A stretch of DNA of 64,000 nucleotides. It comes from Sphingorhabdus pulchriflava (lineage in GTDB: Bacteria; Pseudomonadota; Alphaproteobacteria; Sphingomonadales; Sphingomonadaceae). Location: the NCBI RefSeq assembly GCF_003367235.1, contig NZ_QRGP01000001.1, forward strand, positions 496,001 through 560,000, given 5' to 3'. The translations under genes were made by a program, and so were the position numbers. Of this stretch, positions 1 to 64,000 are shown piece after piece. The notes under the pieces are model-generated. The model was not told where the DNA came from, made no database searches, and saw nothing but the letters and a program-made list of their open reading frames with translations. The stretch's first letter is position 1. The number at the start of each line of letters is the position of its first letter.

Positions 1-2
1 AA

Positions 3-596
3 GCCATGGCCCTGGCGCGATCGCGCGGCGATTTGGCGGCCCCTGATCTGCAACTGCATTTCTATCCGGTCGGCTATGATCTTGGCCCCGAGATATTGAG
101 TGCAGCCGCAGCCGAAATGCCAAAAGAGCCGGTTGCAACAATCGCCGCATCAGTCGGCAACCCCTATAGCCGCGGTGAAGTGGTGCTGACGGGCAGGGAA
201 GCATCAGATCTGCCGTCAATCAGGCATCAACTGCTGGGCGATCCCCGCGATGTTGAAACGCTGATTGGCGCATGCAAATTGATTGAGTTAATTTTTACAT
301 CACCGGCCTTTGCGGACTTTGTAAAGGCCCCCCGCAATCCGCCGGTGGCACCGGAAAGCGATGCCGGATGGGAGGATTATGTTCGCCGCAACACCAATAT
401 TTCCTATCACCCCGTCGGGACGTGCCGCATGGGAGGCGATGCCGAAGCCGTTGTCGGCCCGGATTTGAAGGTGAATGGCTTGTCCGGCCTGCGCATTGCT
501 GACGCCTCTGTCATTCCGCTTTTGCCGCGCGTGAACACCAACGCTACAGCCATCATGATTGGTGAGCGCGCTGCGGATTTTATCCGGCAGGGATAA
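3..596 (+). CDS. GMC-family FAD-dependent oxidoreductase, C-terminal part (5' end outside window)
   Basis: The reading frame is open from the first bases of the window, so the gene begins upstream. The visible 198 or so codons match the C-terminal domain of glucose-methanol-choline oxidoreductases, which oxidise alcohols to aldehydes or ketones with FAD. The signature segment near the end has YHPVGTCRMG, whose His is the usual catalytic base, followed by the FAD-contacting stretch GLRIADASVIP and NTNATAIMIGERAAD. The last 17 bases overlap the 3' end of the convergent TetR gene. With the oxygenase, ligase and CoA-transferase genes nearby, it probably belongs to the same catabolic cluster. The substrate cannot be told from this part. 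Confidence 0.9.
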   Translation, partial: AMALARSRGDLAAPDLQLHFYPVGYDLGPEILSAAAAEMPKEPVATIAASVGNPYSRGEVVLTGREASDLPSIRHQLLGDPRDVETLIGACKLIELIFTSPAFADFVKAPRNPPVAPESDAGWEDYVRRNTNISYHPVGTCRMGGDAEAVVGPDLKVNGLSGLRIADASVIPLLPRVNTNATAIMIGERAADFIRQG

Positions 597-1185
597 GCAT
601 CGGCGTTACGACAAAACGGCGCACAAAACGGCGCATGTCCGTTTCATCCGGGTATTCGTTCGAGTAACGAAGCAGCAGAAGTGATTGAACCAGCGCAATC
701 CAGGTGACGCACTGTTCGATATCCAGGTCGTCGGCGACGATGCCTTCGCGCTGGCCACGCAGCAGGAACGAGCGCCAGCGATCACGCACCCAGATGTGGA
801 CCGCACCTCCTTCGCTTTGCGAACGGACCCACGCTTGGCGATCATCCATGAAACGCTGGATATAGATATTGCCTCGTGCCAGCAGCACGGCTTGCAGGAT
901 CGCCTCGGCAAGCTGATCCACAAACGGAACGTCACGTGGCACGCGGGCGTTCAGTTGAAGCTGCAGGGCCTGCATTTCCTCAAGGCATACGCGGTCGACA
1001 ATATCGTCCTTGTCGGTGAAATATTTGTAGATAACCGGCCGCGAAAACTGGGCGGCCTCGGCGATATCGACGATAGTCGTCTTTTCGATGCCCAGATGTG
1101 AAAAGCAATCACGCGCCGCGCCGAGAATGCGGGCCACCGTTTTTTGCGTTCGCGTGTTGCTCACCGATTGGGTCTTCATGTCCAT
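580..1185 (-). CDS. TetR/AcrR family transcriptional regulator
   Basis: A 201-residue protein with an N-terminal helix-turn-helix typical of TetR regulators (about residues 15-60, containing FSHLGIEKTTIVDIA and SRPVIYKYFTDKDDIV) and a variable ligand-binding C-terminal domain. TetR proteins usually repress divergent or adjacent genes and release DNA when a small ligand binds. It is divergent from the Rieske oxygenase gene, with about 97 bp between them that contain an imperfect palindrome, so it is the likely local repressor of the catabolic cluster. Two in-frame ATG codons (1185 and 1179) are possible starts and neither has a strong ribosome-binding site. The effector is unknown. Confidence 0.88.
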   Translation of the reverse strand: MDMKTQSVSNTRTQKTVARILGAARDCFSHLGIEKTTIVDIAEAAQFSRPVIYKYFTDKDDIVDRVCLEEMQALQLQLNARVPRDVPFVDQLAEAILQAVLLARGNIYIQRFMDDRQAWVRSQSEGGAVHIWVRDRWRSFLLRGQREGIVADDLDIEQCVTWIALVQSLLLLRYSNEYPDETDMRRFVRRFVVTPMLIPAG

Positions 1186-1200
1186 GTCGCATCATTACCC

Positions 1201-1246
1201 TTGACTTGCCGAATAGTCGAGTTAACAGATTCTCAACACTGTAAAC
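1201..1246 (+). promoter_or_regulatory. Candidate promoter and TetR operator in the divergent intergenic region
   Basis: Between the TetR gene and the Rieske gene lies an imperfect inverted repeat at 1221-1246: arms GTTAACAG and CTGTAAAC (one mismatch in 8) separated by 10 bases. A TTGACT hexamer at 1201-1206 could be a -35 element. The size and place suit a TetR operator, but this is inferred from position and symmetry only. Confidence 0.4.
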
Positions 1247-1282
1247 AAATAACCATAGATAAAACGGGCAATGAGGAGTGCT

Positions 1283-2431
1283 ATGAACAAGATGTCTGCC
1301 GACGTGTTCGAGCGCATGGTAACCCACCTGCGCGAAGGAACAACCGATCTTGCAGATTCTATCCTGCATGTTCCCATCGCCAATTTTACCAGCAAGGAAC
1401 ATCTGGATCGCGAACTGGCAGTGTTTCGCCGCTTGCCGCTCGCCGCCGCGATGAGCAGTGAACTGCGCGATACGAAAAGCTTTGTCACGCGCGACCTGCT
1501 GGGCGCGCCGGTCCTTCTGGTACGCCAGAAAAATGGCGAAGTGGGCGCTTTTCGTAACATGTGTCGCCATCGCGGCGGAAAGGTCGAGCTTGCCGAGAAA
1601 GGCAAGAAGCCTTTCTTCGTATGCGCCTATCATGGCTGGAGTTACGACGGCGATGGCGCTTTGCGCGGCGTTCCTTTCGACGATCATCTGGGTGGCATAG
1701 ACAAGAGCTGCAACAGCCTTATCCGCTTGGCTTGCGAAGAGCGGCACGGCATCGTCTGGGTTAACCTGACGGATGAGGCGGGTAGCAGAATCGCTGACTA
1801 TCTTGGTGATGCTGATGCGCGGCTCGCCGACTATGCCGCGGATGGAACGGTTATTTTCATGGAACAGAAACTTGACGTTCCGATCAACTGGAAACTGGTA
1901 ATGGATGGTGCAATCGATGTGCTGCACCCGCAATTCCTGCACCCGAAAGGCGTCGGCAAGCGCATCGAAACCAGCGCATCGGTGTGGGAGGATTTCGGGC
2001 GGCATGGCCGATCCTGGTCGGCCTATAAGCGGCTGTCTGACAAGGTGAAAGCAGGTACGGCAAGCGACGAGGATCATCGCTATGTGACGGGCAACCTTAT
2101 CCTGTTCCCCAATGCCAGTATGATCCCCACGCCGACGCACCTCGAATATTGGAATGTCTGGCCTGATTTGGAGGATCCCGCGCGGGCGCATGTCCATATT
2201 CGCTTTCTGGTCGACCCGGCAGTGCTCGACGACGAGCGTGCGGCCAAGATCAACAAGAGTTGGGAAATTTTGAAGCAGGCCGCCACCGAGGAAGATTTCC
2301 CGATGGAAGAGACCATTCAAGCCAACGCAAACGCCTGGCCCGTTGGCGATTTCATCTATGGCCGTGGCGAGGCACCATGCCAGCATCTGCACCGCCAGAT
2401 GTCGCGCGAAATGGATGCGCTGCCAGCATGA
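1283..2431 (+). CDS. Rieske [2Fe-2S] aromatic-ring/sterol-type oxygenase, alpha subunit
   Basis: A 382-residue non-haem iron oxygenase component. The Rieske cluster ligands are visible as C-x-H (residues 94-96, in CRHRGG) and C-x2-H (114-117, in CAYHGW). The mononuclear iron site is seen after NWKLV as H-x4-H (about residues 215 and 220, LHPQFLH). Such enzymes insert oxygen into aromatic rings or methyl groups and need a separate reductase, which is not in this window. The start at 1283 is preferred to the ATG at 1271 because GAGGAG at 1273-1278 sits four bases before it. The stop codon overlaps the start of the CoA-transferase gene (ATGA), so the two are translationally coupled. The substrate is unknown. 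Confidence 0.9.
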   Translation: MNKMSADVFERMVTHLREGTTDLADSILHVPIANFTSKEHLDRELAVFRRLPLAAAMSSELRDTKSFVTRDLLGAPVLLVRQKNGEVGAFRNMCRHRGGKVELAEKGKKPFFVCAYHGWSYDGDGALRGVPFDDHLGGIDKSCNSLIRLACEERHGIVWVNLTDEAGSRIADYLGDADARLADYAADGTVIFMEQKLDVPINWKLVMDGAIDVLHPQFLHPKGVGKRIETSASVWEDFGRHGRSWSAYKRLSDKVKAGTASDEDHRYVTGNLILFPNASMIPTPTHLEYWNVWPDLEDPARAHVHIRFLVDPAVLDDERAAKINKSWEILKQAATEEDFPMEETIQANANAWPVGDFIYGRGEAPCQHLHRQMSREMDALPA

Positions 2432-3600
2432 GCGGCTATGATTTGCTGAAGGGTGTCCGCGTTCTTGAAGTGGCCGCACTCGGCCCGTCTAGCCTTGGCG
2501 GATATCTCGCCGATATGGGCGCCGATGTCGTCAAGGTGGAGGATGCAGTCGGGGACGGCGTGCGCTATGCGGGCAATCCGGCAATGGGGTCTCCAAATGG
2601 CGAAAGCCTGCTTCACCTTCGCTGGAACCGTGGCAAACGGAGTATCCAGCTGGACCTGAAAGCAGAGGCCGACAGGGCGACCTTTCTGGATCTGGTCGCA
2701 AAGGCCGATGTCGTCATAGAGGGTATGCGGGCGGGCATATTGGACAGGCTTGGTTTTGGTTTCGATGACCTGAAAAAAGTCAAACCTTCGATCGTTTTCT
2801 GCTCGATTTCTGGCCTCGGCAGCTATGGTCCCTATGCCGAAATGGGTTCACACGGACCCAGCTTCGACGCATTTGGCGCGCTCTCGTCGGTCAACCCTTA
2901 CGCGTTGACCAAAGAAGAACGGGCAAAGAGTAATGTAACGCCTGTGGGCATGCATGCGATGGGGCTGTATGCGGCGCTGGGCACGCTGGCCGCCATCATA
3001 AAGGCCCGTGCAACAGGCGAGGGCAGCCGCATCGAAGTGGCCGCTGCCGATTGCGCTGCGCATTGGCTGCCAGATGCCGTCGACGCAGCGCTTAATCCCG
3101 ACAAATGCTTCGATCGGCCCGGCTTTTTAGGTGGCAAAGGCAAGCAAGCCTGCTGGCCCCGGCTTTGGCGCTATGAATGTGCGGACGGCAGGGGGATTTT
3201 CTTCCAGGCGTTCAGCCCGAAATTCTGGGAACGCTTTTGTGTGGCGGTCGAGCGACCCGATCTGGCGGAAGCCTATAAGTCCGATCGCGACGTCAACGAT
3301 GTCGACGAAGACGTGCATGATAAGCTGGTCGAGCTGTTCGCAACGCGCAACCTTGCCGATTGGATGGATTTGTTCGGGAAGCATGATGTTCCCGCAGGCG
3401 CGGCCAACAGCCGTGAGACGCTGACCAGCGATCCACACTTTCTGGCGCGCAACAATGTGTATGAAGTTGAACTGCCCGGTGCGGGTGTGTTGCGCCTGAC
3501 GACTACGCCAGTGAAAATTGCCGGCCAAAAATTTGCGCCGGATTTGGCGCCAACGGCGGGCAAGGATCAAAAGGCAGTGCTTGCCGACTGGCTGGCATAA
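2428..3600 (+). CDS. CaiB/BaiF (class III) CoA-transferase family protein
   Basis: A 390-residue protein with the family fold: N-terminal GVRVLEVAALGPSSLGGYLADMGADVVKVE and the GLYAALGTLAAI helix. Family members move CoA between carboxylic acids or racemise acyl-CoAs, via a conserved Asp just before that helix. Here the aligned stretch reads PVGMHAMGLYAALG, so the Asp position appears to be Met. Either the catalytic residue has moved, or the protein acts differently. It starts in a 4-base overlap with the Rieske gene and is followed after 57 bp by an acyl-CoA ligase gene, which suggests the pathway works on CoA thioesters. Confidence 0.85.
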   Translation: MSGYDLLKGVRVLEVAALGPSSLGGYLADMGADVVKVEDAVGDGVRYAGNPAMGSPNGESLLHLRWNRGKRSIQLDLKAEADRATFLDLVAKADVVIEGMRAGILDRLGFGFDDLKKVKPSIVFCSISGLGSYGPYAEMGSHGPSFDAFGALSSVNPYALTKEERAKSNVTPVGMHAMGLYAALGTLAAIIKARATGEGSRIEVAAADCAAHWLPDAVDAALNPDKCFDRPGFLGGKGKQACWPRLWRYECADGRGIFFQAFSPKFWERFCVAVERPDLAEAYKSDRDVNDVDEDVHDKLVELFATRNLADWMDLFGKHDVPAGAANSRETLTSDPHFLARNNVYEVELPGAGVLRLTTTPVKIAGQKFAPDLAPTAGKDQKAVLADWLA

Positions 3601-3657
3601 GAACAAGATCAGCGCCGCAACAAAAACAAGCGCGGCGCGAAATGGTGAGGAGACTTT

Positions 3658-5193
3658 ATGAACCTGGCGGAGCTTGTTCGGTATTGGGCACGCTGGCGGC
3701 CCGATCACACGGCGATCATTCACAACGATAATCGCATCAGCTGGGCGGAGCTGGATGCGCGTTCGGATGCGATTGCCCGGGGCCTGCGTGCCGCTGGCGT
3801 AAACAAGGGCGACCGTGTCGGGCTGCTGATGACCAACCGGCCAGAAGCACCGATCGTCACCGTAGCCTGTCTCAAACTGGGTGCGATTTTCGTTCCGCTC
3901 AATTTCCGCCTCACCGGAATCGAGCTCTTGCCGTTGCTTGAAGATGCCGAGTGCAGCGCGGTGGTTACAGAAGCCAAGCATCTAGCACAGCTGGAACTGG
4001 CAAAACGGACGTTGCCTTTCGAGATATTTGTCGCGGATTCGACTGACGCCCGGCCTTATGATGACCTGATAATAGATAGCGGCGCGGTGCCGGTCGAACA
4101 GATCGCGCTCAATGACGCTGGTTTCATCTGCTACACCTCTGGCACTACCGGGCGGCAAAAAGGCGCGCTGCTCACGCATGGTAGCGCGATGTATCCCGGC
4201 ATGGCCAAGAATCTCGCCGAAGGCCTCACCTGGCGCGATTCCATCATGGTAGCCGTACCCTTTGTCTTCACCGGTGCCGTGATTTCCTGTTTCATCCAGT
4301 TTGCCGTGAATGCAGGCGGAACCATGGTGCTCGAATCCGATTTTGATATCGACCGTTATATCCATACTATCGAGAAATACCGGGTAAGCGCCGCGACCAC
4401 GGTGCCAGTCATCTGGGAAAGGTTGATACGCTCGCCCGATTTCGAACGCGCCGACATTTCCTGCATGATTTCGGCGGCTGCAGGTGGTGCGCCCGTCAGC
4501 ATCGACCTGATTGAGGCTTATAAGGCCAAGGGCATTTCGATGATCCAGTCCTATGGCCTTACCGAAGCCTCCGGTCTTGTCGCAACAATGCACAGCGAAG
4601 ACGCGATGAAGCGCATCGGCTGGGCTGGGCGGGCAATTTTCGGCACTGAAATCCGGATAGGTGATGCCGACGGTAATACGCTGCCGTTCGGAGAGACCGG
4701 AGAGATCATGGTCAAAGGCCCGCATGTGATGCGCGAATATTGGCGCAAGCCTGATATTACGGCGGAAACCATCGTCGACGACTGGCTCAAGACCGGAGAT
4801 CTGGGCGCTATGGATGAGGAAGGCTTTCTGCGGATCGTTGACAGATCGAAGGACATGCTGATCTCTGGCGGAATCAATGTCTATCCCGCCGAAATTGAGC
4901 GGGCCTTGGCAGCGGTACCGGGGATCAACGAACTTGCCGTCATCGGAGTGCCCGATGCCGATTGGGGTGAGGTGCCGATGTTGGTTGTCTGCGCCAATGG
5001 CGACCGTGCCGACGTGATGCGGGCGATCGAAAAGGAAGGCGAAACGAGTTTGGCCAAGTTCAAGCGTCCCAAACATGTCGCCTTTATTGATGAGCCTTTG
5101 CCACGGACGCTTTCGGGGAAGGTATCGAAGCCGACTTTGCGGGCCAGTTTCCCGCAAGTTCCTGAGACCGCCGAGCGGCTTTTCGCGCAATGA
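3658..5193 (+). CDS. AMP-dependent acyl-CoA synthetase/ligase
   Basis: A 511-residue member of the ANL superfamily, which activates a carboxylic acid as acyl-AMP and then as acyl-CoA. Visible motifs are the phosphate loop YTSGTTGRQKGALL (near residue 159), YGLTEASG (near 298), the adenylate-binding TGDLG (near 379), the hinge region RSKDMLISGGINVYP and the C-terminal catalytic Lys in GKVSKPTLR (near 490). GTGAGGAG a few bases before the ATG gives a clear start. It overlaps the molybdopterin gene by four bases. It probably makes the CoA ester of the cluster's substrate or of an intermediate. Chain or ring specificity cannot be read from the sequence. Confidence 0.92.
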   Translation: MNLAELVRYWARWRPDHTAIIHNDNRISWAELDARSDAIARGLRAAGVNKGDRVGLLMTNRPEAPIVTVACLKLGAIFVPLNFRLTGIELLPLLEDAECSAVVTEAKHLAQLELAKRTLPFEIFVADSTDARPYDDLIIDSGAVPVEQIALNDAGFICYTSGTTGRQKGALLTHGSAMYPGMAKNLAEGLTWRDSIMVAVPFVFTGAVISCFIQFAVNAGGTMVLESDFDIDRYIHTIEKYRVSAATTVPVIWERLIRSPDFERADISCMISAAAGGAPVSIDLIEAYKAKGISMIQSYGLTEASGLVATMHSEDAMKRIGWAGRAIFGTEIRIGDADGNTLPFGETGEIMVKGPHVMREYWRKPDITAETIVDDWLKTGDLGAMDEEGFLRIVDRSKDMLISGGINVYPAEIERALAAVPGINELAVIGVPDADWGEVPMLVVCANGDRADVMRAIEKEGETSLAKFKRPKHVAFIDEPLPRTLSGKVSKPTLRASFPQVPETAERLFAQ

Positions 5194-7304
5194 CCCGCAA
5201 ACATACATTCTGCCGGATATGCGAGCCACTATGCCCAATAGTCGCTACGGTCGACGAGGCCGGCGCGGCAGTCAAGCTGGAGCCGGACCGGGACCATCCC
5301 GTTTCCAAAGGCTTTGCCTGCCATAAGGGCCTGAACTTCCTGCAGGTGCACAACGATCCTGATCGGGTAAACCAGCCGCTGCGGCGCACCAATCCAAAGG
5401 GTGAACTGCCCGCCCAGTTTGAACCTGTGTCCTGGGATGAGGCCTTTGCAGATATCGGTCAAAGGCTGCGCGCAATCAGGGATAAATATGGGCCGGACGC
5501 GCTTTCGGTTTATTTTGGCAACCCGGTCAGCCTCAACAGCAACGCATTTCCCCTTGCAGCATCGCTCGGTGCGCAAATCGGCAGTAAGCGCAATTTCAGC
5601 GCGGGAACGCAGGATACCGCCAACAAACCGGCTGCGGTCGAGGCGGTGCTCGGTACGCTGAATCTTTTTCCAATCCCCGATTTTGCAAACACCCGGTATT
5701 TGCTTTGCTTTGGCGGCAATCCCAAAGTTTCGCATTGGACTTACACCTCGCTGCACCGTCCCTTGTCGGTGTTGCAGGATATCATCGGGCGCGGTGGCAA
5801 GGTTCGTTTCATCAACGCACGCAGGATTGAATCTGCAGGCGAGAAGACGGGCGAAGTCACCCTGATCCGGCCGGACACCGATGTCTATTTCATGGCTGCT
5901 CTGCTTTGCGAAATCCATCGCAATGGGCTGTACGACAAGGCGCATGTCGAGCACCACGGACATAATGTTGATGCGCTTTGGGACTTTGTTTCCGCTTTCC
6001 CGTCGGAACGGGTGGCCACGGTCACTGGTATTGACGCTACAACCATTCTCGCCATTGCGCACGAATATGCGACCGCGCCGTCCGCCGCGATCTATATGGC
6101 AACGGGCGTGAACCAGGGCCGACAGGGCACGCTGGCCTATTGGCTGCTGCTGATGCTCAGCTTCGTGACAGGCAATCTGGGGCGGACCGGCGGCGACTAT
6201 TACGCAAAGGGTTTTTATCCCAATGCGCGTGCCGTGGCACCCGCACCTGCCCCAATAGTTGACCTTCCCTCCGGTCCGGTGAATGTCGTGGCGGGAAGCT
6301 TGCCGGGCCATGCACTGGGCGAGCTGGCAGGGCAGGGTTCAGACCCGATCAGAGGCCTGATTGTATTGTCTGGCAACCCATTGCTATCGATGCCGGGCGA
6401 AGCGGCGATGCGAAAGGGATTTCCCAAGCTTGATCTGATGGTTCATGTCGATCTGTTCCGCAACGCGACCGGCGAATATGCCGATTACATCCTACCTGCC
6501 GCTGACTGGCTGGAAAGGGCAGAGTGCAACCTTTCCGCCAATGCCATGCAGCCCCAGCCTTTCATCCAGTCGGTGGACGCGGTGGTCTCACCCCAGCACG
6601 ATAGGCGCGACGACTGGTGGATCATCTCCCGCCTGCAGCAGGAACTGGAACTGCCCAGTGCGCTCGACAGGCCCGATGCAGATATGCTGGGCAGGGCGCG
6701 GAAGATCCTTTCGAAGATCGGATTGTCGATCGAAGAAATCCGTGCCGAACCTTCGCAATCGATACTGTTACCGCAGGCCGAGCGGGAAGTGTTTTATGAT
6801 GAGGTTGTGTTCAACCCCGACCATCGCGTCAATTGTTGTCCAGAGCCATTCGGCCCAGCAATTGAACGCTGCCATCGCTTGTTTGATGAACTTTCAAACG
6901 AGCCCGCAGGCATATTCAAACTGATATCGCTGCGCACCAATTATATGCACAACAGCAACCTTGCGAACATGCCTGCCCTTAAACGTGACAAGCATGCACT
7001 GAACCCGCTCCATATCCATCCAGCCGATATCGCGGCGATGGGGCTAGCAGCGGACGACAAACTTGCGGTTTCGAACGACTATGGCCTGATCGAAACGCAC
7101 TTTGTTGAAGACGAGAGCTTGCAGCCCGGTGTGGTGGCGATGTCGCATGGCTATGGCCATGCACGCTCGTTCGGGCTTTCGCGAGCACAGGCAGCACCTG
7201 GGGCCAATGTAAACGCATTGATGCCGACCGGCGCTGGCAGCCATGAGCCATTGAGCAATATGGCGCACCTAACGGGCGTTGCGGTAAAAATCGGGCGAGC
7301 CTGA
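5190..7304 (+). CDS. Molybdopterin-dependent oxidoreductase with N-terminal [4Fe-4S] motif
   Basis: A 704-residue DMSO-reductase-superfamily protein. Cys 8, 11, 15 and 44 form the [4Fe-4S] pattern (CRICEPLC, then GFACHKG), followed by the large bis-MGD binding domains and a C-terminal molydopterin-dinucleotide binding domain (LRTNYMHNSN onward). There is no twin-arginine signal, so it is probably cytoplasmic. Where formate dehydrogenases carry Cys or Sec as Mo ligand, this protein reads FSAGTQDTANKP with no Cys, so the ligand is unclear. It overlaps the ligase gene by four bases. It may hydroxylate or dehydrogenate a CoA-bound or ring intermediate. No separate small subunit gene is present. 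Confidence 0.88.
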   Translation: MTRKHTFCRICEPLCPIVATVDEAGAAVKLEPDRDHPVSKGFACHKGLNFLQVHNDPDRVNQPLRRTNPKGELPAQFEPVSWDEAFADIGQRLRAIRDKYGPDALSVYFGNPVSLNSNAFPLAASLGAQIGSKRNFSAGTQDTANKPAAVEAVLGTLNLFPIPDFANTRYLLCFGGNPKVSHWTYTSLHRPLSVLQDIIGRGGKVRFINARRIESAGEKTGEVTLIRPDTDVYFMAALLCEIHRNGLYDKAHVEHHGHNVDALWDFVSAFPSERVATVTGIDATTILAIAHEYATAPSAAIYMATGVNQGRQGTLAYWLLLMLSFVTGNLGRTGGDYYAKGFYPNARAVAPAPAPIVDLPSGPVNVVAGSLPGHALGELAGQGSDPIRGLIVLSGNPLLSMPGEAAMRKGFPKLDLMVHVDLFRNATGEYADYILPAADWLERAECNLSANAMQPQPFIQSVDAVVSPQHDRRDDWWIISRLQQELELPSALDRPDADMLGRARKILSKIGLSIEEIRAEPSQSILLPQAEREVFYDEVVFNPDHRVNCCPEPFGPAIERCHRLFDELSNEPAGIFKLISLRTNYMHNSNLANMPALKRDKHALNPLHIHPADIAAMGLAADDKLAVSNDYGLIETHFVEDESLQPGVVAMSHGYGHARSFGLSRAQAAPGANVNALMPTGAGSHEPLSNMAHLTGVAVKIGRA

Positions 7305-7327
7305 CGGCCCGCCCGAAAGGACCTTCG

Positions 7328-9748
7328 TCAAAAGGCGAAGGAGAGCTCGAGGGCGATCTCACGCGGGCGTTCGACCACAGTATTGATATCCGATTTGACG
7401 CCTGCGGCGGTGCCAGCACCCGTGCCACCGGTGAAGGGGAATTCATTGGCTGAGGTGACGATGAACTCGTTGGTCAGGTTCCGGCCAATCAGCGACAATT
7501 TCCACACATCTTCCGAGCTACCCAAGGTGATCGAGCCATCGAGGCGGGTAAAGCCCTTCTGGACCGCTTCGGGGATCAGCGCATCGGTGTAGTTGTACTT
7601 CGACGTGTGAGCCACATCGAGCGAAATGCTACCCTTCAGACCGCCGAAGTCGGCCTCATAGCTGCCGCCCAATTTCCAGCTATGCTTCGGCGCCTTGGGA
7701 GCGATGCGTCCGCTGTACAGCTGGCCGTTGAATACCGTTCCTGCGGCATTAGGAAGCAGATTACATCCTTGTGCAGGCGTCTGGCCACCAAAGCACTGGC
7801 CGATGAAATTCTGATACTTGGCCTTGTTATAGGCATAGGCGCCACGGAAGCTCAGCCCATCCAGATTGCGCGGTTCGAAATTGAAATCGACCTCGAAACC
7901 TTTGGTGTTGAGCGTGCCCGCATTCGATACGACCTGCCCGGCGGTTACCGGCTCATAGAACTGAACCTGCAGATCATCATAATCGAAGTCATATATCGCG
8001 GCATTCAGGCGGAGCTGCCGGTCAAGGATAGCAGCGTGGGCGCCGAGTTCGAAACCTTCAGCTGTTTCGCTCTTGAACTGGCCGGCGCGCAGTGTTGCAC
8101 CAGCCGTGATCGTTTGGCTCAGGTTGAACCCGCCCGATTTGTAACCGCGCTTATAGGCCGCATATATGGTGGCTTCATCCGAAGGTTTCCACGACAAGGT
8201 GACTTCGGGCGAGAAATCGCTGTCGTCGAAATTGTCCTCGAAGCGACGGTTTTGCGGGAAGGCTCCATTGGCTGCAGTGGCAGCCGTCGGACGCGATTGC
8301 TGAAAGGAATCACGCTTGTCGTAGGACAGGCGTCCGCCACCTGACAATTCGAGTTGAGGTAGTATCTTCCAAGACATCTGACCGAAAATGGAGAAGCTCT
8401 TGGCATCGAACCCATTATCGCGGGAGAAGGACACCCAGGTGCGCCGAACAGGATCAAAACCGAAGTTGATGTTGTGAGAGTCGGTGTTGAAGACAAATTC
8501 GGAACTCGACAGATACATGCCGGTCGTCACATTGATAGGTCCGTCAAAATCGGATGCAATGCGCAATTCCTGGCTGAACTGTTCGAACTCAGCAAGTTGC
8601 GAAACCGAAACGTTACGTACCGAGCCGACAAAATCGTTATAGTCGATCTGTTTGAAACGGGCCCAGCCGGTGATCGACGATATATCAAACACACCCGTTT
8701 CGAAGTCCATTGCGAGCACCGCAAAATAGCTGTCGAGATCGGTGAATGTTTTGCCATCGCGGGCGTATCGGAAGTTTTCTACAAATGCCGGATTGCTTGC
8801 GCTGTGATCTGATCGGCCATCGGCTTTGCAGTCTGCGAACGGGTTGGCAAAGCCGGATGTGGGGAAGGGTGTGGTCCGTCCCGCACCGCATTTGCGTTCG
8901 TAAAGGTTGCCGGCACCATCATCTTCATAATGGGTGTAGCCGCCCTTTAACGAGATGCTGATCTGGTCAGTCGGTTCATATTGCAGCGTCAGGCGACCTG
9001 ACAGCGTTTCGGAAGGGTCACGATATTTGGACTGCGGTGCGCGGGTCAGGCCTGTGGCCGGATCCGTCGCCGGCCCGCCCGTGTTGAGCAGCGATCCACG
9101 CGCATCATTCCAGCGCAGCGCGAGGCGAGCACCGAAACTGTCTGAAATCGGCCCGGAAAGTACCGCTTCGGCATATTTTTCGTGGGCTTCAAAGCCATAG
9201 CCAACCTTTCCCTTTACCTCGAGCTCATTGCCGGGGTTGTTGGTACGGATCGAAATCAGGCCACCGGTTGTATTGCGCCCGAAGTATAGTGCCTGCGGGC
9301 CCTTCAGAACTTCGACAGAGGCAACATCATATTGCGCAAAAGCAATTTCGCGACCGCGGCTCATGGCAAGGCCGTCGATATTGAACGAAACCGACTGGTC
9401 GAAACCGGCGCTGAGCGAGCTCGATCCTACGCCGCGCAGGAAGATGCTGGCCGAACCACCGGTGACCTGACGGCCAACCACCATGCTGGGAACGAAGGAC
9501 GCGATGTCGCCGACCGTTGTGACCTTGTAGTTTTCGAGATTTTCGCCGGTCAGTGCGGTGACCGCAACCGGAACGTCCTGCAGGCGTTCTTCCTTCCGGC
9601 GTGCCGTAACAATGATGTCGCCCGATGATGCATCATCGGCCTCTTCTTCAGCCGGTGCGGATTGTGCCGAGGCGACGCCAGGCACTGCCGCCGCAAGTGC
9701 TGCCGCCAGACCGATTCCGGATACAGTTGTCCAATGCAATTTAGCCAT
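7328..9748 (-). CDS. TonB-dependent outer-membrane receptor (cluster uptake)
   Basis: An 806-residue receptor with a signal peptide (LAAALAAAVPGVASAQS), a plug domain starting at GDIIVTARRKEERLQDVPVAVTALTG, and a beta-barrel ending in the usual C-terminal Phe (LELSFAF). Such receptors import scarce or bulky compounds with energy from TonB-ExbBD. The start at 9748 is chosen over an upstream in-frame ATG because GGGGAGGA precedes it at the right distance and the signal peptide begins there. It faces the catabolic operon tail to tail, with 23 bases between. The arrangement suggests it brings in the substrate of those enzymes, though this is inferred from position. Confidence 0.92.
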   Translation of the reverse strand: MAKLHWTTVSGIGLAAALAAAVPGVASAQSAPAEEEADDASSGDIIVTARRKEERLQDVPVAVTALTGENLENYKVTTVGDIASFVPSMVVGRQVTGGSASIFLRGVGSSSLSAGFDQSVSFNIDGLAMSRGREIAFAQYDVASVEVLKGPQALYFGRNTTGGLISIRTNNPGNELEVKGKVGYGFEAHEKYAEAVLSGPISDSFGARLALRWNDARGSLLNTGGPATDPATGLTRAPQSKYRDPSETLSGRLTLQYEPTDQISISLKGGYTHYEDDGAGNLYERKCGAGRTTPFPTSGFANPFADCKADGRSDHSASNPAFVENFRYARDGKTFTDLDSYFAVLAMDFETGVFDISSITGWARFKQIDYNDFVGSVRNVSVSQLAEFEQFSQELRIASDFDGPINVTTGMYLSSSEFVFNTDSHNINFGFDPVRRTWVSFSRDNGFDAKSFSIFGQMSWKILPQLELSGGGRLSYDKRDSFQQSRPTAATAANGAFPQNRRFEDNFDDSDFSPEVTLSWKPSDEATIYAAYKRGYKSGGFNLSQTITAGATLRAGQFKSETAEGFELGAHAAILDRQLRLNAAIYDFDYDDLQVQFYEPVTAGQVVSNAGTLNTKGFEVDFNFEPRNLDGLSFRGAYAYNKAKYQNFIGQCFGGQTPAQGCNLLPNAAGTVFNGQLYSGRIAPKAPKHSWKLGGSYEADFGGLKGSISLDVAHTSKYNYTDALIPEAVQKGFTRLDGSITLGSSEDVWKLSLIGRNLTNEFIVTSANEFPFTGGTGAGTAAGVKSDINTVVERPREIALELSFAF

Positions 9749-9794
9749 AACGTCCTCCCCTAAATCCTCTTGAGACTCTAAATCTATATACTGT

Positions 9795-9823
9795 TGATAA
9801 ATAGATGGGCGAGTGGCGTCAAA
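9795..9823 (-). promoter_or_regulatory. Candidate sigma-70 promoter of the TonB receptor
   Basis: Read on the minus strand, TTGACG (9823-9818) and TATCAA (9800-9795) are separated by exactly 17 bases and lie about 50 bases before the receptor start. The surrounding DNA is AT-rich. No experimental support. Confidence 0.4.
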
Positions 9824-9856
9824 CGAAAATTTACGAAAATCAAAATGTGTAATCAT

Positions 9857-10157
9857 ATGCAGGCTGGGGGATTGGTTTCGGTGAACCTATTCTGGCCGGC
9901 TCGGATCATGCTGCATCGTTGTTAAATGCTCTAAATAACCACCGTTGCAACCGCACGCGGAGCTCGGCCGTTTGCGGCGCAACATCTGCGAAGTCTTTAC
10001 TATCCTGAGTATTCAATGATTTAGTGGCACGGCACGCAGTCCTGAGCATAAGCGGCTCTGCGGAAAATCCATATTCTGCGGGAATTAACAAGGAATTCTT
10101 CTCGTTATAACAGGGAAAACAATTTCCCAGAACAGCGCATGGTTGGATGCAGATAAA
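9857..10157. other. Gene-poor stretch with no recognised feature
   Basis: I see no convincing gene, repeat or RNA here. A minus-strand frame (9906-10226) is open for about 106 codons, but it runs antisense through the ParB-like remnant, has no ribosome-binding site and resembles nothing I recognise. Together with the remnant that follows, the stretch looks like decayed accessory DNA. Confidence 0.5.
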
Positions 10158-10556
10158 GGAGTGGGTCGCGCCGGGTTCGTGAACTCGGTTCCCATTGGCA
10201 ATGATGGAACGATCATCGCAGACCATGGCAGAGTCGACGCTGCGAAGCAGCCGGGTCTTGTGTCCGTTCCGACACTGGCAAATTCCAATCTTAGCGAGAA
10301 CGAGAAGCGGGCCTAAGTGTTCGCAGACAACAAACTGGCCTTGAAGGCAGGCTGGGACCGCGAGATATTGGTTGTCGAGTTGTGGGGTCTCATCGAACTC
10401 GACTTCGAGGTTGAGCTGACGGGCTTCGGCCTGACAGAAACCGAACTTGTTCTTGACGACGTGGGCCCCGATGCGGTTGCTACGCCGACTCCAAGCATAG
10501 GTACAAATTCAAAAACACATATGCTTTTGTCGAAAAGGCCGTGCAGCACCAAATAA
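10158..10556 (+). pseudogene. Remnant of a ParB-like nuclease/DNA-methylase-type protein with an in-frame stop
   Basis: Read in one frame, the DNA encodes residues recalling the ParB-like domain of phage and island DNA-modification proteins: GFVNSVPIGNDGTIIADHGR, then VDAAKQPGLVSVPTL, LSENEKRA, a TAA stop at 10314-10316, then VFADNKLALKAGWDREIL and DFEVELTGF. In intact relatives the sequence is continuous (roughly KRAYVLADNKLALNAGWD), so the stop replaces a Tyr codon. The key GHGR motif is altered to DHGR. No methylase part follows. I read it as a decayed fragment, possibly left by a lost mobile element. A short functional peptide starting at GTG 10317 is possible but unlikely. Confidence 0.72.
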
Positions 10557-10689
10557 AGCGTCATATTAACGTCACATAATTGTTAAATTTATAACACATA
10601 AAGGTTATTTAGAGATTTTCGGAAAAAATAACTACAAAATAGCAATGCAATAAATGAACTTCTCCAAAAAATTCCTTCATTGTGACAGC

Positions 10690-10707
10690 ATGTAATGATA
10701 CTGTAAC
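10690..10707 (+). promoter_or_regulatory. Pho-box-like direct repeat upstream of the small secreted protein
   Basis: ATGTAAT (10690) and CTGTAAC (10701) are spaced by exactly 11 bases, the pattern of PhoB half-sites. The site is only 28 bases before the start codon, which is tight for an activator site, so I am less sure of it than of the other sites in this island. Confidence 0.35.
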
Positions 10708-10735
10708 AAACAGAGGATTTGAGAGGAGAATCACG

Positions 10736-11104
10736 ATGAAATCGCTTGGTATGATGGTTGCGATAGCTGCATCGATGGTCGTGACGCCTGCGGTGCTTGC
10801 GCAGTCGAGCTCAGTCGAAATTGGTTACGAACGCGGCGCATTGGGTTTCGAGGCGCTGATGGCGAATGACAATCAAACCGCATTGCGTCAGATACAGTCG
10901 GCGAAGAGCGTGCCGCACAATGATCCTGCGAGGCTCATCAACCTTGGACGCGCCCATGCGCGCCTTGGGAATGTGTCGCAGGCACAACTGGCCTTTGAGG
11001 CGGCAGCCAATTGCAGAGAACATTTTGATATTGTGCTGTCGAATGGCAAGATCATGAATTCGCGCAAGGCTGCTATGCTCTCGCTACAGTCGCTCAAAAA
11101 ATAG
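10736..11104 (+). CDS. Small exported protein with a TPR-like segment
   Basis: A 122-residue protein with a Sec signal peptide (MKSLGMMVAIAASMVVTPAVLAQ, cut after AQ) and a helical repeat region in which DPARLINLGRAHARLGNVSQAQLAFEAA looks like one tetratricopeptide repeat. It is probably periplasmic and would bind another protein. GAGAGGAG before the ATG at 10736 supports this start over an ATG 54 bases upstream. It stands alone between AT-rich DNA and a terminator. Function is not recognised. Its place next to the lipoprotein/receptor/T2SS block and the Pho-like repeat upstream hint at a shared role, which is only inference. Confidence 0.75.
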   Translation: MKSLGMMVAIAASMVVTPAVLAQSSSVEIGYERGALGFEALMANDNQTALRQIQSAKSVPHNDPARLINLGRAHARLGNVSQAQLAFEAAANCREHFDIVLSNGKIMNSRKAAMLSLQSLKK

Positions 11105-11150
11105 TCTAAAAAGGTTGTCAAACTAGCGTTCGAAAATCTCGCAGCCGTTG

Positions 11151-11223
11151 ATGTAACAGTTTTGAAACATAAGATTCACGAAACCGTCTTCAACTTCGAA
11201 CAATAGAGTCACATCCATCATCT
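11151..11223 (+). promoter_or_regulatory. Array of 11-bp-phased Pho-box-like repeats before the lipoprotein gene
   Basis: Units start every 11 bases at 11151 (ATGTAAC), 11162 (TTGAAAC), 11173 (GATTCAC), 11184 (CCGTCTT), 11195 (TTCGAAC, weak) and 11206 (GAGTCAC), with a poor seventh at 11217. Each resembles the 7-base PhoB half-site (CTGTCAT-like) followed by an AT-rich 4-base spacer. A -10-like CAATAG at 11201-11206 lies ten bases after the 11173-11190 pair. Tandem PhoB/OmpR-type binding is the simplest reading. Confidence 0.5.
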
Positions 11224-11259
11224 AGGGGCCATCACCGAAGACCGGTGGGGGCCTCTTTT
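11224..11259 (+). terminator. Intrinsic terminator or leader attenuator
   Basis: A strong hairpin with inner stem CACCG/CGGTG and an outer GC-rich stem, interrupted by one mismatch, ends in CTTTT. It would stop transcription of the small exported gene. If the Pho-like array upstream drives the lipoprotein, the hairpin lies in that transcript's leader and could act as an attenuator. Confidence 0.65.
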
Positions 11260-11318
11260 GATTCGCGCCCGCAAGTCTCGATACCCGTTCCGGGTAAAGT
11301 TTATTGCGGAGAATCAGA

Positions 11319-12833
11319 ATGATAGACCCGAAATTGCGTGGGATAGTTTATGCAACGGCAGCTGCAGGTTTGCTGTCAGCTTGTGGTGCCGATGACATTG
11401 CGTCGCCCGGCGATGGCAGCATCGTAGTTGTGCCGCCACCGGTTGTTGCACCCCCGCCGCCGCCGCCACCCCCGCCGCCGCCTACCGGCCCTGCGGCCAG
11501 CTGTCCCTCGGGCACTGTTGACGCGGGCACAATTGCCAATCGCCGCAACTGCCAGATTTCGGGAACCATCACCGGCGCGCTTCGCTTGCAGAACCTTGCG
11601 GGCACGATCTACTCGCTCAATGGCAAGGTGCAGGTTGGCCAGGATTTGGGTGCTGATCCCAATGCGCCGACAGCAGGCGCACAGTCGGGCGTTCTGACTA
11701 TTGACGCAGGCGTCACCATCTTCGGCGCATCGGGCGCTGACTTCATGGTCGTCAATCGTGGCTCGCAATTGAATGTTGACGGTTCGGCGACCCGCCCGGT
11801 CGTGATGACCAGCCGCAACAACGTGTTGGGCACCTCAACCGCTTCGAGCATCGGCGAATGGGGTGGTCTCGTTATCCTTGGCCGCGCGCCGATTGCCGAC
11901 TGCGCTGATGCTGCTGCCACTGGCGGCACAGTGGGCTGCGTCGCTCCGGTCGAAGGCACCAGCGGTTCGATCTATGGCGGTGCGTCGCCCAACGACAATA
12001 GCGGCACCATCCGTTATCTGCAGGTTCGCTATCCGGGCTTCCGTGTGGATACCAACAACGAACTCAACGGCATCACCATGGCCGGCGTGGGCGCTGGCAC
12101 GATCTTCGAAAATGTCCAGGTGCACAACAGCTCTGACGACGGCATCGAATGGTTCGGTGGACGCGTAAACGGTCGCAACCTCGTGCTGACCGGCAATGAC
12201 GATGACTCACTTGACGTAGACTCGGGCTTCAAGGCCGCCCTGCAGGATATCATCGTGCTGCAGCGCACCGACGGCGGTGACCATATCGTCGAGGCTGACT
12301 CAGCCGGTAACGATACCCGCCTGCCGCGTACTGACGTCCGCTTTGCCAACTTCACCTTCATCGGCCAGACAGGACGCAATACGACCCTGTTGCTCCGTGG
12401 TGGCGGCGACTATTCGTTCGTCAACGGCATCATGACGGGCAGCCCGCGCTGCATCGACATCGATGGCGCTTCGACCGTGCAGGCTGCCAATGCCGCTCAG
12501 GATGAAGACGGCCCGCCAGTGTTCAATTCGATCTTCATGTCGTGCGCAACCGCGTTCCCGGATGACACAGACGTGACCGGCGCGCAGGTGCAGGCGATCT
12601 TCGCAGCCGGCACCAACAACACCGCCAATGGCACCTCGACGCTTTCGGGCACCTTCATCAACGGTGCCAATGAAAATGCGGTCTCGCCCTTCGCAGCAGC
12701 CGGTCTTGCCAGCTACCTGATCAACCGGGCCTATATCGGCGCGGTCCGCGATAGCACCACCAACTGGTGGTCGGGTTGGGTGTGCGGCCTTCCGGGTCAG
12801 GCCTCGTGCCTTGAAATCCCGGCTGCAGGCTAA
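11319..12833 (+). CDS. Proline-linker lipoprotein with predicted right-handed beta-helix; candidate T2SS cargo
   Basis: A 504-residue protein with a lipoprotein signal (AAAGLLSAC, Cys 22), a linker of repeated Pro (VVVPPPVVAPPPP and on), and a long domain of repeating short strands (for example LTIDAGVTIFGASGADFMVV, IFENVQVHNSSDDGIEW) as in parallel beta-helix proteins. A Cys-rich C-terminus ends WVCGLPGQASCLEIP. The start at 11319 has GGAG before it. It lies directly before a TonB receptor and the type II secretion operon. In Caulobacter an extracellular lipoprotein, ElpS, is made on phosphate starvation and needs T2SS. This gene could play a similar part, but I cannot show homology. Ligand or enzyme activity is unknown. 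Confidence 0.8.
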   Translation: MIDPKLRGIVYATAAAGLLSACGADDIASPGDGSIVVVPPPVVAPPPPPPPPPPPTGPAASCPSGTVDAGTIANRRNCQISGTITGALRLQNLAGTIYSLNGKVQVGQDLGADPNAPTAGAQSGVLTIDAGVTIFGASGADFMVVNRGSQLNVDGSATRPVVMTSRNNVLGTSTASSIGEWGGLVILGRAPIADCADAAATGGTVGCVAPVEGTSGSIYGGASPNDNSGTIRYLQVRYPGFRVDTNNELNGITMAGVGAGTIFENVQVHNSSDDGIEWFGGRVNGRNLVLTGNDDDSLDVDSGFKAALQDIIVLQRTDGGDHIVEADSAGNDTRLPRTDVRFANFTFIGQTGRNTTLLLRGGGDYSFVNGIMTGSPRCIDIDGASTVQAANAAQDEDGPPVFNSIFMSCATAFPDDTDVTGAQVQAIFAAGTNNTANGTSTLSGTFINGANENAVSPFAAAGLASYLINRAYIGAVRDSTTNWWSGWVCGLPGQASCLEIPAAG

Positions 12834-12853
12834 GCAACACAATCGCAAATCCC

Positions 12854-12888
12854 AAAGGGGCGGCGCCGGAATGTCGCCGCCCCTTTTT
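12854..12888 (+). terminator. Intrinsic terminator between lipoprotein and TonB receptor
   Basis: A perfect stem AGGGGCGGCG/CGCCGCCCCT with a 9-base loop is followed by a T run. It sits between two genes in the same direction, so it probably lowers expression of the receptor relative to the lipoprotein (partial readthrough), a common way to set unequal amounts. Confidence 0.85.
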
Positions 12889-12914
12889 CCAAATAATCAG
12901 GGCACCCAAAGATC

Positions 12915-15635
12915 ATGAAACGCATATTCGGCACCACATTGCTGCTCACTTCCGCTCTTGTCGCTCCGGCGGCACTTGCGCAGGATGTCACCCAGCCAGA
13001 GGCGGCGGAAGAGGCTGCTCCGGCAGTTGAGGAGACCCAGCCTGCAGAGGAAGAGGTCGAAATTTCAGGTCCGGGTGCCAATAGCGGCGAAGGACAAGAG
13101 ATCGTTGTTCAGGGGCGCTATATCCCGAATGTGATCCGCGCGACGCCTGAAGTCGTATCGGTATTGTCGGCGGCAGATATCGCCCGCACGGGTGAAGGTG
13201 AAGTCGCAGGTGCCCTGCAACGCGTCACTGGCCTTTCGGTCGTCGGCGGCAAATTCGTCTATGTGCGCGGACTGGGTGAGCGCTATTCGCTCGCGCTGCT
13301 CAATGGTTCGCCCCTGCCGTCGCCTGAGCCGCTGCGTCGCGTTATCCCGCTCGATCTCTTCCCGACCAGCATTCTGGCCTCAACCGTTGTGCAGAAAAGC
13401 TATTCAGCCGATTACCCGGGTGAATTTGGCGGCGGCGTGATCAACCTGACCACCAAAAATGCACCATCGGAAGGCTTTTTCGATGTCGGTTTCGGCATCG
13501 GAGGCGATACCGAGACTACTTTCGAAACCGGCTACACCTATTTCGGCAGCCGAGGTGACTGGACCGGTTATGACAGCGGCGAACGCTCGCCCAAAGGTGC
13601 TTTCGCCAATGCGCTGGCTACGGGCAACCGCATCCTTGCAGGATCGCAGTTTAGCGTCGCCGATGTGCAGGAAATCACCGCCAGCCTCAGCAATTCTCGC
13701 ACCAATGTGATCCAGCGCAATCTGGATATCCAGCCGAACATCAGCGGTGATATTGCCATGGGCAAGACCTTTCCGATAGGTGTTGTCGATCTGGGTGTCA
13801 TTGCCATTGCCGGTTACAACAACAACTGGCGCACGCGCAGCGGGATGCAGCAGTTTGGTAACGTATCGACCGCCAATGGCAGCTCGTTCCTCGAACCCGC
13901 TCGCGATTTCGACTATCTGTCGACCGAAAACCGCATCATCCTCAATGGCATGATCGGTCTGGGCCTGCAATTTGGCGAGCACAAAATCCGCTTCAACAAT
14001 CTGTTCATTCGCGACACCTTGAAAGAAGCGCGGGTAGCCCTCGGCAACAATTTTGACACGGTAGGGCCCAGCCCGACCCGCCCCGACGCAACGATCCAGA
14101 CCGGCATCACTAGCTGGTTCGAACGCCAGCTTTTTGACAGCCAGATCATCGGCGAATTCCAGTTTGGCGATCTCTCGCTCGATCTCCGCGGCACCTATGC
14201 CAAGTCGCAGCGCGATGCGCCCTATGAACGCTCGTACAGCTATGTCTATAGCGAGGCCTTTCAGGATTATGTGAACGATCTGCGTTCGCCTGGACAGGAC
14301 GCCTTTGTCGCATTCAGTGAGCTGGAAGATACCGTTTGGGCGGGTGGAGCGGATGTGGCCTATAAGCTGCCCACCGAATATCCGCTGACCCTTTCGGCGG
14401 GCTATGCTTATTATGACAATAGCCGCGATTCCATCCGCCGCGATTTCCAGTTCCAGCCTTCGTCGGCACTCAATCCGGCTGTTACACAACAGCGCATCGA
14501 TTATCTTCTGAGCGACTATAACGTCTACAGCTACAATGTGTTGCTGACTGAAACCACAGGTGGCCTTGGTTCAGCGGCCTTTACTGCTGGCCTTAAGGTG
14601 CATGCCGGATATGCCATGCTCGAAATCGAACCAGTCGATGGCGTGACGCTGAACGCGGGTGTACGCTATGAAGACGGTAAGCAGTTTGTCCAGCCGACGG
14701 CGCTGTTCGGCTTGACGCCAGCGCCGCGCACAGATCTCAACAATGATTACTTCCTGCCTGCGGGGACGATTACCTGGAACTTTGCTGAAGACATGCAGCT
14801 TCGCCTTGCTGGTTCGCGCACCATCGCGCGCCCGCAGTTCCGCGAACTTGCGCCGCAGCCTTATCGCGATACCGATTCCGGCCGCACTTTCTTTGGCAAC
14901 CAGTATCTGCAGGACTCAGAGCTGACCAATGTCGAGGCGCGATACGAATGGTATTTCGATCGCGACCAGCGTTTCTCGATCGCAGGCTTCTATAAGGACA
15001 TCACCAACCCGATTGAAAGCGTGGCGGTGCAGGTCGGCTCGAGCTTCTTCACCAGTTTTGCCAATGCGCCGAAAGCGACGTTGTACGGCGTGGAAATCGA
15101 AACCCAGAAATATTTCCCGCTCGAGACTTTGGGTGGTGATTTCTGGCTCAACCGCCGTCTCGCGGTGGTGGCGAACTACACCTACTCGGACTCTGAGATC
15201 AAAATCGGTGCCAATGACACGACGGTCAGCTTTTCGAGCGCGCCCAATTCAGTTCCTGCTTCAACAGTGTTCGACACAAACCGGAAATTGCGCCTAACGG
15301 GTCAGTCAAAGCATCTGGTAAACCTGCAGCTCAGCCTTGAGGATACAGAGAACCTCTCGCAACAAACGCTGCTGCTGACCTATACCAGCCCGCGCGCAAC
15401 CAACCGCGGCCCGAACCTTTCGCCCGACTATATCGAGCGTCCTGGTCTGCGGCTCGACCTCATTCTGCGGCAGGGGCTGAAGATCGCCGGCAAGGAACTG
15501 GAGTTCAAGCTGGAAGGTCGAAACCTGACCGGCACCGACTATCGTGAACAGCAACGGCTGGGGGATTCGGTTCTCAACATCAACAGCTATGATGTTGGCA
15601 CCAGCTATTCGGCCAGCATGACCGTCAAGTTCTGA
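12915..15635 (+). CDS. TonB-dependent receptor paired with the lipoprotein
   Basis: A 906-residue receptor with signal peptide MKRIFGTTLLLTSALVAPA and cleavage near LAQ, an acidic Ala/Glu/Pro linker, a plug domain (GQEIVVQGRYIPNVIRATPE, VYVRGLGERYSLALLNGSPLP, GEFGGGVINLTTK) and a barrel ending TVKF. It lies between the lipoprotein and the gsp operon, and I take the lipoprotein and receptor as a pair that captures and imports a nutrient, perhaps a phosphate compound. No clear ribosome-binding site precedes the ATG, and no promoter is evident after the terminator, so it likely depends on readthrough. The cargo is unknown. Confidence 0.9.
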   Translation: MKRIFGTTLLLTSALVAPAALAQDVTQPEAAEEAAPAVEETQPAEEEVEISGPGANSGEGQEIVVQGRYIPNVIRATPEVVSVLSAADIARTGEGEVAGALQRVTGLSVVGGKFVYVRGLGERYSLALLNGSPLPSPEPLRRVIPLDLFPTSILASTVVQKSYSADYPGEFGGGVINLTTKNAPSEGFFDVGFGIGGDTETTFETGYTYFGSRGDWTGYDSGERSPKGAFANALATGNRILAGSQFSVADVQEITASLSNSRTNVIQRNLDIQPNISGDIAMGKTFPIGVVDLGVIAIAGYNNNWRTRSGMQQFGNVSTANGSSFLEPARDFDYLSTENRIILNGMIGLGLQFGEHKIRFNNLFIRDTLKEARVALGNNFDTVGPSPTRPDATIQTGITSWFERQLFDSQIIGEFQFGDLSLDLRGTYAKSQRDAPYERSYSYVYSEAFQDYVNDLRSPGQDAFVAFSELEDTVWAGGADVAYKLPTEYPLTLSAGYAYYDNSRDSIRRDFQFQPSSALNPAVTQQRIDYLLSDYNVYSYNVLLTETTGGLGSAAFTAGLKVHAGYAMLEIEPVDGVTLNAGVRYEDGKQFVQPTALFGLTPAPRTDLNNDYFLPAGTITWNFAEDMQLRLAGSRTIARPQFRELAPQPYRDTDSGRTFFGNQYLQDSELTNVEARYEWYFDRDQRFSIAGFYKDITNPIESVAVQVGSSFFTSFANAPKATLYGVEIETQKYFPLETLGGDFWLNRRLAVVANYTYSDSEIKIGANDTTVSFSSAPNSVPASTVFDTNRKLRLTGQSKHLVNLQLSLEDTENLSQQTLLLTYTSPRATNRGPNLSPDYIERPGLRLDLILRQGLKIAGKELEFKLEGRNLTGTDYREQQRLGDSVLNINSYDVGTSYSASMTVKF

Positions 15636-15684
15636 TATTACTTTTGGGGCAGTCGGCGACTTCGGCTGCCCCGAACTTCATGCA

Positions 15685-15724
15685 CTGTCATGAAAATGAA
15701 ACCCTAGAGTCATCGAACTGTCTT
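15685..15724 (+). promoter_or_regulatory. Four-unit Pho-box-like array before gspC
   Basis: Units at 15685 (CTGTCAT), 15696 (ATGAAAC), 15707 (GAGTCAT) and 15718 (CTGTCTT) are spaced by exactly 11 bases. Three are close to PhoB half-sites. It ends 37 bases before the gspC start. It implies that the secretion operon may be switched on by a PhoB-like protein. Confidence 0.55.
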
Positions 15725-15761
15725 CTGGTCAGCCTAACGGCGACTCAGTACAGGAGAATCG

Positions 15762-16583
15762 ATGACACGGGCTTTGCTGCAAAAGGCTGCTGACGGCTTG
15801 GTTTTGGCGTTACGTCGCGTTACGCCTGCTGATGCTGTTGTGGGTCTGGCGCTTGTATTCGCGGCGATCCAGGCGGCCCGGTTGTTCTGGGTGTTGGTCA
15901 CTCCTATCGCCCCGATCGGCGATTGGCGACCCAGCGCGGTGAATGTCGTCCCGGCTTCGGAACGCGGCGCGTTATTTGGCGGTTTCGATCCCTTTTTCCG
16001 CACGGAACAGGTTTCCGCCGACACTGAGGTCGTCACTTCGTTACCGCTGACATTGTTCGGCATTCGCACCAATGAAGCATCAGGCGGGGGCTCTGCGATT
16101 ATCGCAGGGGCAGATGGAGTACAGAATAGTTGGTCGGTTGGCGAAACGATCATGCCCGGCGCGACGCTGCATTCGGTTGCGTTTGATCATGTCGTCATCA
16201 GCAACAATGGCGTGTTGGAAAAAATGTATATTGATCAGTCGGTGCCGGCGGAAAATGTGACACCGAACAGCATAGAGCCGACACCCGAGCCGACCAGCGA
16301 ACCAGCGGTCAAGCTTAACGCACAGACGCTCCAGCAGTCTGTTGGCCTTAATCCGCGCAACGAAGGCGGCAAAGTGACCGGTCTGGTCGTTTCGGCCAAG
16401 GATGACGGGACGATGATATCTGCAGCCGGGCTACAAAAGGGTGACGTCATCACCTCGGTCAACGGCAGACCGGTATCGGCCGCAGCCGAGCTTGCGGCGC
16501 AACTGCGCCCCGGTGCGCGCCTCACTCTCGAAATCGAACGCGGCGCGCAGAAGCTGCCGGTTGCCCTCATTCTGGAACAATGA
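15762..16583 (+). CDS. gspC: Type II secretion protein GspC (inner-membrane, PDZ-like)
   Basis: A 273-residue protein with one N-terminal membrane segment (about 25-48, AVVGLALVFAAIQAARLFWVL), a periplasmic HR domain (LPLTLFGIRTNEASGGGSAII and on) and a C-terminal PDZ-like domain (VTGLVVSAKDDGTMISAAGLQKGDVITSVNGRPV). GspC links the inner-membrane platform to the secretin GspD and helps choose cargo. CAGGAG before the ATG supports the start. It opens an operon of 13 genes running gspC to gspO with overlaps nearly throughout. The Pho-like array lies just upstream. Confidence 0.93.
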   Translation: MTRALLQKAADGLVLALRRVTPADAVVGLALVFAAIQAARLFWVLVTPIAPIGDWRPSAVNVVPASERGALFGGFDPFFRTEQVSADTEVVTSLPLTLFGIRTNEASGGGSAIIAGADGVQNSWSVGETIMPGATLHSVAFDHVVISNNGVLEKMYIDQSVPAENVTPNSIEPTPEPTSEPAVKLNAQTLQQSVGLNPRNEGGKVTGLVVSAKDDGTMISAAGLQKGDVITSVNGRPVSAAAELAAQLRPGARLTLEIERGAQKLPVALILEQ

Positions 16584-18742
16584 TGAAGAACAAATTCCTC
16601 GCTTTGTCGCTCGCGACACTTCTGGCTGCAACCCCGTTGCAGGCGCAGCATATCCTGAATGTTCGCGATGCCGATATCCGCGCTTTTGTGCAGGACGCCG
16701 CGCGCGTCACCGGCCAGACATTCATTGTCGATAGCCGGGTGCAAGGGAAGGTTTCGGTGGTTACCGACCGATCACTCAGCCGGTCTGAATATTTTGAGGT
16801 CTTTCTGTCGACACTGCGCGCTAATGGGCTAGTGGCGATTCCAGTGCGCGGCGGTGGCTATCGTGTCCAGCAGGCCGATGGTGCCGCAACGCAACCGACC
16901 CGGGTTGGTTCAGCGTCCGCGCCTGCCAGTCAGTTTGTCACCGAAGTGTTCCGGTTGCGCTCGATCGATGCACCAGCAGCGGTTGAAACGCTCCGCCCGC
17001 TGATCAGTCGCGAGGGATCGATTACCGCCAACCGCAACGCCAACAGCCTGGTCGTGGCGGACTATGCCGATAATATCCGCCGCATCCGCGACCTCGTCCG
17101 CCAGATCGATCGCGACAGCGCGGCTACGCAGATTGTCGCGCTCGACAATGCCGGAGCACGTGAGATCGCAAGTGCGTTGCAAGGGCTGGCGGGGCAGGGC
17201 GTCGCGGGAGAAGGAGCCCGCCCGCCTGTTACTGTTGTGCCGATAGATTCGAGCAATGCCATTGCTTTACGCGGCGATCCTACTTCGGTTTCTAGATTTG
17301 CCTCTATGGCAAAAGAGCTCGACAAGCGGGCGGAATCCGGAGCTGAAATCCGCGTCTATCAGCTCGAATATGCCAATGCTGAGACACTGCTGCCGACCAT
17401 CCAGTCGCTGATCGGCGAAAACTCCGCCTCGCCGATGCCTACAGCAGCAGTGGCGCAAGGTACTCCGGCCCAATTGGGTGAGGGCGCCGCTCCATCTGCA
17501 GCATCGGCTCCGGTTTCGGTAACGGGGTCGGCCAGTGCGCTAGGTGGGCGTGGCAAGATTGTCGTCAGCCGTTATGAAGGTACCAACGCGATCATCATTG
17601 CAGCGAGCGCCGATACGCAAAAAATGCTGGGTGAACTGATCCGCCAACTCGATTCGCGCCCGCAGCAAGTCTTAGTCGAGGCAATTGTCGTCGAAATCGG
17701 CAATGATGCAGCAAAGCGGTTGGGCGTGCAGTTCCTGATTGGCGGCAAGGATGCGCCTTTTGCGGCCACCAACTATTCGAATGCCGTGCCGAGCATTTTG
17801 ACCATTGGCGGTGCGATTGCAGCAGAAAAACTCGCGACACAAACGACAACGGTGAACGGCAATGTCACGACGACGACCCAGCGCAGCCCGTTGGGCGATA
17901 GTCTGCAACAGGCGGCTGCGCAGTCAATCCTGAATGCAACCGGTGGTTTTGGCGGTTTTGCGCTTGATATCGGCGCTGACGCCATTTTCGGTACGATCAT
18001 CAACGCAGTCCAGAACGACACCGAATCCAATATTCTCGCGACGCCGCATATCGTGACGCTCAACAACCAAAGGGCAAAATTCCTGGTCGGGCAGGATGTG
18101 CCGATCACCACAGGTGAAGCGCTGTCGGACAATTTCGATAACGCCTTCCGTACGGTGCAGCGCAAGGAAGTGGGCATCAAGCTAGAGGTCTTGCCGCAGG
18201 TCAACCAATTTGGAGAGGTCAAACTTTTCGTCAAACAGGAAGTGTCGAGCGTTGCTGGTCCGGTTTCCAACCGATCATCAGACCTGATTTTCAACAAGCG
18301 CGAGTTCGAAACGACATTGACTGTCGGCGATGGCCAGATCCTCGCAATTGGCGGGCTGCTCAACGATGATGAGCGCCGTACCATTGAGAGAATCCCTTTG
18401 CTGTCCGACATACCGATCCTCGGTGAGTTGTTCAAATCGAAGAGCCGGACACGGCGCAAGACCAATCTGACGGTGTTCATCCGGCCCACCATCATTCGCA
18501 GCCGGGCGGATGGCGATGCCCATACTGCCCGCCGATATGACTATGTGCGCGGGCTGCAGCTTGATCGTAATCCGGATATGGAACCTTCTATCGACCAGCT
18601 TTTCCGTGACTATATGGGGGCGCCGCTGCCGGTCGCGCCGACGCTGGAACCCGGCGACACGCTCGTCGGTGCCTCGGCGGATCGGACCCGCCCGGAAGAA
18701 GGTCAGATTCAGCTGCTTCCTGAAGCCGAGGTTAAGCCATGA
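16580..18742 (+). CDS. gspD: Type II secretion outer-membrane secretin GspD
   Basis: A 720-residue secretin with a signal peptide (LALSLATLLAATPLQAQ), an N0 domain (ILNVRDADIRAFVQDAARVTG), repeated N1-N3 domains (about 115-400) and the C-terminal secretin channel (VPITTGEALSD, VGIKLEVLPQVN, TNLTVFIRPTIIRS). It forms the multimeric channel in the outer membrane. No obvious pilotin-binding S domain follows, and no gspS gene is seen, so targeting may differ from enterobacteria. ATG at 16580 overlaps the gspC stop codon; the next ATG (16583) is also possible. Confidence 0.95.
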   Translation: MMKNKFLALSLATLLAATPLQAQHILNVRDADIRAFVQDAARVTGQTFIVDSRVQGKVSVVTDRSLSRSEYFEVFLSTLRANGLVAIPVRGGGYRVQQADGAATQPTRVGSASAPASQFVTEVFRLRSIDAPAAVETLRPLISREGSITANRNANSLVVADYADNIRRIRDLVRQIDRDSAATQIVALDNAGAREIASALQGLAGQGVAGEGARPPVTVVPIDSSNAIALRGDPTSVSRFASMAKELDKRAESGAEIRVYQLEYANAETLLPTIQSLIGENSASPMPTAAVAQGTPAQLGEGAAPSAASAPVSVTGSASALGGRGKIVVSRYEGTNAIIIAASADTQKMLGELIRQLDSRPQQVLVEAIVVEIGNDAAKRLGVQFLIGGKDAPFAATNYSNAVPSILTIGGAIAAEKLATQTTTVNGNVTTTTQRSPLGDSLQQAAAQSILNATGGFGGFALDIGADAIFGTIINAVQNDTESNILATPHIVTLNNQRAKFLVGQDVPITTGEALSDNFDNAFRTVQRKEVGIKLEVLPQVNQFGEVKLFVKQEVSSVAGPVSNRSSDLIFNKREFETTLTVGDGQILAIGGLLNDDERRTIERIPLLSDIPILGELFKSKSRTRRKTNLTVFIRPTIIRSRADGDAHTARRYDYVRGLQLDRNPDMEPSIDQLFRDYMGAPLPVAPTLEPGDTLVGASADRTRPEEGQIQLLPEAEVKP

Positions 18743-20268
18743 AGATCGGGCGCGGATCCGGTGAAGATACCCAGCCAGATAGCGGGCCGATACCACTCGA
18801 CCTGCCCTACGCCTTTGCCAAATCGCGCGGCGTCGTTTTGCTAAAACGCGAAGACGGGCGGCTGCAGGTGGCGATGCGGGCAGGTGCTGACCCCGCCGAC
18901 CTGCTCGAGGTCCGCCGTTATCTCGCCATGCCTTTCGATGTCGAGATAGCCGAGCCCGCCGATTTCGACCGCCATCTCTCGGACCATTATGCGATGGATG
19001 GAACCGCTGCGGCAATGGCTGGGTCGATCGAGGCGGGCAATGCCGATGATGATCTGCTGGTGTCAGGCCTACCCAGTGCAGACGATCTGCTCGACAGTGC
19101 CGACGACGCGCCGGTCATCCGCCTGATCAACGGAATCATTGCCGAAGCGATCCGGCAGGGCGTGTCCGATATCCATATCGAACCGTATGAGTCTGGGCTT
19201 GTGGTGCGCATGCGGCAGGACGGAGTGCTGCAGGAAAGGCTGCGCATGCCGCCGCATGTTGCGCCGGTTGTCGTCAGTCGTATCAAGGTGATGGCGCGAC
19301 TTGATATAGCCGAACGGCGCGTGCCGCAGGACGGCCGCATCAGCCTGACGCTCGGCGGCAAGCAGGTCGACGTCCGTGTATCGACCTTGCCCAGCCGCGT
19401 CGGCGAACGCGTGGTGCTGCGTATCCTTGATAAGGACAGCGCCTTCATCTCGCTCGACCTGCTCGGGATGTCAGACAATGCGCGTGCGGTTATTTCGGCT
19501 GCACTGGCCGAACCCAATGGCATCATCCTCGTTACGGGCCCTACCGGATCGGGTAAGACGACCAGCCTCTATGCCTGTCTAAAGCAGTTGAATGACGGCA
19601 AGCGTAACATCCTGACCGTCGAAGACCCGGTCGAATATGCCTTTGACGGTATTGGTCAAACACAGGTCAACGCCAAGGTCGGGATGACCTTCGCGGCCGG
19701 ATTGCGCGCCATTCTCCGTCAGGACCCCGATGTGGTGATGGTCGGCGAAATCCGCGACCGCGAGACGGCGGAGATCGCGGTGCAAGCGGCGCTCACAGGC
19801 CACCTCGTTCTCTCTACGGTGCACACCAATGACGCGATCGGCGCGATAACGCGCATGCGCGATTTCAAGATCGAACCGTTTCTGCTTGCCTCGACGCTGC
19901 GCGCGGTGATTGCGCAGCGGCTGGTGCGGCGGTTGTGCCCTGATTGCCGAGAACCGGTACAGGCGGAAGCAGGTGCTGCGGCGCTGCTCGGGCTCGATGC
20001 TGGCAGTGTGATTTACCGTCCGGTCGGCTGCGAAAAATGCGGTGGCAGTGGCTATCAGGGACGTATCGGCGTATTCGAAGCAATCAAGGTCGACGACACC
20101 GTCCGTCGCTATATCGGCAATGGCGGCGATGAAGCGATCATCGCGCGTCATGTCTTTGCCAACAGCCCGAACCTGGCCGCCGCCGCCCGCCGTCTTGTCC
20201 GTGACGGAGAGACGACCGCGGAAGAAGCCGTGCGTATCATGCGTTCGGAGGCGACCGCTGATGCCTGA
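18739..20268 (+). CDS. gspE: Type II secretion ATPase GspE
   Basis: A 509-residue secretion ATPase. Walker A is GPTGSGKTTS (near residue 267), Walker B-type segment is DVVMVGEIRDRE (near 331), and LSTVHTNDA is the His-containing sensor. A zinc-binding pair CPDC (near 400) and CEKC (near 431) is present. It drives pseudopilus growth from the cytoplasm, bound to GspL and GspF. The start overlaps the gspD stop codon by four bases. The N-terminal domain (1-110) is short and weakly conserved, as is usual. Confidence 0.95.
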   Translation: MKIGRGSGEDTQPDSGPIPLDLPYAFAKSRGVVLLKREDGRLQVAMRAGADPADLLEVRRYLAMPFDVEIAEPADFDRHLSDHYAMDGTAAAMAGSIEAGNADDDLLVSGLPSADDLLDSADDAPVIRLINGIIAEAIRQGVSDIHIEPYESGLVVRMRQDGVLQERLRMPPHVAPVVVSRIKVMARLDIAERRVPQDGRISLTLGGKQVDVRVSTLPSRVGERVVLRILDKDSAFISLDLLGMSDNARAVISAALAEPNGIILVTGPTGSGKTTSLYACLKQLNDGKRNILTVEDPVEYAFDGIGQTQVNAKVGMTFAAGLRAILRQDPDVVMVGEIRDRETAEIAVQAALTGHLVLSTVHTNDAIGAITRMRDFKIEPFLLASTLRAVIAQRLVRRLCPDCREPVQAEAGAAALLGLDAGSVIYRPVGCEKCGGSGYQGRIGVFEAIKVDDTVRRYIGNGGDEAIIARHVFANSPNLAAAARRLVRDGETTAEEAVRIMRSEATADA

Positions 20269-21484
20269 TTTTGCCTGGCGTGCGATCGATGTGGAAGGCC
20301 GCGAGAAACGCGGACGCATTGCTGCCGCCAATGATCAGATTGTGCGTGATCGCCTGGTGCAGCAGCGACTACATGTCGTCGCTGTAGAGCCTGCAGCACC
20401 CAAACCGACAGTGTCGGCTGGATTGCCCAAGATTCTGCAACGCACGCCGAAACTGCGCCTGAAGCAATTAACGCTGTTCACGCGCCAACTTTCCTCGCTG
20501 GTGCAGGTGTCACCGCTCGAGGAGGCATTGCGCACCGCAAGCCTGCAAACCGAGTCCCAGTCGGCGCGTATCATTTTGGGCAATGTCCATTCCGGTATCG
20601 TGGAAGGCCAAAGGTTATCCGAAGCGATGCGGCGCGAAGAGACGAGTTTCCCCCCAATGTACCGTGCGATGGTATCTGCAGGGGAAAGCTCCGGCGCGTT
20701 ACCGGAAATCCTGCTGCGGTTGGCAAACCTGCTCGAGCGACGCGCGGCGATCAACAGCAAGCTGCTTTCGGCGCTTGCCTATCCGATCATATTGACGCTC
20801 GTGGCGCTGCTCGTTGTATCCGGGCTGATGATTTCTGTCGTCCCGCGCGTGGTTGAACAGTTTGACGATGTGAACCAGCAACTGCCGACGATCACGCGCA
20901 TCGTCATCGGCCTCTCGTCATTCCTCGCGAGTTACTGGTGGGCCCTGTTGCTATTGCTTGGCCTCGTCGCAGTCGCGGCCACGGCTGCATTGCGTCGCGA
21001 ACATATCCGGCTGCGTTTTGACAGCTTCCTGCTGCGCATTCCCGTCATTGGCCGCCTGATCCGCGATCTCAATGCAGCCCGGCTGGCGCGTACATTGTCG
21101 ACCATGGTGTCAAGCCGCTTGCCGTTGCTCGATGGCCTGCGCCTGACGCGCGACACCGTCGGCAACCGCGCGCTGCGTGTCGCGAACGACCTGATGATCG
21201 AACAGGTGCGCACTGGCGGCAGTCTTTCGGGTGCGATGCGTACCGCCGGCGTTTTTCCGCCGCTGCTCGTTTACCTGACCGCGAGCGGCGAAAGCTCGGG
21301 CCAGCTGGAATTGATGCTAGAACGCGCCGCCGATTATCTCGAACGCGAGTTCGACAATTTCACCACGACTGCGCTGTCGCTGCTCGAGCCGCTGATCATT
21401 GTGGCGATGGGCGGCATTGTCGCTGTCATCATCCTGTCGATCCTTCTGCCTATCCTTCAACTGCAAAATCTAGCGGGGCTATGA
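20261..21484 (+). CDS. gspF: Type II secretion inner-membrane platform protein GspF
   Basis: A 407-residue polytopic membrane protein with two T2SSF domains. The first (LTLFTRQLSSLVQVSPLEEAL) and the second (RTLSTMVSSRLPLLDGLRLT) each have the conserved LSTMV/GESSG features, and there are three membrane segments near residues 170-195, 220-245 and 375-400. The start at 20261 (MPDFAWRAI) overlaps gspE by 8 bases and matches the N-terminus of the family. Reading from any earlier in-frame start gives an N-terminal part unlike GspF. Confidence 0.94.
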   Translation: MPDFAWRAIDVEGREKRGRIAAANDQIVRDRLVQQRLHVVAVEPAAPKPTVSAGLPKILQRTPKLRLKQLTLFTRQLSSLVQVSPLEEALRTASLQTESQSARIILGNVHSGIVEGQRLSEAMRREETSFPPMYRAMVSAGESSGALPEILLRLANLLERRAAINSKLLSALAYPIILTLVALLVVSGLMISVVPRVVEQFDDVNQQLPTITRIVIGLSSFLASYWWALLLLLGLVAVAATAALRREHIRLRFDSFLLRIPVIGRLIRDLNAARLARTLSTMVSSRLPLLDGLRLTRDTVGNRALRVANDLMIEQVRTGGSLSGAMRTAGVFPPLLVYLTASGESSGQLELMLERAADYLEREFDNFTTTALSLLEPLIIVAMGGIVAVIILSILLPILQLQNLAGL

Positions 21485-21987
21485 CCATGATTTCACGCAA
21501 ACTCCTCTGGAACCTGTTTACCGACATGATGTTGCCCGACCTGCAGTTTCGTAACGCGCACAATCGCAAAGCTGCGATAAAGCCCAGGGCCAATGGATTC
21601 ACATTGACCGAAATGCTGGTCACGCTTTTCATTCTCGGCCTTGTGACCACGGTGGTTGTCATCAATGTGTTGCCCAATCAGGACAAGGCGATGGTCGCCA
21701 AGGCCAAGGCCGATGTCTCGACGCTTTCACAGGCGATGGAGAGCTACCGGCTCGACAATATGACCTATCCATCGGCGAGCGAAGGGCTTCAGGCACTGGT
21801 CACACCACCAGCTGCGGCTGGATCCTCGGCACGACCCGGCTATATCAAGAAGCTGCCCAGCGACCCCTGGGGGCGCCCCTATCAATATGCAAATCCGGGC
21901 CGCAATGGCGCGTTCGATGTCTATTCGCTAGGCGCCGACGGCGCGCCCGGTGGCGATAATGAAAATGCCGATATCTATTCCGACTAA
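21481..21987 (+). CDS. gspG: Major pseudopilin GspG, with an unusually long prepilin leader
   Basis: A 168-residue type IV-like pseudopilin. The cleavage site is NG before FTLTEMLVTLF, with Glu at position +5, followed by a hydrophobic helix. The C-terminal segment SDPWGRPYQY and the acidic DGAPGGDNENADI loop fit the calcium-binding site of major pseudopilins. From the ATG at 21481, which overlaps gspF, the leader would be 39 residues rather than the usual 6-10. A start at ATG 21526 or 21529 would still leave about 23. None has a clear ribosome-binding site. Confidence 0.93.
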   Translation: MTMISRKLLWNLFTDMMLPDLQFRNAHNRKAAIKPRANGFTLTEMLVTLFILGLVTTVVVINVLPNQDKAMVAKAKADVSTLSQAMESYRLDNMTYPSASEGLQALVTPPAAAGSSARPGYIKKLPSDPWGRPYQYANPGRNGAFDVYSLGADGAPGGDNENADIYSD

Positions 21988-22429
21988 GCATAAACCTGCA
22001 CCCAACGGCTTCACGCTGGTCGAAATGCTGGTAGTGATCTTTTTGCTGGGTCTCGCTTCAGCGGCCGTGGTGCTGATGCTCCCGGGCGGCGACAGCGCCG
22101 CGCGGAATGATGCTGAGCGATTGGCTGCACGCATCGCGGCGGCACGCGACGAAGCGGTCTTGCAGGCGCGCCCGGTTGTGTTTTGGACGCGTGCTTCGGG
22201 CTATGGGTTCGAACAGCGTTTCGACGGGCAATGGCGTGCCCATCCGGATCCCGCATTCAAGCCGCGCAATTTTGAAAACGGCACGCGTATATTGGGTGCA
22301 TCGCAGAACCGCATCTTGTTTGACGCCACCGGTCTGCCTTCTTCGCCTGCAAAAATCGAACTGACCAATGGCGAAGGCAGCAGCCTTGTGTCCGTCAGCG
22401 CATCGGGGGAGGTTGCCGTTGCGCGCTGA
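21959..22429 (+). CDS. gspH: Minor pseudopilin GspH
   Basis: A 156-residue minor pseudopilin with a prepilin site (PNG before FTLVEMLVVIFLL, Glu at +5) and a GspH-type C-terminal domain (AARDEAVLQARPVVFW, ILFDATGLPSS). It joins GspG at the pseudopilus, near its tip. The start is uncertain: GTG 21950, ATG 21959 or ATG 21965. I chose 21959 because GGTGG precedes it by about six bases. It overlaps the end of gspG. Confidence 0.9.
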   Translation: MKMPISIPTKHKPAPNGFTLVEMLVVIFLLGLASAAVVLMLPGGDSAARNDAERLAARIAAARDEAVLQARPVVFWTRASGYGFEQRFDGQWRAHPDPAFKPRNFENGTRILGASQNRILFDATGLPSSPAKIELTNGEGSSLVSVSASGEVAVAR

Positions 22430-22787
22430 TCGCCCTGCACAGAATGGCTTCACTCTGATCGAGGTTGTCGTCGCGCTGGCTGTCTTCAGCCTCGCGGCGT
22501 TGGCGTTGATCAAGCTCTCCGCATTTTCGATGCGCACAGGCGGCGACGTGGTCGCGCACGAACTGGCGTGGCAAGTGGCGCGCAATCGTGCGGTAGAAAT
22601 CATCTCCGATCCCGCCATGCCCGCGCTGGGCGAGAGTCAGGGAAGCGAAGCCAATGGCGGGCAGGTTTTCGCATGGAAGCAGATCGCCAAACAGACCGGT
22701 GATGACCGGTTTGTGCGCATCGACATATTGGTCAATGGACAGGCGGGCGGGCGAGCCGCGCTGACCATCGCAAAGCAGCGGCCCTGA
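22419..22787 (+). CDS. gspI: Minor pseudopilin GspI (TTG start)
   Basis: A 122-residue minor pseudopilin with the site QNG before FTLIEVVVALAVFS, Glu at +5. I place the start at TTG 22419 because a strong GGGGGAGG (22405-22412) lies six bases before it and the resulting leader is of normal length. Earlier in-frame starts would overlap gspH by about 60 bases. With GspJ and GspK it forms the tip complex. Confidence 0.9.
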   Translation: MRADRPAQNGFTLIEVVVALAVFSLAALALIKLSAFSMRTGGDVVAHELAWQVARNRAVEIISDPAMPALGESQGSEANGGQVFAWKQIAKQTGDDRFVRIDILVNGQAGGRAALTIAKQRP

Positions 22788-22792
22788 TTTCG

Positions 22793-23437
22793 ATGGCTCA
22801 CTCCGGTTCACCTATCCGCAACGGCTTTACGCTCGTTGAAATGCTCGTAGCTCTGTTCGTCTTCGGGCTGATTTCGGCAGCGGGTGTGACAATGCTGCGC
22901 ACCACGGCGGACAGCCAGATACAGTTGCGCGACAAGCTGGGTGAGCGGGCGACGCTCAGCCGCCTGTCGAACCTGATTGAAGCCGACCTGGCGCAGGCTG
23001 TGCCAAGACCAGCACGGATCGAGGGTGGCTCTTCGCGTCCTGCCTTTGAGAGCGGAGACGGCCAGCTCTTTACTTTCAGCCGGATCGGCGCTGCACCGGA
23101 TGCTGTTTCCGCTCAGCCCACGCTTGCGCGCATCGCCTATCGGTTTGACGGCGGCAAGCTGGTGCGCAGTGCTTCGACCCATGCCGACGGGGCACGCGGT
23201 GGCAACGACGCAGTGCTAATCGATGGACTGCGGCAAGCTACGATACGCCTGCGCGAGGCAAATGGCGGTTGGCGTGACGACTGGACAGCGGTTGAGGCCG
23301 CGATATTACCGCGCGCGCTGGAACTTGTGCTGACGACCAAAGATGGCAGGGACTATCGTATGCTATATCTGGTTGGCGCAAACAGTGGCCCTGCCAAGAT
23401 TCAAGGTGAGGATGCCGAAAATGGCGAAGCCATTTAA
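22793..23437 (+). CDS. gspJ: Minor pseudopilin GspJ
   Basis: A 214-residue minor pseudopilin: prepilin site RNG before FTLVEMLVALFVFG, Glu at +5, and a GspJ domain (LSRLSNLIEADLAQAVPRPAR, ARIAYRFDGGKLVRSAS). It lies 5 bases after gspI and overlaps gspK by about 17 bases. Together with GspI and GspK it makes the pseudopilus tip that primes assembly. Confidence 0.92.
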   Translation: MAHSGSPIRNGFTLVEMLVALFVFGLISAAGVTMLRTTADSQIQLRDKLGERATLSRLSNLIEADLAQAVPRPARIEGGSSRPAFESGDGQLFTFSRIGAAPDAVSAQPTLARIAYRFDGGKLVRSASTHADGARGGNDAVLIDGLRQATIRLREANGGWRDDWTAVEAAILPRALELVLTTKDGRDYRMLYLVGANSGPAKIQGEDAENGEAI

Positions 23438-24413
23438 CACTCCCCCAAACGAGCGCGGGGCCGCCTTGTTGACGGTCCTTTTGCTCGTTGCCGTAATGGC
23501 GGTAATCTCTGCGACCGCGCTCGACCGACTGCGCCTCTCGACACGGCTGGCGGTAAACGGTGCTGCGATGGCGCAAGCGCGCGCCTACAGCCTCGCCGCC
23601 GAAGGCATTGCAACTGCGCGTATTGAGGATTTGCTGCAGCGTGATGCGGCGCAATTGACCAATGACGGCAACTGGCTCGATCGTCCGATACCGGTGCCTG
23701 TCGATAGAGGCCAGGCAACGGTGCAATTGAGCGACGGGCAGAATTGCTTTAATCTCAACAGCCTTGTCGCAGGTAAGGACAGTGAATTTTCGGCCAGCCC
23801 GATCGGGATGCAGCAGTTTACCAAGCTGATGGAGTTGCTTGGCATAGCCTCGAACGATGCGATCATCATCTCAGAGTCAACGGCCGACTGGCTTGATAGC
23901 GACACCAACGCACTGCCCTCTGGAGCGGAAGACAGCTACTATGGTGGCCAGAACGAACCCCATCTCGCAGCCAACCGGCTGTTCATTGACCGGGGCGAGT
24001 TGAAGGCGGTGCGCGGAATGACACCGGCCTATTATGCGCGCTTGCGTCCCTGGATTTGCGCCTTGCCGGTGGCCGAACCGGTCAAGCTCAACGCCAACAC
24101 TTTGGCGCCGGACAGAGCGATCCTGCTCTCGGCGTTGCTCGATGGCAAAATTTTGCCTGCTCAGGCCAAGGCTCTTCTCGCTATCCGGCCAGCAAGCGGC
24201 TATGGCAGCGCGATCAAATTCTGGGCGATGCCGCAACTCGCGGGAACGGAAATTCCGGCAAATATTCAGGGTCAGGTGGGTGTGACGAGCAATTGGTTCT
24301 TTCTGCAAAGCAGAGTGTCGGCAGAGACAATCGAGCTTGAGAGCCACGCGTTGTTGCAGGCAACCGACATGCCGGTGCGCGTGCTGTGGCGTAGTTGGGG
24401 AGATGCTGGATGA
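23421..24413 (+). CDS. gspK: Tip pseudopilin GspK
   Basis: A 330-residue large minor pseudopilin: NERGAALLTVLLLVAVMAVI at the N-terminus, without the Glu at +5, as is typical for GspK, then the helical domain with SADWLDSDTN-like acidic features (STADWLDSD, GELKAVRGM). The start at 23421 is preferred, since AAGGTGAGG ends nine bases before it; ATG 23412 is the alternative. It caps the pseudopilus. The stop overlaps the start of gspL. Confidence 0.92.
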   Translation: MAKPFNTPPNERGAALLTVLLLVAVMAVISATALDRLRLSTRLAVNGAAMAQARAYSLAAEGIATARIEDLLQRDAAQLTNDGNWLDRPIPVPVDRGQATVQLSDGQNCFNLNSLVAGKDSEFSASPIGMQQFTKLMELLGIASNDAIIISESTADWLDSDTNALPSGAEDSYYGGQNEPHLAANRLFIDRGELKAVRGMTPAYYARLRPWICALPVAEPVKLNANTLAPDRAILLSALLDGKILPAQAKALLAIRPASGYGSAIKFWAMPQLAGTEIPANIQGQVGVTSNWFFLQSRVSAETIELESHALLQATDMPVRVLWRSWGDAG

Positions 24414-25495
24414 ACAGGCTCGCGCTAATCGTCCTGTTTCCTGACTATCAGGCCGAAGCCCTCCAGCTATGGTCACTAACCGAGGATGGACTGGTCCCGG
24501 ACGAAACGCCCGTTGGTGAAGGCCAAGGCCTGCCAGTGATCGCGCTTGTAGCGCCCGAACATGTTGTGGTCCGCTGGCATGAATATGACGGGCTGGCGTC
24601 GCGGCAGGCTGAGGCGGCGGCGCGACTGGATGCCGCTTCGGCTTCGATCAACGCCGCTGCACTCCATGTTGCGGCGCAAGAGCGTAATGGCGCGGTGGTT
24701 TCGGGGAGCATGGATAGCGTCGTCTTCGCCCGCGGGCTGGATCGGCTGAAGGTCGGCGGCATTGATCCCGATCATGTCTGGCCGCTTGGGCTTGTCCTCC
24801 CTGCCGACGCTGAACACATTGTCCGCGCCGATTTGGGCGATGCGATTACCCTGCGTTCGGGGACGCACATGTTTCCAGACGAACCGGCTTTAACCGCTTT
24901 GATATCTGGCGAACGACCGGTCCACGAAATCAGCCAGTCCGAACTCGCTGGATATTTGCGCGCAGCAATTTCCGAACCGCCTCTCGATTTGCGTTCAGGT
25001 CGCTTTGCAAAAAAGAACGCCCGCAAGGGATTGGATCGTAACAAGCTAAAGCTTGCCGCAGTCATCTTTGCTGTCGGACTGCTATGCAGTTTGCTGTTGG
25101 CGTTGGTCACCTGGTTCAAAGTCGACCGCGCTATCGCACGGGAAGACGAAAGGGCATTGATCGCGGCGCGTAAGATTGTACCGGGTATCAACAGTGCCGC
25201 CGAGGCGACTGTTAAAATTGAACAAATGCTCGGCTCGCGCGGTGGTGGACAACGGGCTTTCACCATCCCCGCATCGGCCTTATGGCGCTCATTGCAGCAA
25301 GCCGAGGGGGCCAGTCTGCGCGATTTGCGCTACGGTTCGGACAAGCTGCTGTCGGCTACAGTGACGGCGGCTACCGTCGATCCGGTCAACCGGCTGCTGC
25401 TCGACCTGCAAAGGCAGGGCTATAAGGTGACCGCAACGCCGCGACAGGAAGCAAATGGTATTACGGCCGTGGCCATCACGGTGAGGGCACCATGA
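24410..25495 (+). CDS. gspL: Type II secretion platform protein GspL
   Basis: A 361-residue bitopic protein with a cytoplasmic actin-like domain (1-200), one membrane segment (near 217-237, LAAVIFAVGLLCSLLLALVT) and a periplasmic ferredoxin-like domain (VNRLLLDLQRQGYKVTATPR near the end). GspL recruits the ATPase GspE and pairs with GspM. It starts in a four-base overlap with gspK and ends in a four-base overlap with gspM. Confidence 0.9.
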   Translation: MNRLALIVLFPDYQAEALQLWSLTEDGLVPDETPVGEGQGLPVIALVAPEHVVVRWHEYDGLASRQAEAAARLDAASASINAAALHVAAQERNGAVVSGSMDSVVFARGLDRLKVGGIDPDHVWPLGLVLPADAEHIVRADLGDAITLRSGTHMFPDEPALTALISGERPVHEISQSELAGYLRAAISEPPLDLRSGRFAKKNARKGLDRNKLKLAAVIFAVGLLCSLLLALVTWFKVDRAIAREDERALIAARKIVPGINSAAEATVKIEQMLGSRGGGQRAFTIPASALWRSLQQAEGASLRDLRYGSDKLLSATVTAATVDPVNRLLLDLQRQGYKVTATPRQEANGITAVAITVRAP

Positions 25496-25974
25496 TCGAT
25501 AAACTGGCAATCTGGTTCGAAGCGCTGTCGCTGCGTGAGAAAATACTGGTTGGCGTGGCGGCTTTCTTGTCTTTGCTGTTGGCAGCAATCTACGGAATCT
25601 ACTTCCCGCTCACGACCTCAATCTACGAAAAGAGGGTGGAGTATCGCGAGGCGCTTGAAAGGCGGGTTGCGATTGAGGCTATGGTGACGCAGGCGAACCA
25701 GAAGCAAAATGTTGCAGTGGTCGCCACCATCTCTAGTCCGTTGGAGCAGGTGGTAAACCAGCGCGCAACCGAAGCGGGTTTCACCCTCGAAAAGGCTGAT
25801 GCCGCAGGCAATGGTCGTGTCAGCATTACAATGGCACAGGCCCGGCCTGCCGCCCTTATGAAATGGCTAGCCCAACTTGAACTTGATGGCATCGTTGCTG
25901 ACCAGATTGAGGTGAAGGCGGGAAGCGCGGGCACGGTTTCGGTCAATGCGACACTGGCGAGAGGCGTACAATGA
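25492..25974 (+). CDS. gspM: Type II secretion platform protein GspM
   Basis: A 160-residue protein with a short cytoplasmic N-terminus, one membrane segment (VGVAAFLSLLLAAIYGIYF, about 20-40), a coiled region and a C-terminal ferredoxin-like domain (LMKWLAQLELDGIVADQIEVK). It partners GspL. Short four-base overlaps with gspL and gspN show tight translational coupling. Confidence 0.9.
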   Translation: MIDKLAIWFEALSLREKILVGVAAFLSLLLAAIYGIYFPLTTSIYEKRVEYREALERRVAIEAMVTQANQKQNVAVVATISSPLEQVVNQRATEAGFTLEKADAAGNGRVSITMAQARPAALMKWLAQLELDGIVADQIEVKAGSAGTVSVNATLARGVQ

Positions 25975-26693
25975 GGCCATCACGGCGCTTTTATTATGCC
26001 GCGGCTACGTTGTTCGCGATCGCGGCGATTGCCTTGATGCCTCTGCGCTGGATCGTCGGAGCATCCATTCCGGAGAAATCGATGCTCGCAGCATCGGGGG
26101 CAGACGGCACAATCTGGTCGGGCCGCGTCTATGACGTGCAGCTGGGGAAGCTGGGCATCGGCACATTGGACGCCGGTATTCAACCGCTGGCCCTATTCCT
26201 AGGCCGGGGCGGTTTCTGGTTCGAGCAACCGGCGACTGCAGGGCTGCCAGGCTTTCGGGGTCAAGTCTCCAAGGGCCTTGGCAGTGTTTCTGCAGAAGGA
26301 TGGAATGGCAGCGTTCCGGTGGCCGAAATCCTGCCCGGTTTCCCGACGGCGCAGCTTGAATTTGACAATGTCTCGGTATCCTATTCGGCCGGCAAATGTC
26401 GCACGGCAAGTGGCAGCGTTCGGCTAAAGCCCGAAGGCCCCTTATTTGCGGCGCTTGGTGTCGACGCGGGGTTGATGGGCCGGGTGCGGTGTGAGGCGGG
26501 CGATCTGTTGCTGCCGCTGGCCAGCGCATCTGCAATGGAACGGGTGGAGCTGCGCATATCGGCTGACGGTCGTTACCGCGCAACGGTGCAACTGCAACAG
26601 CCCGGCGCGGAAATTGCGCCGATGCTTTCGCTGGCTGGATTTGCGCCTATCGCCGGCGGCTACCGCAAATCGGGTAAGGGCCGGTTCTGGTAG
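25971..26693 (+). CDS. gspN: Type II secretion protein GspN
   Basis: A 240-residue protein with one N-terminal membrane segment (YYAAATLFAIAAIALMPLRW) and a periplasmic domain with the family features GTIWSGRVYDVQLG and SAGKCRTASGSVRL. GspN is an accessory part of many T2SS operons, of poorly known role. The four-base overlap with gspM and the place before gspO support the call. Confidence 0.87.
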   Translation: MRPSRRFYYAAATLFAIAAIALMPLRWIVGASIPEKSMLAASGADGTIWSGRVYDVQLGKLGIGTLDAGIQPLALFLGRGGFWFEQPATAGLPGFRGQVSKGLGSVSAEGWNGSVPVAEILPGFPTAQLEFDNVSVSYSAGKCRTASGSVRLKPEGPLFAALGVDAGLMGRVRCEAGDLLLPLASASAMERVELRISADGRYRATVQLQQPGAEIAPMLSLAGFAPIAGGYRKSGKGRFW

Positions 26694-26707
26694 AGCAGGG
26701 CAGCCTA

Positions 26708-27460
26708 TTGCAGCTCCTCGCATCATTGGGTTCGCCGACACTTGCAATGCTCGCTGCCGTGGTCGGGGCGATCATCGGCAGTTATATCGGAGTGCTGGTA
26801 CTGCGATGGCCAGCGGGTGAACCAACGGTTAGCGGACGTTCGCGCTGCGATACTTGCCAGCGCCAACTGGCATGGTTTGATCTGGTACCTTTATTTTCGT
26901 TTCTGATCCTGCGGGGCAGGTGCCGATATTGCAAAGCTGTGATCGACCCCGTGCAGGCATTTGCCGAGTGGGCAGGCGCGATCCTTTGCGGGCTGGCTTT
27001 TCACCTTTTACCTATCGAGAGCGCGGCCGTTTGCGCGCTTTTGTTTCTGATGCTGTTGCCGCTGGCACTGCTTGACGCACGCCATTTCTGGTTGCCCGAC
27101 CGCTTGGTCATCGCTCTGGCGCTGCTTGGCCTGCTGCTCGGCGGAATACCATCAGGCGGTGTCGAGCTGACGATGCGCCTATTGGCTGCCGCATTGGCAT
27201 TTGTTGCGCTCGAAAGCCTCCGCCGATTGTTCCGCAATGTTCGGGGTAGAGAGGGGATGGGGGCTGGCGATCCCAAATTGTTCGCAGCTCTCGCGCTGTG
27301 GCTATCGCCTTACGATATGCCGCTGCTAATCCTGATAGCGTCGACACTGGGGATAGCACTCGCCCTGTTCACAGTAGCCAGAAGGCGGTCGATGCAGCAA
27401 ATGCCATTCGGTTCGCTGCTGGCCGCTGCTGTTGTGGTTTTGGTGTTGGTTCGTCTTTAG
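26708..27460 (+). CDS. gspO: Prepilin peptidase GspO (TTG start)
   Basis: A 250-residue polytopic aspartyl protease that cleaves and N-methylates the pseudopilins GspG-K. The zinc motif (CDTCQ and CRYC) is near residues 47-80. The two catalytic Asp regions are LLDARHFWLPDRL and GMGAGDPKLFAAL. The first codon appears to be TTG 26708, with a weak CAGGG upstream, and no ATG or GTG is better placed. It is the last gene of the gsp operon and meets the convergent glycosyltransferase gene three bases later. Confidence 0.9.
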   Translation: MQLLASLGSPTLAMLAAVVGAIIGSYIGVLVLRWPAGEPTVSGRSRCDTCQRQLAWFDLVPLFSFLILRGRCRYCKAVIDPVQAFAEWAGAILCGLAFHLLPIESAAVCALLFLMLLPLALLDARHFWLPDRLVIALALLGLLLGGIPSGGVELTMRLLAAALAFVALESLRRLFRNVRGREGMGAGDPKLFAALALWLSPYDMPLLILIASTLGIALALFTVARRRSMQQMPFGSLLAAAVVVLVLVRL

Positions 27461-27463
27461 CAA

Positions 27464-28540
27464 CTAGCCTGTTTGAATTTCGACTGGTGTCGTCGCACAT
27501 GATGCTACCGCGTCTGTCAGCGCGTCGACAAACTGGTCACAGCATTTCTCCCAGTCAAAGCTGGCGCCCAGTTCTGCAGCGGCCTTTCGCGACGCGCCCT
27601 GTGCCTTGACGATAGCGGCGGACAGCGAGACATCCAGCGCGCCTGCGGCCTGATCCATCTGGTCATAGATGCCGCGCGAAGAAGGCCCCAATATGTCGAT
27701 CGGCCCTTGCACGGGGAACGCAGCCACCGGCACACCACAGGCCAAAGCTTCAATCAAGACGAGTCCGAATGTGTCAGTCAGGCTGGGGAAGACGAAGACA
27801 TCGGCGCTGCAATAAGCGCGCGCGAGTTGTTCGCCGTGCAGCGCGCCGAGGAAAAACGCTTCTGGAAACTGTTCGCGCAAATCGGCCAGTGCAGGGCCGT
27901 CACCGACTATGATCTTTGTGCCCGCGACGGCAGCACCAAGAAATGCCCCGATATTCTTCTCGGGCGCCACCCGCCCCACATAGAGCAATAACGGCCGCGG
28001 CAGGTGCGCCAGTTCTTCGAGCGGATCATGTCCGGGATGAAACAACTCGCGATCGATTCCGCGTGACCACAACTTGGTCTGGCTGATACCGCGCTGCGCA
28101 AGCTCATCCATCAACCGATAGGTCGAAACCAGTACGCCCTTTGAAGGCTTGTGAAAGCGCCGCATAATCGGCCAGAAGCGGTCGGGCGACAAGCCAGTGC
28201 GTACGGCTGCATAATCCGGAAAACGTGTATGAAAGGCTGTGGTGAAGGGCACATTGTTGGCGATGCACCAGGACCGGGCGGCCCATCCGATCGGCCCTTC
28301 GGTGACGATGTGGACAATGTCCGGCTGGTAGCGGCGCAGCGTGCGGCGGACGCCAAATCGCGGCGCAACAGCCAAGCGGATTTCGCTATAACCTGGAGTG
28401 GGAACAGTGATGAACTGGTCGGGCGAGATCAGCTCGATTTCATAACCCCGGCGTTGCAGGATTGAGACGGTGGTCGCAAGGCTGCGCACGACGCCATTGG
28501 TCTGCGGGAACCATGCGTCGGTGGCGATAGCGATTCTCAT
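27464..28540 (-). CDS. agt: GT4 glycosyltransferase, probable Agt-type glycolipid synthase
   Basis: A 358-residue retaining GT-B glycosyltransferase: N-terminal MRIAIATDAWFPQTNGVVRS, LYVGRVAPEKNI, and SLTDTFGLVLIEALACGVPV with the conserved E-x7-E motif. It overlaps the upstream metallophosphoesterase gene by four bases. In Agrobacterium and relatives, a GT4 enzyme (Agt) next to plcP makes mono- or diglycosyl diacylglycerols when phosphate is scarce. Gene order, size and fold all fit. The sugar donor cannot be told from sequence, and a lipopolysaccharide role is the main alternative. Confidence 0.78.
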   Translation of the reverse strand: MRIAIATDAWFPQTNGVVRSLATTVSILQRRGYEIELISPDQFITVPTPGYSEIRLAVAPRFGVRRTLRRYQPDIVHIVTEGPIGWAARSWCIANNVPFTTAFHTRFPDYAAVRTGLSPDRFWPIMRRFHKPSKGVLVSTYRLMDELAQRGISQTKLWSRGIDRELFHPGHDPLEELAHLPRPLLLYVGRVAPEKNIGAFLGAAVAGTKIIVGDGPALADLREQFPEAFFLGALHGEQLARAYCSADVFVFPSLTDTFGLVLIEALACGVPVAAFPVQGPIDILGPSSRGIYDQMDQAAGALDVSLSAAIVKAQGASRKAAAELGASFDWEKCCDQFVDALTDAVASCATTPVEIQTG

Positions 28541-29412
28541 CCTACTGCCTGCATTTGCGGCTGTTTTGCTCTGGCACGGTGCATTTCAGACCAGTCGAGG
28601 ATCGTCATGGTGCCATCGAATGCCTCGACCAATGCGGTGCAGCTTTCAACCCAGTCGCCGTCATTATAATAGGTAACATCGCCGATCTGTCGGATCTCTG
28701 CGCAATGGATATGGCCGCATACGACTCCGTCAACGCCACGCTCGGCTGCTTCACGAGCGACGGCATCCTCGAATGCACACACATATTGCACCGCATTTTT
28801 GACGCGCTTCTTGAGATAGGAGGACAGCGACCAATAGGGCATCCCCAGCCGCTTGCGGATCGCGTTCAGCCAGACATTGGCGCGCAGCATCAGCGTGTAG
28901 GCCTGATCGCCCAGAAAGGCGAGCCAGCGGGCGTAGAGTACGACACCGTCAAACGCATCACCATGCGTGATCAGCAGGCGTTTGCCGTCCGCTGTTTCGT
29001 GGATGGCTTCCTGCGCGAGCGTGATGCCGCCAAAGCTGAAACCGGCATAGTCGCGCAACATTTCGTCATGATTGCCGACGATGAATACCACGCGTGTTCC
29101 TTTGTGCGCGATTTTCAGGATGCGGCGGACGACTTCATTATGGCTGTCAGGCCAATACCAGCCCTTTTTCAGCCGCCAGCCGTCGATGATGTCACCCACC
29201 AGATAGAGTGTTTCACACTCGACCGAATGGAGAAAATCGAGCAGCAATTCTGCATTGCAGCCTTTTGTACCCAGATGGATATCCGAGATCCAGATGGTGC
29301 GATATTTGCTCTTGGGCCTGAAACTTCGGGGTTCGGGGTGGTTGATCCAGTCGGGCGGTGCAATCGCCGTTGCTTTGTCGATAATCAGATCGGTGGCAGC
29401 ATTTCGTAGCAA
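28537..29412 (-). CDS. plcP: Calcineurin-like metallophosphoesterase, probable PlcP phospholipase C
   Basis: A 291-residue protein with the full metal-binding set: SDIHLG, GDIIDG, GNHDE, THGDAFD and GHIHCAE. The family is often labelled as UDP-2,3-diacylglucosamine diphosphatase (LpxH-like). The alphaproteobacterial branch with FIVGNHDEMLRDYAG is PlcP, which removes the head group from phospholipids to yield diacylglycerol and is PhoB-controlled in rhizobia. It is followed at once by an Agt-like glycosyltransferase that would use that diacylglycerol. A Pho-like pair lies 73-90 bases upstream. A true LpxH role in lipid A synthesis remains possible. Confidence 0.78.
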   Translation of the reverse strand: MLRNAATDLIIDKATAIAPPDWINHPEPRSFRPKSKYRTIWISDIHLGTKGCNAELLLDFLHSVECETLYLVGDIIDGWRLKKGWYWPDSHNEVVRRILKIAHKGTRVVFIVGNHDEMLRDYAGFSFGGITLAQEAIHETADGKRLLITHGDAFDGVVLYARWLAFLGDQAYTLMLRANVWLNAIRKRLGMPYWSLSSYLKKRVKNAVQYVCAFEDAVAREAAERGVDGVVCGHIHCAEIRQIGDVTYYNDGDWVESCTALVEAFDGTMTILDWSEMHRARAKQPQMQAVG

Positions 29413-29484
29413 AGTCCGCGCTCCCTGTATTGGCTGGGACGCTGTGCTCTTACACGCGGACTGTTACGCGCGGGGGGCGAGGTG

Positions 29485-29502
29485 ATGACGGTACAGGGAC
29501 AA
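29485..29502 (-). promoter_or_regulatory. Pho-box-like pair upstream of plcP
   Basis: On the minus strand, TTGTCCC starts at 29502 and CCGTCAT at 29491, exactly 11 bases apart. The pair is 73-90 bases before the plcP start. It matches the other phased sites of this island in spacing. Confidence 0.45.
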
Positions 29503-29532
29503 TTTGGTTGCGGCTTTGTTTCAAATAGCGGT

Positions 29533-30210
29533 TCAGGGGATCTCAAACACATAGCCGATAGGACGGACCGTGCGGATCACCTCGGGCGCACCAACTTTTT
29601 TGAACGCACGGCGCAGGCGTCCGATCCATACATCAACCGTCCGGTTTTCTATCTCGTCGAGTGGCTTACCCGACAGCTGAATAAGATCTTCGCGTGAAAA
29701 AACCTTGTCAGGGCTATTTGCGAAATGCAGCAGTAGCTGAAATTCATTCGGGGCCAGATTGACGCGCTGTCCCTTATATTTCACCCGATAGGCTTGCGGC
29801 TCAACCACCACGTCGCCTAATTCAATCCTTTCAGCAGTGTCAGAGGGCATGACATGCGATGCACCATGCTCGATACGCCGTAACACCTCTTCAGGCGACA
29901 ACAGCCCGACGACATAATCGTCAGCGCCGGCCTGCATGGCTCGCACCAGCATATCCTTGTCGGCCTGATCGAAAACCATCGTGATGGTAGATTTCTGCGT
30001 GACCGGGTCGGCGCGTAACCGTCTGCACATTTCCAGCCCGGAAATTTCTGGCAGAATGAAATCGACAAAGCACCAGATATCACCGCCTGATTCCAGTGCA
30101 GGCACGGTTGATCCAATGGCAACCAGTGCAATATTTGGCCGCGCCCGTTGCAATTCGACAAACAGCGAAGGGTTCTGTGAAGTGAACAGAACTGTCTTCG
30201 ATCCGGTCAT
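29533..30210 (-). CDS. PhoB/OmpR-family winged-helix regulator with degenerate receiver domain
   Basis: A 225-residue response-regulator-like protein. The C-terminal winged helix is close to PhoB (NEFQLLLHFANSPDKVFSRE, NRTVDVWIGRLRRAFKKV, RTVRPIGYVFEIP). The N-terminal receiver keeps the Asp at residue 50 (CFVDFILPEISG), but the acidic pair at residues 9-12 reads FTSQ, the Thr of the switch is lost (VFDQAD) and the conserved Lys reads Gly (YVVGLLSPE). It probably does not respond to phosphorylation in the usual way. No histidine kinase gene is nearby. Its own promoter region holds a Pho-like box, so it may autoregulate. Confidence 0.87.
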   Translation of the reverse strand: MTGSKTVLFTSQNPSLFVELQRARPNIALVAIGSTVPALESGGDIWCFVDFILPEISGLEMCRRLRADPVTQKSTITMVFDQADKDMLVRAMQAGADDYVVGLLSPEEVLRRIEHGASHVMPSDTAERIELGDVVVEPQAYRVKYKGQRVNLAPNEFQLLLHFANSPDKVFSREDLIQLSGKPLDEIENRTVDVWIGRLRRAFKKVGAPEVIRTVRPIGYVFEIP

Positions 30211-30257
30211 GGCATAAAATCCGCAGGTCTGAGTTAAATCCTAACTGCAACCTTCAA

Positions 30258-30286
30258 ATGACAGAATCGTGACTCTTTGTGTTCAG
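30258..30286 (-). promoter_or_regulatory. Pho-box-like repeat upstream of the PhoB-like regulator
   Basis: On the minus strand, units CTGAACA (30286), GAGTCAC (30275) and CTGTCAT (30264) are spaced by 11 bases. The last two make a close match to a PhoB box. The site lies between the phosphodiesterase stop and the regulator start, 48-76 bases before the ATG. Confidence 0.6.
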
Positions 30287-30324
30287 GAGCTTCAAACGCG
30301 CATTTTGGGACTGAACGGCTATTT

Positions 30325-31635
30325 TCAGCGCAGCGCGACGCCGAGTTTGTCTGCCAGCATCGGGGCGATGCTACGCATGTCGATCTCGCCAAGATTTTTG
30401 CCTGCGGTGATGCCTTGGCCCATGATCAGGAAGGAAGACCGCATATTGCCGCCCGACTGGAAATAGCCATGCGTGCCTTTGCTGCCCGATGCCGAGACCA
30501 AGGGCGCATCTTTACCTTTGAAGCCGCCTCCATAAGCACCGAATTCAAAATTGACGTAGAAACTGGCCTTGGGATTACCCCCCCTGCGCGCGATTTCCTT
30601 GCGATCTGCAATCGCCGCGATCCGGTTTGCCGGATCGGATCTAAGCTTTTTGAGCAGGGCTTCGACGCGCGCGACCAATGCTTCATCGTCAGGGTCAGCC
30701 AGCATGATGGCGCTCGAACCGCCGGAGTTCCAAGGGGCGGCCTGCCACTCTTTGATTTTGCCGTCAGCTCCCAGCTTCATCAGCCCGGCATCGATAAAGG
30801 CGCGGTAGAGGTTAATCTCGGTTGTAGTCGTGGCAAAGCCATGATCTGACGCGATCGCGATCACCGCATCCGGATGCACTTTCAGTTGGGCAGCCACCAA
30901 TTTGCCCACAATGGCGTCGATGCGTTCGAGTATATGGTGCGCGTCTTTTGTATCCGGACCTTTTTCATGCTGTTCATGATCTAGTGCAGTGAAATAAGCG
31001 GTCATGAAATCTGGTTTTTCCGCGAGAATCAACGCCTCGGCAAAGTGCGCTCGGTTTTCGTCACCCGCGATGCTCTCATCAATACCCTGCGCATAAGCAA
31101 TGCCTAGCGACGACTCCAGCCTGTCTACCAATCCAGGCGTTGCCAGCACCTTCATCAGCTTGACATCATCCTCATGACCGGTGCGCCAGATTTGCGGCAG
31201 GTTATAGCGGATGGAGGTTTGCCCGACGGTAACGGGCCAGTGAACATTGGCGGTTTTCAAGCCTGCTTTCGCGGCGGCATCCCACAATGTAGGCGCCTTG
31301 AAATCACTGGCATACCAGTACCAGCCCGACTGATTGATCTGCATCGGATCAAAGCCGGTATTGCCGATAATGCCATGCTCGGCGGGGCTCACGCCTGTCA
31401 CCAATGTCGCGTGGCTGGGATAGGTCACCGAAGGCAGCACGCCGGTGACGCCGCTGGCGTAGCTGCCTTCTTTGACGAAACGTTTCAAATTAGGAATGTT
31501 GATGCCCCGCTTTTCGGCTTCGATCACATCGGCGGGTTGCAACCCATCGATAGAGATTAAAAGCACGGGTTCGGCTTGACTGGCGGCAGGAACAAGCGCA
31601 GCCAGCGCGACGATCAAGCGGGGCATCCTGCGCAT
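30325..31635 (-). CDS. Exported nucleotide pyrophosphatase/phosphodiesterase (alkaline phosphatase superfamily)
   Basis: A 436-residue enzyme with a signal peptide (LIVALAALVPAASQA). Metal ligands are visible in ISIDGL (Asp 30), LDHEQHEKGPD, ASDHGFA and KGTHGY, with the nucleophile Thr 71 in SVTYPSH. This matches the NPP family, which hydrolyses nucleotides and phosphodiesters in the periplasm or outside the cell. Its ATG overlaps the stop of the TonB receptor gene (TGATG), so they form one operon. The pair probably takes in and splits a phosphate-containing compound. Confidence 0.9.
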   Translation of the reverse strand: MRRMPRLIVALAALVPAASQAEPVLLISIDGLQPADVIEAEKRGINIPNLKRFVKEGSYASGVTGVLPSVTYPSHATLVTGVSPAEHGIIGNTGFDPMQINQSGWYWYASDFKAPTLWDAAAKAGLKTANVHWPVTVGQTSIRYNLPQIWRTGHEDDVKLMKVLATPGLVDRLESSLGIAYAQGIDESIAGDENRAHFAEALILAEKPDFMTAYFTALDHEQHEKGPDTKDAHHILERIDAIVGKLVAAQLKVHPDAVIAIASDHGFATTTTEINLYRAFIDAGLMKLGADGKIKEWQAAPWNSGGSSAIMLADPDDEALVARVEALLKKLRSDPANRIAAIADRKEIARRGGNPKASFYVNFEFGAYGGGFKGKDAPLVSASGSKGTHGYFQSGGNMRSSFLIMGQGITAGKNLGEIDMRSIAPMLADKLGVALR

Positions 31636-33857
31636 CAGAAACCGACCTTGGCAGTCACAAAGAACTGCTGCGGCGCGCCGGCAAGCAGGGTCTGGTTATC
31701 ACCGCTATTGCCAAAGCCGTTCGACCCGATGGTCGAAACATAGCGCTTGTCGAACAAGTTGGTTGCATTGAGTTGAACCTCGATCGGCTTACGCATACCC
31801 ATGTCAAAGCGATAGCCGAGCGTTGCATCGACGAGCACGCGGCTGCCGACCGACTGGTCATTGGTGTAGGTGAAATACCGCTTGCTCATATAATTGGCAC
31901 CGATGCGGCCAAAGAGACTGTCGCTGTCATACGCGATTTCGCCCTTCAGCATATGCTTTGGCGTATCGACGACGTTCCTACCCTTGATCGGAACGATCGT
32001 GGGTGTGACGCCGGGGATTACCACATTGTCGCGATAGGTGGCGTCGTTGTAGCTATAGGATGCAAATAGCGTCAGCCCGCCGCCGAGGCGCACATCGCCA
32101 GCTGCTTCGAAACCGAGCGAACGCACCGAGCCCACATTTTGCTGGATTGAAGGGTTGCCGACGATACCGGGACCGGTGGGGATGCCGAGCAGGCGGTTGC
32201 GGAAGTTGACATAATAGACGCCCAATACGCCGTTAAAGGTCGCATTGTTGAAACGGGCACCCAACTCGTAAGTATCCGACTCTTCGGGCTTCAAACCGCG
32301 CGCGCGGAGAGCGTTAAAGCCAGCCTGTGTGGTCGAGAAGGGACCGCTGGTCGCCGAGGATACGAAGGCGCGCGTGGCCTGTGTAAATCCGCCGAAAACC
32401 TCTGCATTGCTGCTGAGCTTATAGGCAACACCGGCGTGCGGCTGGAACCAGTCACGCGACTTGATCTTGCCCGCAGCAAGCGAGCCCTGAACGCGGGGAT
32501 CGGCCTCATTATTGACCTGAAAGCCTTTCCAGCCAAGGTTGATCGTCAGATCACCCATGCTGATCTTGTCCTGCACATGATATTGCAGCGTGTCGGTGTT
32601 GAAATCGAACAGCCATTGCGTGAAGAACGGGTTGCGCAGGAATTTTGTGTGATCGAGGCCCGGAGTGGTCAGGCTTTGATAGGCGTAGAAACGGCGGGCC
32701 TGGGTGAAGTCGTTATGCTCGTACCAGCCGCCAACGCTGATCGTGTGATCACCAACTTCGGCCTCAAGTGATCCGAACACGCCGCCGCGCTGGATGTCAT
32801 ATTCTGTGGTACGCGCCGACATCGGAACGCCGTTGGGGCTGGGAACATAAGGTGTGCCCCATGTGCCCTGACCGGTATTGTCGTGGTAATAGGCCTTGAT
32901 CTTAAAGGTCACGCCCTCGTCCAGCGGGGCCGTCAAGCCATAGGCCGCAAGCGTATCCTTACGGAGGCCCGAGGCATCATAATAGCTGTCGTCCAGATTG
33001 TTGATCGGGGCGACGAAAACACCCTGCGCTGCGGCGATGGCCTTTGCATAATCCGGGAAATAATTGTCATGATCATAACCCAGACGGCGGATCATCTCGA
33101 GCGACAGATCCTGATAATCCTGCTCGGCGCGGTCCGAATAGCTGAAATAGGCATCAAATTCGGCTTGGCCCACCGGAATGATCGCCTTGGCGTTGATCAT
33201 CCAGTTGCGCTGGTCACCGCCGCCCTTCCATTTTTCGGCATTGTGATAGGTGCCCGAGATAAAACCGCGAATGCCATCGCTCTCGCCAAAATTGACGCGG
33301 GCAAATGCGCGGATAGTGTTTTCCGATCCATAGGTCAGATTGGCATCGGCGCCAAAACCTTCGGTCGGGTCATAGGAAAAGAACTCGAGCGTGCCGCCGA
33401 GATTGTTGGTCGATTGCGTGCCGATTGAACCGGCGCCCTGCGAAACGCGTGTGATGCCGATATTTTCCGGCGCAATCGCGCGGCCAATGTGCAGGCCGTT
33501 ATTGTTGCCGTAGGTTGAATCGCCAAGCGGTATGCCATCAAGCGTGTAGCCGAGCTGGTTCTGGTTGAAGCCCCGGATCGTTACGCGGCTCGACCATTCA
33601 TAGGTGCCGAACGGGTCAGCCGACTGGAAATTGACGCTGGGTAGCTTTTCGATCGCCTTGAGCGGGCTGGTACCGGGCGCGAGGATCGTGACATCCTCGG
33701 TCTTGAGTTCTTGTACCTGACGGGTCTGGCCTTGGCCGAAGACGACAATCTCGCCCTCTGCAGTTGCTTCATTAGCGGCGGGTGCTGTTTGCTGGGCGAA
33801 TGCCGGCGCTGAAACTAGCGCCGAAGTCGAAAGCAGGAAGAGAGTGACGATACGCAT
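31635..33857 (-). CDS. TonB-dependent receptor, co-transcribed with the phosphodiesterase
   Basis: A 740-residue receptor with signal peptide (MRIVTLFLLSTSALVSAPAFAQ), a plug domain (EGEIVVFGQGQTRQVQELK, LKAIEKLPSVNF, SSRVTIRGFNQNQLGYTLDG) and a barrel ending FFVTAKVGF. Translational coupling with the phosphodiesterase suggests uptake of nucleotides or other phosphoesters. A phased Pho-like array lies about 70-110 bases upstream. The ligand is not known. Confidence 0.92.
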   Translation of the reverse strand: MRIVTLFLLSTSALVSAPAFAQQTAPAANEATAEGEIVVFGQGQTRQVQELKTEDVTILAPGTSPLKAIEKLPSVNFQSADPFGTYEWSSRVTIRGFNQNQLGYTLDGIPLGDSTYGNNNGLHIGRAIAPENIGITRVSQGAGSIGTQSTNNLGGTLEFFSYDPTEGFGADANLTYGSENTIRAFARVNFGESDGIRGFISGTYHNAEKWKGGGDQRNWMINAKAIIPVGQAEFDAYFSYSDRAEQDYQDLSLEMIRRLGYDHDNYFPDYAKAIAAAQGVFVAPINNLDDSYYDASGLRKDTLAAYGLTAPLDEGVTFKIKAYYHDNTGQGTWGTPYVPSPNGVPMSARTTEYDIQRGGVFGSLEAEVGDHTISVGGWYEHNDFTQARRFYAYQSLTTPGLDHTKFLRNPFFTQWLFDFNTDTLQYHVQDKISMGDLTINLGWKGFQVNNEADPRVQGSLAAGKIKSRDWFQPHAGVAYKLSSNAEVFGGFTQATRAFVSSATSGPFSTTQAGFNALRARGLKPEESDTYELGARFNNATFNGVLGVYYVNFRNRLLGIPTGPGIVGNPSIQQNVGSVRSLGFEAAGDVRLGGGLTLFASYSYNDATYRDNVVIPGVTPTIVPIKGRNVVDTPKHMLKGEIAYDSDSLFGRIGANYMSKRYFTYTNDQSVGSRVLVDATLGYRFDMGMRKPIEVQLNATNLFDKRYVSTIGSNGFGNSGDNQTLLAGAPQQFFVTAKVGF

Positions 33858-33927
33858 GGTTTTCCCTCGCAGTTGTTATTGCGAGGCGCGCATTAGGCGC
33901 GTGCTGTTGCGATTCGGCGTTGGAATC

Positions 33928-33967
33928 GTGACAGTTTGGCTAAGGCTTAAAGATAGTAAAATGACAA
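33928..33967 (-). promoter_or_regulatory. Pho-box-like array upstream of the receptor-phosphodiesterase operon
   Basis: On the minus strand, units TTGTCAT (33967), CTATCTT (33956), CCTTAGC (33945, weak) and CTGTCAC (33934) start at exact 11-base steps. Two of the four are near-perfect PhoB half-sites. This is the same design as the gspC and lipoprotein sites. Confidence 0.58.
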
Positions 33968-34212
33968 CGGCCATTGCCGTCACCGCATTTTCTCCAGTTT
34001 CATCGCTATACTGTTCTACAGATTTGTGAACGCAGCCGACGCTGGGCAGCTTCGCTGAAACGCAGCGATTGGTGCAGGGCGAACGGCAGCTTAGCTGCGC
34101 CGTGGATCGATGACAATCATGCGCCGTTGTGGGTCCTGGCCAATGGCCGACTTCGCATCGAGCGCACCGACAAAGCCACGACGCATGTAAGGACGCAAAT
34201 CAAAAGAATGAG
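33968..34212. other. Intergenic stretch with no recognised feature
   Basis: Between the Pho-like array and the tRNA gene I see no gene or repeat. A forward frame stays open across it (33974-34351) but runs through the tRNA and has no ribosome-binding site. Confidence 0.5.
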
Positions 34213-34289
34213 TGGCGCGCCCTGCAGGAGTCGAACCTGCGACCTCAAGATTAGAAGTCTCGCGCTCTATCCAGCTGAGCTAAGGGCGC
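34213..34289 (-). tRNA. tRNA-Arg (anticodon TCT)
   Basis: Read on the minus strand, a 77-base cloverleaf: acceptor GCGCCCT pairs with AGGGCGC, followed by discriminator G and encoded CCA. The D arm is AGCTCAGCTGGATAGAGC, the anticodon stem CGAGA/TCTTG holds the loop CTTCTAA, giving anticodon TCT, and the T arm includes GGTTCGACTCC. It reads AGA codons (and AGG by wobble). The next gene begins 59 bases away on the other strand. Confidence 0.96.
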
Positions 34290-34347
34290 GCGCTGGGTGC
34301 GCAATAACCACTTTGCGCGATGCTGCAAAGCGGGATATGGCAGCGGT

Positions 34348-35079
34348 ATGAGTAATCGAGCAATAGAAGCGCATAGTGCCGCCGAAATGACTGGACGGCA
34401 TTTCCGATACTATGACTTTGTAATGGCGGCATTCGTTGCGGTGTTGCTGCTGTCCAATGTAATTGGTGCCGCCAAACCCGCTGTGATAGAAATTGGCGGT
34501 GAGCCGTGGGTTTTCGGTGCTGGTATTCTCTTTTTCCCGCTCGGCTATGTCATCGGCGATGTGCTGACCGAAGTGTACGGATATGCGCGTGCGCGTCGTG
34601 TGATCTGGGCCGGGTTTGCGGGCCTGATATTCATGGCCTTCATGAGCTGGGTGGTCGTCAGCCTGCCGCCCGCTGAGGGCTGGGAAGGTCAAGCCGCCTA
34701 TGAAAGTGTGTTTGGGCAGGTGCCGCGCATCGTTTTCGCTTCTATCGTGGCATTTTGGGCAGGTGAGTTCGTCAACAGCTATGTAATGGCGCGGATGAAG
34801 ATCTGGACCCAGGGGCGGCATCTCTGGTCGCGCACCATTGGATCAACCTTTGTAGGACAGGGCGTCGACAGTCTAATTTTCTATCCCTTGGCGTTTTGGG
34901 GCGTGTGGGAGAATGAGGCGGTTATCATGGTGATGATCACCAATTGGGGGCTCAAAGTGTTATGGGAAGTTGTGTTGACACCCGTCACTTATGCCGTTGT
35001 TGGCTGGCTTAAGCGCAAGGAAGGCGTAGACCTGTTTGACGAGGGCACCAACTTTACACCCTTCAAAACACAGGTCTGA
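34348..35079 (+). CDS. yhhQ: Queuosine precursor transporter (YhhQ/VUT family)
   Basis: A 243-residue membrane protein with about six hydrophobic helices. Family features are FVAVLLLSNVIGAAKP, GILFFPLGYVIGDVLTEVYGYA and SYVMARMKIWTQGRHLWSRTIGSTFVGQGVDSLIF. Members import precursors of queuosine (preQ0 or preQ1), a tRNA modification. The start at 34348 (MSNRAIEAHS) is taken over a GTG nearer the tRNA because it gives the normal N-terminus. The short membrane-protein gene that follows (5-base gap) may be co-transcribed. Confidence 0.9.
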   Translation: MSNRAIEAHSAAEMTGRHFRYYDFVMAAFVAVLLLSNVIGAAKPAVIEIGGEPWVFGAGILFFPLGYVIGDVLTEVYGYARARRVIWAGFAGLIFMAFMSWVVVSLPPAEGWEGQAAYESVFGQVPRIVFASIVAFWAGEFVNSYVMARMKIWTQGRHLWSRTIGSTFVGQGVDSLIFYPLAFWGVWENEAVIMVMITNWGLKVLWEVVLTPVTYAVVGWLKRKEGVDLFDEGTNFTPFKTQV

Positions 35080-35084
35080 CCCGC

Positions 35085-35477
35085 ATGTTTTTCGGTTATA
35101 CCCCGCTGGATTTCCAGCAGTTCAAAATGGTTGCGCTTGATGCAACCGGCCTCGCCAAGGATGCACTGCATATTTATGCTGGGATGGCGTTGTTTCTCAC
35201 GATGCGGCTGCTTTGGCGCTGGCGAGGGGGCTGGGTCTTGGCCTGGTTAGCGGTGCTCGCTATGGCTTGCACGGTCGAATGGATCGATATGAAAGCGGAA
35301 GGCGCCGCAAATGCACTGCAGCCTGATGCCGCACATTGGCACGATATCTGGAACACGATGTTCTGGCCGTCGGTCTTATTGCTGGTCGGGCGCTGGTTGC
35401 AGCCCAAGTCTAAAGCCCACACGCCGTTATCAGGCGATCTCGCGGATCAGCCCTTCGAAGAGCCGCCGCCCGTCTGA
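35085..35477 (+). CDS. Small membrane protein of unknown function
   Basis: A 130-residue protein with hydrophobic segments near 30-42, 48-63 and 92-106. It does not belong to a family I can name. A gap of only 5 bases after the transporter gene suggests one transcript. Its last 48 bases overlap the 3' end of the convergent purQ, and the tail past about residue 110 is rich in Pro and Glu. Length and hydrophobic pattern support a real gene. Confidence 0.65.
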
Positions 35478-36095
35478 TCCGCCCTGAACCGCCTCGATCA
35501 TCCGTTCGGGGTGGGGCATCATGCCGAGTACGTTGCCGGCGTCATTGAGGATTCCAGCGATATTGCGTGCGGAACCATTGACCTTTTCGGCATAGCGAAA
35601 TGCCACCTGGCCTTCGCCTTCAATTCGGTCGAGCGTTGCTTTATCGGCGAAATAATTTCCGTCATGATGCGCCACAGGGATCGTAATTTCCTCACCCTCC
35701 TGATAGCGGCTGGTAAAGATCGACTGGCTGTTTTCAACTGTGAGTTTCACTTCGCGGCAAACAAAACGGATGCCTGCATTGCGCATCAAAGCACCCGGCA
35801 ACAAACCCGCTTCGGTCAGTATCTGAAAGCCGTTGCAAACGCCCAGAACGGGAACCCCGCGTCCCGCCGCGGCGATAACTGCCTGCATCACTGGCGAGCG
35901 CGCAGCCATCGCGCCAGAGCGCAAATAGTCGCCATAGGAAAAGCCGCCCGGTACCGCGATCAGATCCAGATTGGCAGGCAGCTCGGTTTCGCGGTGCCAG
36001 ACCAATGATGTTTGCGCTCCGGTAACCTCGCTGATGGCAACGGCCATGTCACGATCGCAATTGGAACCCGGGAACTGGATGACTGCTGCGCGCAT
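35430..36095 (-). CDS. purQ: Phosphoribosylformylglycinamidine synthase, glutaminase subunit
   Basis: A 221-residue class I glutamine amidotransferase. The catalytic Cys is in GVCNGFQ (near 87), with the His/Glu pair in MPHPERM near the C-terminus. With PurS and PurL it converts FGAR to FGAM in purine synthesis. PurS is encoded 5 bases upstream in the same direction. PurL is not in the window. It overlaps the convergent small membrane gene by 48 bases. Confidence 0.95.
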
Positions 36096-36100
36096 AGCGT

Positions 36101-36334
36101 TCAGCCTTTCTGTTCAATCTCGAAATTTTCGATCACCATATTGGCCAGCAATTTGCGGCACATATCCTCAAGCTCGGTTTGGGAAAGGCCGGGCTCATGG
36201 TCTATTTCGATCAATCGTCCCGCGCGCACATCGTTGACACCTTTAAATCCCAAACCTTCAAGCGCGTGGTGAATAGCTTTTCCCTGAGGGTCCAAAACGC
36301 CATTTTTCAGGGTGACGAAGACTCGGGTTTTCAT
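36101..36334 (-). CDS. purS: Phosphoribosylformylglycinamidine synthase, PurS subunit
   Basis: A 77-residue protein with the whole PurS fold ([50 protein letters not shown]). PurS bridges PurQ and PurL in the FGAM synthase complex. It stands directly before purQ. In many relatives purC, purS, purQ and purL are contiguous; here purC lies further upstream, separated by a peptidase gene. Confidence 0.94.
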
Positions 36335-36508
36335 GTGTGTTGCCTTGATGGGAGCGTTACAGCGTCCCTATAGTCGCCGAAGTTTCTGACACAAGGGGTA
36401 GGATAGGGTTAATTTGCGCCAATCTTGTTTATCAACCCTGTTCTTACCACCCAGTATTTAGCTTCGTTCGATTCACAGACCCGTCGGGTGTGGTTCGGAG
36501 GTTGCAAA

Positions 36509-36661
36509 ATGGTCGGTTTGGCTACTGCAATTTTTGTGAGTGTGTTCGGATTTGGTAATGCCATATTCGGTTGGAGCGAACACACGCTTCACGAAGTGCA
36601 ACTGGGGCTATTTCTTTCTTTCGTTCTGGGTGTCTTGTGCGGCTATAAAACAAAGGGTTGA
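36509..36661 (+). CDS. Small two-helix membrane protein
   Basis: A 50-residue protein with two hydrophobic helices (about 3-20 and 29-44) joined by a GWSEHTLHEVQ turn. The start at 36509 has an ideal GGAGG (36497-36501) seven bases before it. The frame stays open upstream, but without a comparable signal. It faces the convergent M16 peptidase gene, two bases away. I do not recognise a family. Such small membrane proteins are often missed. Confidence 0.6.
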   Translation: MVGLATAIFVSVFGFGNAIFGWSEHTLHEVQLGLFLSFVLGVLCGYKTKG

Positions 36662-36663
36662 TC

Positions 36664-39522
36664 TCAATCTCCCGTCGAATCCGCCGCTTTCGGTATGACC
36701 CTGAACGTATAACTTCTGTCCTTTACCAAATAGCGCTTCGCGACTTCCCACACATCCGTCGATGTAATTGTGCGGAACTGGCTTTCATTCTCCCGGAATC
36801 TTTGTAGCCGGTCAGGGGCGGTCTGTGCTTCGTCGACGATGCCGATCCAGGTCGGGTTCCGCTTTCGCCAATCGGCAAATTTCTCCAGCGTCGGCTTGCG
36901 CGCGCGCTCGAAAAGGTCGTGCGATACAGGGGTGGAGAGGATTTCGTCGATCACGGCATCGACCGACGACTCAATCTTTTCAAGGTCTTTCACATCCCCA
37001 TTTGTGGAGATGCTGAACATGCCGCGACCCTTGTAGACATCCGACATATCGGAACTGGTCGACGCACCATAGGTTGCACCCAGATTTTCGCGCAACTCAT
37101 CGAGCAGGCGAATTTGCAAAATGTCGGCCAGCAATGATAAGGTCTGCTCCAACCGGAAATCGCCGTCGTCGGTTGTCGGCCATACCCGGCGCCATGCCAG
37201 TTGGTTGGCTTCTCCGCGATGCAGCAACGTGTGGACCCCATAGGCTTCGGCAAACCGGCTTGCACGCGCTGCTGTATAGTCTTCGCGGTTGCTCCTGCGC
37301 TGTGGCAGCGCACCGAAAGTGCGCGCAACCGCTTCGATTGCGGCTTGTTCATCAAGATCTCCAACCAGCCCGATTTCGATCTGCCCGGCGCCTAGTTTGT
37401 CGCCGAGCGCCAACTTCAAGCCAGCAAAGTCAGCCGCCTCCAATTTTTCCAGCGGCGGCAATACGAAGCGGGGATCATTATCCGTCATGACCCGCGCTTG
37501 GCCGAATGAAAGCGCCGCGCCCGGCGTCGCATCGAGCCGGCGATAAAATTCGGGCAGCGGTTTTTTGAACAACCGCACGGCTTCGTCGCGATAGCCCGGG
37601 TCAGTAATCAACGCTGCCAACAGCTGCAATTGCTTGTCCAGATCCTTGCCAACAATGCTGCCCTGGCCACCGAAATAGTCGGTTGCAGTTGAAAAGGCAG
37701 CGGTCGCCGTTGAGCCTGAAAGAACCGATCGAAGGTCATCAATATCATATTTTCCTAGGCCACCGCCGACATAGGCTCCGTCCATCAGCATCGCCAAGGA
37801 TTGCTGGTCCGGGGCAAAAGATAGCCTCCCACCATCAATTCGCATTGACCAGCGGATGCGGTCTTTCTCGAAATCGGTGCGCTTCAGGTTGAGCATTACG
37901 CCATTGGCGAAGCGGACTGTGCGAATGCCAAGGTCGTCGATGCGCTTGTCTTCAACAACCGAGCCGGGAATGCCGAAGTCGGTATAGCTCCATTCAACAT
38001 CGACGCGGGTTGCGGGCGGCGAAACGGCAGTCGCGCGGCTTTGTTCGAACGCCCTGAGCAGATCTGTGGCTTTTGCGCCGCCAGCATCGCGCGTCGACAG
38101 GAAAATCTGCGGGCGTTCCAACTGACTGTACCATTTGGCGAACTCGCGTGAGACCTGATCCGCCGTCATAAAGGGACGCAACTGCTTCCAAAGCCGTAGC
38201 CGATAGTCGGCAGCGGTGACAATGTCGTCGTCGAGATTCGACAATTCAGCTGCAAAGGTGCCGCTACCGGTTGTGGCTTCACTGGCAACGGCATTCGCAA
38301 ATGCGGCGTCGAAGTGGCGTAACTGTTCGGCGATTTCCTGATCGTTAAAACCATATTCAACGGCTTGCCTAACCAGTTGCTCTGCTATGGGTAGCACGGT
38401 CTTCCAGCTGCCATCCTTCCCCGAAACCGATAGTCCGACACGGGCATGCTGGTCGCAAAAGCCGGCAGCAAAAGCGAGGCCGGTGCCTAGAAGCGGAATG
38501 TCTTCCTTCCGCTGTTTTCGGTTGATGCGATCGGATAGGATCGATCCCGCAATCCGCATGCGCAGATCCAGTATCGCGCGATTAAAGGTGTCGGGGCGTT
38601 TCTGGTCGGCGATGATTTGTTCGATGTTGAGTGCTTCCGACGTTTCCGGATGTACGAAAATATCCGCGCCCGCCGGCCGTTCATTGTCAAAGCTGCAACG
38701 GTCGATCTCCCCCAGTGCCTTTCCGCTTCCTTGCCACGATCCAAATTGGCGGACCAACTCGCGCTCCATTTCAACCGGATCGACGGGGCCGACGATCACA
38801 ATCTTGGTGCGATCAGGGACATACCAATGACGGTACAATGCCTTCATTTTCTCCGCACCGGTATTTTGCAGCACGTCCAATTTTCCGATGGGATAGCGCG
38901 TTGCATAAAAACTTCCCGGATAGAGCAGGTTGTTTGCCGCCCTGTTCCGCTGAAAATTGAAGTTTTCCCTATCGCGCATTTCCGCAATGACGACACCGCG
39001 TTCCCGATCAACCGCATCTGCGGAAAACAGTATTTCGCTGGCGGTTTCGCGCATCAGGAAAAGGGATTGCCGGATTAATGCGGGGTCCGCTTTGGGCAGG
39101 TCGAGCTTGTACTGGGTGCGGGTGTAGCCCGTTGATGCGTTGGTATCTGCGCCAAATGAAAGCCCCAGCCGTTCCAGCATTCGCACCATTTCACCCTCGG
39201 GAACATTGGTGCTGCCATTAAACGCCATATGTTCGATGAAATGTGCCAGACCTTGCTCGTCGTCAGCCTCGGCTGCGGAGCCAAAGTCGAGTGTCATACG
39301 GATCAGGACCTGATTTTGCGGACGCTCGTTGCGCCGAATGGCATAGCGCAAGCCATTTGGCAGTACGCCATAAATGATGCGCGGATCGGCTTCGAGGTCG
39401 CTTGTCTCGCTATTCCACGGCGCGGTCCGCGTCACGCCTGCGACTTCAGGGCTTTTCGCCTGAACAGAAACCGGAAGCGCAAAAATCAGCGCAAATGCGA
39501 TACCAAAACTGCTTTTCCCCAT
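36664..39522 (-). CDS. M16 family zinc metallopeptidase (exported)
   Basis: A 952-residue protein with a signal peptide (FGIAFALIFALPVSVQA). The inverted zinc motif HFIEH is within LAHFIEHMAFNGS, and the third ligand Glu is expected in VVIAEMRDREN about 80 residues on. Two further M16 repeat domains follow; the last does not show the motif. Such periplasmic pitrilysin/PqqL-like proteases cut peptides, and some bind TonB cargo. It stands between purC and purS with no close operon link. Confidence 0.92.
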   Translation of the reverse strand: MGKSSFGIAFALIFALPVSVQAKSPEVAGVTRTAPWNSETSDLEADPRIIYGVLPNGLRYAIRRNERPQNQVLIRMTLDFGSAAEADDEQGLAHFIEHMAFNGSTNVPEGEMVRMLERLGLSFGADTNASTGYTRTQYKLDLPKADPALIRQSLFLMRETASEILFSADAVDRERGVVIAEMRDRENFNFQRNRAANNLLYPGSFYATRYPIGKLDVLQNTGAEKMKALYRHWYVPDRTKIVIVGPVDPVEMERELVRQFGSWQGSGKALGEIDRCSFDNERPAGADIFVHPETSEALNIEQIIADQKRPDTFNRAILDLRMRIAGSILSDRINRKQRKEDIPLLGTGLAFAAGFCDQHARVGLSVSGKDGSWKTVLPIAEQLVRQAVEYGFNDQEIAEQLRHFDAAFANAVASEATTGSGTFAAELSNLDDDIVTAADYRLRLWKQLRPFMTADQVSREFAKWYSQLERPQIFLSTRDAGGAKATDLLRAFEQSRATAVSPPATRVDVEWSYTDFGIPGSVVEDKRIDDLGIRTVRFANGVMLNLKRTDFEKDRIRWSMRIDGGRLSFAPDQQSLAMLMDGAYVGGGLGKYDIDDLRSVLSGSTATAAFSTATDYFGGQGSIVGKDLDKQLQLLAALITDPGYRDEAVRLFKKPLPEFYRRLDATPGAALSFGQARVMTDNDPRFVLPPLEKLEAADFAGLKLALGDKLGAGQIEIGLVGDLDEQAAIEAVARTFGALPQRRSNREDYTAARASRFAEAYGVHTLLHRGEANQLAWRRVWPTTDDGDFRLEQTLSLLADILQIRLLDELRENLGATYGASTSSDMSDVYKGRGMFSISTNGDVKDLEKIESSVDAVIDEILSTPVSHDLFERARKPTLEKFADWRKRNPTWIGIVDEAQTAPDRLQRFRENESQFRTITSTDVWEVAKRYLVKDRSYTFRVIPKAADSTGD

Positions 39523-39572
39523 GCGCCCGTTATCGCCGCTTTGGCGTCAATGGCAACTGTCGTTGATCGAAA

Positions 39573-40352
39573 TCATTTGCCCTTTCGCAGGCGGTGAGTG
39601 ACCATATCAAGAACTGCCCCTTCGCCTTCCTCGGGCATCAGGCCAAGACGACGTGCGACTTCCTGATAGGCTTCGGCTTCCCCGCCCAGATCGCGGCGGA
39701 ACCGGTCCTTGTCGAGCTTTTCACCGGTTTCGATGTCCCACAAGCGGCAGCCATCCGGGCTGATTTCGTCCGCCAAAATGATGCGGCTGAAATCACCGTC
39801 ATACAGGCGACCGAATTCCAACTTGAAATCGATCAGACGGATACCGATTGCAGCAAACATACCGCACATGAAATCATTGATGCGGATCGCCATTGAGGAG
39901 ATGTCCTGCATCTCCTCCTGGCTGGCCCAGCCGAAGCAGGCGATATGCTCTTCGGCAACCAGCGGGTCACCAAGACTGTCGTCCTTGTAGCAATATTCGA
40001 GCAGCGTGTGGGGCAGGGGCGTGCCTTCTTCTATCCCCAGCCGCTTCGACAAGGTGCCGGCGGCAACATTGCGAACGATGACTTCGATCGGAACGATCTC
40101 GACCTGCCGGATCAACTGCTCGCGCATGTTCAGACGGCGAATGAAGTGCGTTGGAATGCCGATATGCGCAAGGCGCGAAAAGACATGCTCGGAAACGCGG
40201 TTGTTGATCACGCCTTTGCCGCTGATCGTACCCTTTTTCTGGGCATTGAAGGCGGTGGCGTCATCCTTGAAATATTGGATAAGCGTACCGGGCTCTGGAC
40301 CTTCGTAAAGGATCTTGGCTTTGCCCTCATAAATTTTGCGGCGGCGAGTCAT
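39573..40352 (-). CDS. purC: Phosphoribosylaminoimidazole-succinocarboxamide synthase (SAICAR synthase)
   Basis: A 259-residue enzyme of purine synthesis: [20 protein letters not shown] at the N-terminus, [21 protein letters not shown], and [10 protein letters not shown]. It joins CAIR with aspartate using ATP. The start at 40352 has AGGA eight bases before it and matches the family; an upstream in-frame ATG would add 34 residues that cross a hairpin. A two-stem structured element lies 33-79 bases upstream. Confidence 0.96.
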
Positions 40353-40384
40353 TGGCGTGTCCTGTCGACGAGACGGAAATAAAT

Positions 40385-40431
40385 CACCCCGGCAACAACG
40401 TGCCTCGCAAGCGAGGCGGGTCGCCGGGGTG
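40385..40431 (-). promoter_or_regulatory. Two-stem structured element upstream of purC
   Basis: A perfect 9-bp outer stem (CACCCCGGC with GCCGGGGTG, 40385-40393 and 40423-40431) encloses a second stem GCCTCG/CGAGGC (40402-40417). It sits between the divergent purC and aat genes, so it could fold in either leader or act as a DNA site. It is followed by AT-rich sequence on the purC side. Confidence 0.5.
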
Positions 40432-40487
40432 TTCGAAAGCTTATATCGCAGCATGGCGGATGACGCAATTCATGTTAGGAGGATATC

Positions 40488-40577
40488 ATGCGTTGCCAAC
40501 CCGTTGCCCTTCCATCAGGCCCTTTTCCGAAACTATTGAATATACCAGAGAAAGCAGCGCTGCTTCGGTGCCGATAG
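40488..40577 (+). CDS. Possible 29-codon leader ORF before aat
   Basis: AGGAGG at 40477-40482 sits five bases before an ATG at 40488 that opens a 29-codon frame closed by TAG (40575-40577). This frame overlaps the GTG start of aat at 40568 in a different frame. It has the form of a translated leader coupled to aat. The peptide itself is not recognised. Confidence 0.3.
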   Translation: MRCQPVALPSGPFPKLLNIPEKAALLRCR

Positions 40578-41350
40578 ACCTCAACCTTTTATTGCAAGCC
40601 TATGCGCACGGGATTTTCCCGATGGCGGATTCGCGCGATGATGATGAATCATTTTGGATCGAACCGCAGCAGCGAGCGATTCTGCCACTCGAGGGGCTTC
40701 ACCTCTCATCATCACTTGCCAAAGTCATCCGGCAGGACCGCTTTCGCGTTACGACCGATTGCGCCTTTGCCGACGTCATTTTGAAATGCGCGGAAGCAAC
40801 GCCTGACCGGAAAGAGACCTGGATTAATTCGGATATCGAAAAGGCTTTTCTAGAACTTGCCGATCGCGGCATGGCGCACAGCGTTGAATGTTGGTGCGAT
40901 GGAGAACTGGTTGGCGGACTTTACGGTTTGTCGATGGGGCGTGCCTTTTTTGGCGAAAGCATGTTTTCGCGTGCAACTGATGCGTCGAAAGTCGCGCTGG
41001 TCTGGCTGGTGGCAAGGCTGCGGGCGGGCGGGTTCACTTTGCTCGATTGCCAATTCATGACCGACCACCTTCGGTCGTTGGGCGCTATTGAAATCACTCA
41101 GCAGCACTATCTCGAACTGCTCGATGTCGCTTTGGGGCGGGCTAAAGCGTCTCAGATATCCTGCGTAGCCTCGCCTTCGCCCGAATCAGCCGATTCTTCT
41201 GCGGCAGCAGCGGCAGCGGCGGGAGCCGCGCTGGGCGACTGGGGCGTACTCGATGACTTGCTAGGCGCTTCATCACCCGATTCCGCTTCTTCGGCAGGGG
41301 CTTCTTCTCCCGGGAAGCTCATCCTGCATTCCTTGACCCAGACGTCATAA
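40568..41350 (+). CDS. aat: Leucyl/phenylalanyl-tRNA-protein transferase
   Basis: Aat moves Leu or Phe from tRNA to proteins with N-terminal Arg or Lys, marking them for ClpAP (N-degron pathway). Visible signatures are LLLQAYAHGIFPMAD, SFWIEPQQRAILPLEG, GGLYGLSMGRAFFGESMFSR and LLDCQFMTDHLRSLGA. The usual alphaproteobacterial end (LTQTS) is also seen. I set the start at GTG 40568 (260 residues, normal length). ATG 40460 or 40472 would add a tail unlike the family. The last 199 bases run antisense to the 3' end of the DUF2155 gene, through an Ala/Ser-rich stretch. Confidence 0.88.
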   Translation: MPIDLNLLLQAYAHGIFPMADSRDDDESFWIEPQQRAILPLEGLHLSSSLAKVIRQDRFRVTTDCAFADVILKCAEATPDRKETWINSDIEKAFLELADRGMAHSVECWCDGELVGGLYGLSMGRAFFGESMFSRATDASKVALVWLVARLRAGGFTLLDCQFMTDHLRSLGAIEITQQHYLELLDVALGRAKASQISCVASPSPESADSSAAAAAAAGAALGDWGVLDDLLGASSPDSASSAGASSPGKLILHSLTQTS

Positions 41351-41793
41351 ATGGCGTGCTGCACGATGTTGGCTGACGGGTTCTCCTTGAAAAGCCAGCC
41401 CGAGAATATCTGCGCCCAGCGCTCGGCGTCATTGGTGCCGGCGGGACGCTGACGGACGATTAACTGCACAAACGCGCCTTGATCCTGATAGGTTTCCCAT
41501 GGGGCGGTTTTTTCACACGCGCGGACCCGAATGACGACCTTTCCAAAGCGAACCGATTCTCCCGGTTTCACTTCGAAATCGCGGGTTTGCCCGTTGCGTT
41601 TGTTGAGCAAACCGATAACCGCCACGCGCTCGGCCATGGGCGTCCCGGGTTGTTCGCCCGAAGGTGCCGCCGGCTTGTCAGCGCTGGCCGTCGTTTTTGC
41701 CTTGGCCTTTGGTTCGGCTTGCGGCTCGCTGCTGTTGCAGCCTGTCAATATCAGCGCAGCGGACAGAGAGAGGGCAGCAAAATATCGGCTCAT
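41152..41793 (-). CDS. DUF2155 lipoprotein
   Basis: A 213-residue lipoprotein (lipobox LILTGC) with the DUF2155 core: VKPGESVRFGKVVIRVRACE, APWETYQDQGAFVQL, IFSGWLFKENPSANIVQHAIYDVWVKEC. This family is conserved in alphaproteobacteria, and its role is unknown; it often neighbours the NDUFA12 gene, as here (four-base overlap). The C-terminal 50 residues are low-complexity (Glu, Ala, Ser, Pro) and are encoded opposite the end of aat. Confidence 0.88.
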   Translation of the reverse strand: MSRYFAALSLSAALILTGCNSSEPQAEPKAKAKTTASADKPAAPSGEQPGTPMAERVAVIGLLNKRNGQTRDFEVKPGESVRFGKVVIRVRACEKTAPWETYQDQGAFVQLIVRQRPAGTNDAERWAQIFSGWLFKENPSANIVQHAIYDVWVKECRMSFPGEEAPAEEAESGDEAPSKSSSTPQSPSAAPAAAAAAAEESADSGEGEATQDI

Positions 41794-42176
41794 GCCGCGT
41801 CGGGGCTCCAGGCCTCATAATCGCCGGTGGCTGCTGCTCGGTGTCCGCCTTTTTCAATTGCGCCTTGTGGACGATAGGCGGCACGGCTGCCAGTGGGGTT
41901 GACGCTGGCTTCAATTTCAAAGCTGCGCTTTGGCGGAAGGTAACTTTCCGGTTCGCCTTCGAAAGTGCCGTGCAGCCAGCCATGCCAATCAGGATCAACC
42001 CGGCTCGCATCGTTTGCACCATTGTAAATGACCCAGCGCCGCGCACCTTCGCGTGACTGGTAATAACGGTTGCCTTGCTGGTCTTCGCCGACGAGCCTGC
42101 CATTGCGCGCGCTGTAAAGCGCTGTTCCGATGGTTGCACCATCCCACCAGGTGAAGATTTTTGCCAATATTCCCAT
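41790..42176 (-). CDS. NADH:ubiquinone oxidoreductase accessory subunit NDUFA12 (B17.2)
   Basis: A 128-residue protein with the family core: MGILAKIFTWWDGATIGTALYS, GEDQQGNRYYQ, RRWVIYNGANDASRVDPDWHGWLH, YLPPKRSFEI. It is one of the few accessory complex I subunits shared by alphaproteobacteria and mitochondria. The start at 42176 follows the family; an ATG 36 bases upstream gives an unlikely Arg-rich extension. It overlaps the DUF2155 gene by four bases. Confidence 0.93.
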   Translation of the reverse strand: MGILAKIFTWWDGATIGTALYSARNGRLVGEDQQGNRYYQSREGARRWVIYNGANDASRVDPDWHGWLHGTFEGEPESYLPPKRSFEIEASVNPTGSRAAYRPQGAIEKGGHRAAATGDYEAWSPDAA

Positions 42177-42235
42177 GCGCTGCCGCTTAAGCCCTCGCGG
42201 GCTGTGGCGCAATCAAAAATCAGGTTATTGCAGGC

Positions 42236-42745
42236 TTATTCAGACGTCCAGCTGACCTTGTCACCCGGCTTTATCCCGCGTTCAGCCGAGAGCCCGCCGC
42301 GCAGCTCAAGGACCGCAGTGACCGGTCCAGTCGATTCGACCGGGATGGTGGAGTATGGGATGGTGTTGGCCGCAATATTTTCGATCCGTCCATCTTCTCG
42401 GATGAAAATGATGTCGAGCGGGATTACAGTGTTTTTCATCCAGAAACTCGCCATGCGTTTTTCGCCAAAGGGAAAGACCATCCCGCGATCGTCCGCCAAT
42501 TCGGTACGGAACATCAATCCTTTTGCCTGTTGCGGCGGTGTGCTTGCAATTTCGACGGTGAAGGCGTGTGTCTTGGCCTCGCTTATGATGCAAAGGCTTG
42601 TCTGCTCCAGCCCGGCTTCGCTTTGAGAAATTTTGGCGCCCGCGACACATGTGCCAGGCTTGACCGACGCTCCGCCGCTGGCCACGCCGCTGCAACTTGT
42701 CAGCAGCAAAGCGGTAGCCAAAGATGTGAGAAACCTGCTGGTCAT
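42236..42745 (-). CDS. DUF192 lipoprotein
   Basis: A 169-residue lipoprotein (ALLLTSC) with a DUF192 domain: AFTVEIASTPPQQAKGLMFRTEL, GMVFPFGEKRMASFWMKNTVIPLDIIFIREDG. The family is widespread in bacteria and of unknown role. The start at 42745 overlaps the GIN-domain gene by four bases. A cys-containing insert of about 35 residues precedes the domain. Confidence 0.88.
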   Translation of the reverse strand: MTSRFLTSLATALLLTSCSGVASGGASVKPGTCVAGAKISQSEAGLEQTSLCIISEAKTHAFTVEIASTPPQQAKGLMFRTELADDRGMVFPFGEKRMASFWMKNTVIPLDIIFIREDGRIENIAANTIPYSTIPVESTGPVTAVLELRGGLSAERGIKPGDKVSWTSE

Positions 42746-43473
42746 GGCTGGGCTGTCTTTCCACATTGAATTTTAGCGGATCCTGGCTGCCGAATGAAGC
42801 AGGTCGCTTTGCCATCAACTTTGATAAGCCCAGAACCGCTGTTGCTGATATCCACCTGCTGCTGAGCCTGCAAATGTGACGTCGCATTGCCGGATTGCGA
42901 CAGCTTTGCTTGTTGCATTGAAAGCAGCGGCGCGGTCAGGCTGCCGGTGCCATCGATGCTGAACTGGCCAGCGCGAACGCTGCCTCCATCAATAGTCACA
43001 CTGCCTGTTCCCGCGAGATTGACGGCCAAGCGATCGGATTCGATTTTGCCGACAGAGATTGATCCAGGGCCAGAGAGTTTGATTGTGGTTGTCCCGCCGG
43101 CGTTGCGCATCTGGTTTATCGACAATGCCGCACTGCCGTTGACCGAGACCTTTGTCACACCGCGTCCGCCGAGCGTAATGACCAAAGGTTCGTTGGCAGG
43201 CTTGCGGCGGGCATTGCCTTCATAATCCTGAATGCGCACTCGAACGGTCAGGCCGTTACGATCGATTTTGACCGCTTCAATCAAATCTCGGTCGCCCTTT
43301 GCTTTGGCCGAGGGCGCCTTGCTGTTGTCGAGAACCACCCTGATATCGCCTTCGACCAGCAACTCGTCAAAGCTGCCAATCAGAAAAGTCTTTTCGGCTG
43401 CTTGAGTGGCGGTTGGAGTGACAATAATCAGCGAGCCTAGGGTCAACGCGACACGTTTTGACGAAAGCGGCAT
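42742..43473 (-). CDS. Exported GIN-domain (DUF2807) protein
   Basis: A 243-residue protein with a signal peptide (MPLSSKRVALTLGSLIIVTPTATQA) and a GIN domain made of short beta-strand repeats (VKIDRNGLTVRVR, VSVNGSAALSI, IKLSGPGSISVG, VNLAGTGSVTIDGG, LSQSGNATSHLQ). The fold is an envelope or surface beta-solenoid. The start at 43473 has AGGAC upstream. Longer in-frame starts include the region before the signal and are rejected. Role unknown. Confidence 0.85.
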   Translation of the reverse strand: MPLSSKRVALTLGSLIIVTPTATQAAEKTFLIGSFDELLVEGDIRVVLDNSKAPSAKAKGDRDLIEAVKIDRNGLTVRVRIQDYEGNARRKPANEPLVITLGGRGVTKVSVNGSAALSINQMRNAGGTTTIKLSGPGSISVGKIESDRLAVNLAGTGSVTIDGGSVRAGQFSIDGTGSLTAPLLSMQQAKLSQSGNATSHLQAQQQVDISNSGSGLIKVDGKATCFIRQPGSAKIQCGKTAQP

Positions 43474-43581
43474 TGGTGATTGTCCTGACAAAACGGAATG
43501 GGAAGTCTTGGCCAGACTTATGACGCTTCCATGGAATCCGGTCAAACGGCTTTCATGAAGGAACAGGTTCGGTGAGCAAAG

Positions 43582-43613
43582 AAAAAGGGGCGCCACAATG
43601 GGCGCCCCTTTTT
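43582..43613. terminator. Bidirectional intrinsic terminator
   Basis: Stem GGGGCGCC/GGCGCCCC with 6-base loop and A/T runs on both sides. It ends the carD transcript on the minus strand. Confidence 0.88.
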
Positions 43614-43634
43614 CAATAGACTTTAAGAACCGCC

Positions 43635-44162
43635 TTATTCAGCCTTTTCATACCATTGCGGTGCCGACTCTTTCAGCACATCAAGGATTTTCTTGAGCGC
43701 TGCAGGTTCGTCGGTCTTTTCCATGGCAGCCAGTTCGCGTGCAAGTCGGCTGGAAGCCGCTTCGAAAATCTGCCGTTCCGAATAGCTTTGCTCGGGTTGG
43801 TCTTCGGGACGGAAAAGATCGCGGGTCACCTCGGCAATTGAAACCAGATCGCCCGAATTGATCTTCGCTTCATATTCCTGCGCACGGCGCGACCACATAG
43901 TGCGCTTCACGCGGGGCTTACCTTTCAGCGTTTCCATTGCTTCCTTCAAAGTCTTGTCGGAAGACAATTTGCGCATGCCAACGCTTTCGGCCTTGTTGAC
44001 TGGCACGCGCAACGTCATTTTTTCTTTTTCGAAACGCAAGACATAGAGTTCAAGTTGCATACCAGCGATTTCCTGGTTCTGCAGTTCGATCACACGGCCT
44101 ACGCCATGCTTGGGATAGACGACATAGTCGCCAACATCGAACAAAACTGCGGTAGACGCCAT
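43635..44162 (-). CDS. carD: CarD/CdnL-family RNA polymerase-binding regulator
   Basis: A 175-residue protein with the RNA polymerase-interacting domain at the start (FDVGDYVVYPKHGVGRVIELQNQ) and the helical DNA-binding part (VSIAEVTRDLF, QIFEAASSRLARELA). CarD stabilises the open promoter complex at many genes, especially rRNA. It is a single gene, with a terminator after its stop. Confidence 0.94.
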   Translation of the reverse strand: MASTAVLFDVGDYVVYPKHGVGRVIELQNQEIAGMQLELYVLRFEKEKMTLRVPVNKAESVGMRKLSSDKTLKEAMETLKGKPRVKRTMWSRRAQEYEAKINSGDLVSIAEVTRDLFRPEDQPEQSYSERQIFEAASSRLARELAAMEKTDEPAALKKILDVLKESAPQWYEKAE

Positions 44163-44369
44163 AAATTCGGACCCTTTCTGAAATACGTCAAGCGCCGCCG
44201 GAAAATGCCAATTGGCATTGTTTCCCGATGTAGTTGGCTGGGCGCCTGCTGATGTGATCTTTCTAGTCTATTCGTCCTTGAAAGCGGTGCAATCCTGCTC
44301 TCATTTTTTTGGACCTTAACAGATTCGCAATAAAATTTCAATGTTGCATTGCATCATGCAACTGAGCGC

Positions 44370-44888
44370 TTATGCGGAGCCCAATTTTCTAACCGTTCCG
44401 CGATCTTCTGCGTCATGTGGCACTGCACTTGTTGCAACATCTGCAGCTTCGATCCAGCACAGATCAAGATGGCTCAACACCCGTCCATCGTGACCGTGAA
44501 TGGAAACTGGCAGAATCGGCAAATGGTCACGTTCGTCGCACAAAACCGGATTGGAAGGGACGCCCGTCGCCCAACGCTCACCCCATTGACGCAAAGCAAT
44601 CATGGTCGGCAGGAAATCCAGACCTTTTGTAGTCAGTCGATATTCCACCCGGCGCCGGTCATCCGGGCAAGGGGTGCGATGCAGAATACCTGCCTCGGTC
44701 AACCGGGTAAGGCGATTGGCAAGAATATTTCGGGCTATTCCGATTTCGGACAAGAATTCCTCAAAATGGCACACGCCGTTAAACGCTGCCCGCAATATCA
44801 TGAATGACCAGCGCTCGCCGATGGATTCAAGTGCGGCTGGCAACCCGCAGCTTGCAATTTCGCTTAATGGCTCTCTCAACTTGCCCAT
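44370..44888 (-). CDS. HxlR-family winged-helix regulator
   Basis: A 172-residue regulator with the HxlR signature: Cys near 14 (SCGLPAALESIGERWSFMILRAAFNG), GIARNILANRLTRLTEAGIL and RVEYRLTTKGLDFLP. HxlR proteins often sense aldehydes or oxidants via the N-terminal Cys. The divergent neighbour is a small exported protein gene, 183 bases away. The target is unknown. Confidence 0.9.
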   Translation of the reverse strand: MGKLREPLSEIASCGLPAALESIGERWSFMILRAAFNGVCHFEEFLSEIGIARNILANRLTRLTEAGILHRTPCPDDRRRVEYRLTTKGLDFLPTMIALRQWGERWATGVPSNPVLCDERDHLPILPVSIHGHDGRVLSHLDLCWIEAADVATSAVPHDAEDRGTVRKLGSA

Positions 44889-45071
44889 GGACTTGTCCTA
44901 CCGCGTCCGGAAAAAAAGACCAGACGAATATACATTTTCAGTTGCAACTTAAAACCTAAAACATTAGGTAGTGATTCGCAACTGGTTTTCCAGGGGCTGT
45001 CGGTAGAGGTGGTACCCACATAAATGGGAACGACTTCCGGCAAAACAAGGTCCAGTGAAAAGGATTATACA

Positions 45072-45425
45072 ATGACCCTCTCCTCCACTTCTGCCCGTAT
45101 GGGCGCGCTTGCTGGTGCCATTGCCACCAGCGCTGTTCTCCTCTTTGCCGCACCGCAGGCCCACGCAGCTTCGAGCCGTTATTATTCGGTCGAACTGTCG
45201 CAGCCGGTTGAAGCCAAAAAGGCTGTCGTTCGCGGTGTTGTGTTCCAGTGCGAAGGCACCACCTGCCGCGCGCCGCTGACAAGCTCGGCTCCGCGCAATG
45301 TGTGCGCTAGCGTTGCCAAGGAATTTGGCGAAGTCACCAGCTTCAGCGCAGGTGACCGCGTTCTGGAAGCCGGCGATATCGCAACTTGCAACCAGAAAAA
45401 GAAGGTTATCCTCGCAAAGGATTGA
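45072..45425 (+). CDS. Small exported CC_3452-type protein
   Basis: A 117-residue protein with a signal peptide (MGALAGAIATSAVLLFAAPQAHA) and a domain with four Cys (FQCEGTTCRAP, NVCASVAKEFG, TCNQKKKV). It resembles a family conserved in Caulobacter and sphingomonads (CC_3452), of unknown role. The start at 45072 gives the signal peptide. A long structured terminator lies downstream. Confidence 0.78.
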   Translation: MTLSSTSARMGALAGAIATSAVLLFAAPQAHAASSRYYSVELSQPVEAKKAVVRGVVFQCEGTTCRAPLTSSAPRNVCASVAKEFGEVTSFSAGDRVLEAGDIATCNQKKKVILAKD

Positions 45426-45517
45426 TCAACAGTTTTGAGAGCAGTTCGGCCGCTCTCACACACCGTGAATGACGCGACTGGCCACCCCATCGCATCATTC
45501 TGAGGCCGAAACAAACT

Positions 45518-45582
45518 GCGCCGGATCGCGTCTGCTGCCTCCTCTCCCCCTTGTGCAGCACACGGGACCGGCGCTTTTTATT
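45518..45582 (+). terminator. Intrinsic terminator with branched stem
   Basis: An outer 7-bp stem GCGCCGG/CCGGCGC encloses an inner GCTGC/GCAGC stem and is followed by TTTTT. The large, GC-rich loop (about 43 bases) is unusual for a simple terminator. Confidence 0.6.
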
Positions 45583-45648
45583 GCCTAAATTGCCCTAATC
45601 GGAATTTTCCTGTTGCAACGCAGCAGGAAAGGCACATTTTGAAGCATA

Positions 45649-47742
45649 ATGATGCGGCAATATGAATTGGTTGAACGGGTTCGCGCCTATGACCCGGACG
45701 TCGATGAAGATCGGCTCAACCGTGCATATGTGTTCACCGTCCAGATGCACGGCACGCAAAAGCGCGCTAGCGGTGATCCCTATTTCAGTCACCCGGTTGA
45801 AGTCGCTGGCCTGATGACCGAGCTGAAGATGGACGAAGACACCATCATCACCGCTCTGCTGCACGATACGGTCGAAGATACGCTGACTACAATCGAAGAC
45901 ATTGAAAACAAATTTGGCCCTGAAGTTGCCCGTCTCGTCGATGGTGTGACCAAATTGTCGAAGATTGAGGCGCAGACCGAGGATGAGCGCGCCGCCGAAA
46001 ATCTGCGCAAATTTCTGCTTGCCATATCCGATGACATCCGGGTTCTTTTGGTCAAGCTGGCGGACCGTCTGCATAATATGCGTACGCTGCATTTCATCCG
46101 CAGCCCCGACAAGCGTCGTCGTATCGCCAGGGAAACAATGGATATCTATGCCCCGCTGGCGGAGCGGATCGGCATGTATGAATTCATGCACGAAATGCAG
46201 TTGCTCGCATTCGAGCAGCTGGAGCCTGATGCGTACAAGACAATAACTACCCGGCTCGCGCAAATCCGGGAAAATGGCGATAAACTGATCGAGGAAATCA
46301 GCCAGTCAATTGCCAGCACAATGGAACGTGCCGGTATCAAGGCCAAGGTTTCAGGCCGCGAAAAGCATCCTTATTCAATCTGGAAAAAGATGCAGGAACG
46401 GCATGTCGCGTTCGAGCAACTCAGTGATATCAATGCCTTTCGGGTCATCGTCGACGACTCTGAAAGCTGTTATCGGGCTCTTGGCGCGCTTCACCGCCGG
46501 TGGCAGATGGTCCCGGGACGTTTCAAAGACTTCATTTCGACCCCCAAGCGCAACGGATATCGTTCGATCCATACTACGGTGATGTTTGCGCAGAATATGC
46601 GGGTAGAGGTGCAGATCCGCAGTCAGGAGATGCACCGCGCGGCGGAATATGGTCTCGCGGCACATTGGGCGTATAAACAGGATGACGCGCCCGACGGGCA
46701 GGCAGGGTGGCTCCGCGACTTGATCGAAATCCTCGAAACCAGTCATGATCCCGAAGAGCTGCTCGAAAACACCCGCATGGCGATGTATCAGGACCGGATA
46801 TTCGCGTTTACGCCGAAGGGAGCGTTGCATCAGCTTCCCAAAGGCTCGACGCCAGTTGATTTTGCCTATGCTGTGCACACCGATCTGGGCGATCGTGCGG
46901 TCGGGGCGAAGGTCAACGGGCGGCATGTGCCGTTACGGACGCTGCTCAACAATGGCGACATGGTCGAAATTCTAACAAGCAAGGCACATCAACCGGAACC
47001 GAGCTGGCTGAACTATGTCGCCACCGGAAAGGCTCGCGCAGCGATACGCCGTCACGTACGTTTGCGAGAGCGCGAAGAATTGATGCAGATTGGTCGGCAG
47101 CTATTCGAAGATATTTGTTCGCGCTTGCCCGGAAAAATTGGGGCAAAAGCGATCAAGGCTGCGCTCGTGCGTCTGCAAATCGAGAATGAAGACGAACTGA
47201 TGCTCGCAATGGGCAGCGGTAAGTTGGCCGACCGCAAAGTTATGGAAGCGCTCGTTCCCGGATTTGGAGGCGACGCTGCGGAAATCGAATGGCCCTCGCA
47301 GGAACGTGCGATATCAATCCGTGGGCTGACCCCCGGTGTTGCGTTCCAGCTTGGCGAATGTTGCCATCCCGTGCCGGGGGACCGGATTGTCGGATTGCGT
47401 CATCCGGGGCAACCGGTAGAAGTACACACCATCCACTGCGAACGGTTGGTTGGCGGCGAGGATGCCGATTGGGTGGACCTCAGTTGGGGACAGGGCAGCG
47501 ATGGCGGCTCGGCGCGTTTGCGCGTCATCATCCACAACCGCCCCGGAATGCTGGCCGAAATGGCAGGGATATTTGGCTTCCACAAAGCCAATATCATCAA
47601 CTTGCGGATGACGTCGCGCGACGCCAGCTTCCACACCTTTGAGGTTGACCTTGAGGTGCATGATTTGCAGCATTTGATGCGAATCTTGTCCGCGCTCCGT
47701 GCGTCAGAGGCGGTGGCGCAGGCCGACCGCCTCTTTGGCTGA
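45649..47742 (+). CDS. rsh: Bifunctional (p)ppGpp synthetase/hydrolase (RelA/SpoT homologue)
   Basis: A 697-residue enzyme of the stringent response. The HD hydrolase domain has HPVEVAGLM and LLHDTVED (near residue 73). The synthetase domain has YRALGALHRRW and STPKRNGYRSIHTTVM (near 280-310). A TGS domain (RIFAFTPKGALHQLPKGSTPVDFAYAVHT) and a C-terminal ACT domain follow. Alphaproteobacteria carry one such enzyme for both making and breaking (p)ppGpp. The start may be either ATG at 45649 or 45652. Confidence 0.95.
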   Translation: MMRQYELVERVRAYDPDVDEDRLNRAYVFTVQMHGTQKRASGDPYFSHPVEVAGLMTELKMDEDTIITALLHDTVEDTLTTIEDIENKFGPEVARLVDGVTKLSKIEAQTEDERAAENLRKFLLAISDDIRVLLVKLADRLHNMRTLHFIRSPDKRRRIARETMDIYAPLAERIGMYEFMHEMQLLAFEQLEPDAYKTITTRLAQIRENGDKLIEEISQSIASTMERAGIKAKVSGREKHPYSIWKKMQERHVAFEQLSDINAFRVIVDDSESCYRALGALHRRWQMVPGRFKDFISTPKRNGYRSIHTTVMFAQNMRVEVQIRSQEMHRAAEYGLAAHWAYKQDDAPDGQAGWLRDLIEILETSHDPEELLENTRMAMYQDRIFAFTPKGALHQLPKGSTPVDFAYAVHTDLGDRAVGAKVNGRHVPLRTLLNNGDMVEILTSKAHQPEPSWLNYVATGKARAAIRRHVRLREREELMQIGRQLFEDICSRLPGKIGAKAIKAALVRLQIENEDELMLAMGSGKLADRKVMEALVPGFGGDAAEIEWPSQERAISIRGLTPGVAFQLGECCHPVPGDRIVGLRHPGQPVEVHTIHCERLVGGEDADWVDLSWGQGSDGGSARLRVIIHNRPGMLAEMAGIFGFHKANIINLRMTSRDASFHTFEVDLEVHDLQHLMRILSALRASEAVAQADRLFG

Positions 47743-47746
47743 CGCC

Positions 47747-48187
47747 TTAGCCTTCGACGGTGACGACACCGCGGCGCAAGATATAGCCTTTCTCGATCAT
47801 CTCCTTGCGATAATCGGATCGGGCATCTCGCAGTTCGCGATTATATTCGGCCCAGGCCTCACGTTTGTCCTGCCGTGACTTTGCCCGGCGCAGATCCTTT
47901 CGCAACTCGCTTTCCGCTTCTTCGACATCGGACCTATAGTCGTACCAATAATTGTTGCGGACGCCAGCAATCGGCGCATCGAGAATATCTGCATGGTTGC
48001 TGTGACCCGGATGCGCCGAAGCGCTTCTTGTAGCGAGAAATGCAGCGGCAATGGCTACTGATGCCAAGAGAAAGCCCAATCCAATCTTGCGAATCGAACT
48101 GTGCGGTTCATCAAGTTTTAACGGCTCTCTTAACCTCGGGCGTGGTTTGTTGTGCCCGGCACGGAACATGGTCATGTGCGACTCCAT
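47747..48187 (-). CDS. Single-pass membrane protein of unknown function
   Basis: A 146-residue protein with a membrane segment (IGLGFLLASVAIAAAFLATRSASA, about 35-57), then a charged helix rich in Arg, Asp and Glu (EEAESELRKDLRRAKSRQDKREAW). It converges with rsh, four bases away. No family is recognised. A start at Met 5 or Met 7 is also possible. Confidence 0.65.
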   Translation of the reverse strand: MESHMTMFRAGHNKPRPRLREPLKLDEPHSSIRKIGLGFLLASVAIAAAFLATRSASAHPGHSNHADILDAPIAGVRNNYWYDYRSDVEEAESELRKDLRRAKSRQDKREAWAEYNRELRDARSDYRKEMIEKGYILRRGVVTVEG

Positions 48188-48307
48188 CAGCCCCCATGTT
48201 GCGACTCCCTAATTCCCCTTTGCCGACTAATGCCGGCACTTGCTGTCGCCAAAATGAACGGTCCATGCAGCTAAGGGGTAAGGGGAGTGCAGGGCGGGAC
48301 GAACCGA

Positions 48308-49513
48308 TTAGGGTAGCGACACCCACTTGCAAGCGCTGGTATCCTCCTGTTCGGATTTCTTTCCAGCGGACATCAGGCGGAAGACATAGGGAAGGTGCGT
48401 TGCACTGCGTCCTGGAACGTTATCGCGCTGGCCATTTATAGTTGCGACGAAATCCTTACATGCCGCTGCGCTGCGCAGAAAATCGCTATGGCCGCTTTGC
48501 CCCCGACTGACATCGCTGGTGTCGACGATCGTAAAGCCACTTTTGGACGGCTCCTCCGTATACCGGCCTTTGGCGGCATAGCAGCGTTCCGGCAGGCCTT
48601 TTGCTTTCAAGTCCGCAGCTTCAAAGGGATCGAAGCAATAGGGCGAGCCAAGCCGCGGATATCCATGCAACGAACGCGACAGCGCCAGCGCTTTATCCTT
48701 GATCGACGCATAGACGGTAATTCTGCGGTCGTTGTTCACCCTACGCGCAGAGAGAACCTCTTCAATGATATCGCGTTCAAAATCCTGTCGGTCGACATCC
48801 GGCGCAGCAAGGATGATGTTTGAAATATTGCTCGAATCTGCATTTGACGAGTTGCTGTCGACATATTCAACTGCAGGTATGACAAGCCTTGCGCCAAGCG
48901 AGTGCGACACGATTACAATTTCTTTCACCCAATCCTGGGTTGCCAGTTTCTGAAGGAAATGGCGGAAGTTGCGTTCGTCCCAATACATATTGGTTTCATC
49001 GACAGCATAGCTGAGAAGACGCCCCTGCGATGGCCAGCTATATTGAATGACTGGACCATCGAAATTGGTCAGCGCCGCAATTTGTGCGGTGTCTTTGCTG
49101 CTTGAATCGACCGTTTCACGATATCCATGGACGTATAGGAGCACGCGTCCCTGACGAAGATTGGCTGCGTCGCGCAATCCGGACCACCATTCTTGCTCCG
49201 GTTGGAATGCGGTAGGCACGATAGTGCGCGCTTTGCCCTTTGCTGGCTTAAGCTTCACCGGAGGCGCAAATCGGCCAAACCTTACCTTGTCCGACCTGTG
49301 GTTTGTCAGCTTGATTGCGCCAGCCCGGCAATCGGGGAGGCGGCTAGTGACGATGAAATAGTCTTTACCGTCTGTCGTTGCTGGCGTGGTCTGCACCGGA
49401 TTGCAGTCCGGGTGCGAGGCAAGTTCGCTATGCCGGATACCGCCATATTCGACCGCCGCTCCGCACGCTCCCAGCAATAAAAGCAGCGGCAGCGTGATGA
49501 AAAGGCGTATCAT
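48308..49513 (-). CDS. Alpha/beta-hydrolase lipoprotein (DUF900-like)
   Basis: A 401-residue lipoprotein (LLLLGAC) with an esterase-like domain. [21 protein letters not shown] and [12 protein letters not shown] give the oxyanion loop and the nucleophilic Ser (GHSLG-type). The ATG at 49513 overlaps the cobS stop codon by four bases. No link to cobalamin chemistry is known for this family, so the pairing may be mere co-transcription. Confidence 0.85.
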
Positions 49514-50499
49514 GTCTTGCTGGCGACGCTTTCCGGCAGGTCTTTTCCGAAAACCCGCTGGTAATATTCGGCCACCAGAGCCCGTTCCGCATCGTCGCAC
49601 TTGTTGAGGAACGACAAGCGGAAGGCAAAGCCGACATCCTTGAAGATCGCTGCATTCTGCGCCCAAGTGATCACCGTACGCGGGCTCATCACGGTCGAGA
49701 TATCGCCGTTGATAAATCCCTGGCGAGTCAGATCGGCGACCTTGACCATATTGGCAATCTGCGCGGCATCTCCCCCTGCCTTTGCGAGAACGATTTCGCT
49801 CTCGACCTGTGCAGGCAGATAGTTAAGTCCAACGACGATGTTCCACCGGTCCATCTGGCCCTGGTTGATCTGCTGCGTGCCGTGATACAGCCCGCTGGTA
49901 TCGCCAAGTCCGACCGTGTTGGCGGTGGCGAACAGGCGGAACCAGGGATTGGGACGAATGACGCGGTTCTGGTCGAGCAGCGTCAGTTTGCCCTCGGTTT
50001 CGAGCACGCGCTGGATCACGAACATCACGTCCGGTCGGCCAGCGTCATATTCGTCAAAAACGAGAGCGGTCGGCGTCTGTAGCGCCCATGGCAACAGGCC
50101 TTCACGGAACTCGGTCACCTGCACCCCGTCGCGCAGCACGATAGCGTCGCGCCCGATAAGGTCGATACGGCTAATATGTGCGTCCAGATTGATGCGGATG
50201 CATGGCCATTTAAGGCGCGCCGCGACCTGCTCGATATGGGTCGATTTGCCAGTTCCGTGATAGCCCTGCACCATTACGCGGCGGTTGAACGCGAAACCTG
50301 CAAGAATCGCGAGAGTGGTATCGGGGTCGAACACATAGGCTGGATCAAGATCGGGCACGCGCTCGTCGGCCTCGCTGAAGGCAGGGCAGTCCATGTCGAC
50401 ATCAATGCCAAACATCTCGCGCACATTCACCTTGGTGTCGGGTGCCTCAAGTATTGTGGTTGCCCTGCTGTCGGGCTGAATGTTCGGTATGTCGGTCAT
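49510..50499 (-). CDS. cobS: Cobaltochelatase subunit CobS (AAA+)
   Basis: A 329-residue AAA+ ATPase. Walker A is GYHGTGKST and Walker B is [10 protein letters not shown]. Downstream, [27 protein letters not shown] is typical of CobS. With CobT and CobN it inserts cobalt into hydrogenobyrinic acid diamide (aerobic B12 route). The usual partner cobT is not next to it; a lipoprotein hydrolase gene follows instead. It lies 11 bases after the J-domain gene. Confidence 0.93.
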
Positions 50500-50510
50500 G
50501 GTCTTGCTCG

Positions 50511-51119
50511 TCAGATGAAGGCTGGCGCGGTTTTGAGGTGCGTATAAGCGGCAATCACGTCTTGCAAAGCCTTTTCGTGGGTCCGGTCGCCACCATTTTT
50601 ATCGGGATGATATTTGCGCACTAGCTGAGAATAGGCGCTGCGCACCGCATTGCGGTCCGCATCTTGGCCAAGCCCTAGCGTCTTTAAGGCGCTGCGGTCC
50701 TCGCCCGACAAGAATTTACCGTCGCTTCGCGGTTGCGGAGCAACAGATTCCATCCGCTTTCTGAAGCGAGTGGAAATGGCGTCGAGCGGGTCATTGAAGT
50801 CGGCCCAGCGCGGCGGCGAATCAGCGCCGCCATTTGCCTTGAACGCGCGCGTTTCGCTGGGCCAGACATTTAACGGGCTTTGCGCCGCCGCGATCTCTTC
50901 AGCTGTCAGCCCCTCGAACCAGTCATAGCCTGCATTGAACTCCCGCACATGATCGAGGCAGAAATAGAGATAGTCGCCCGGGCCATTCGGTCCTGGCGGT
51001 CGGCCATAAGGGTTAGGTGCGCGAAATTCGCCCGGATGCTGGCAACGTGGATGCTGGCACACGCGCAGCGACCCGCGCATACGGCCATGGAATCTGTCTG
51101 GGTTGCGTGGTGCGGACAT
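50511..51119 (-). CDS. J-domain (DnaJ-like) protein
   Basis: A 202-residue protein with a C-terminal J domain (about 140-202) carrying the HPD motif in [13 protein letters not shown]. The N-terminal part has two Cys ([17 protein letters not shown]) that may bind metal. It would stimulate a DnaK ATPase. The start at 51119 follows AGGGGAAAGC. It is divergent from bolA (46 bases). Confidence 0.9.
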
Positions 51120-51164
51120 GCTTTCCCCTTGGCCAAAGACCCGCGATATGGGAAGAGGGAAGCC

Positions 51165-51440
51165 ATGACAAAAGGGCCCATCCAAACAGAAATGGAGGCA
51201 CTGCTAATGGCAGCCTTCGCTCCCACCCATCTCGCAGTCGTCAACGATAGCGGCAAACATCGCGGCCATAGCGGAGACGATGGCTCAGGAGAAAGTCACT
51301 TCATTGTCGAGATCGAAAGTGCGGCCTTTGCTGGAGTAAACCGTGTGATGCGCCAGCGAATGGTGAACAAGGCGCTGGGCGATTTGCCGGGCGAACGAGT
51401 GCATGCACTTGCGATCAAGGCTCGCGCCCCGGGAGAATGA
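51165..51440 (+). CDS. bolA: BolA-family protein
   Basis: A 91-residue protein with the BolA fold: AFAPTHLAVVNDSGKHRGH, ESHFIVEIESAAFAGVNRVMRQRMVNKAL, VHALAIKARAP. BolA proteins work with monothiol glutaredoxins in iron-sulphur handling. The start at 51165 follows AAGAGGGA. It overlaps the pirin gene by four bases. Confidence 0.93.
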   Translation: MTKGPIQTEMEALLMAAFAPTHLAVVNDSGKHRGHSGDDGSGESHFIVEIESAAFAGVNRVMRQRMVNKALGDLPGERVHALAIKARAPGE

Positions 51441-52324
51441 ATATGCTCTTAGTCAAACCGACTTCGCACGATCTGGGCATGTTCAAAGTACGCAGGACGC
51501 TGCCCAGCAAAGCGCGGATCATGGTAGGACCATTCATATTTGTAGACCAATTTGGTCCGGCGCATTTCGAAATCGGGCAGGGGATGGATGTCCGCCCGCA
51601 TCCGCACATCAATTTAGCGACAGTAACCTATCTGTTTGAGGGAGCGATTGATCATCGTGATAGTCTGGGCACTTATGCGACGATCAGGCCCGGCGCTTTG
51701 AACCTGATGACCGCGGGCAGCGGTATTGTGCATTCGGAACGCACACCTGCTGCTGAGCGTGTCAGCGGATCGCCGATATCAGGCATGCAGACATGGCTTG
51801 CGCTTCCAGATGGCATGGAAGAAATCGACCCTGCCTTTGAACATGTCGCGGCGGAGCAGTTACCCCAAATCGAAGGTGAAGGCGCAACGGCGCGGATCAT
51901 CATGGGCAGCCTGTGGGGTGTCACGGCACCGACGACGCAGCATGCCGAAACCATTTATGCCGACATAGCCCTGAATGCCGGGGCATCCATATTGATAGAC
52001 GCACAGGCGGACGAGCGTGCAATCCTTGTTGCAATGGGTGAGGCCAGCCTTGATGGGCAGCAACTGGAAACGCACAGCCTCTATATCCTGCAGCCGGGTG
52101 TGCCGATGACTTTGCGCGCCCGAAGCAAGGCGCGTGTCATGCTGCTTGGTGGGGAAGCGTTCAAAACGCCGCGCCATGTCTGGTGGAATTTTGTCAGTTC
52201 TTCGCGCGACCGGATCAATCAGGCGAAAGATGATTGGAAAGCAGGCCGCTTTCCTAAAGTGTCTGGCGATGAAGTAGAGTGGATTCCAATTCCGGAAATA
52301 CCGCTGACACGCAGCGAGATTTGA
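51437..52324 (+). CDS. Pirin-family cupin protein
   Basis: A 295-residue bicupin. The metal site region is HPHINLATVTYLFEG and the later SGIVHSERTP. Pirins are iron proteins with reported quercetinase activity in some. It starts in a four-base overlap with bolA. The downstream gene begins 72 bases later. Confidence 0.92.
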   Translation: MNMLLVKPTSHDLGMFKVRRTLPSKARIMVGPFIFVDQFGPAHFEIGQGMDVRPHPHINLATVTYLFEGAIDHRDSLGTYATIRPGALNLMTAGSGIVHSERTPAAERVSGSPISGMQTWLALPDGMEEIDPAFEHVAAEQLPQIEGEGATARIIMGSLWGVTAPTTQHAETIYADIALNAGASILIDAQADERAILVAMGEASLDGQQLETHSLYILQPGVPMTLRARSKARVMLLGGEAFKTPRHVWWNFVSSSRDRINQAKDDWKAGRFPKVSGDEVEWIPIPEIPLTRSEI

Positions 52325-52396
52325 CAAATTTATACAATACGCTTTTCTTTTTCCTGCTAATACAATTCTTTGTAGGTCGGGGCTGCGGAGAGTATT

Positions 52397-53320
52397 GTGC
52401 TAAAATCGTCTCTAAGGCGTGTATATCTTTCGACAGGTGTTGAACTGGACTGCTGTGTAATCGGTGACCCTTCAAATCCGGCAATCATTTTCCTGCATGG
52501 TTTTCCGGAATCGCACCGTACCTGGCGGCATCAATTACTTGCGTTGTCCGAAAACTATTACTGTATCGCACCTGATCAGCGTGGCTATCGCGGATCGTCC
52601 AAACCAATAAATATCAGCGCTTACACGGCGGACAAATTGACCGCCGATATTTTCGCTTTGGCGGATGCACTGAATGTAGAAGATTTCACAATTGCAGGCC
52701 ACGACTGGGGTGGTGCGATTGCTTGGAGTGTCGCGCTCAATGGTCAGCCCGGCGGGTTGAATGTGCAATGGGCTGGACGCGTGACGCGTGCGATGATCGC
52801 CAATGCGCCACACCCCGCGGTTTACCAAAGGCTGTTGGTCAGCGATCCTGTCCAAAGGGCGTCAGCGCAATACGTCCGCCTTTTTCGTGATCCGGCAAGC
52901 GACGCAGTTATTGCAAATGGTGGTTTGTTGGCTTTGCTTGAAAAAGTGTGGGGCTGGCAGAAACCCGAGGCCATGGATGCCTATGAATATGAAGAGCTGC
53001 TGGCGGGCTGGGAAGATCGCGCAGCCGCAACCGCGATGCTCAACTGGTATCGCGCGTCTATCATCTCGGTTCCAGCTATTGGGGAAGTTGTGGAAGTGCC
53101 CGCATGGGCTGCGGTGGGCGTCCCGAAACTGATGATCCCGACGCTGCTGGTCTGGGCGATGGAAGACAAGGCGCTCGTACCCTCGAATATTGATGGCATA
53201 AAAGAACTGGTGCCTGATATCCGCATTGAACGCATCGCTGATTGCGGACATTTTGTGACGTGGGAAAAGCCCGAAACCGTGATTGCGGCTATGCAGACTT
53301 TTCTCGCCCAAACCAATTAA
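52397..53320 (+). CDS. Alpha/beta hydrolase with Asp nucleophile (epoxide hydrolase-like)
   Basis: A 307-residue hydrolase: HGFPESHRTWRHQLLAL (oxyanion hole), AGHDWGGAIAW (the nucleophile is Asp, as in epoxide hydrolases and haloalkane dehalogenases) and DCGHFVTWEKPE (catalytic His). GTG 52397 has GGAG six bases before it. The last 32 bases overlap the convergent DUF2332 gene. The substrate is unknown. Confidence 0.88.
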   Translation: MLKSSLRRVYLSTGVELDCCVIGDPSNPAIIFLHGFPESHRTWRHQLLALSENYYCIAPDQRGYRGSSKPINISAYTADKLTADIFALADALNVEDFTIAGHDWGGAIAWSVALNGQPGGLNVQWAGRVTRAMIANAPHPAVYQRLLVSDPVQRASAQYVRLFRDPASDAVIANGGLLALLEKVWGWQKPEAMDAYEYEELLAGWEDRAAATAMLNWYRASIISVPAIGEVVEVPAWAAVGVPKLMIPTLLVWAMEDKALVPSNIDGIKELVPDIRIERIADCGHFVTWEKPETVIAAMQTFLAQTN

Positions 53321-54335
53321 TCGATGCCCCATGCGGATGGCAGGCGGCCAGGTGTAGTGATCCGCCTGACGGCCACAGCCGCAGCCGCAATTGCATAGGT
53401 GAAATGGTCGACGGATCGGGTTCGAACGACAGCCAGCCAAGCGGATAATCAGGGGCTGCAGTCTTGCCAGCCTTTAATATTGCCGTTTCGATCCGTTTTT
53501 GCGTGTCCACGGGTAGATACTGCCAAAACACACTGTGCATCACGATGCGTGCGGTGCCTTTAGCTTGCGGTTCAGCCAATTTATGTTCGATCCAGTCGGC
53601 GGCATCGCCTGCTGCGACCGCTGGAGGAAAAGCGCGTGCGATTTCAATTGCTGCCTCCAGGCGCGCCAGCCGGTCGTGCTGGTCTGGCCAACAAAAGGCG
53701 AGCAACCGCGCCGCAATAGCTTCGTCCCGCACGTCTAGCGGATTCTGGTCGACACCGTTGCGTGCGATGATCTGCGGCCATTGGCCTTCGGGGGCATTGC
53801 CGGTCCAGTCGGGCATGATGTGTACTGCCGCATCAATAGGTCCCGCCTCCAGCCCGCCCAGATTATAGCAGAAGCGGTCGAGGTTGAGATTAAGTCCAGC
53901 GCTAGAGCCAAGTTCTAGCAGTTCGACCGACTTATCGAGTCGCTGTGCCGCGACCATCAACCCGGCCATCAACGCGGCGCTTCGTCCGACTTCGTTCGTT
54001 TGCGGGGGGCTGTCGAGCCATGGGTAAAGCCAGTCATCCCATTCGATCAGAACACGCGGGAGAATCGTTGCAAAATCACCGGTTCCAGTTCGATATAAAG
54101 CTGTAAGATCTGCGTCCTGCTCAGAGCGTGCCACGGCATGCAATCCCCCGGCAATCCGCAGTTTCAGCGCGTCTGCCATCGGATCGCCGGGCCAGTCCAA
54201 TATCCGTGCGCCGGTGCGGGTGCTGTGATTGAGAGTATATGCTAGCGTCTCAAGTATCGCTGCCGTCAGCGGCGAGTTCATTGCGCGGCATCCGGACGCT
54301 TGCTGATGAAAGGCATTTCGTATCGCTTCGGACAT
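53289..54335 (-). CDS. DUF2332 family protein
   Basis: A 348-residue protein matching DUF2332: MADALKLRIAGGLHAVARS, VELLELGSSAGLNLNLDRF, DQNPLDVRDEAIAARLLAFCWPDQHDRL, VMHSVFWQYLP. The role is unknown; the SSAGLNL segment recalls SAM-binding loops. It converges with the epoxide hydrolase-like gene (overlap 32 bases) and diverges from hisG. Confidence 0.85.
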   Translation of the reverse strand: MSEAIRNAFHQQASGCRAMNSPLTAAILETLAYTLNHSTRTGARILDWPGDPMADALKLRIAGGLHAVARSEQDADLTALYRTGTGDFATILPRVLIEWDDWLYPWLDSPPQTNEVGRSAALMAGLMVAAQRLDKSVELLELGSSAGLNLNLDRFCYNLGGLEAGPIDAAVHIMPDWTGNAPEGQWPQIIARNGVDQNPLDVRDEAIAARLLAFCWPDQHDRLARLEAAIEIARAFPPAVAAGDAADWIEHKLAEPQAKGTARIVMHSVFWQYLPVDTQKRIETAILKAGKTAAPDYPLGWLSFEPDPSTISPMQLRLRLWPSGGSLHLAACHPHGASINWFGREKSA

Positions 54336-54383
54336 GCACTACTCCTTGCCCTTGCTGCATCGCACAAGTAAAGCGCGCCGACA

Positions 54384-55034
54384 ATGACTGCGCCAATCAT
54401 CTTTGCCATCCCCAAGGGACGAATTCTCTACGAGGCTTTGCCGTTGATGCAGGCCGCCGGAATCGAACCCGAAGCAGCCTTCTTCGACAAGGAAAGCCGC
54501 GCGCTGATGTTCGACACCAGCGACCCGGGCGTGCGGATCATCCGCGTGCGCGCATTCGACGTCGCGACCTTCGTCGCCCATGGTGCAGCGCAGGCGGGCA
54601 TCGTCGGTTCGGACGTGATCGACGAGTTTGACTATTCGGAGTTGTACGCCCCGGTCGATCTCGATATCGGCCATTGCCGCATCTCGGTGGCCGAGCCTGC
54701 CGAACTGGCTGCAACCGACGATCCGCGCAGTTGGAGCCATGTCCGCGTTGCGACAAAATATCCCAATCTTACGCGCAAGCATTTCGCTGCGCGCGGGGTG
54801 CAGGCCGAATGCGTGAAGCTCAACGGCGCGATGGAAATTGCCCCACTTCTTGGCCTTTCCAGTCGCATCGTCGACCTTGTTTCGTCAGGCAAGACGTTGA
54901 AGGAAAACGGGTTGGTCGAGGTGGAAAAAATCGCCGAAGTATCGGCACGTCTCGTTGCCAACCGTGCCGCCTTCAAGACCGATGAGCGGATAGCGTCTCT
55001 GGTCGAAAAATTCCGGGCTGCGGGCAATGCTTAG
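54384..55034 (+). CDS. hisG: ATP phosphoribosyltransferase, short form
   Basis: A 216-residue His[71 protein letters not shown]. It makes phosphoribosyl-ATP, the first step in histidine synthesis. It lacks the C-terminal regulatory domain of long HisG, so it should need HisZ, which is not encoded in this window. The stop overlaps hisD by eight bases. Confidence 0.95.
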
Positions 55035-56316
55035 GCTTTCGACCAACCAGCCAGATTTCGAACGCCAGTTCGAGAAACTGGTTAGCGGCAGGCGTGAAGC
55101 CGAAGCCGATGTTTCGGCAATCGTTGAGCAGACGATCCGCGATGTGCGCGCGCGCGGTGATGTGGCGCTGCTCGAACTCACGGAACGCTTTGATGGTTTC
55201 AGTCTGAGCGAGCAGGGCTGGCAGATTTCGGCGGAGGAATGCAAGGCTGCCTATCAGGCGCTTGCTCCAGAATTGCGAGATGCCCTTAAACTCGCGGCAC
55301 AGCGCATAACGGCCTATCACAAAGCGCAACTGCCCAAGGACCGTGATTATCGCGACAAGGAAGGTGTCCGTCTGGGCGCGCGATGGAGCGCGGTTGATGC
55401 AGCTGGTGTCTATGTACCCGGCGGCCGCGCGGCCTATCCATCGTCCGTGCTGATGAACGCTATTCCGGCGAAGGTGGCGGGGGTCGAACGCCTTGTGATG
55501 GTCACTCCGACCCCAAAAGGCGAGATAAACCCGACGGTGATGGCTGCAGCGCATCTGGCGGGCGTCGACGAAATCTGGCGGCTGGGCGGTGCGCAGGCGA
55601 TTGCGGCGCTCGCCTACGGCACAGACAGGATCGCGCCAGTCGACGTTATCACCGGCCCGGGTAATGCTTGGGTGGCAGAGGCCAAGCGCCAACTTTATGG
55701 CGTGGTCGGCATCGACATGGTGGCAGGACCTTCCGAAATCGTCGTCGTTGCAGACGGCAAGAACAAACCCGAATGGATCGCGGCCGACCTGCTCAGTCAG
55801 GCCGAGCATGATCCGACCAGCCAGTCGATCCTGTTCACCGATGATGCGGATTTCGCCGAAAAGGTCGCCGCCGAAGTCGATGCGCAACTTGCGCAGTTGG
55901 CAACTGCAAAGGTTGCGAGCGAAAGCTGGCAGACCAATGGTGCAATCGTCGTCGTCGACAAACTTGAAACGGCAATGCCTTTGGTCAACCGGCTGGCTGC
56001 AGAACATCTCGAACTGGCGGTGGATGACAAGCGCGCCGAAAAGCTGTTCGATCTGGTTCGCCATGCCGGCTCAGTCTTCTTGGGCCGGATGACGCCCGAA
56101 GCGATAGGCGATTATGTGGCGGGCCCCAACCATGTGCTGCCGACTGGGCGCCGTGCGCGATTTTCATCGGGCCTGTCCGTGCTCGATTTCATGAAGCGCA
56201 CAAGCTTCATCGCACTCGACAAAAAGGCGTTGAAGGCAATCGGGCCGGCGGCGCTCGCCTTGGCTGAAGCCGAGGGCTTGCCCGCACATGCCGAAAGCGT
56301 GAGAAAGAGATTATGA
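55027..56316 (+). CDS. hisD: Histidinol dehydrogenase
   Basis: A 429-residue enzyme that oxidises histidinol to histidine with NAD in two steps. Features: [53 protein letters not shown] and the acid/base region [11 protein letters not shown]. Overlaps of 8 bases with hisG and 4 with nusB show one operon hisG-hisD-nusB-thiL. Confidence 0.96.
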
Positions 56317-56762
56317 GCAAACCCCGTTCCAAAGCGCGCGCCGCTGCGCGGCTCGCCGCTGTACAGGCGCTGTACCAGATGGATATGGAATCGATTGGTG
56401 TTGCCCGCTTATTGTCCGAATTCCACGCGCATCGCTTGGGCGCCGAGATTGAAGACGCGCAATATGCCGAGGCCGATATCGACTTTTTCGACGATCTGGT
56501 CGCAGGTGTGGATGCCCGGCGTGCAGAGATTGACGCGCTGATTGAAGCCAAGCTTGGCGAGCAATGGAAGATCGGACGCCTCGACAAGACGATGCTGCAG
56601 GTGCTGCGTGCCGGCACCTATGAACTTCTCGCCCGCGCCGATGTGCCGACCGCGACGGTCATCGACGAATATGTCGATGTCGCCCATGCCTTTTTCGACG
56701 AGAAAGACGCAAAGTTCGTCAACGGCTTGCTCGATACCGTGGCGAAGGAGAAGCGGGCCTGA
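56313..56762 (+). CDS. nusB: Transcription antitermination factor NusB
   Basis: A 149-residue NusB: RAAARLAAVQALYQMDM at the N-terminus, WKIGRLDKTMLQVLRAGTYELL and KFVNGLLDTVAKE. It joins NusE (S10) in rRNA antitermination. It overlaps hisD by four bases. The likely thiL start overlaps its stop codon. Confidence 0.94.
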   Translation: MSKPRSKARAAARLAAVQALYQMDMESIGVARLLSEFHAHRLGAEIEDAQYAEADIDFFDDLVAGVDARRAEIDALIEAKLGEQWKIGRLDKTMLQVLRAGTYELLARADVPTATVIDEYVDVAHAFFDEKDAKFVNGLLDTVAKEKRA

Positions 56763-57676
56763 CCGCTGAATCCACCTTCATCGAAATGATGCGCTCCATG
56801 GCGCGTGACCCGGCGGCGCGCGGCCTGATGGACGATACCGCTGTCATCGAACTTGGCAACGAAACCTTGATCCTTACCCATGACATGATGGCAGAGGATG
56901 TGCACTGGTTGCCCAAGGCAGATCCCGCTGATGTGGCTTGGAAACTGGTATCGGTGAATCTGTCCGACCTTGCAGCCAAAGGCGCTCGACCCTTGGGGGT
57001 ACTGCTGGGGTTCATGCTGGGTGAAAGCGAGTGGGACCGACGCTTTGCCGGGGGGCTAGAGCGGGCTTTGATCCATTATGCCGTGCCTTTGCTGGGAGGC
57101 GACACGGTTTCAAACAAGGGTGACAAGCGAGCCGTCGGCTTGACCGCCATTGGGGCCGCGACGCATCGACCAGTACCTGCGCGGAGTGGTGCGCGGGCAG
57201 GGGATGTGCTTTATGTCACCGGAACCCTTGGAGATGCGCTAGCGGGTTTCGAGCTTGCCGAAGCCGGTCTGGAAGTCGTTGACACACTGTCCGCTGCCTA
57301 TCACCGACCGGTGGCGAGGCTAAGCGATGGGCAAGCGCTCGCTCCCTTTGTTACTGCTATGATGGACGTGTCTGATGGTATGCTGCTTGATGCCGAGCGG
57401 ATGGCCCATGCGAGCAAGGTTGAAATCCGTATCGACATCGACGCGATCCCGCTCAGTGCGGCCTATTGTGCGATGCGCGGCGACAGTCTGGATAGCCGCT
57501 TGCAGGCGGCTTCATGGGGAGACGATTACGAACTGCTTTTTACGGCTCCGGCTGACTCTGCACTGCCTGTTGCCGCAACTGCCATTGGACGCGTGAACGA
57601 CGGTTCGGGACTGGCACTGTTCGAAGCCAATGCGCCGATACCGCTCCCGCCTTCGCTCGGTTATCAACATCATTGA
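56759..57676 (+). CDS. thiL: Thiamine-monophosphate kinase, probable CTG start
   Basis: A 305-residue kinase making thiamine pyrophosphate from TMP. Features: DDTAVIEL, DMMAEDVHW, LLGGDTVS, MDVSDGMLLDAERM and GDDYELLF. The family usually has a helix of about ten residues before the ARG-x-x-DD motif. To keep it, the start must be CTG 56759, which has GGAG eight bases before it and overlaps the nusB stop. The first ATG (56786) would lose TAESTFIE and has no clear ribosome-binding site. Confidence 0.85.
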   Translation: MTAESTFIEMMRSMARDPAARGLMDDTAVIELGNETLILTHDMMAEDVHWLPKADPADVAWKLVSVNLSDLAAKGARPLGVLLGFMLGESEWDRRFAGGLERALIHYAVPLLGGDTVSNKGDKRAVGLTAIGAATHRPVPARSGARAGDVLYVTGTLGDALAGFELAEAGLEVVDTLSAAYHRPVARLSDGQALAPFVTAMMDVSDGMLLDAERMAHASKVEIRIDIDAIPLSAAYCAMRGDSLDSRLQAASWGDDYELLFTAPADSALPVAATAIGRVNDGSGLALFEANAPIPLPPSLGYQHH

Positions 57677-57810
57677 CCCATTTGGCCGATTCCTGCGGCT
57701 TTTAAGGGTTGCCTAAGCCCTTAATCCACAGCATAGCAGCGCAGCTTGCGCCCTTGTCCTCTCGGGCGCGGTCGCAAAAACAAGTGGGAATTTAGGGGGA
57801 AGGAATCTCC

Positions 57811-59907
57811 ATGTCTTTGACATTAATCGCAATTATTTGCGGTGTCTTGGCCGTAATCTACGGCTTCGTCACCAGCCGCCAGGTGCTCAGCGCCTCGGCC
57901 GGCAATGAGAAAATGCAGGAAATCGCAGCAGCTATTCAGGAAGGTGCACAAGCCTATCTGGGTCGTCAGTATCGCACCATTGCCATTGTTGGCGTGGTCG
58001 TTGCCGTTCTGGTCGCTGCGTTCCTGGGCGTCATTCCGACCATCGGCTTCGTCATCGGCGCCGTTCTGTCGGGTGTGGCGGGCTATATCGGGATGAACAT
58101 CTCGGTGCGCGCCAACGTGCGTACGGCTGCCGCTGCGCAGACTGGCTTACAGGCTGGCCTGACCATGGCGTTCCGTGCGGGTGCGATCACCGGCATGCTC
58201 GTCGCCGGTCTCGCTCTGCTCGCGATTGCCGTGTTCTTCTGGTACCTGACCGATGTCGCCATGATGGCACCGAACAGCCGCGCCGTTGTCGACGCGCTGG
58301 TCGCGCTGGCATTTGGCGCGTCGTTGATTTCGATCTTCGCACGTCTCGGCGGTGGTATCTTTACCAAGGCTGCTGACGTCGGCGCCGATCTTGTCGGCAA
58401 GGTCGAAGCTGGTATCCCCGAAGATGATCCACGCAACCCGGCGGTTATCGCCGATAACGTTGGTGACAATGTCGGCGACTGCGCCGGTATGGCCGCTGAC
58501 CTTTTCGAAACCTATGTCGTCACCGTTGGCGCAACGATGGTCCTCATCGCTCTCCTCGTTAAAGGCGTTACGGATAGCGCATTGTTGCTGAACCTGATGA
58601 GCCTTCCGCTCCTCATCGGCGGTGTATGTGTCGTAACCTCGATCATCGGCACCTATTTCGTCCGTTTGGGCGGTGGCACCAATGTCATGGGTGCAATGTA
58701 CAAGGGCTTCCTTGTGACCGCAGTACTCTCTGTTCCGGCGATCTGGTTCTCGATCAGCTATGCCATGGGCGGCATGGAAACGGATGTGGGCGGTTTCACC
58801 GGCCGCACGCTGTTCTATTGCTCGCTGCTCGGCCTGATCATCACCGGCCTGATCATCTGGATCACCGAATATTACACAGGCACCAACTATCGTCCGGTTC
58901 GCTCAATCGCCAAGGCTTCGGAAACCGGCCACGGCACCAACGTCATTCAGGGTCTGGCTATCAGCCTTGAATCGACTGCGATGCCGACCATCGTGATCTG
59001 CGCTGGCATCATCATCGCTTACCAGCTGGCAGGCGTGATCGGGATTGCCTTTGCGGCGACCGCGATGCTCGCACTGGCTGGAATGGTCGTGGCGCTCGAC
59101 GCTTATGGTCCGGTGACCGACAACGCAGGCGGTATCGCCGAAATGGCTGGTCTGGACGATAGCGTCCGTGAAAAGACCGACCTTCTCGATGCCGTGGGCA
59201 ACACCACCAAGGCTGTGACCAAGGGTTATGCCATCGGTTCGGCAGGACTTGCAGCACTGGTGCTGTTCGCAGCCTACACCACCGACCTTCGCGAGTTCTT
59301 CCCGAATCTGACGGTCAACTTTAGTCTGGAAAACCCCTATGTCATCGTCGGGCTGCTGCTCGGCGCGCTCCTGCCGTACCTCTTCGGTGCGATGGGCATG
59401 ACCGCTGTGGGCCGTGCGGCTGGCGAAGTGGTGAAGGACGTGCGTGACCAGTTCGCGAACGACCCGGGAATCATGACCTTCAAGTCAAAGCCGAACTATG
59501 CCCGCACGGTCGACCTGGTGACCAAGGCGGCGATCAAGGAAATGATCATCCCGTCGCTGTTGCCGGTGCTCGCACCGATTGCGGTGTACTTCATCATCAC
59601 GGCGGTTGCAGGCCAAGCAGAGGGCTTTGCCGCTCTCGGCGCACTCCTGCTTGGCGTGATTGTCGGCGGTCTGTTCGTTGCCATCTCGATGACTTCGGGT
59701 GGTGGCGCATGGGATAATGCCAAGAAGTATATCGAAGACGGCCACCATGGCGGCAAGGGATCGGAAGCCCATAAGGCTGCCGTGACCGGCGATACCGTGG
59801 GTGATCCCTACAAAGACACTGCGGGCCCCGCTGTGAACCCGATGATCAAGATCACCAACATCGTCGCGCTGCTGCTACTCGCAGCACTTGCACACGGCGC
59901 TGTCTGA
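57811..59907 (+). CDS. hppA: Membrane proton-translocating pyrophosphatase (K+-independent type)
   Basis: A 698-residue integral membrane protein with about 16 helices. The pyrophosphate site has [20 protein letters not shown] and [15 protein letters not shown]. The segment GNTTKA (near residue 463) has Lys where K+-dependent enzymes have Ala, so it should be the K+-independent, proton-pumping type. It uses pyrophosphate from biosynthesis to build a proton gradient. A terminator follows. Confidence 0.95.
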
Positions 59908-59931
59908 TCTGATTATACCCAAGTAAAACCG

Positions 59932-59966
59932 AACCCCGTCGGAGCGATCCGGCGGGGTTTTGTTTT
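59932..59966 (+). terminator. Intrinsic terminator after hppA
   Basis: Stem AACCCCG/CGGGGTT with a 14-base loop, followed by TTGTTTTG. Confidence 0.85.
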
Positions 59967-60072
59967 GTCTGATAAGCCGTTCGTCGAAATTTACGATTTG
60001 GACGATGCAGAGTTCTTGCCCCACGCGCCATCGCGACTATAGCGGAAGGCATAGAAAACTGGGGAGCTTTCA

Positions 60073-62151
60073 ATGACGAAATTCAAGAAGTTGGTGCTGT
60101 TGGCGTCTTCCGCGGCGCTTGTTTCAGTAAGTCCTGTTCTTGCGACCAAAGCAGGTGCCAATACTGAAGGAGAGAACAGCCCGATCATTGTAACGGGTGC
60201 GGGACGCGTCGAAACAGCAGTTTTTGGCAAACGCCCGTTCATGCGGTCGCCGCGATTGTCACCTGATGGCAGCAAGATCGCGGTCATGATGAGCCGCGAT
60301 GGTGTGGACAATCTGGGCTTTATCGATCTGAACAAGCCGGGATCAGCGCCTTCGTTTTTCGTGCGTGCGGAGGAACAGCGCGACGTTGGCGACCGTACTG
60401 TTGTAGCGTGGCGTTGGGTTGGCAATCGAACGATCGTCTTTACCATGACATCGCGTGAAGCGGTGTTTGGGGACCGCTTCAACATGTCACGGCTTGCTGC
60501 CTACGACATCGAAACTGGTAAGACGACCCCACTCGGTTGGACGAACGCCGGTGCGGGAGCGGCGAATATCCTACACATCGACGATGAAAAGGAACGCATT
60601 CTAGTCCAGCGCGATACGGTCAAAGATCGCCAATATGAGGGCAATCCTGAAGTCATCGACATCGATGTGCGAACTGGGGATTTCAAAAATGTGATGCGTT
60701 CGAATGTCGAAGTCGATGACTGGATTGTGGACGGAAAAGGCGTGATCCGTGCGGCGGTCGGTGGTGACCGTGACAGTGGAAAACAGCGGCTGATGTATCG
60801 TTCAAACGATAAGGAAGTCTTGAAGACCGTTTCGAACGAAGCTGACCCGACATTTACCGGCACACAAATCGTACCAGAGATTTTTCTCGATGAACCCGAC
60901 ATGGCCTACGCAACCAGCAACAAGGATGGGCATCGCAAGGTTTACAAAATTAATGTGAAGACGATGCAGGTTGTCGGCGACGTCGTTTACGGCATCAAAG
61001 GATATGACGTCGGTGGCCTGCGAGCGAATGAAGATGGCAACAATTTGGCAGGTGTCGATTACACATCCACCCGCGAGCGTCAGCGTTTCTTCGATGGTCG
61101 ATTGATGGAGATCCAGAAGGTCCTCGAAGAGCGCTTCGGAAAGGGCAACACGCAAATCGTGTCTACCAATGACGGCGACACTCGGATCGTCGCGTTTGTT
61201 GGAAAGCCGAATGCGCCAGGTGGCTTCTATCTGTTCGATACGGAGTCGGGCGATCTGAAACTTCTCGGCTGGTATCACGGCATATTGAAGGACATGGAGC
61301 TCAATCCGACGGATTCGATCCGTTATAAGGCCTCTGATGGTCTTGAGATTGAGGCAGTCGTCACTTATCCGCGTCACCGCGCCAACCGCAAGAACTTGCC
61401 CGTAGTCGTGATGCCGCATGGTGGTCCGTTCGGCGTTCGCGATCAGGAAGAGTTTGGACCATTTCCTTGGCATCAAGCGATGGCAGAACTCGGCTATGTG
61501 GTTATCCAGCCCAATTATCGTGGCTCAGGCGGTTATGGAAAAGAGTTTGTCAAGGAAGGCCGCAAGCCCAATGGCTATGGCATGCGCATGCAGGATGATC
61601 TCAACGATGTACTGACTTGGTTTGGTCAGCAGGGGCTTATCGATCCTAAACGGGCTTGCATCATGGGCTGGTCATATGGCGGCTATGCCACGGCCCGTGG
61701 GGCACAGCGTGATGCCGACAAATGGCGCTGCGCCATCGCCGGCGCTGGCGTGTATGATTTCCCGATGATGAAGGCGTTCGATACGCGTCAGTTCGGCGCA
61801 TTTGGCGCCAACTTCCAGGCGACAACAGACGACCTCGTTTCCATTTCATCTGCACGCAATACAAATGGACCCTGGTCGCCGATTTTGATCGTTGCCGGGT
61901 TGCGTGATGCGCGCATCCCGATCGAACAATCGCGTACGCTGGTCTCGCGCCTGAAGGCGTCGGGCAAAAAAGAAGGCGTCGACTTCCGCTATATTGAACA
62001 GCCGCAGGGCACCCACAATCTTCCCTATGAAGACGTGCATATCCAGTGGTTGAAAGAGGCAGAGGATTGGCTGGCCAAATTCAACCCTGCCTATATCGAA
62101 AGCGATGGCGACAAACCTCTACCAGTTGCGGTTAAAGTCGCTGCCAATTAA
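60073..62151 (+). CDS. Exported S9 family prolyl oligopeptidase-like peptidase
   Basis: A 692-residue protein with a signal peptide (LVLLASSAALVSVSPVLA), an N-terminal beta-propeller (about 50-390) and a C-terminal hydrolase domain. Catalytic residues are Ser 534 in GWSYGGY, Asp 612 in GLRDARIP and His 648 in GTHN. It would trim peptides in the periplasm. Single gene, with terminators on both sides. Confidence 0.92.
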   Translation: MTKFKKLVLLASSAALVSVSPVLATKAGANTEGENSPIIVTGAGRVETAVFGKRPFMRSPRLSPDGSKIAVMMSRDGVDNLGFIDLNKPGSAPSFFVRAEEQRDVGDRTVVAWRWVGNRTIVFTMTSREAVFGDRFNMSRLAAYDIETGKTTPLGWTNAGAGAANILHIDDEKERILVQRDTVKDRQYEGNPEVIDIDVRTGDFKNVMRSNVEVDDWIVDGKGVIRAAVGGDRDSGKQRLMYRSNDKEVLKTVSNEADPTFTGTQIVPEIFLDEPDMAYATSNKDGHRKVYKINVKTMQVVGDVVYGIKGYDVGGLRANEDGNNLAGVDYTSTRERQRFFDGRLMEIQKVLEERFGKGNTQIVSTNDGDTRIVAFVGKPNAPGGFYLFDTESGDLKLLGWYHGILKDMELNPTDSIRYKASDGLEIEAVVTYPRHRANRKNLPVVVMPHGGPFGVRDQEEFGPFPWHQAMAELGYVVIQPNYRGSGGYGKEFVKEGRKPNGYGMRMQDDLNDVLTWFGQQGLIDPKRACIMGWSYGGYATARGAQRDADKWRCAIAGAGVYDFPMMKAFDTRQFGAFGANFQATTDDLVSISSARNTNGPWSPILIVAGLRDARIPIEQSRTLVSRLKASGKKEGVDFRYIEQPQGTHNLPYEDVHIQWLKEAEDWLAKFNPAYIESDGDKPLPVAVKVAAN

Positions 62152-62168
62152 GCAAATCTGACATTGGT

Positions 62169-62205
62169 AAAAGGGGCTGTGCAGGCTTACTGCGTAGCCC
62201 TTTTT
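62169..62205 (+). terminator. Intrinsic terminator after the S9 peptidase gene
   Basis: A long stem (AAAAGGGGCT/AGCCCTTTTT with one G-T pair, extended by GTGCAG/CTGCGT) with a 5-base loop and a T run. Confidence 0.88.
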
Positions 62206-62244
62206 GTTAGCATAATATTTGCGTCTGGCTGCTAAAAGGTTGCT

Positions 62245-63492
62245 GTGGAACAGGGACTGTCATGTGACGACACCGCAAGTTGTTCGATCGCCCAGCCTAT
62301 TGACGGATGCGGTGGCGGGATCGATGTGCGCCCAGCGGCTCAGAACAAAGACGGTTTCGCATTTGTCGCGTGGAACGATTTGCGCAACGATGTTCGATTC
62401 AAGTCACAATGGAACAATCTGGCCGAAAAAGCTACCGAACCGAATGCTTTCGGAGAGAGCTGGTATCTCGAATCCGCGCTTGCGGCGCTTGATCCGCGCG
62501 GTGACGTTCACCTCGCCATTTTGCAAGTAGCCGGGCAGCTAGTTGGGTTGATGCCGGTGTATATGGCCGGTCGATATGCAGGCCTGCCAATCCATAATTG
62601 CCAGAATTGGTTGAACTATAACGCCTTTCTTGGAACGCCGTTGATCGCCAAAGGATATGAACGGGTGTTCTGGGCCGGCATTCTGCGTCAACTGGACATA
62701 AGCCCCGGAAGTGCCCTTTTTCTGCATTTGACAGGCATGGCGGTAGACGGTCCCGTGGCCAGAGCGCTGGAGGCGGAATGTAATGCGACTGGGCGGCGCT
62801 TTGCGCTCTTCCATCGCGAAGAGCGAGCACTGCTCGAATGCGGCTTGTCGCCGGAGGCCTATCTGGAGGCGACGATGCGCGGCAAGAAACGCAAGGAATT
62901 GCGACGGCAGCAGAATCGGTTGGCAGAACTGGGGCAATTGGAGTTTCAGCGGAGCGATGGTCGCGAGGGACTGGATGGCTGGATCGACGAATTTCTGGAA
63001 CTCGAACGGCGCGGCTGGAAGGGCAGCAACGGCTCTGCGCTTGATTGCGCGGATAGCACCCGCAATCTTTTCCGCACTGTACTGCATGGCGCTTCTACAG
63101 AGAGGAAACTGGAGCTGTTGTCACTGCGCCTTAATGGGTGCGCTATCGCCATGCTTGTCAACTTCCTGACGCCTCCGGGGGCGTTCTCTTTCAAAACAGC
63201 GTTTGACGAGGAATATGCGCGTTTCTCGCCGGGGGTATTGCTGCAGATCCACAACCTCGCCTTGCTCGAACGCGAAGGTATCGAATGGTGCGATAGCTGT
63301 GCAGCGCAGGACCACCCGATGATCGACAGCATCTGGTCAGGTCGCAGAGCGATCGGCCGATATTCGGTCGCCATAGGCGGCCCGATGCGCCGCGCGGCGT
63401 TTGCAGCATTTTTGTTTGCAGAAAAGGCGAAAGGCCGTTTGCGGCAGATCAATGCAGGAAAATCAAAACAAGCCAACGAGATGTCGTCATGA
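62245..63492 (+). CDS. FemAB/BioF2-like GNAT acyltransferase
   Basis: A 415-residue protein with the Acetyltransf_6 (CelD/BcsL, BioF2-like) pattern: EPNAFGESWYLESALAAL, GLMPVYMAGRYAGLP, MRGKKRKELRRQQNRLAE, FSFKTAFDEEYARFSPGVLLQIHNL. Such proteins transfer acyl or aminoacyl groups. The start appears to be GTG 62245. It overlaps the cupin gene by four bases. The true substrate is unknown; polysaccharide and lipid roles are both possible. Confidence 0.8.
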   Translation: MEQGLSCDDTASCSIAQPIDGCGGGIDVRPAAQNKDGFAFVAWNDLRNDVRFKSQWNNLAEKATEPNAFGESWYLESALAALDPRGDVHLAILQVAGQLVGLMPVYMAGRYAGLPIHNCQNWLNYNAFLGTPLIAKGYERVFWAGILRQLDISPGSALFLHLTGMAVDGPVARALEAECNATGRRFALFHREERALLECGLSPEAYLEATMRGKKRKELRRQQNRLAELGQLEFQRSDGREGLDGWIDEFLELERRGWKGSNGSALDCADSTRNLFRTVLHGASTERKLELLSLRLNGCAIAMLVNFLTPPGAFSFKTAFDEEYARFSPGVLLQIHNLALLEREGIEWCDSCAAQDHPMIDSIWSGRRAIGRYSVAIGGPMRRAAFAAFLFAEKAKGRLRQINAGKSKQANEMSS

Positions 63493-64000
63493 CCCAGATT
63501 TTTGATGAAGATATCCGCGCGGAATTTTCGCGTAACTATCCCGAAATCCCGCATCGCCTGCGCCACAATCTGCGCGACCACCCGCTGCTGACGCTAGAGG
63601 CCTTGGCCAAATTGGGGGAAAGCCTGCCAGCTGCCTCGATCGAATATAACAAGGGTGATTTGCCAACGGGCGTTGATCCCAATTCGGATATCGCCAATGG
63701 CCTGTCGATCGGCGATACGATCCGTCATGTGGACACATGCCGCAGTTGGGCCGTGCTGAAGAATATCGAGCAGGTTCCTGAATATCGCGCGCTGCTGCTC
63801 GATCTATTGGGCGAATTGAAGCCGTTCATCGAAGCTAAGACCGGGGCGATGCTGATGCCGCAAGGGTTCATTTTCGTGTCGTCTCCCGAAGCTGTCACCC
63901 CTTACCATTTCGACCCCGAACATAACATTCTGCTGCAGCTGAAAGGCAGCAAGACGATGACGCAATTCCCTGCAGGCGACCCCGTCTATGCACCTGACGA
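63489..64000 (+). CDS. Cupin-like (JmjC-type) protein, 3' end outside window
   Basis: About 170 codons are visible, open to the window edge. VTPYHFDPEHNILLQLKGSKTM carries the H-x-D iron-binding pair and the strand pattern of cupin_8/JmjC-like oxygenases. GVDPNSDIANGLSIGDTIRHVDTCRSW lies upstream. The start overlaps the stop of the acyltransferase gene, so the two are coupled. Function not known. Confidence 0.75.
   Translation, partial: MTQIFDEDIRAEFSRNYPEIPHRLRHNLRDHPLLTLEALAKLGESLPAASIEYNKGDLPTGVDPNSDIANGLSIGDTIRHVDTCRSWAVLKNIEQVPEYRALLLDLLGELKPFIEAKTGAMLMPQGFIFVSSPEAVTPYHFDPEHNILLQLKGSKTMTQFPAGDPVYAPD

Follow-up and report, generated by a model that had tools for sequence, protein, structure and literature searches.

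A candidate phosphate-starvation island carrying an atypical PhoB paralog in Sphingorhabdus pulchriflava

The locus described here lies in a 64-kb stretch of DNA from the water bacterium Sphingorhabdus pulchriflava; this whole stretch is called the window, and coordinates refer to it unless otherwise indicated. Two convergent gene groups make up the island. The forward group begins with a gene for a small TPR protein (10736..11104), matched by TPR_9 below the cut-off and with a signal-peptide-like start recognized by eye, whose relatives in other genomes adjoin elpS or stand near it. It continues with the gene of an ElpS-type lipoprotein (11319..12833), which has its lipobox cysteine at Cys22, with the TonB-dependent receptor gene tbdr1 (12915..15635; PF00593, PF07715), and with a predicted type II secretion (T2SS) operon, gspC-gspN plus the prepilin peptidase gene gspO (15762..27460). 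Pfam identified the core components C, D, E, F, G, I, J, K, M and N together with the peptidase, while the name gspL rests on position only and the scan left out the gspH region. The reverse strand carries a run with inter-gene gaps of at most 120 bp, composed of a second TonB-dependent receptor gene, tbdr2 (31635..33857; PF00593, PF07715), pde, an atypical phoB paralog (29533..30210), a plcP-like metallophosphoesterase gene (28537..29412; PF00149, PF12850) and an agt-like GT4 glycosyltransferase gene (27464..28540; PF13439, PF13692). The pde product (30325..31635; PF01663) belongs to the phosphodiesterase / nucleotide pyrophosphatase family and has a signal-peptide-like start by eye; the solved structures nearest to it are of NPP enzymes, the match covering chiefly residues 10-152. 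PlcP-Agt of rhizobia is an example of lipid remodelling. A sequence-only reading of this DNA had described a phosphate-scarcity island under common phased sites; all its genes are present as described, and the observation as a whole is partly confirmed, its interpretation partly supported.

ElpS has no match in Pfam or NCBIfam, and a PDB sequence search gave nothing convincing; nevertheless invariant columns, including an acidic cluster, are seen across 40 homologs. These occur in Pseudoalteromonas, Alteromonas and Bacteroides, in agreement with the wide spread reported in PMC2996285.

The physical union of the island genes, as claimed by the earlier reading, is conserved. G411, a single-contig genome of another species, contains the entire island with gene order unchanged, although its elpS is merely 45% identical to that of the window; in G404 the island is present as far as the contig end, and in G050 the genes are together but rearranged and without the regulator. 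Moreover, tbdr2 adjoins pde in all three genomes, elpS adjoins plcP-agt also in G113, G101 and G030, and, by coordinates, elpS lies about 3 kb or less from a PstS paralog in G067, G088 and G008. A distance of at most 10 kb between elpS and plcP is uncommon, being found in four other genomes. In 25 of the 45 genomes with gspD, the window's own among them, gspD and elpS are no more than 10 kb apart; the plcP-agt-like pair is intact in all 20 plcP loci examined. The sequences compared are related, hence not independent of each other. A protein-based contig scan gave one useful relative, a MAG contig of 65,362 bp, which is not independent of G437, since both its length and its genes are those of G437 contig C176.

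Phosphate control sites were searched with an 18-bp PHO matrix (consensus TGTCATAAAACTGTCACA), obtained by EM on 30 sphingomonad pstS promoters of relatives, window excluded. These 30 training loci were chosen from among 117 genomes with a pstS match; 30 pstC loci and 19 of 20 fetched pst regions stand outside all counts. The organism's own pst region, as positive control, scores 21.1. The three best scores in the 64 kb are at 15686 (gspC, 20.3), 10691 (small gene, 18.5) and 10559 (small gene, 14.6). With first-order Markov resampling, two sites of at least 18 were observed against 0.14 expected, three of at least 14 against 1.1, and nine of at least 10 against 6.4, so that it is the top scores alone that stand out. 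The gspC promoter displays four 11-bp-phased half-sites (15686..15725, forward strand; 20.3 and 9.3; promoter resampling p 0.0005), and the small gene has a PHO box at 10691..10708 (forward; p 0.0045) and, in its distal promoter, tandem 11-bp-phased PHO-like half-sites at 10559..10587 (forward; 14.6 and 10.9). Weak PHO-like pairs are found at the elpS promoter (11152..11169, reverse; 11.4, p 0.0145) and at the regulator promoter (30257..30274, reverse; 9.8, p 0.023). The start regions of plcP and tbdr2-pde in the window have no PHO box (5.1 and 5.4; p 0.065 and 0.15). Thus, of the six start regions credited earlier with PHO-type sites, the weight matrix upholds four, two of them weakly, and the sharing of sites across the island does not extend to plcP and tbdr2-pde. 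TGTMAYN5TGTMAY has two exact matches in the 3.22-Mb genome, one at window position 10691 and the other at the pst locus. Allowing one mismatch raises the number to 71, versus 49 for the backward control; five of the 71 are in 506691-526274 (contig coordinates), one of these within the elpS gene.

Conservation of the sites among relatives is clear for gspC and the small gene and partial for elpS and the regulator. The gspC box scores 20.3 in G411 and 21.3 in G404, both of the same genus as the window, and 21.9 in G050, of another genus, and the aligned block of four half-sites is conserved in G411, G404 and G437; the 18.5 box of the small gene is also at the equivalent place in G411 and G437. 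The elpS pair reaches 15.2 in G411 and 20.2 in G050, versus 11.4 in the window, while the regulator pair scores 15.0 in G411 and 9.8 in G404 and G437. In a scan of 60 family loci, restricted to intergenic DNA and with intergenic promoters as controls, boxes of at least 14 were found at 17 of 19 small-gene promoters, 15 of 21 regulator promoters (at most two of the 21 come from G012 and G053), 19 of 42 elpS and 4 of 9 gspC promoters, versus 5 of 393 controls; among the tbdr1 promoters of the same scan there was none (0/36). Good scores are also seen inside genes (18.0 in G404 pde, 14.3 in G411 tbdr1), and G411 has a score of 16.8 outside the island.

The regulator, taken earlier as PhoB-like, is not the equivalent of PhoB: it fails TIGR02154 (148.3 bits; cut-off 296.2), while the genuine PhoB (323.5 bits) is encoded at C1:2061162, within the pst locus at C1:2056-2062 kb. 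No kinase or pst family was detected among its scanned neighbours. The acidic pair, the Thr and the Lys of receiver domains are parts normally used in switching on. In 36 aligned atypical proteins, E9, D10, T83 and K105 are never retained, while the organism's own PhoB has all of them; the phospho-acceptor Asp (D53) is present in 35 of the 36, the window's included. The regulator is a member of a PhoB paralog group whose receivers have lost the acidic pair, Thr and Lys. In a tree, 22 atypical proteins form one clade versus three typical PhoBs (support 100/100), of which the window's regulator is a divergent, long-branch member. Of 118 other family genomes, 34 have a gene of this group next to the elpS-receptor pair, 33 of these 34 being without T2SS; within the window's genus, a regulator match at 1e-40 is limited to 7 of 45 genomes, the window's own among them. 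Cases away from elpS are G093, where the gene adjoins plcP, and an 8.6-kb contig of G410; G425, G412 and the second copy of G404 have no elpS in the examined stretch. The elpS-adjacent response regulators of G012 and G053 proved typical PhoBs on alignment and were excluded from the 34, and a winged-helix gene next to ElpS on an Indioceanicola plasmid is no relative. The open-access papers searched yielded nothing on this regulator in sphingomonads or on phosphate starvation in Sphingorhabdus.

In genomes of this family a composite operator was recognized at the small TPR gene, consisting of two 11-bp half-site pairs with an 8-bp step between them. It occurs as a single site in 31 of 33 searched regulator-elpS genomes and in none of 19 genomes without the regulator. 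Among 34 loci, an operator scoring at least 18 is present in all 31 with the small gene in the stretch and in none of the three without it; in G006 it was found at the relocated small gene. A genome search found no such operator in the window's genome or in G411. One score of 24.9 outside the module, in L249, precedes an XRE-type gene and was taken as chance.

What the analysis shows directly is which genes are present and how their order is kept, the statistics and conservation of the sites, the lost residues and the association of operator with regulator. The preferred reading, with a probability of roughly 0.6, is a phosphate-starvation island driven by PhoB, with the atypical regulator as a feed-forward element. 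At low phosphate, the true PhoB encoded at pst would bind the PHO boxes of the small TPR gene, elpS, gspC and the regulator, leading to production of the T2SS, of surface ElpS with its TonB receptor, and of the tbdr2-pde-regulator-plcP-agt run. The latter would serve uptake and splitting of phosphoesters and the exchange of phospholipid for glycolipid. PhoB, acting on the PHO box of the regulator gene, would determine the level of the atypical regulator, whose amount is probably its signal, because the parts for phosphorylation switching are lost; it may tune the ElpS-receptor-TPR branch, with the four-half-site operator, present once and at the small TPR gene, as candidate target in 31 related genomes. 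Counted against this reading are the missing boxes at plcP and tbdr2-pde, the weak elpS and regulator boxes in the window, the gspC box in just 4 of 9 family loci, the good matrix scores inside genes and outside the island, the long branch of the window's regulator, and the lack of the operator in its genome and in G411. To these come the atypical regulators away from elpS, the small number of regulator genomes in the genus, the rarity of elpS close to plcP, the relatedness of the sequences compared and the constitutive cc0171 reported in Caulobacter. A wider proposition stands at even odds, namely that sphingomonads possess a phosphorylation-free, PHO-box-controlled PhoB paralog subfamily reading a once-per-genome composite operator, which in the window's genus became joined, within a single island, to the T2SS, the uptake of phosphoesters and lipid remodelling.

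The same regulator might instead be a brake, sitting unphosphorylated on PHO half-sites and limiting PhoB at the small gene and elpS until active PhoB outcompetes it, which is possible though on the unlikely side. The operator half-sites fit the PHO matrix, the DNA-binding domain is close to that of PhoB (1gxp matched), but with H198 replaced by W in 35 of 36 atypical proteins, and the 8-bp junction disrupts the 11/22 phase found at pstS, all of which would suit a brake; the sign of regulation is not readable from sequence, and absence of the operator from genomes without the regulator fits a positive partner equally well. It is doubtful that the boxes are simply those of PhoB, with the atypical regulator a bystander or in control of something else: elpS boxes do exist in loci without it (L121, 21.1; L123, 19.7; L169, 20.2), and the special operator is missing from its own genome and G411, but the distribution of the operator over genomes with and without the regulator speaks against this, as do six further regulator-free elpS loci in which operator scores never exceed 22, two being at 18.1 and 19.4.

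That ElpS and its receptor are devoted to some other scarce nutrient, a metal or organic carbon, with plcP-agt nearby by chance, is improbable. ElpS fits no family, and one homolog on a Pseudoalteromonas replicon is a few genes from siderophore genes; however, there are the PHO boxes at island promoters, the PstS paralogs near elpS in three genomes, a plasmid of Alteromonas macleodii with a phoB-phoR-PstS-oxygenase-ElpS-receptor run, and the phosphate-starvation induction of Caulobacter ElpS reported in PMC2996285. Least probable by far is that unrelated genes came together neutrally and that the 11-bp repeats arose by chance, to which the site-free plcP and tbdr2 promoters and the patchy genus distribution could be ascribed; this is largely refuted by the order kept in G411 and by the rearranged but still united genes of G050.

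Under the wider proposition, sphingomonads would have a separate arm of the phosphate response, devoted to this module and governed by the level of its regulator. With one operator and one regulator, the arrangement offers a natural system for the role of a dead-switch PhoB relative in the phosphate response. Gene order and control sites also link to phosphate an uncharacterised lipoprotein-receptor pair, the lipoprotein having homologs from Alphaproteobacteria to Bacteroides.

Parts of the union have precedents, so the novelty claimed earlier is reduced. PMC2996285 describes the ElpS (cc0170)-cc0171-T2SS tandem of Caulobacter crescentus and names it also in Sphingomonas alaskensis, Xanthomonas campestris and Hyphomonas neptunium; cc0171 is reported as constitutive, and the T2SS releases ElpS, yet does not bring it to the surface. 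Near-absence of T2SS (gspD, E<=1e-100) from ElpS-regulator genomes, 1/34 versus 43/84 other family genomes, fits such a releasing, not surface-carrying, role. The window has lipoprotein, receptor and gspC in the same order, the likeness to cc0170 being one of gene order; unlike the tandem, it adds plcP-agt, pde-tbdr2 and the atypical PhoB paralog. Likewise, island content parallels the Caulobacter PhoB regulon already published, with T2SS, TonB receptors, phospholipase C, phosphodiesterase and nucleotide pyrophosphatase, but the part of PMC11208175 available treats these genes as co-regulated rather than clustered, with no mention of a degenerate-receiver PhoB paralog. As in the PlcP-Agt system (compare PMC4796936 and PMC9239053), a metallophosphoesterase adjoins a GT4 enzyme, their roles being predicted; here the pair is joined to secretion and receptor genes. 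Judging from limited portions of the sources, the Stenotrophomonas TBDR-pTFP manganese module, with its thioredoxin-fold partner, is unrelated (PMC13217887), and PMC9123166, on PhoB of a Rhizobium, added nothing to the analysis. Finally, the regulator resembles ChxR and HP1043 (PMC3960148, PMC8345958) in being an orphan with a degenerate receiver and predicted phosphorylation independence; unlike them, the Sphingomonadaceae group keeps the receiver Asp, is tied to a phosphate module, and in most members has its own four-half-site operator.

The island is real, conserved and of phosphate type, and its most interesting piece is an atypical PhoB paralog together with a putative operator found in the relatives of this protein. 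It spans 10.7 to 33.9 kb of the window, in a 3.22-Mb genome of six contigs. The plus strand encodes a small TPR protein, an ElpS-type lipoprotein (11319-12833), the TonB receptor tbdr1, the T2SS proteins GspC to GspN and the prepilin peptidase GspO; the name gspL rests on position, Pfam giving no match. These genes are followed on the minus strand by agt, plcP, a PhoB-like regulator (29533..30210), a PF01663 phosphodiesterase (pde) and the TonB receptor tbdr2. Since the minus-strand genes overlap or are spaced by at most 120 bp, tbdr2-pde-regulator-plcP-agt may be a single transcript. The GC content of the window is even (0.543-0.599), and a tRNA-Arg (TCT) gene lies just past the right island edge (34213-34289). 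Beyond Cys22, eight more cysteines are invariant in ElpS homologs, as is an acidic cluster (D273, D274, E277, D295, D296, D299, D301, E325, D327), a possible binding site for a metal or ligand.

The physical union of these genes, proposed by the sequence-only reading, is conserved. It is complete, and in the same order, in the single-contig genome of another species of the genus (G411; identity to the window 45% for ElpS and 86% for GspD), and it is present up to the contig limit in a further relative, G404; in a different genus (G050), T2SS-tbdr1-elpS, gspO, tbdr2-pde and plcP-agt lie within about 27 kb, rearranged and without the regulator. Within the genus the island is patchy, since just 7 of 45 genomes, including the own one, show a regulator match at 1e-40. 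In a sample of 119 family genomes, elpS was found in 85, plcP in 86 and gspD in 45; by coordinates, 25 of the 45 gspD genomes (own included) have gspD and elpS no more than 10 kb apart. For elpS and plcP this distance holds in G050, G113, G101 and G030, and a PstS paralog is at most 5 kb away from elpS in G067, G088 and G008.

PHO-type sites were scored with an 18-bp matrix trained on 30 pstS promoters of the family, independent of the window, whose consensus is TGTCATAAAACTGTCACA, phased at 11 bp. The top three scores in the window all belong to island promoters, namely gspC (20.3, at 15686) and the small gene (18.5 at 10691 and 14.6 at 10559), with a chance expectation of 0.14 per window for scores of at least 18; at lower cut-offs there is no clear enrichment (9 sites above 10, 6.4 expected). 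By per-promoter resampling, the elpS (11.4, p 0.0145) and regulator (9.8, p 0.023) promoters stand out more weakly than those of gspC and the small gene, and those of plcP (5.1, p 0.065) and tbdr2-pde (5.4, p 0.15) fail. The idea of six phased PhoB-type start regions is therefore supported for four promoters, and plcP and tbdr2-pde drop out in the window. The genome has exactly two matches to the strict motif TGTMAYN5TGTMAY, one at pst and one at the small gene; with one mismatch allowed there are 71 sites, against 49 for the backward control, and five of the 71 lie in the 20-kb stretch bounded by the small gene and the regulator, including one within the elpS gene.

The sites are also conserved among relatives. 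The gspC promoter scored 20.3, 21.3 and 21.9 in G411, G404 and G050, and its four half-sites in 11-bp phase form an aligned block kept in the window, G411, G404 and G437. The other promoters of G411 scored 18.5 (small gene), 15.2 (elpS), 15.0 (regulator), 10.0 (tbdr2, opposite strand) and 8.1 (plcP); in G404 the regulator gave 9.8 and plcP 10.1, and in G050 elpS reached 20.2. The matrix also scores within genes (18.0 in G404 pde, 14.3 in G411 tbdr1) and reaches 16.8 outside the island of G411. In the intergenic DNA of 60 family loci, scores of at least 14 were found for the small gene (17/19), the regulator (15/21), elpS (19/42) and gspC (4/9), for none of 36 tbdr1 and 8 gspD promoters, and for 5 of 393 control promoters from other genes; p values on these loci would overstate the case, because the loci are related. 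For plcP, 10 of 20 upstream stretches of 330 bp, coding DNA included, passed, versus 2.4% of random segments.

The regulator had been read as PhoB-like; it is indeed a PhoB paralog, but not PhoB itself, scoring 148.3 bits versus a cut-off of 296.2, and the true PhoB (323.5 bits) is encoded beside pst at C1:2061162. Outside the own genome there are 34 matches with E-values up to 1e-38; 33 have an elpS match at most 6.5 kb away, and the remaining one (G054), 3.5 kb from pstC, is an ordinary PhoB. Translated searches confirmed that 34 family genomes have the atypical regulator next to elpS-tbdr1 (20/20, 13/13, and G009, initially picked as a control locus). Among 36 aligned atypical proteins (these 34, the window protein and that of G093), none has the receiver acidic pair, Thr83 or Lys105, Asp53 is retained in 35 and His198 is replaced by Trp in 35. 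In a tree, 22 atypical proteins form one clade (100/100) that excludes three typical PhoB proteins; the window regulator sits on a long branch. In a class-wide sample of 289 genomes, the profile at 1e-55 was found in the own genome and G014 alone, both of the same family. A typical, intact PhoB paralog adjoins elpS instead in G053 (L132:11231-11908) and G012 (L137:13287-13994). The atypical regulator adjoins plcP in G093, which has no elpS match, lies on an 8.6-kb contig in G410, and has no elpS within the stretch examined in G425, G412 and a second G404 copy. In the genus, atypical regulators away from elpS (L247:9851-10573; L249 near 19361; the L251/L252 boundary) neighbour a mannose-1-phosphate guanylyltransferase-like gene or an XRE-type regulator, as named from translations.

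At regulator-type loci, four half-sites are found in the intergenic region between the small gene and elpS, with offsets of 0, 11, 19 and 30; pstS promoters favour offsets of 11 and 22, and one in 30 passes 20 under the new spacing. This candidate operator scores above 22 in 19 of the 20 defining loci and in 9 of 13 held-out loci (12 at 18 or more), and 7.1 in G009. Among elpS loci without the atypical regulator, none of 22 exceeds 22 (maximum 15.1), nor does any of six further ones, two of which reach 18.1 and 19.4. When all long loci were scanned, 22 was exceeded at 20 places, of which 19 are in the elpS-tbdr1 module and one is elsewhere. A whole-genome search allowing up to two mismatches covered 33 regulator genomes (20 of them pattern-defining), 19 genomes that lack the regulator, the own genome and G411. 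A single operator per genome turned up in 31 of the 33 (11/13 among held-out); the 19, the own genome and G411 had none, and the backward pattern had zero matches. Thirty of the 31 are at the small/elpS intergenic region; in G006 the sole operator is directly 5' of a relocated small TPR gene (L292:1126-1506), on a contig other than that of elpS. Since 31 of 31 regulator loci with the small gene in the stretch score at least 18, versus none of the three without it (L057, L274, L277), and given the genome counts, the operator tracks the small TPR gene and regulator presence. The link to the regulator is an association with a putative operator, in which the window's own genome and G411 do not share.

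At a threshold of 1e-100, which more distant T2SS would escape, gspD was matched in one (G111) of the 34 genomes that have the regulator next to elpS, versus 43 of 84 other non-own genomes; the window, G411 and G404 are exceptional in having both. As published for Caulobacter (PMC2996285), ElpS gets to the surface without T2SS, which its release requires, and the scarcity of T2SS in the regulator genomes fits this result. Common ancestry may account for part of the contrast.

An ElpS homolog was found in 21 plasmid records, eight of which were examined. Alteromonas macleodii pBGP9 (NZ_OX359244.1, 15166-26226) carries phoB-phoR-PstS-2OG oxygenase-ElpS homolog-TonB receptor in a single run, which independently ties the ElpS-receptor pair to phosphate, here in Gammaproteobacteria. 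TonB/ExbB genes adjoin the pair on three Pseudoalteromonas plasmids; the large plasmids L258, L261 and L263 show the order DUF3450-ExbB-ExbB-ExbD-TonB-(TPR or hypothetical protein)-ElpS homolog-TonB receptor, and the trio of TPR, ElpS and receptor genes is a possible parallel to the small TPR gene of the island. T2SS is present in the Indioceanicola and Sphingomonas records; the Marinobacter record has no annotated receptor and the Phocaeicola record is without annotation.

In the open-access library searched, neither the physical union, nor the PhoB paralog group beside elpS, nor the four-half-site operator was found in print. The elpS-receptor-T2SS tandem and phosphate induction of ElpS are known in Caulobacter (PMC2996285), and this tandem is common to the island; the Caulobacter PhoB regulon includes T2SS, TonB receptors, phospholipase C and a phosphodiesterase (PMC11208175), kinds of gene also predicted for the island.
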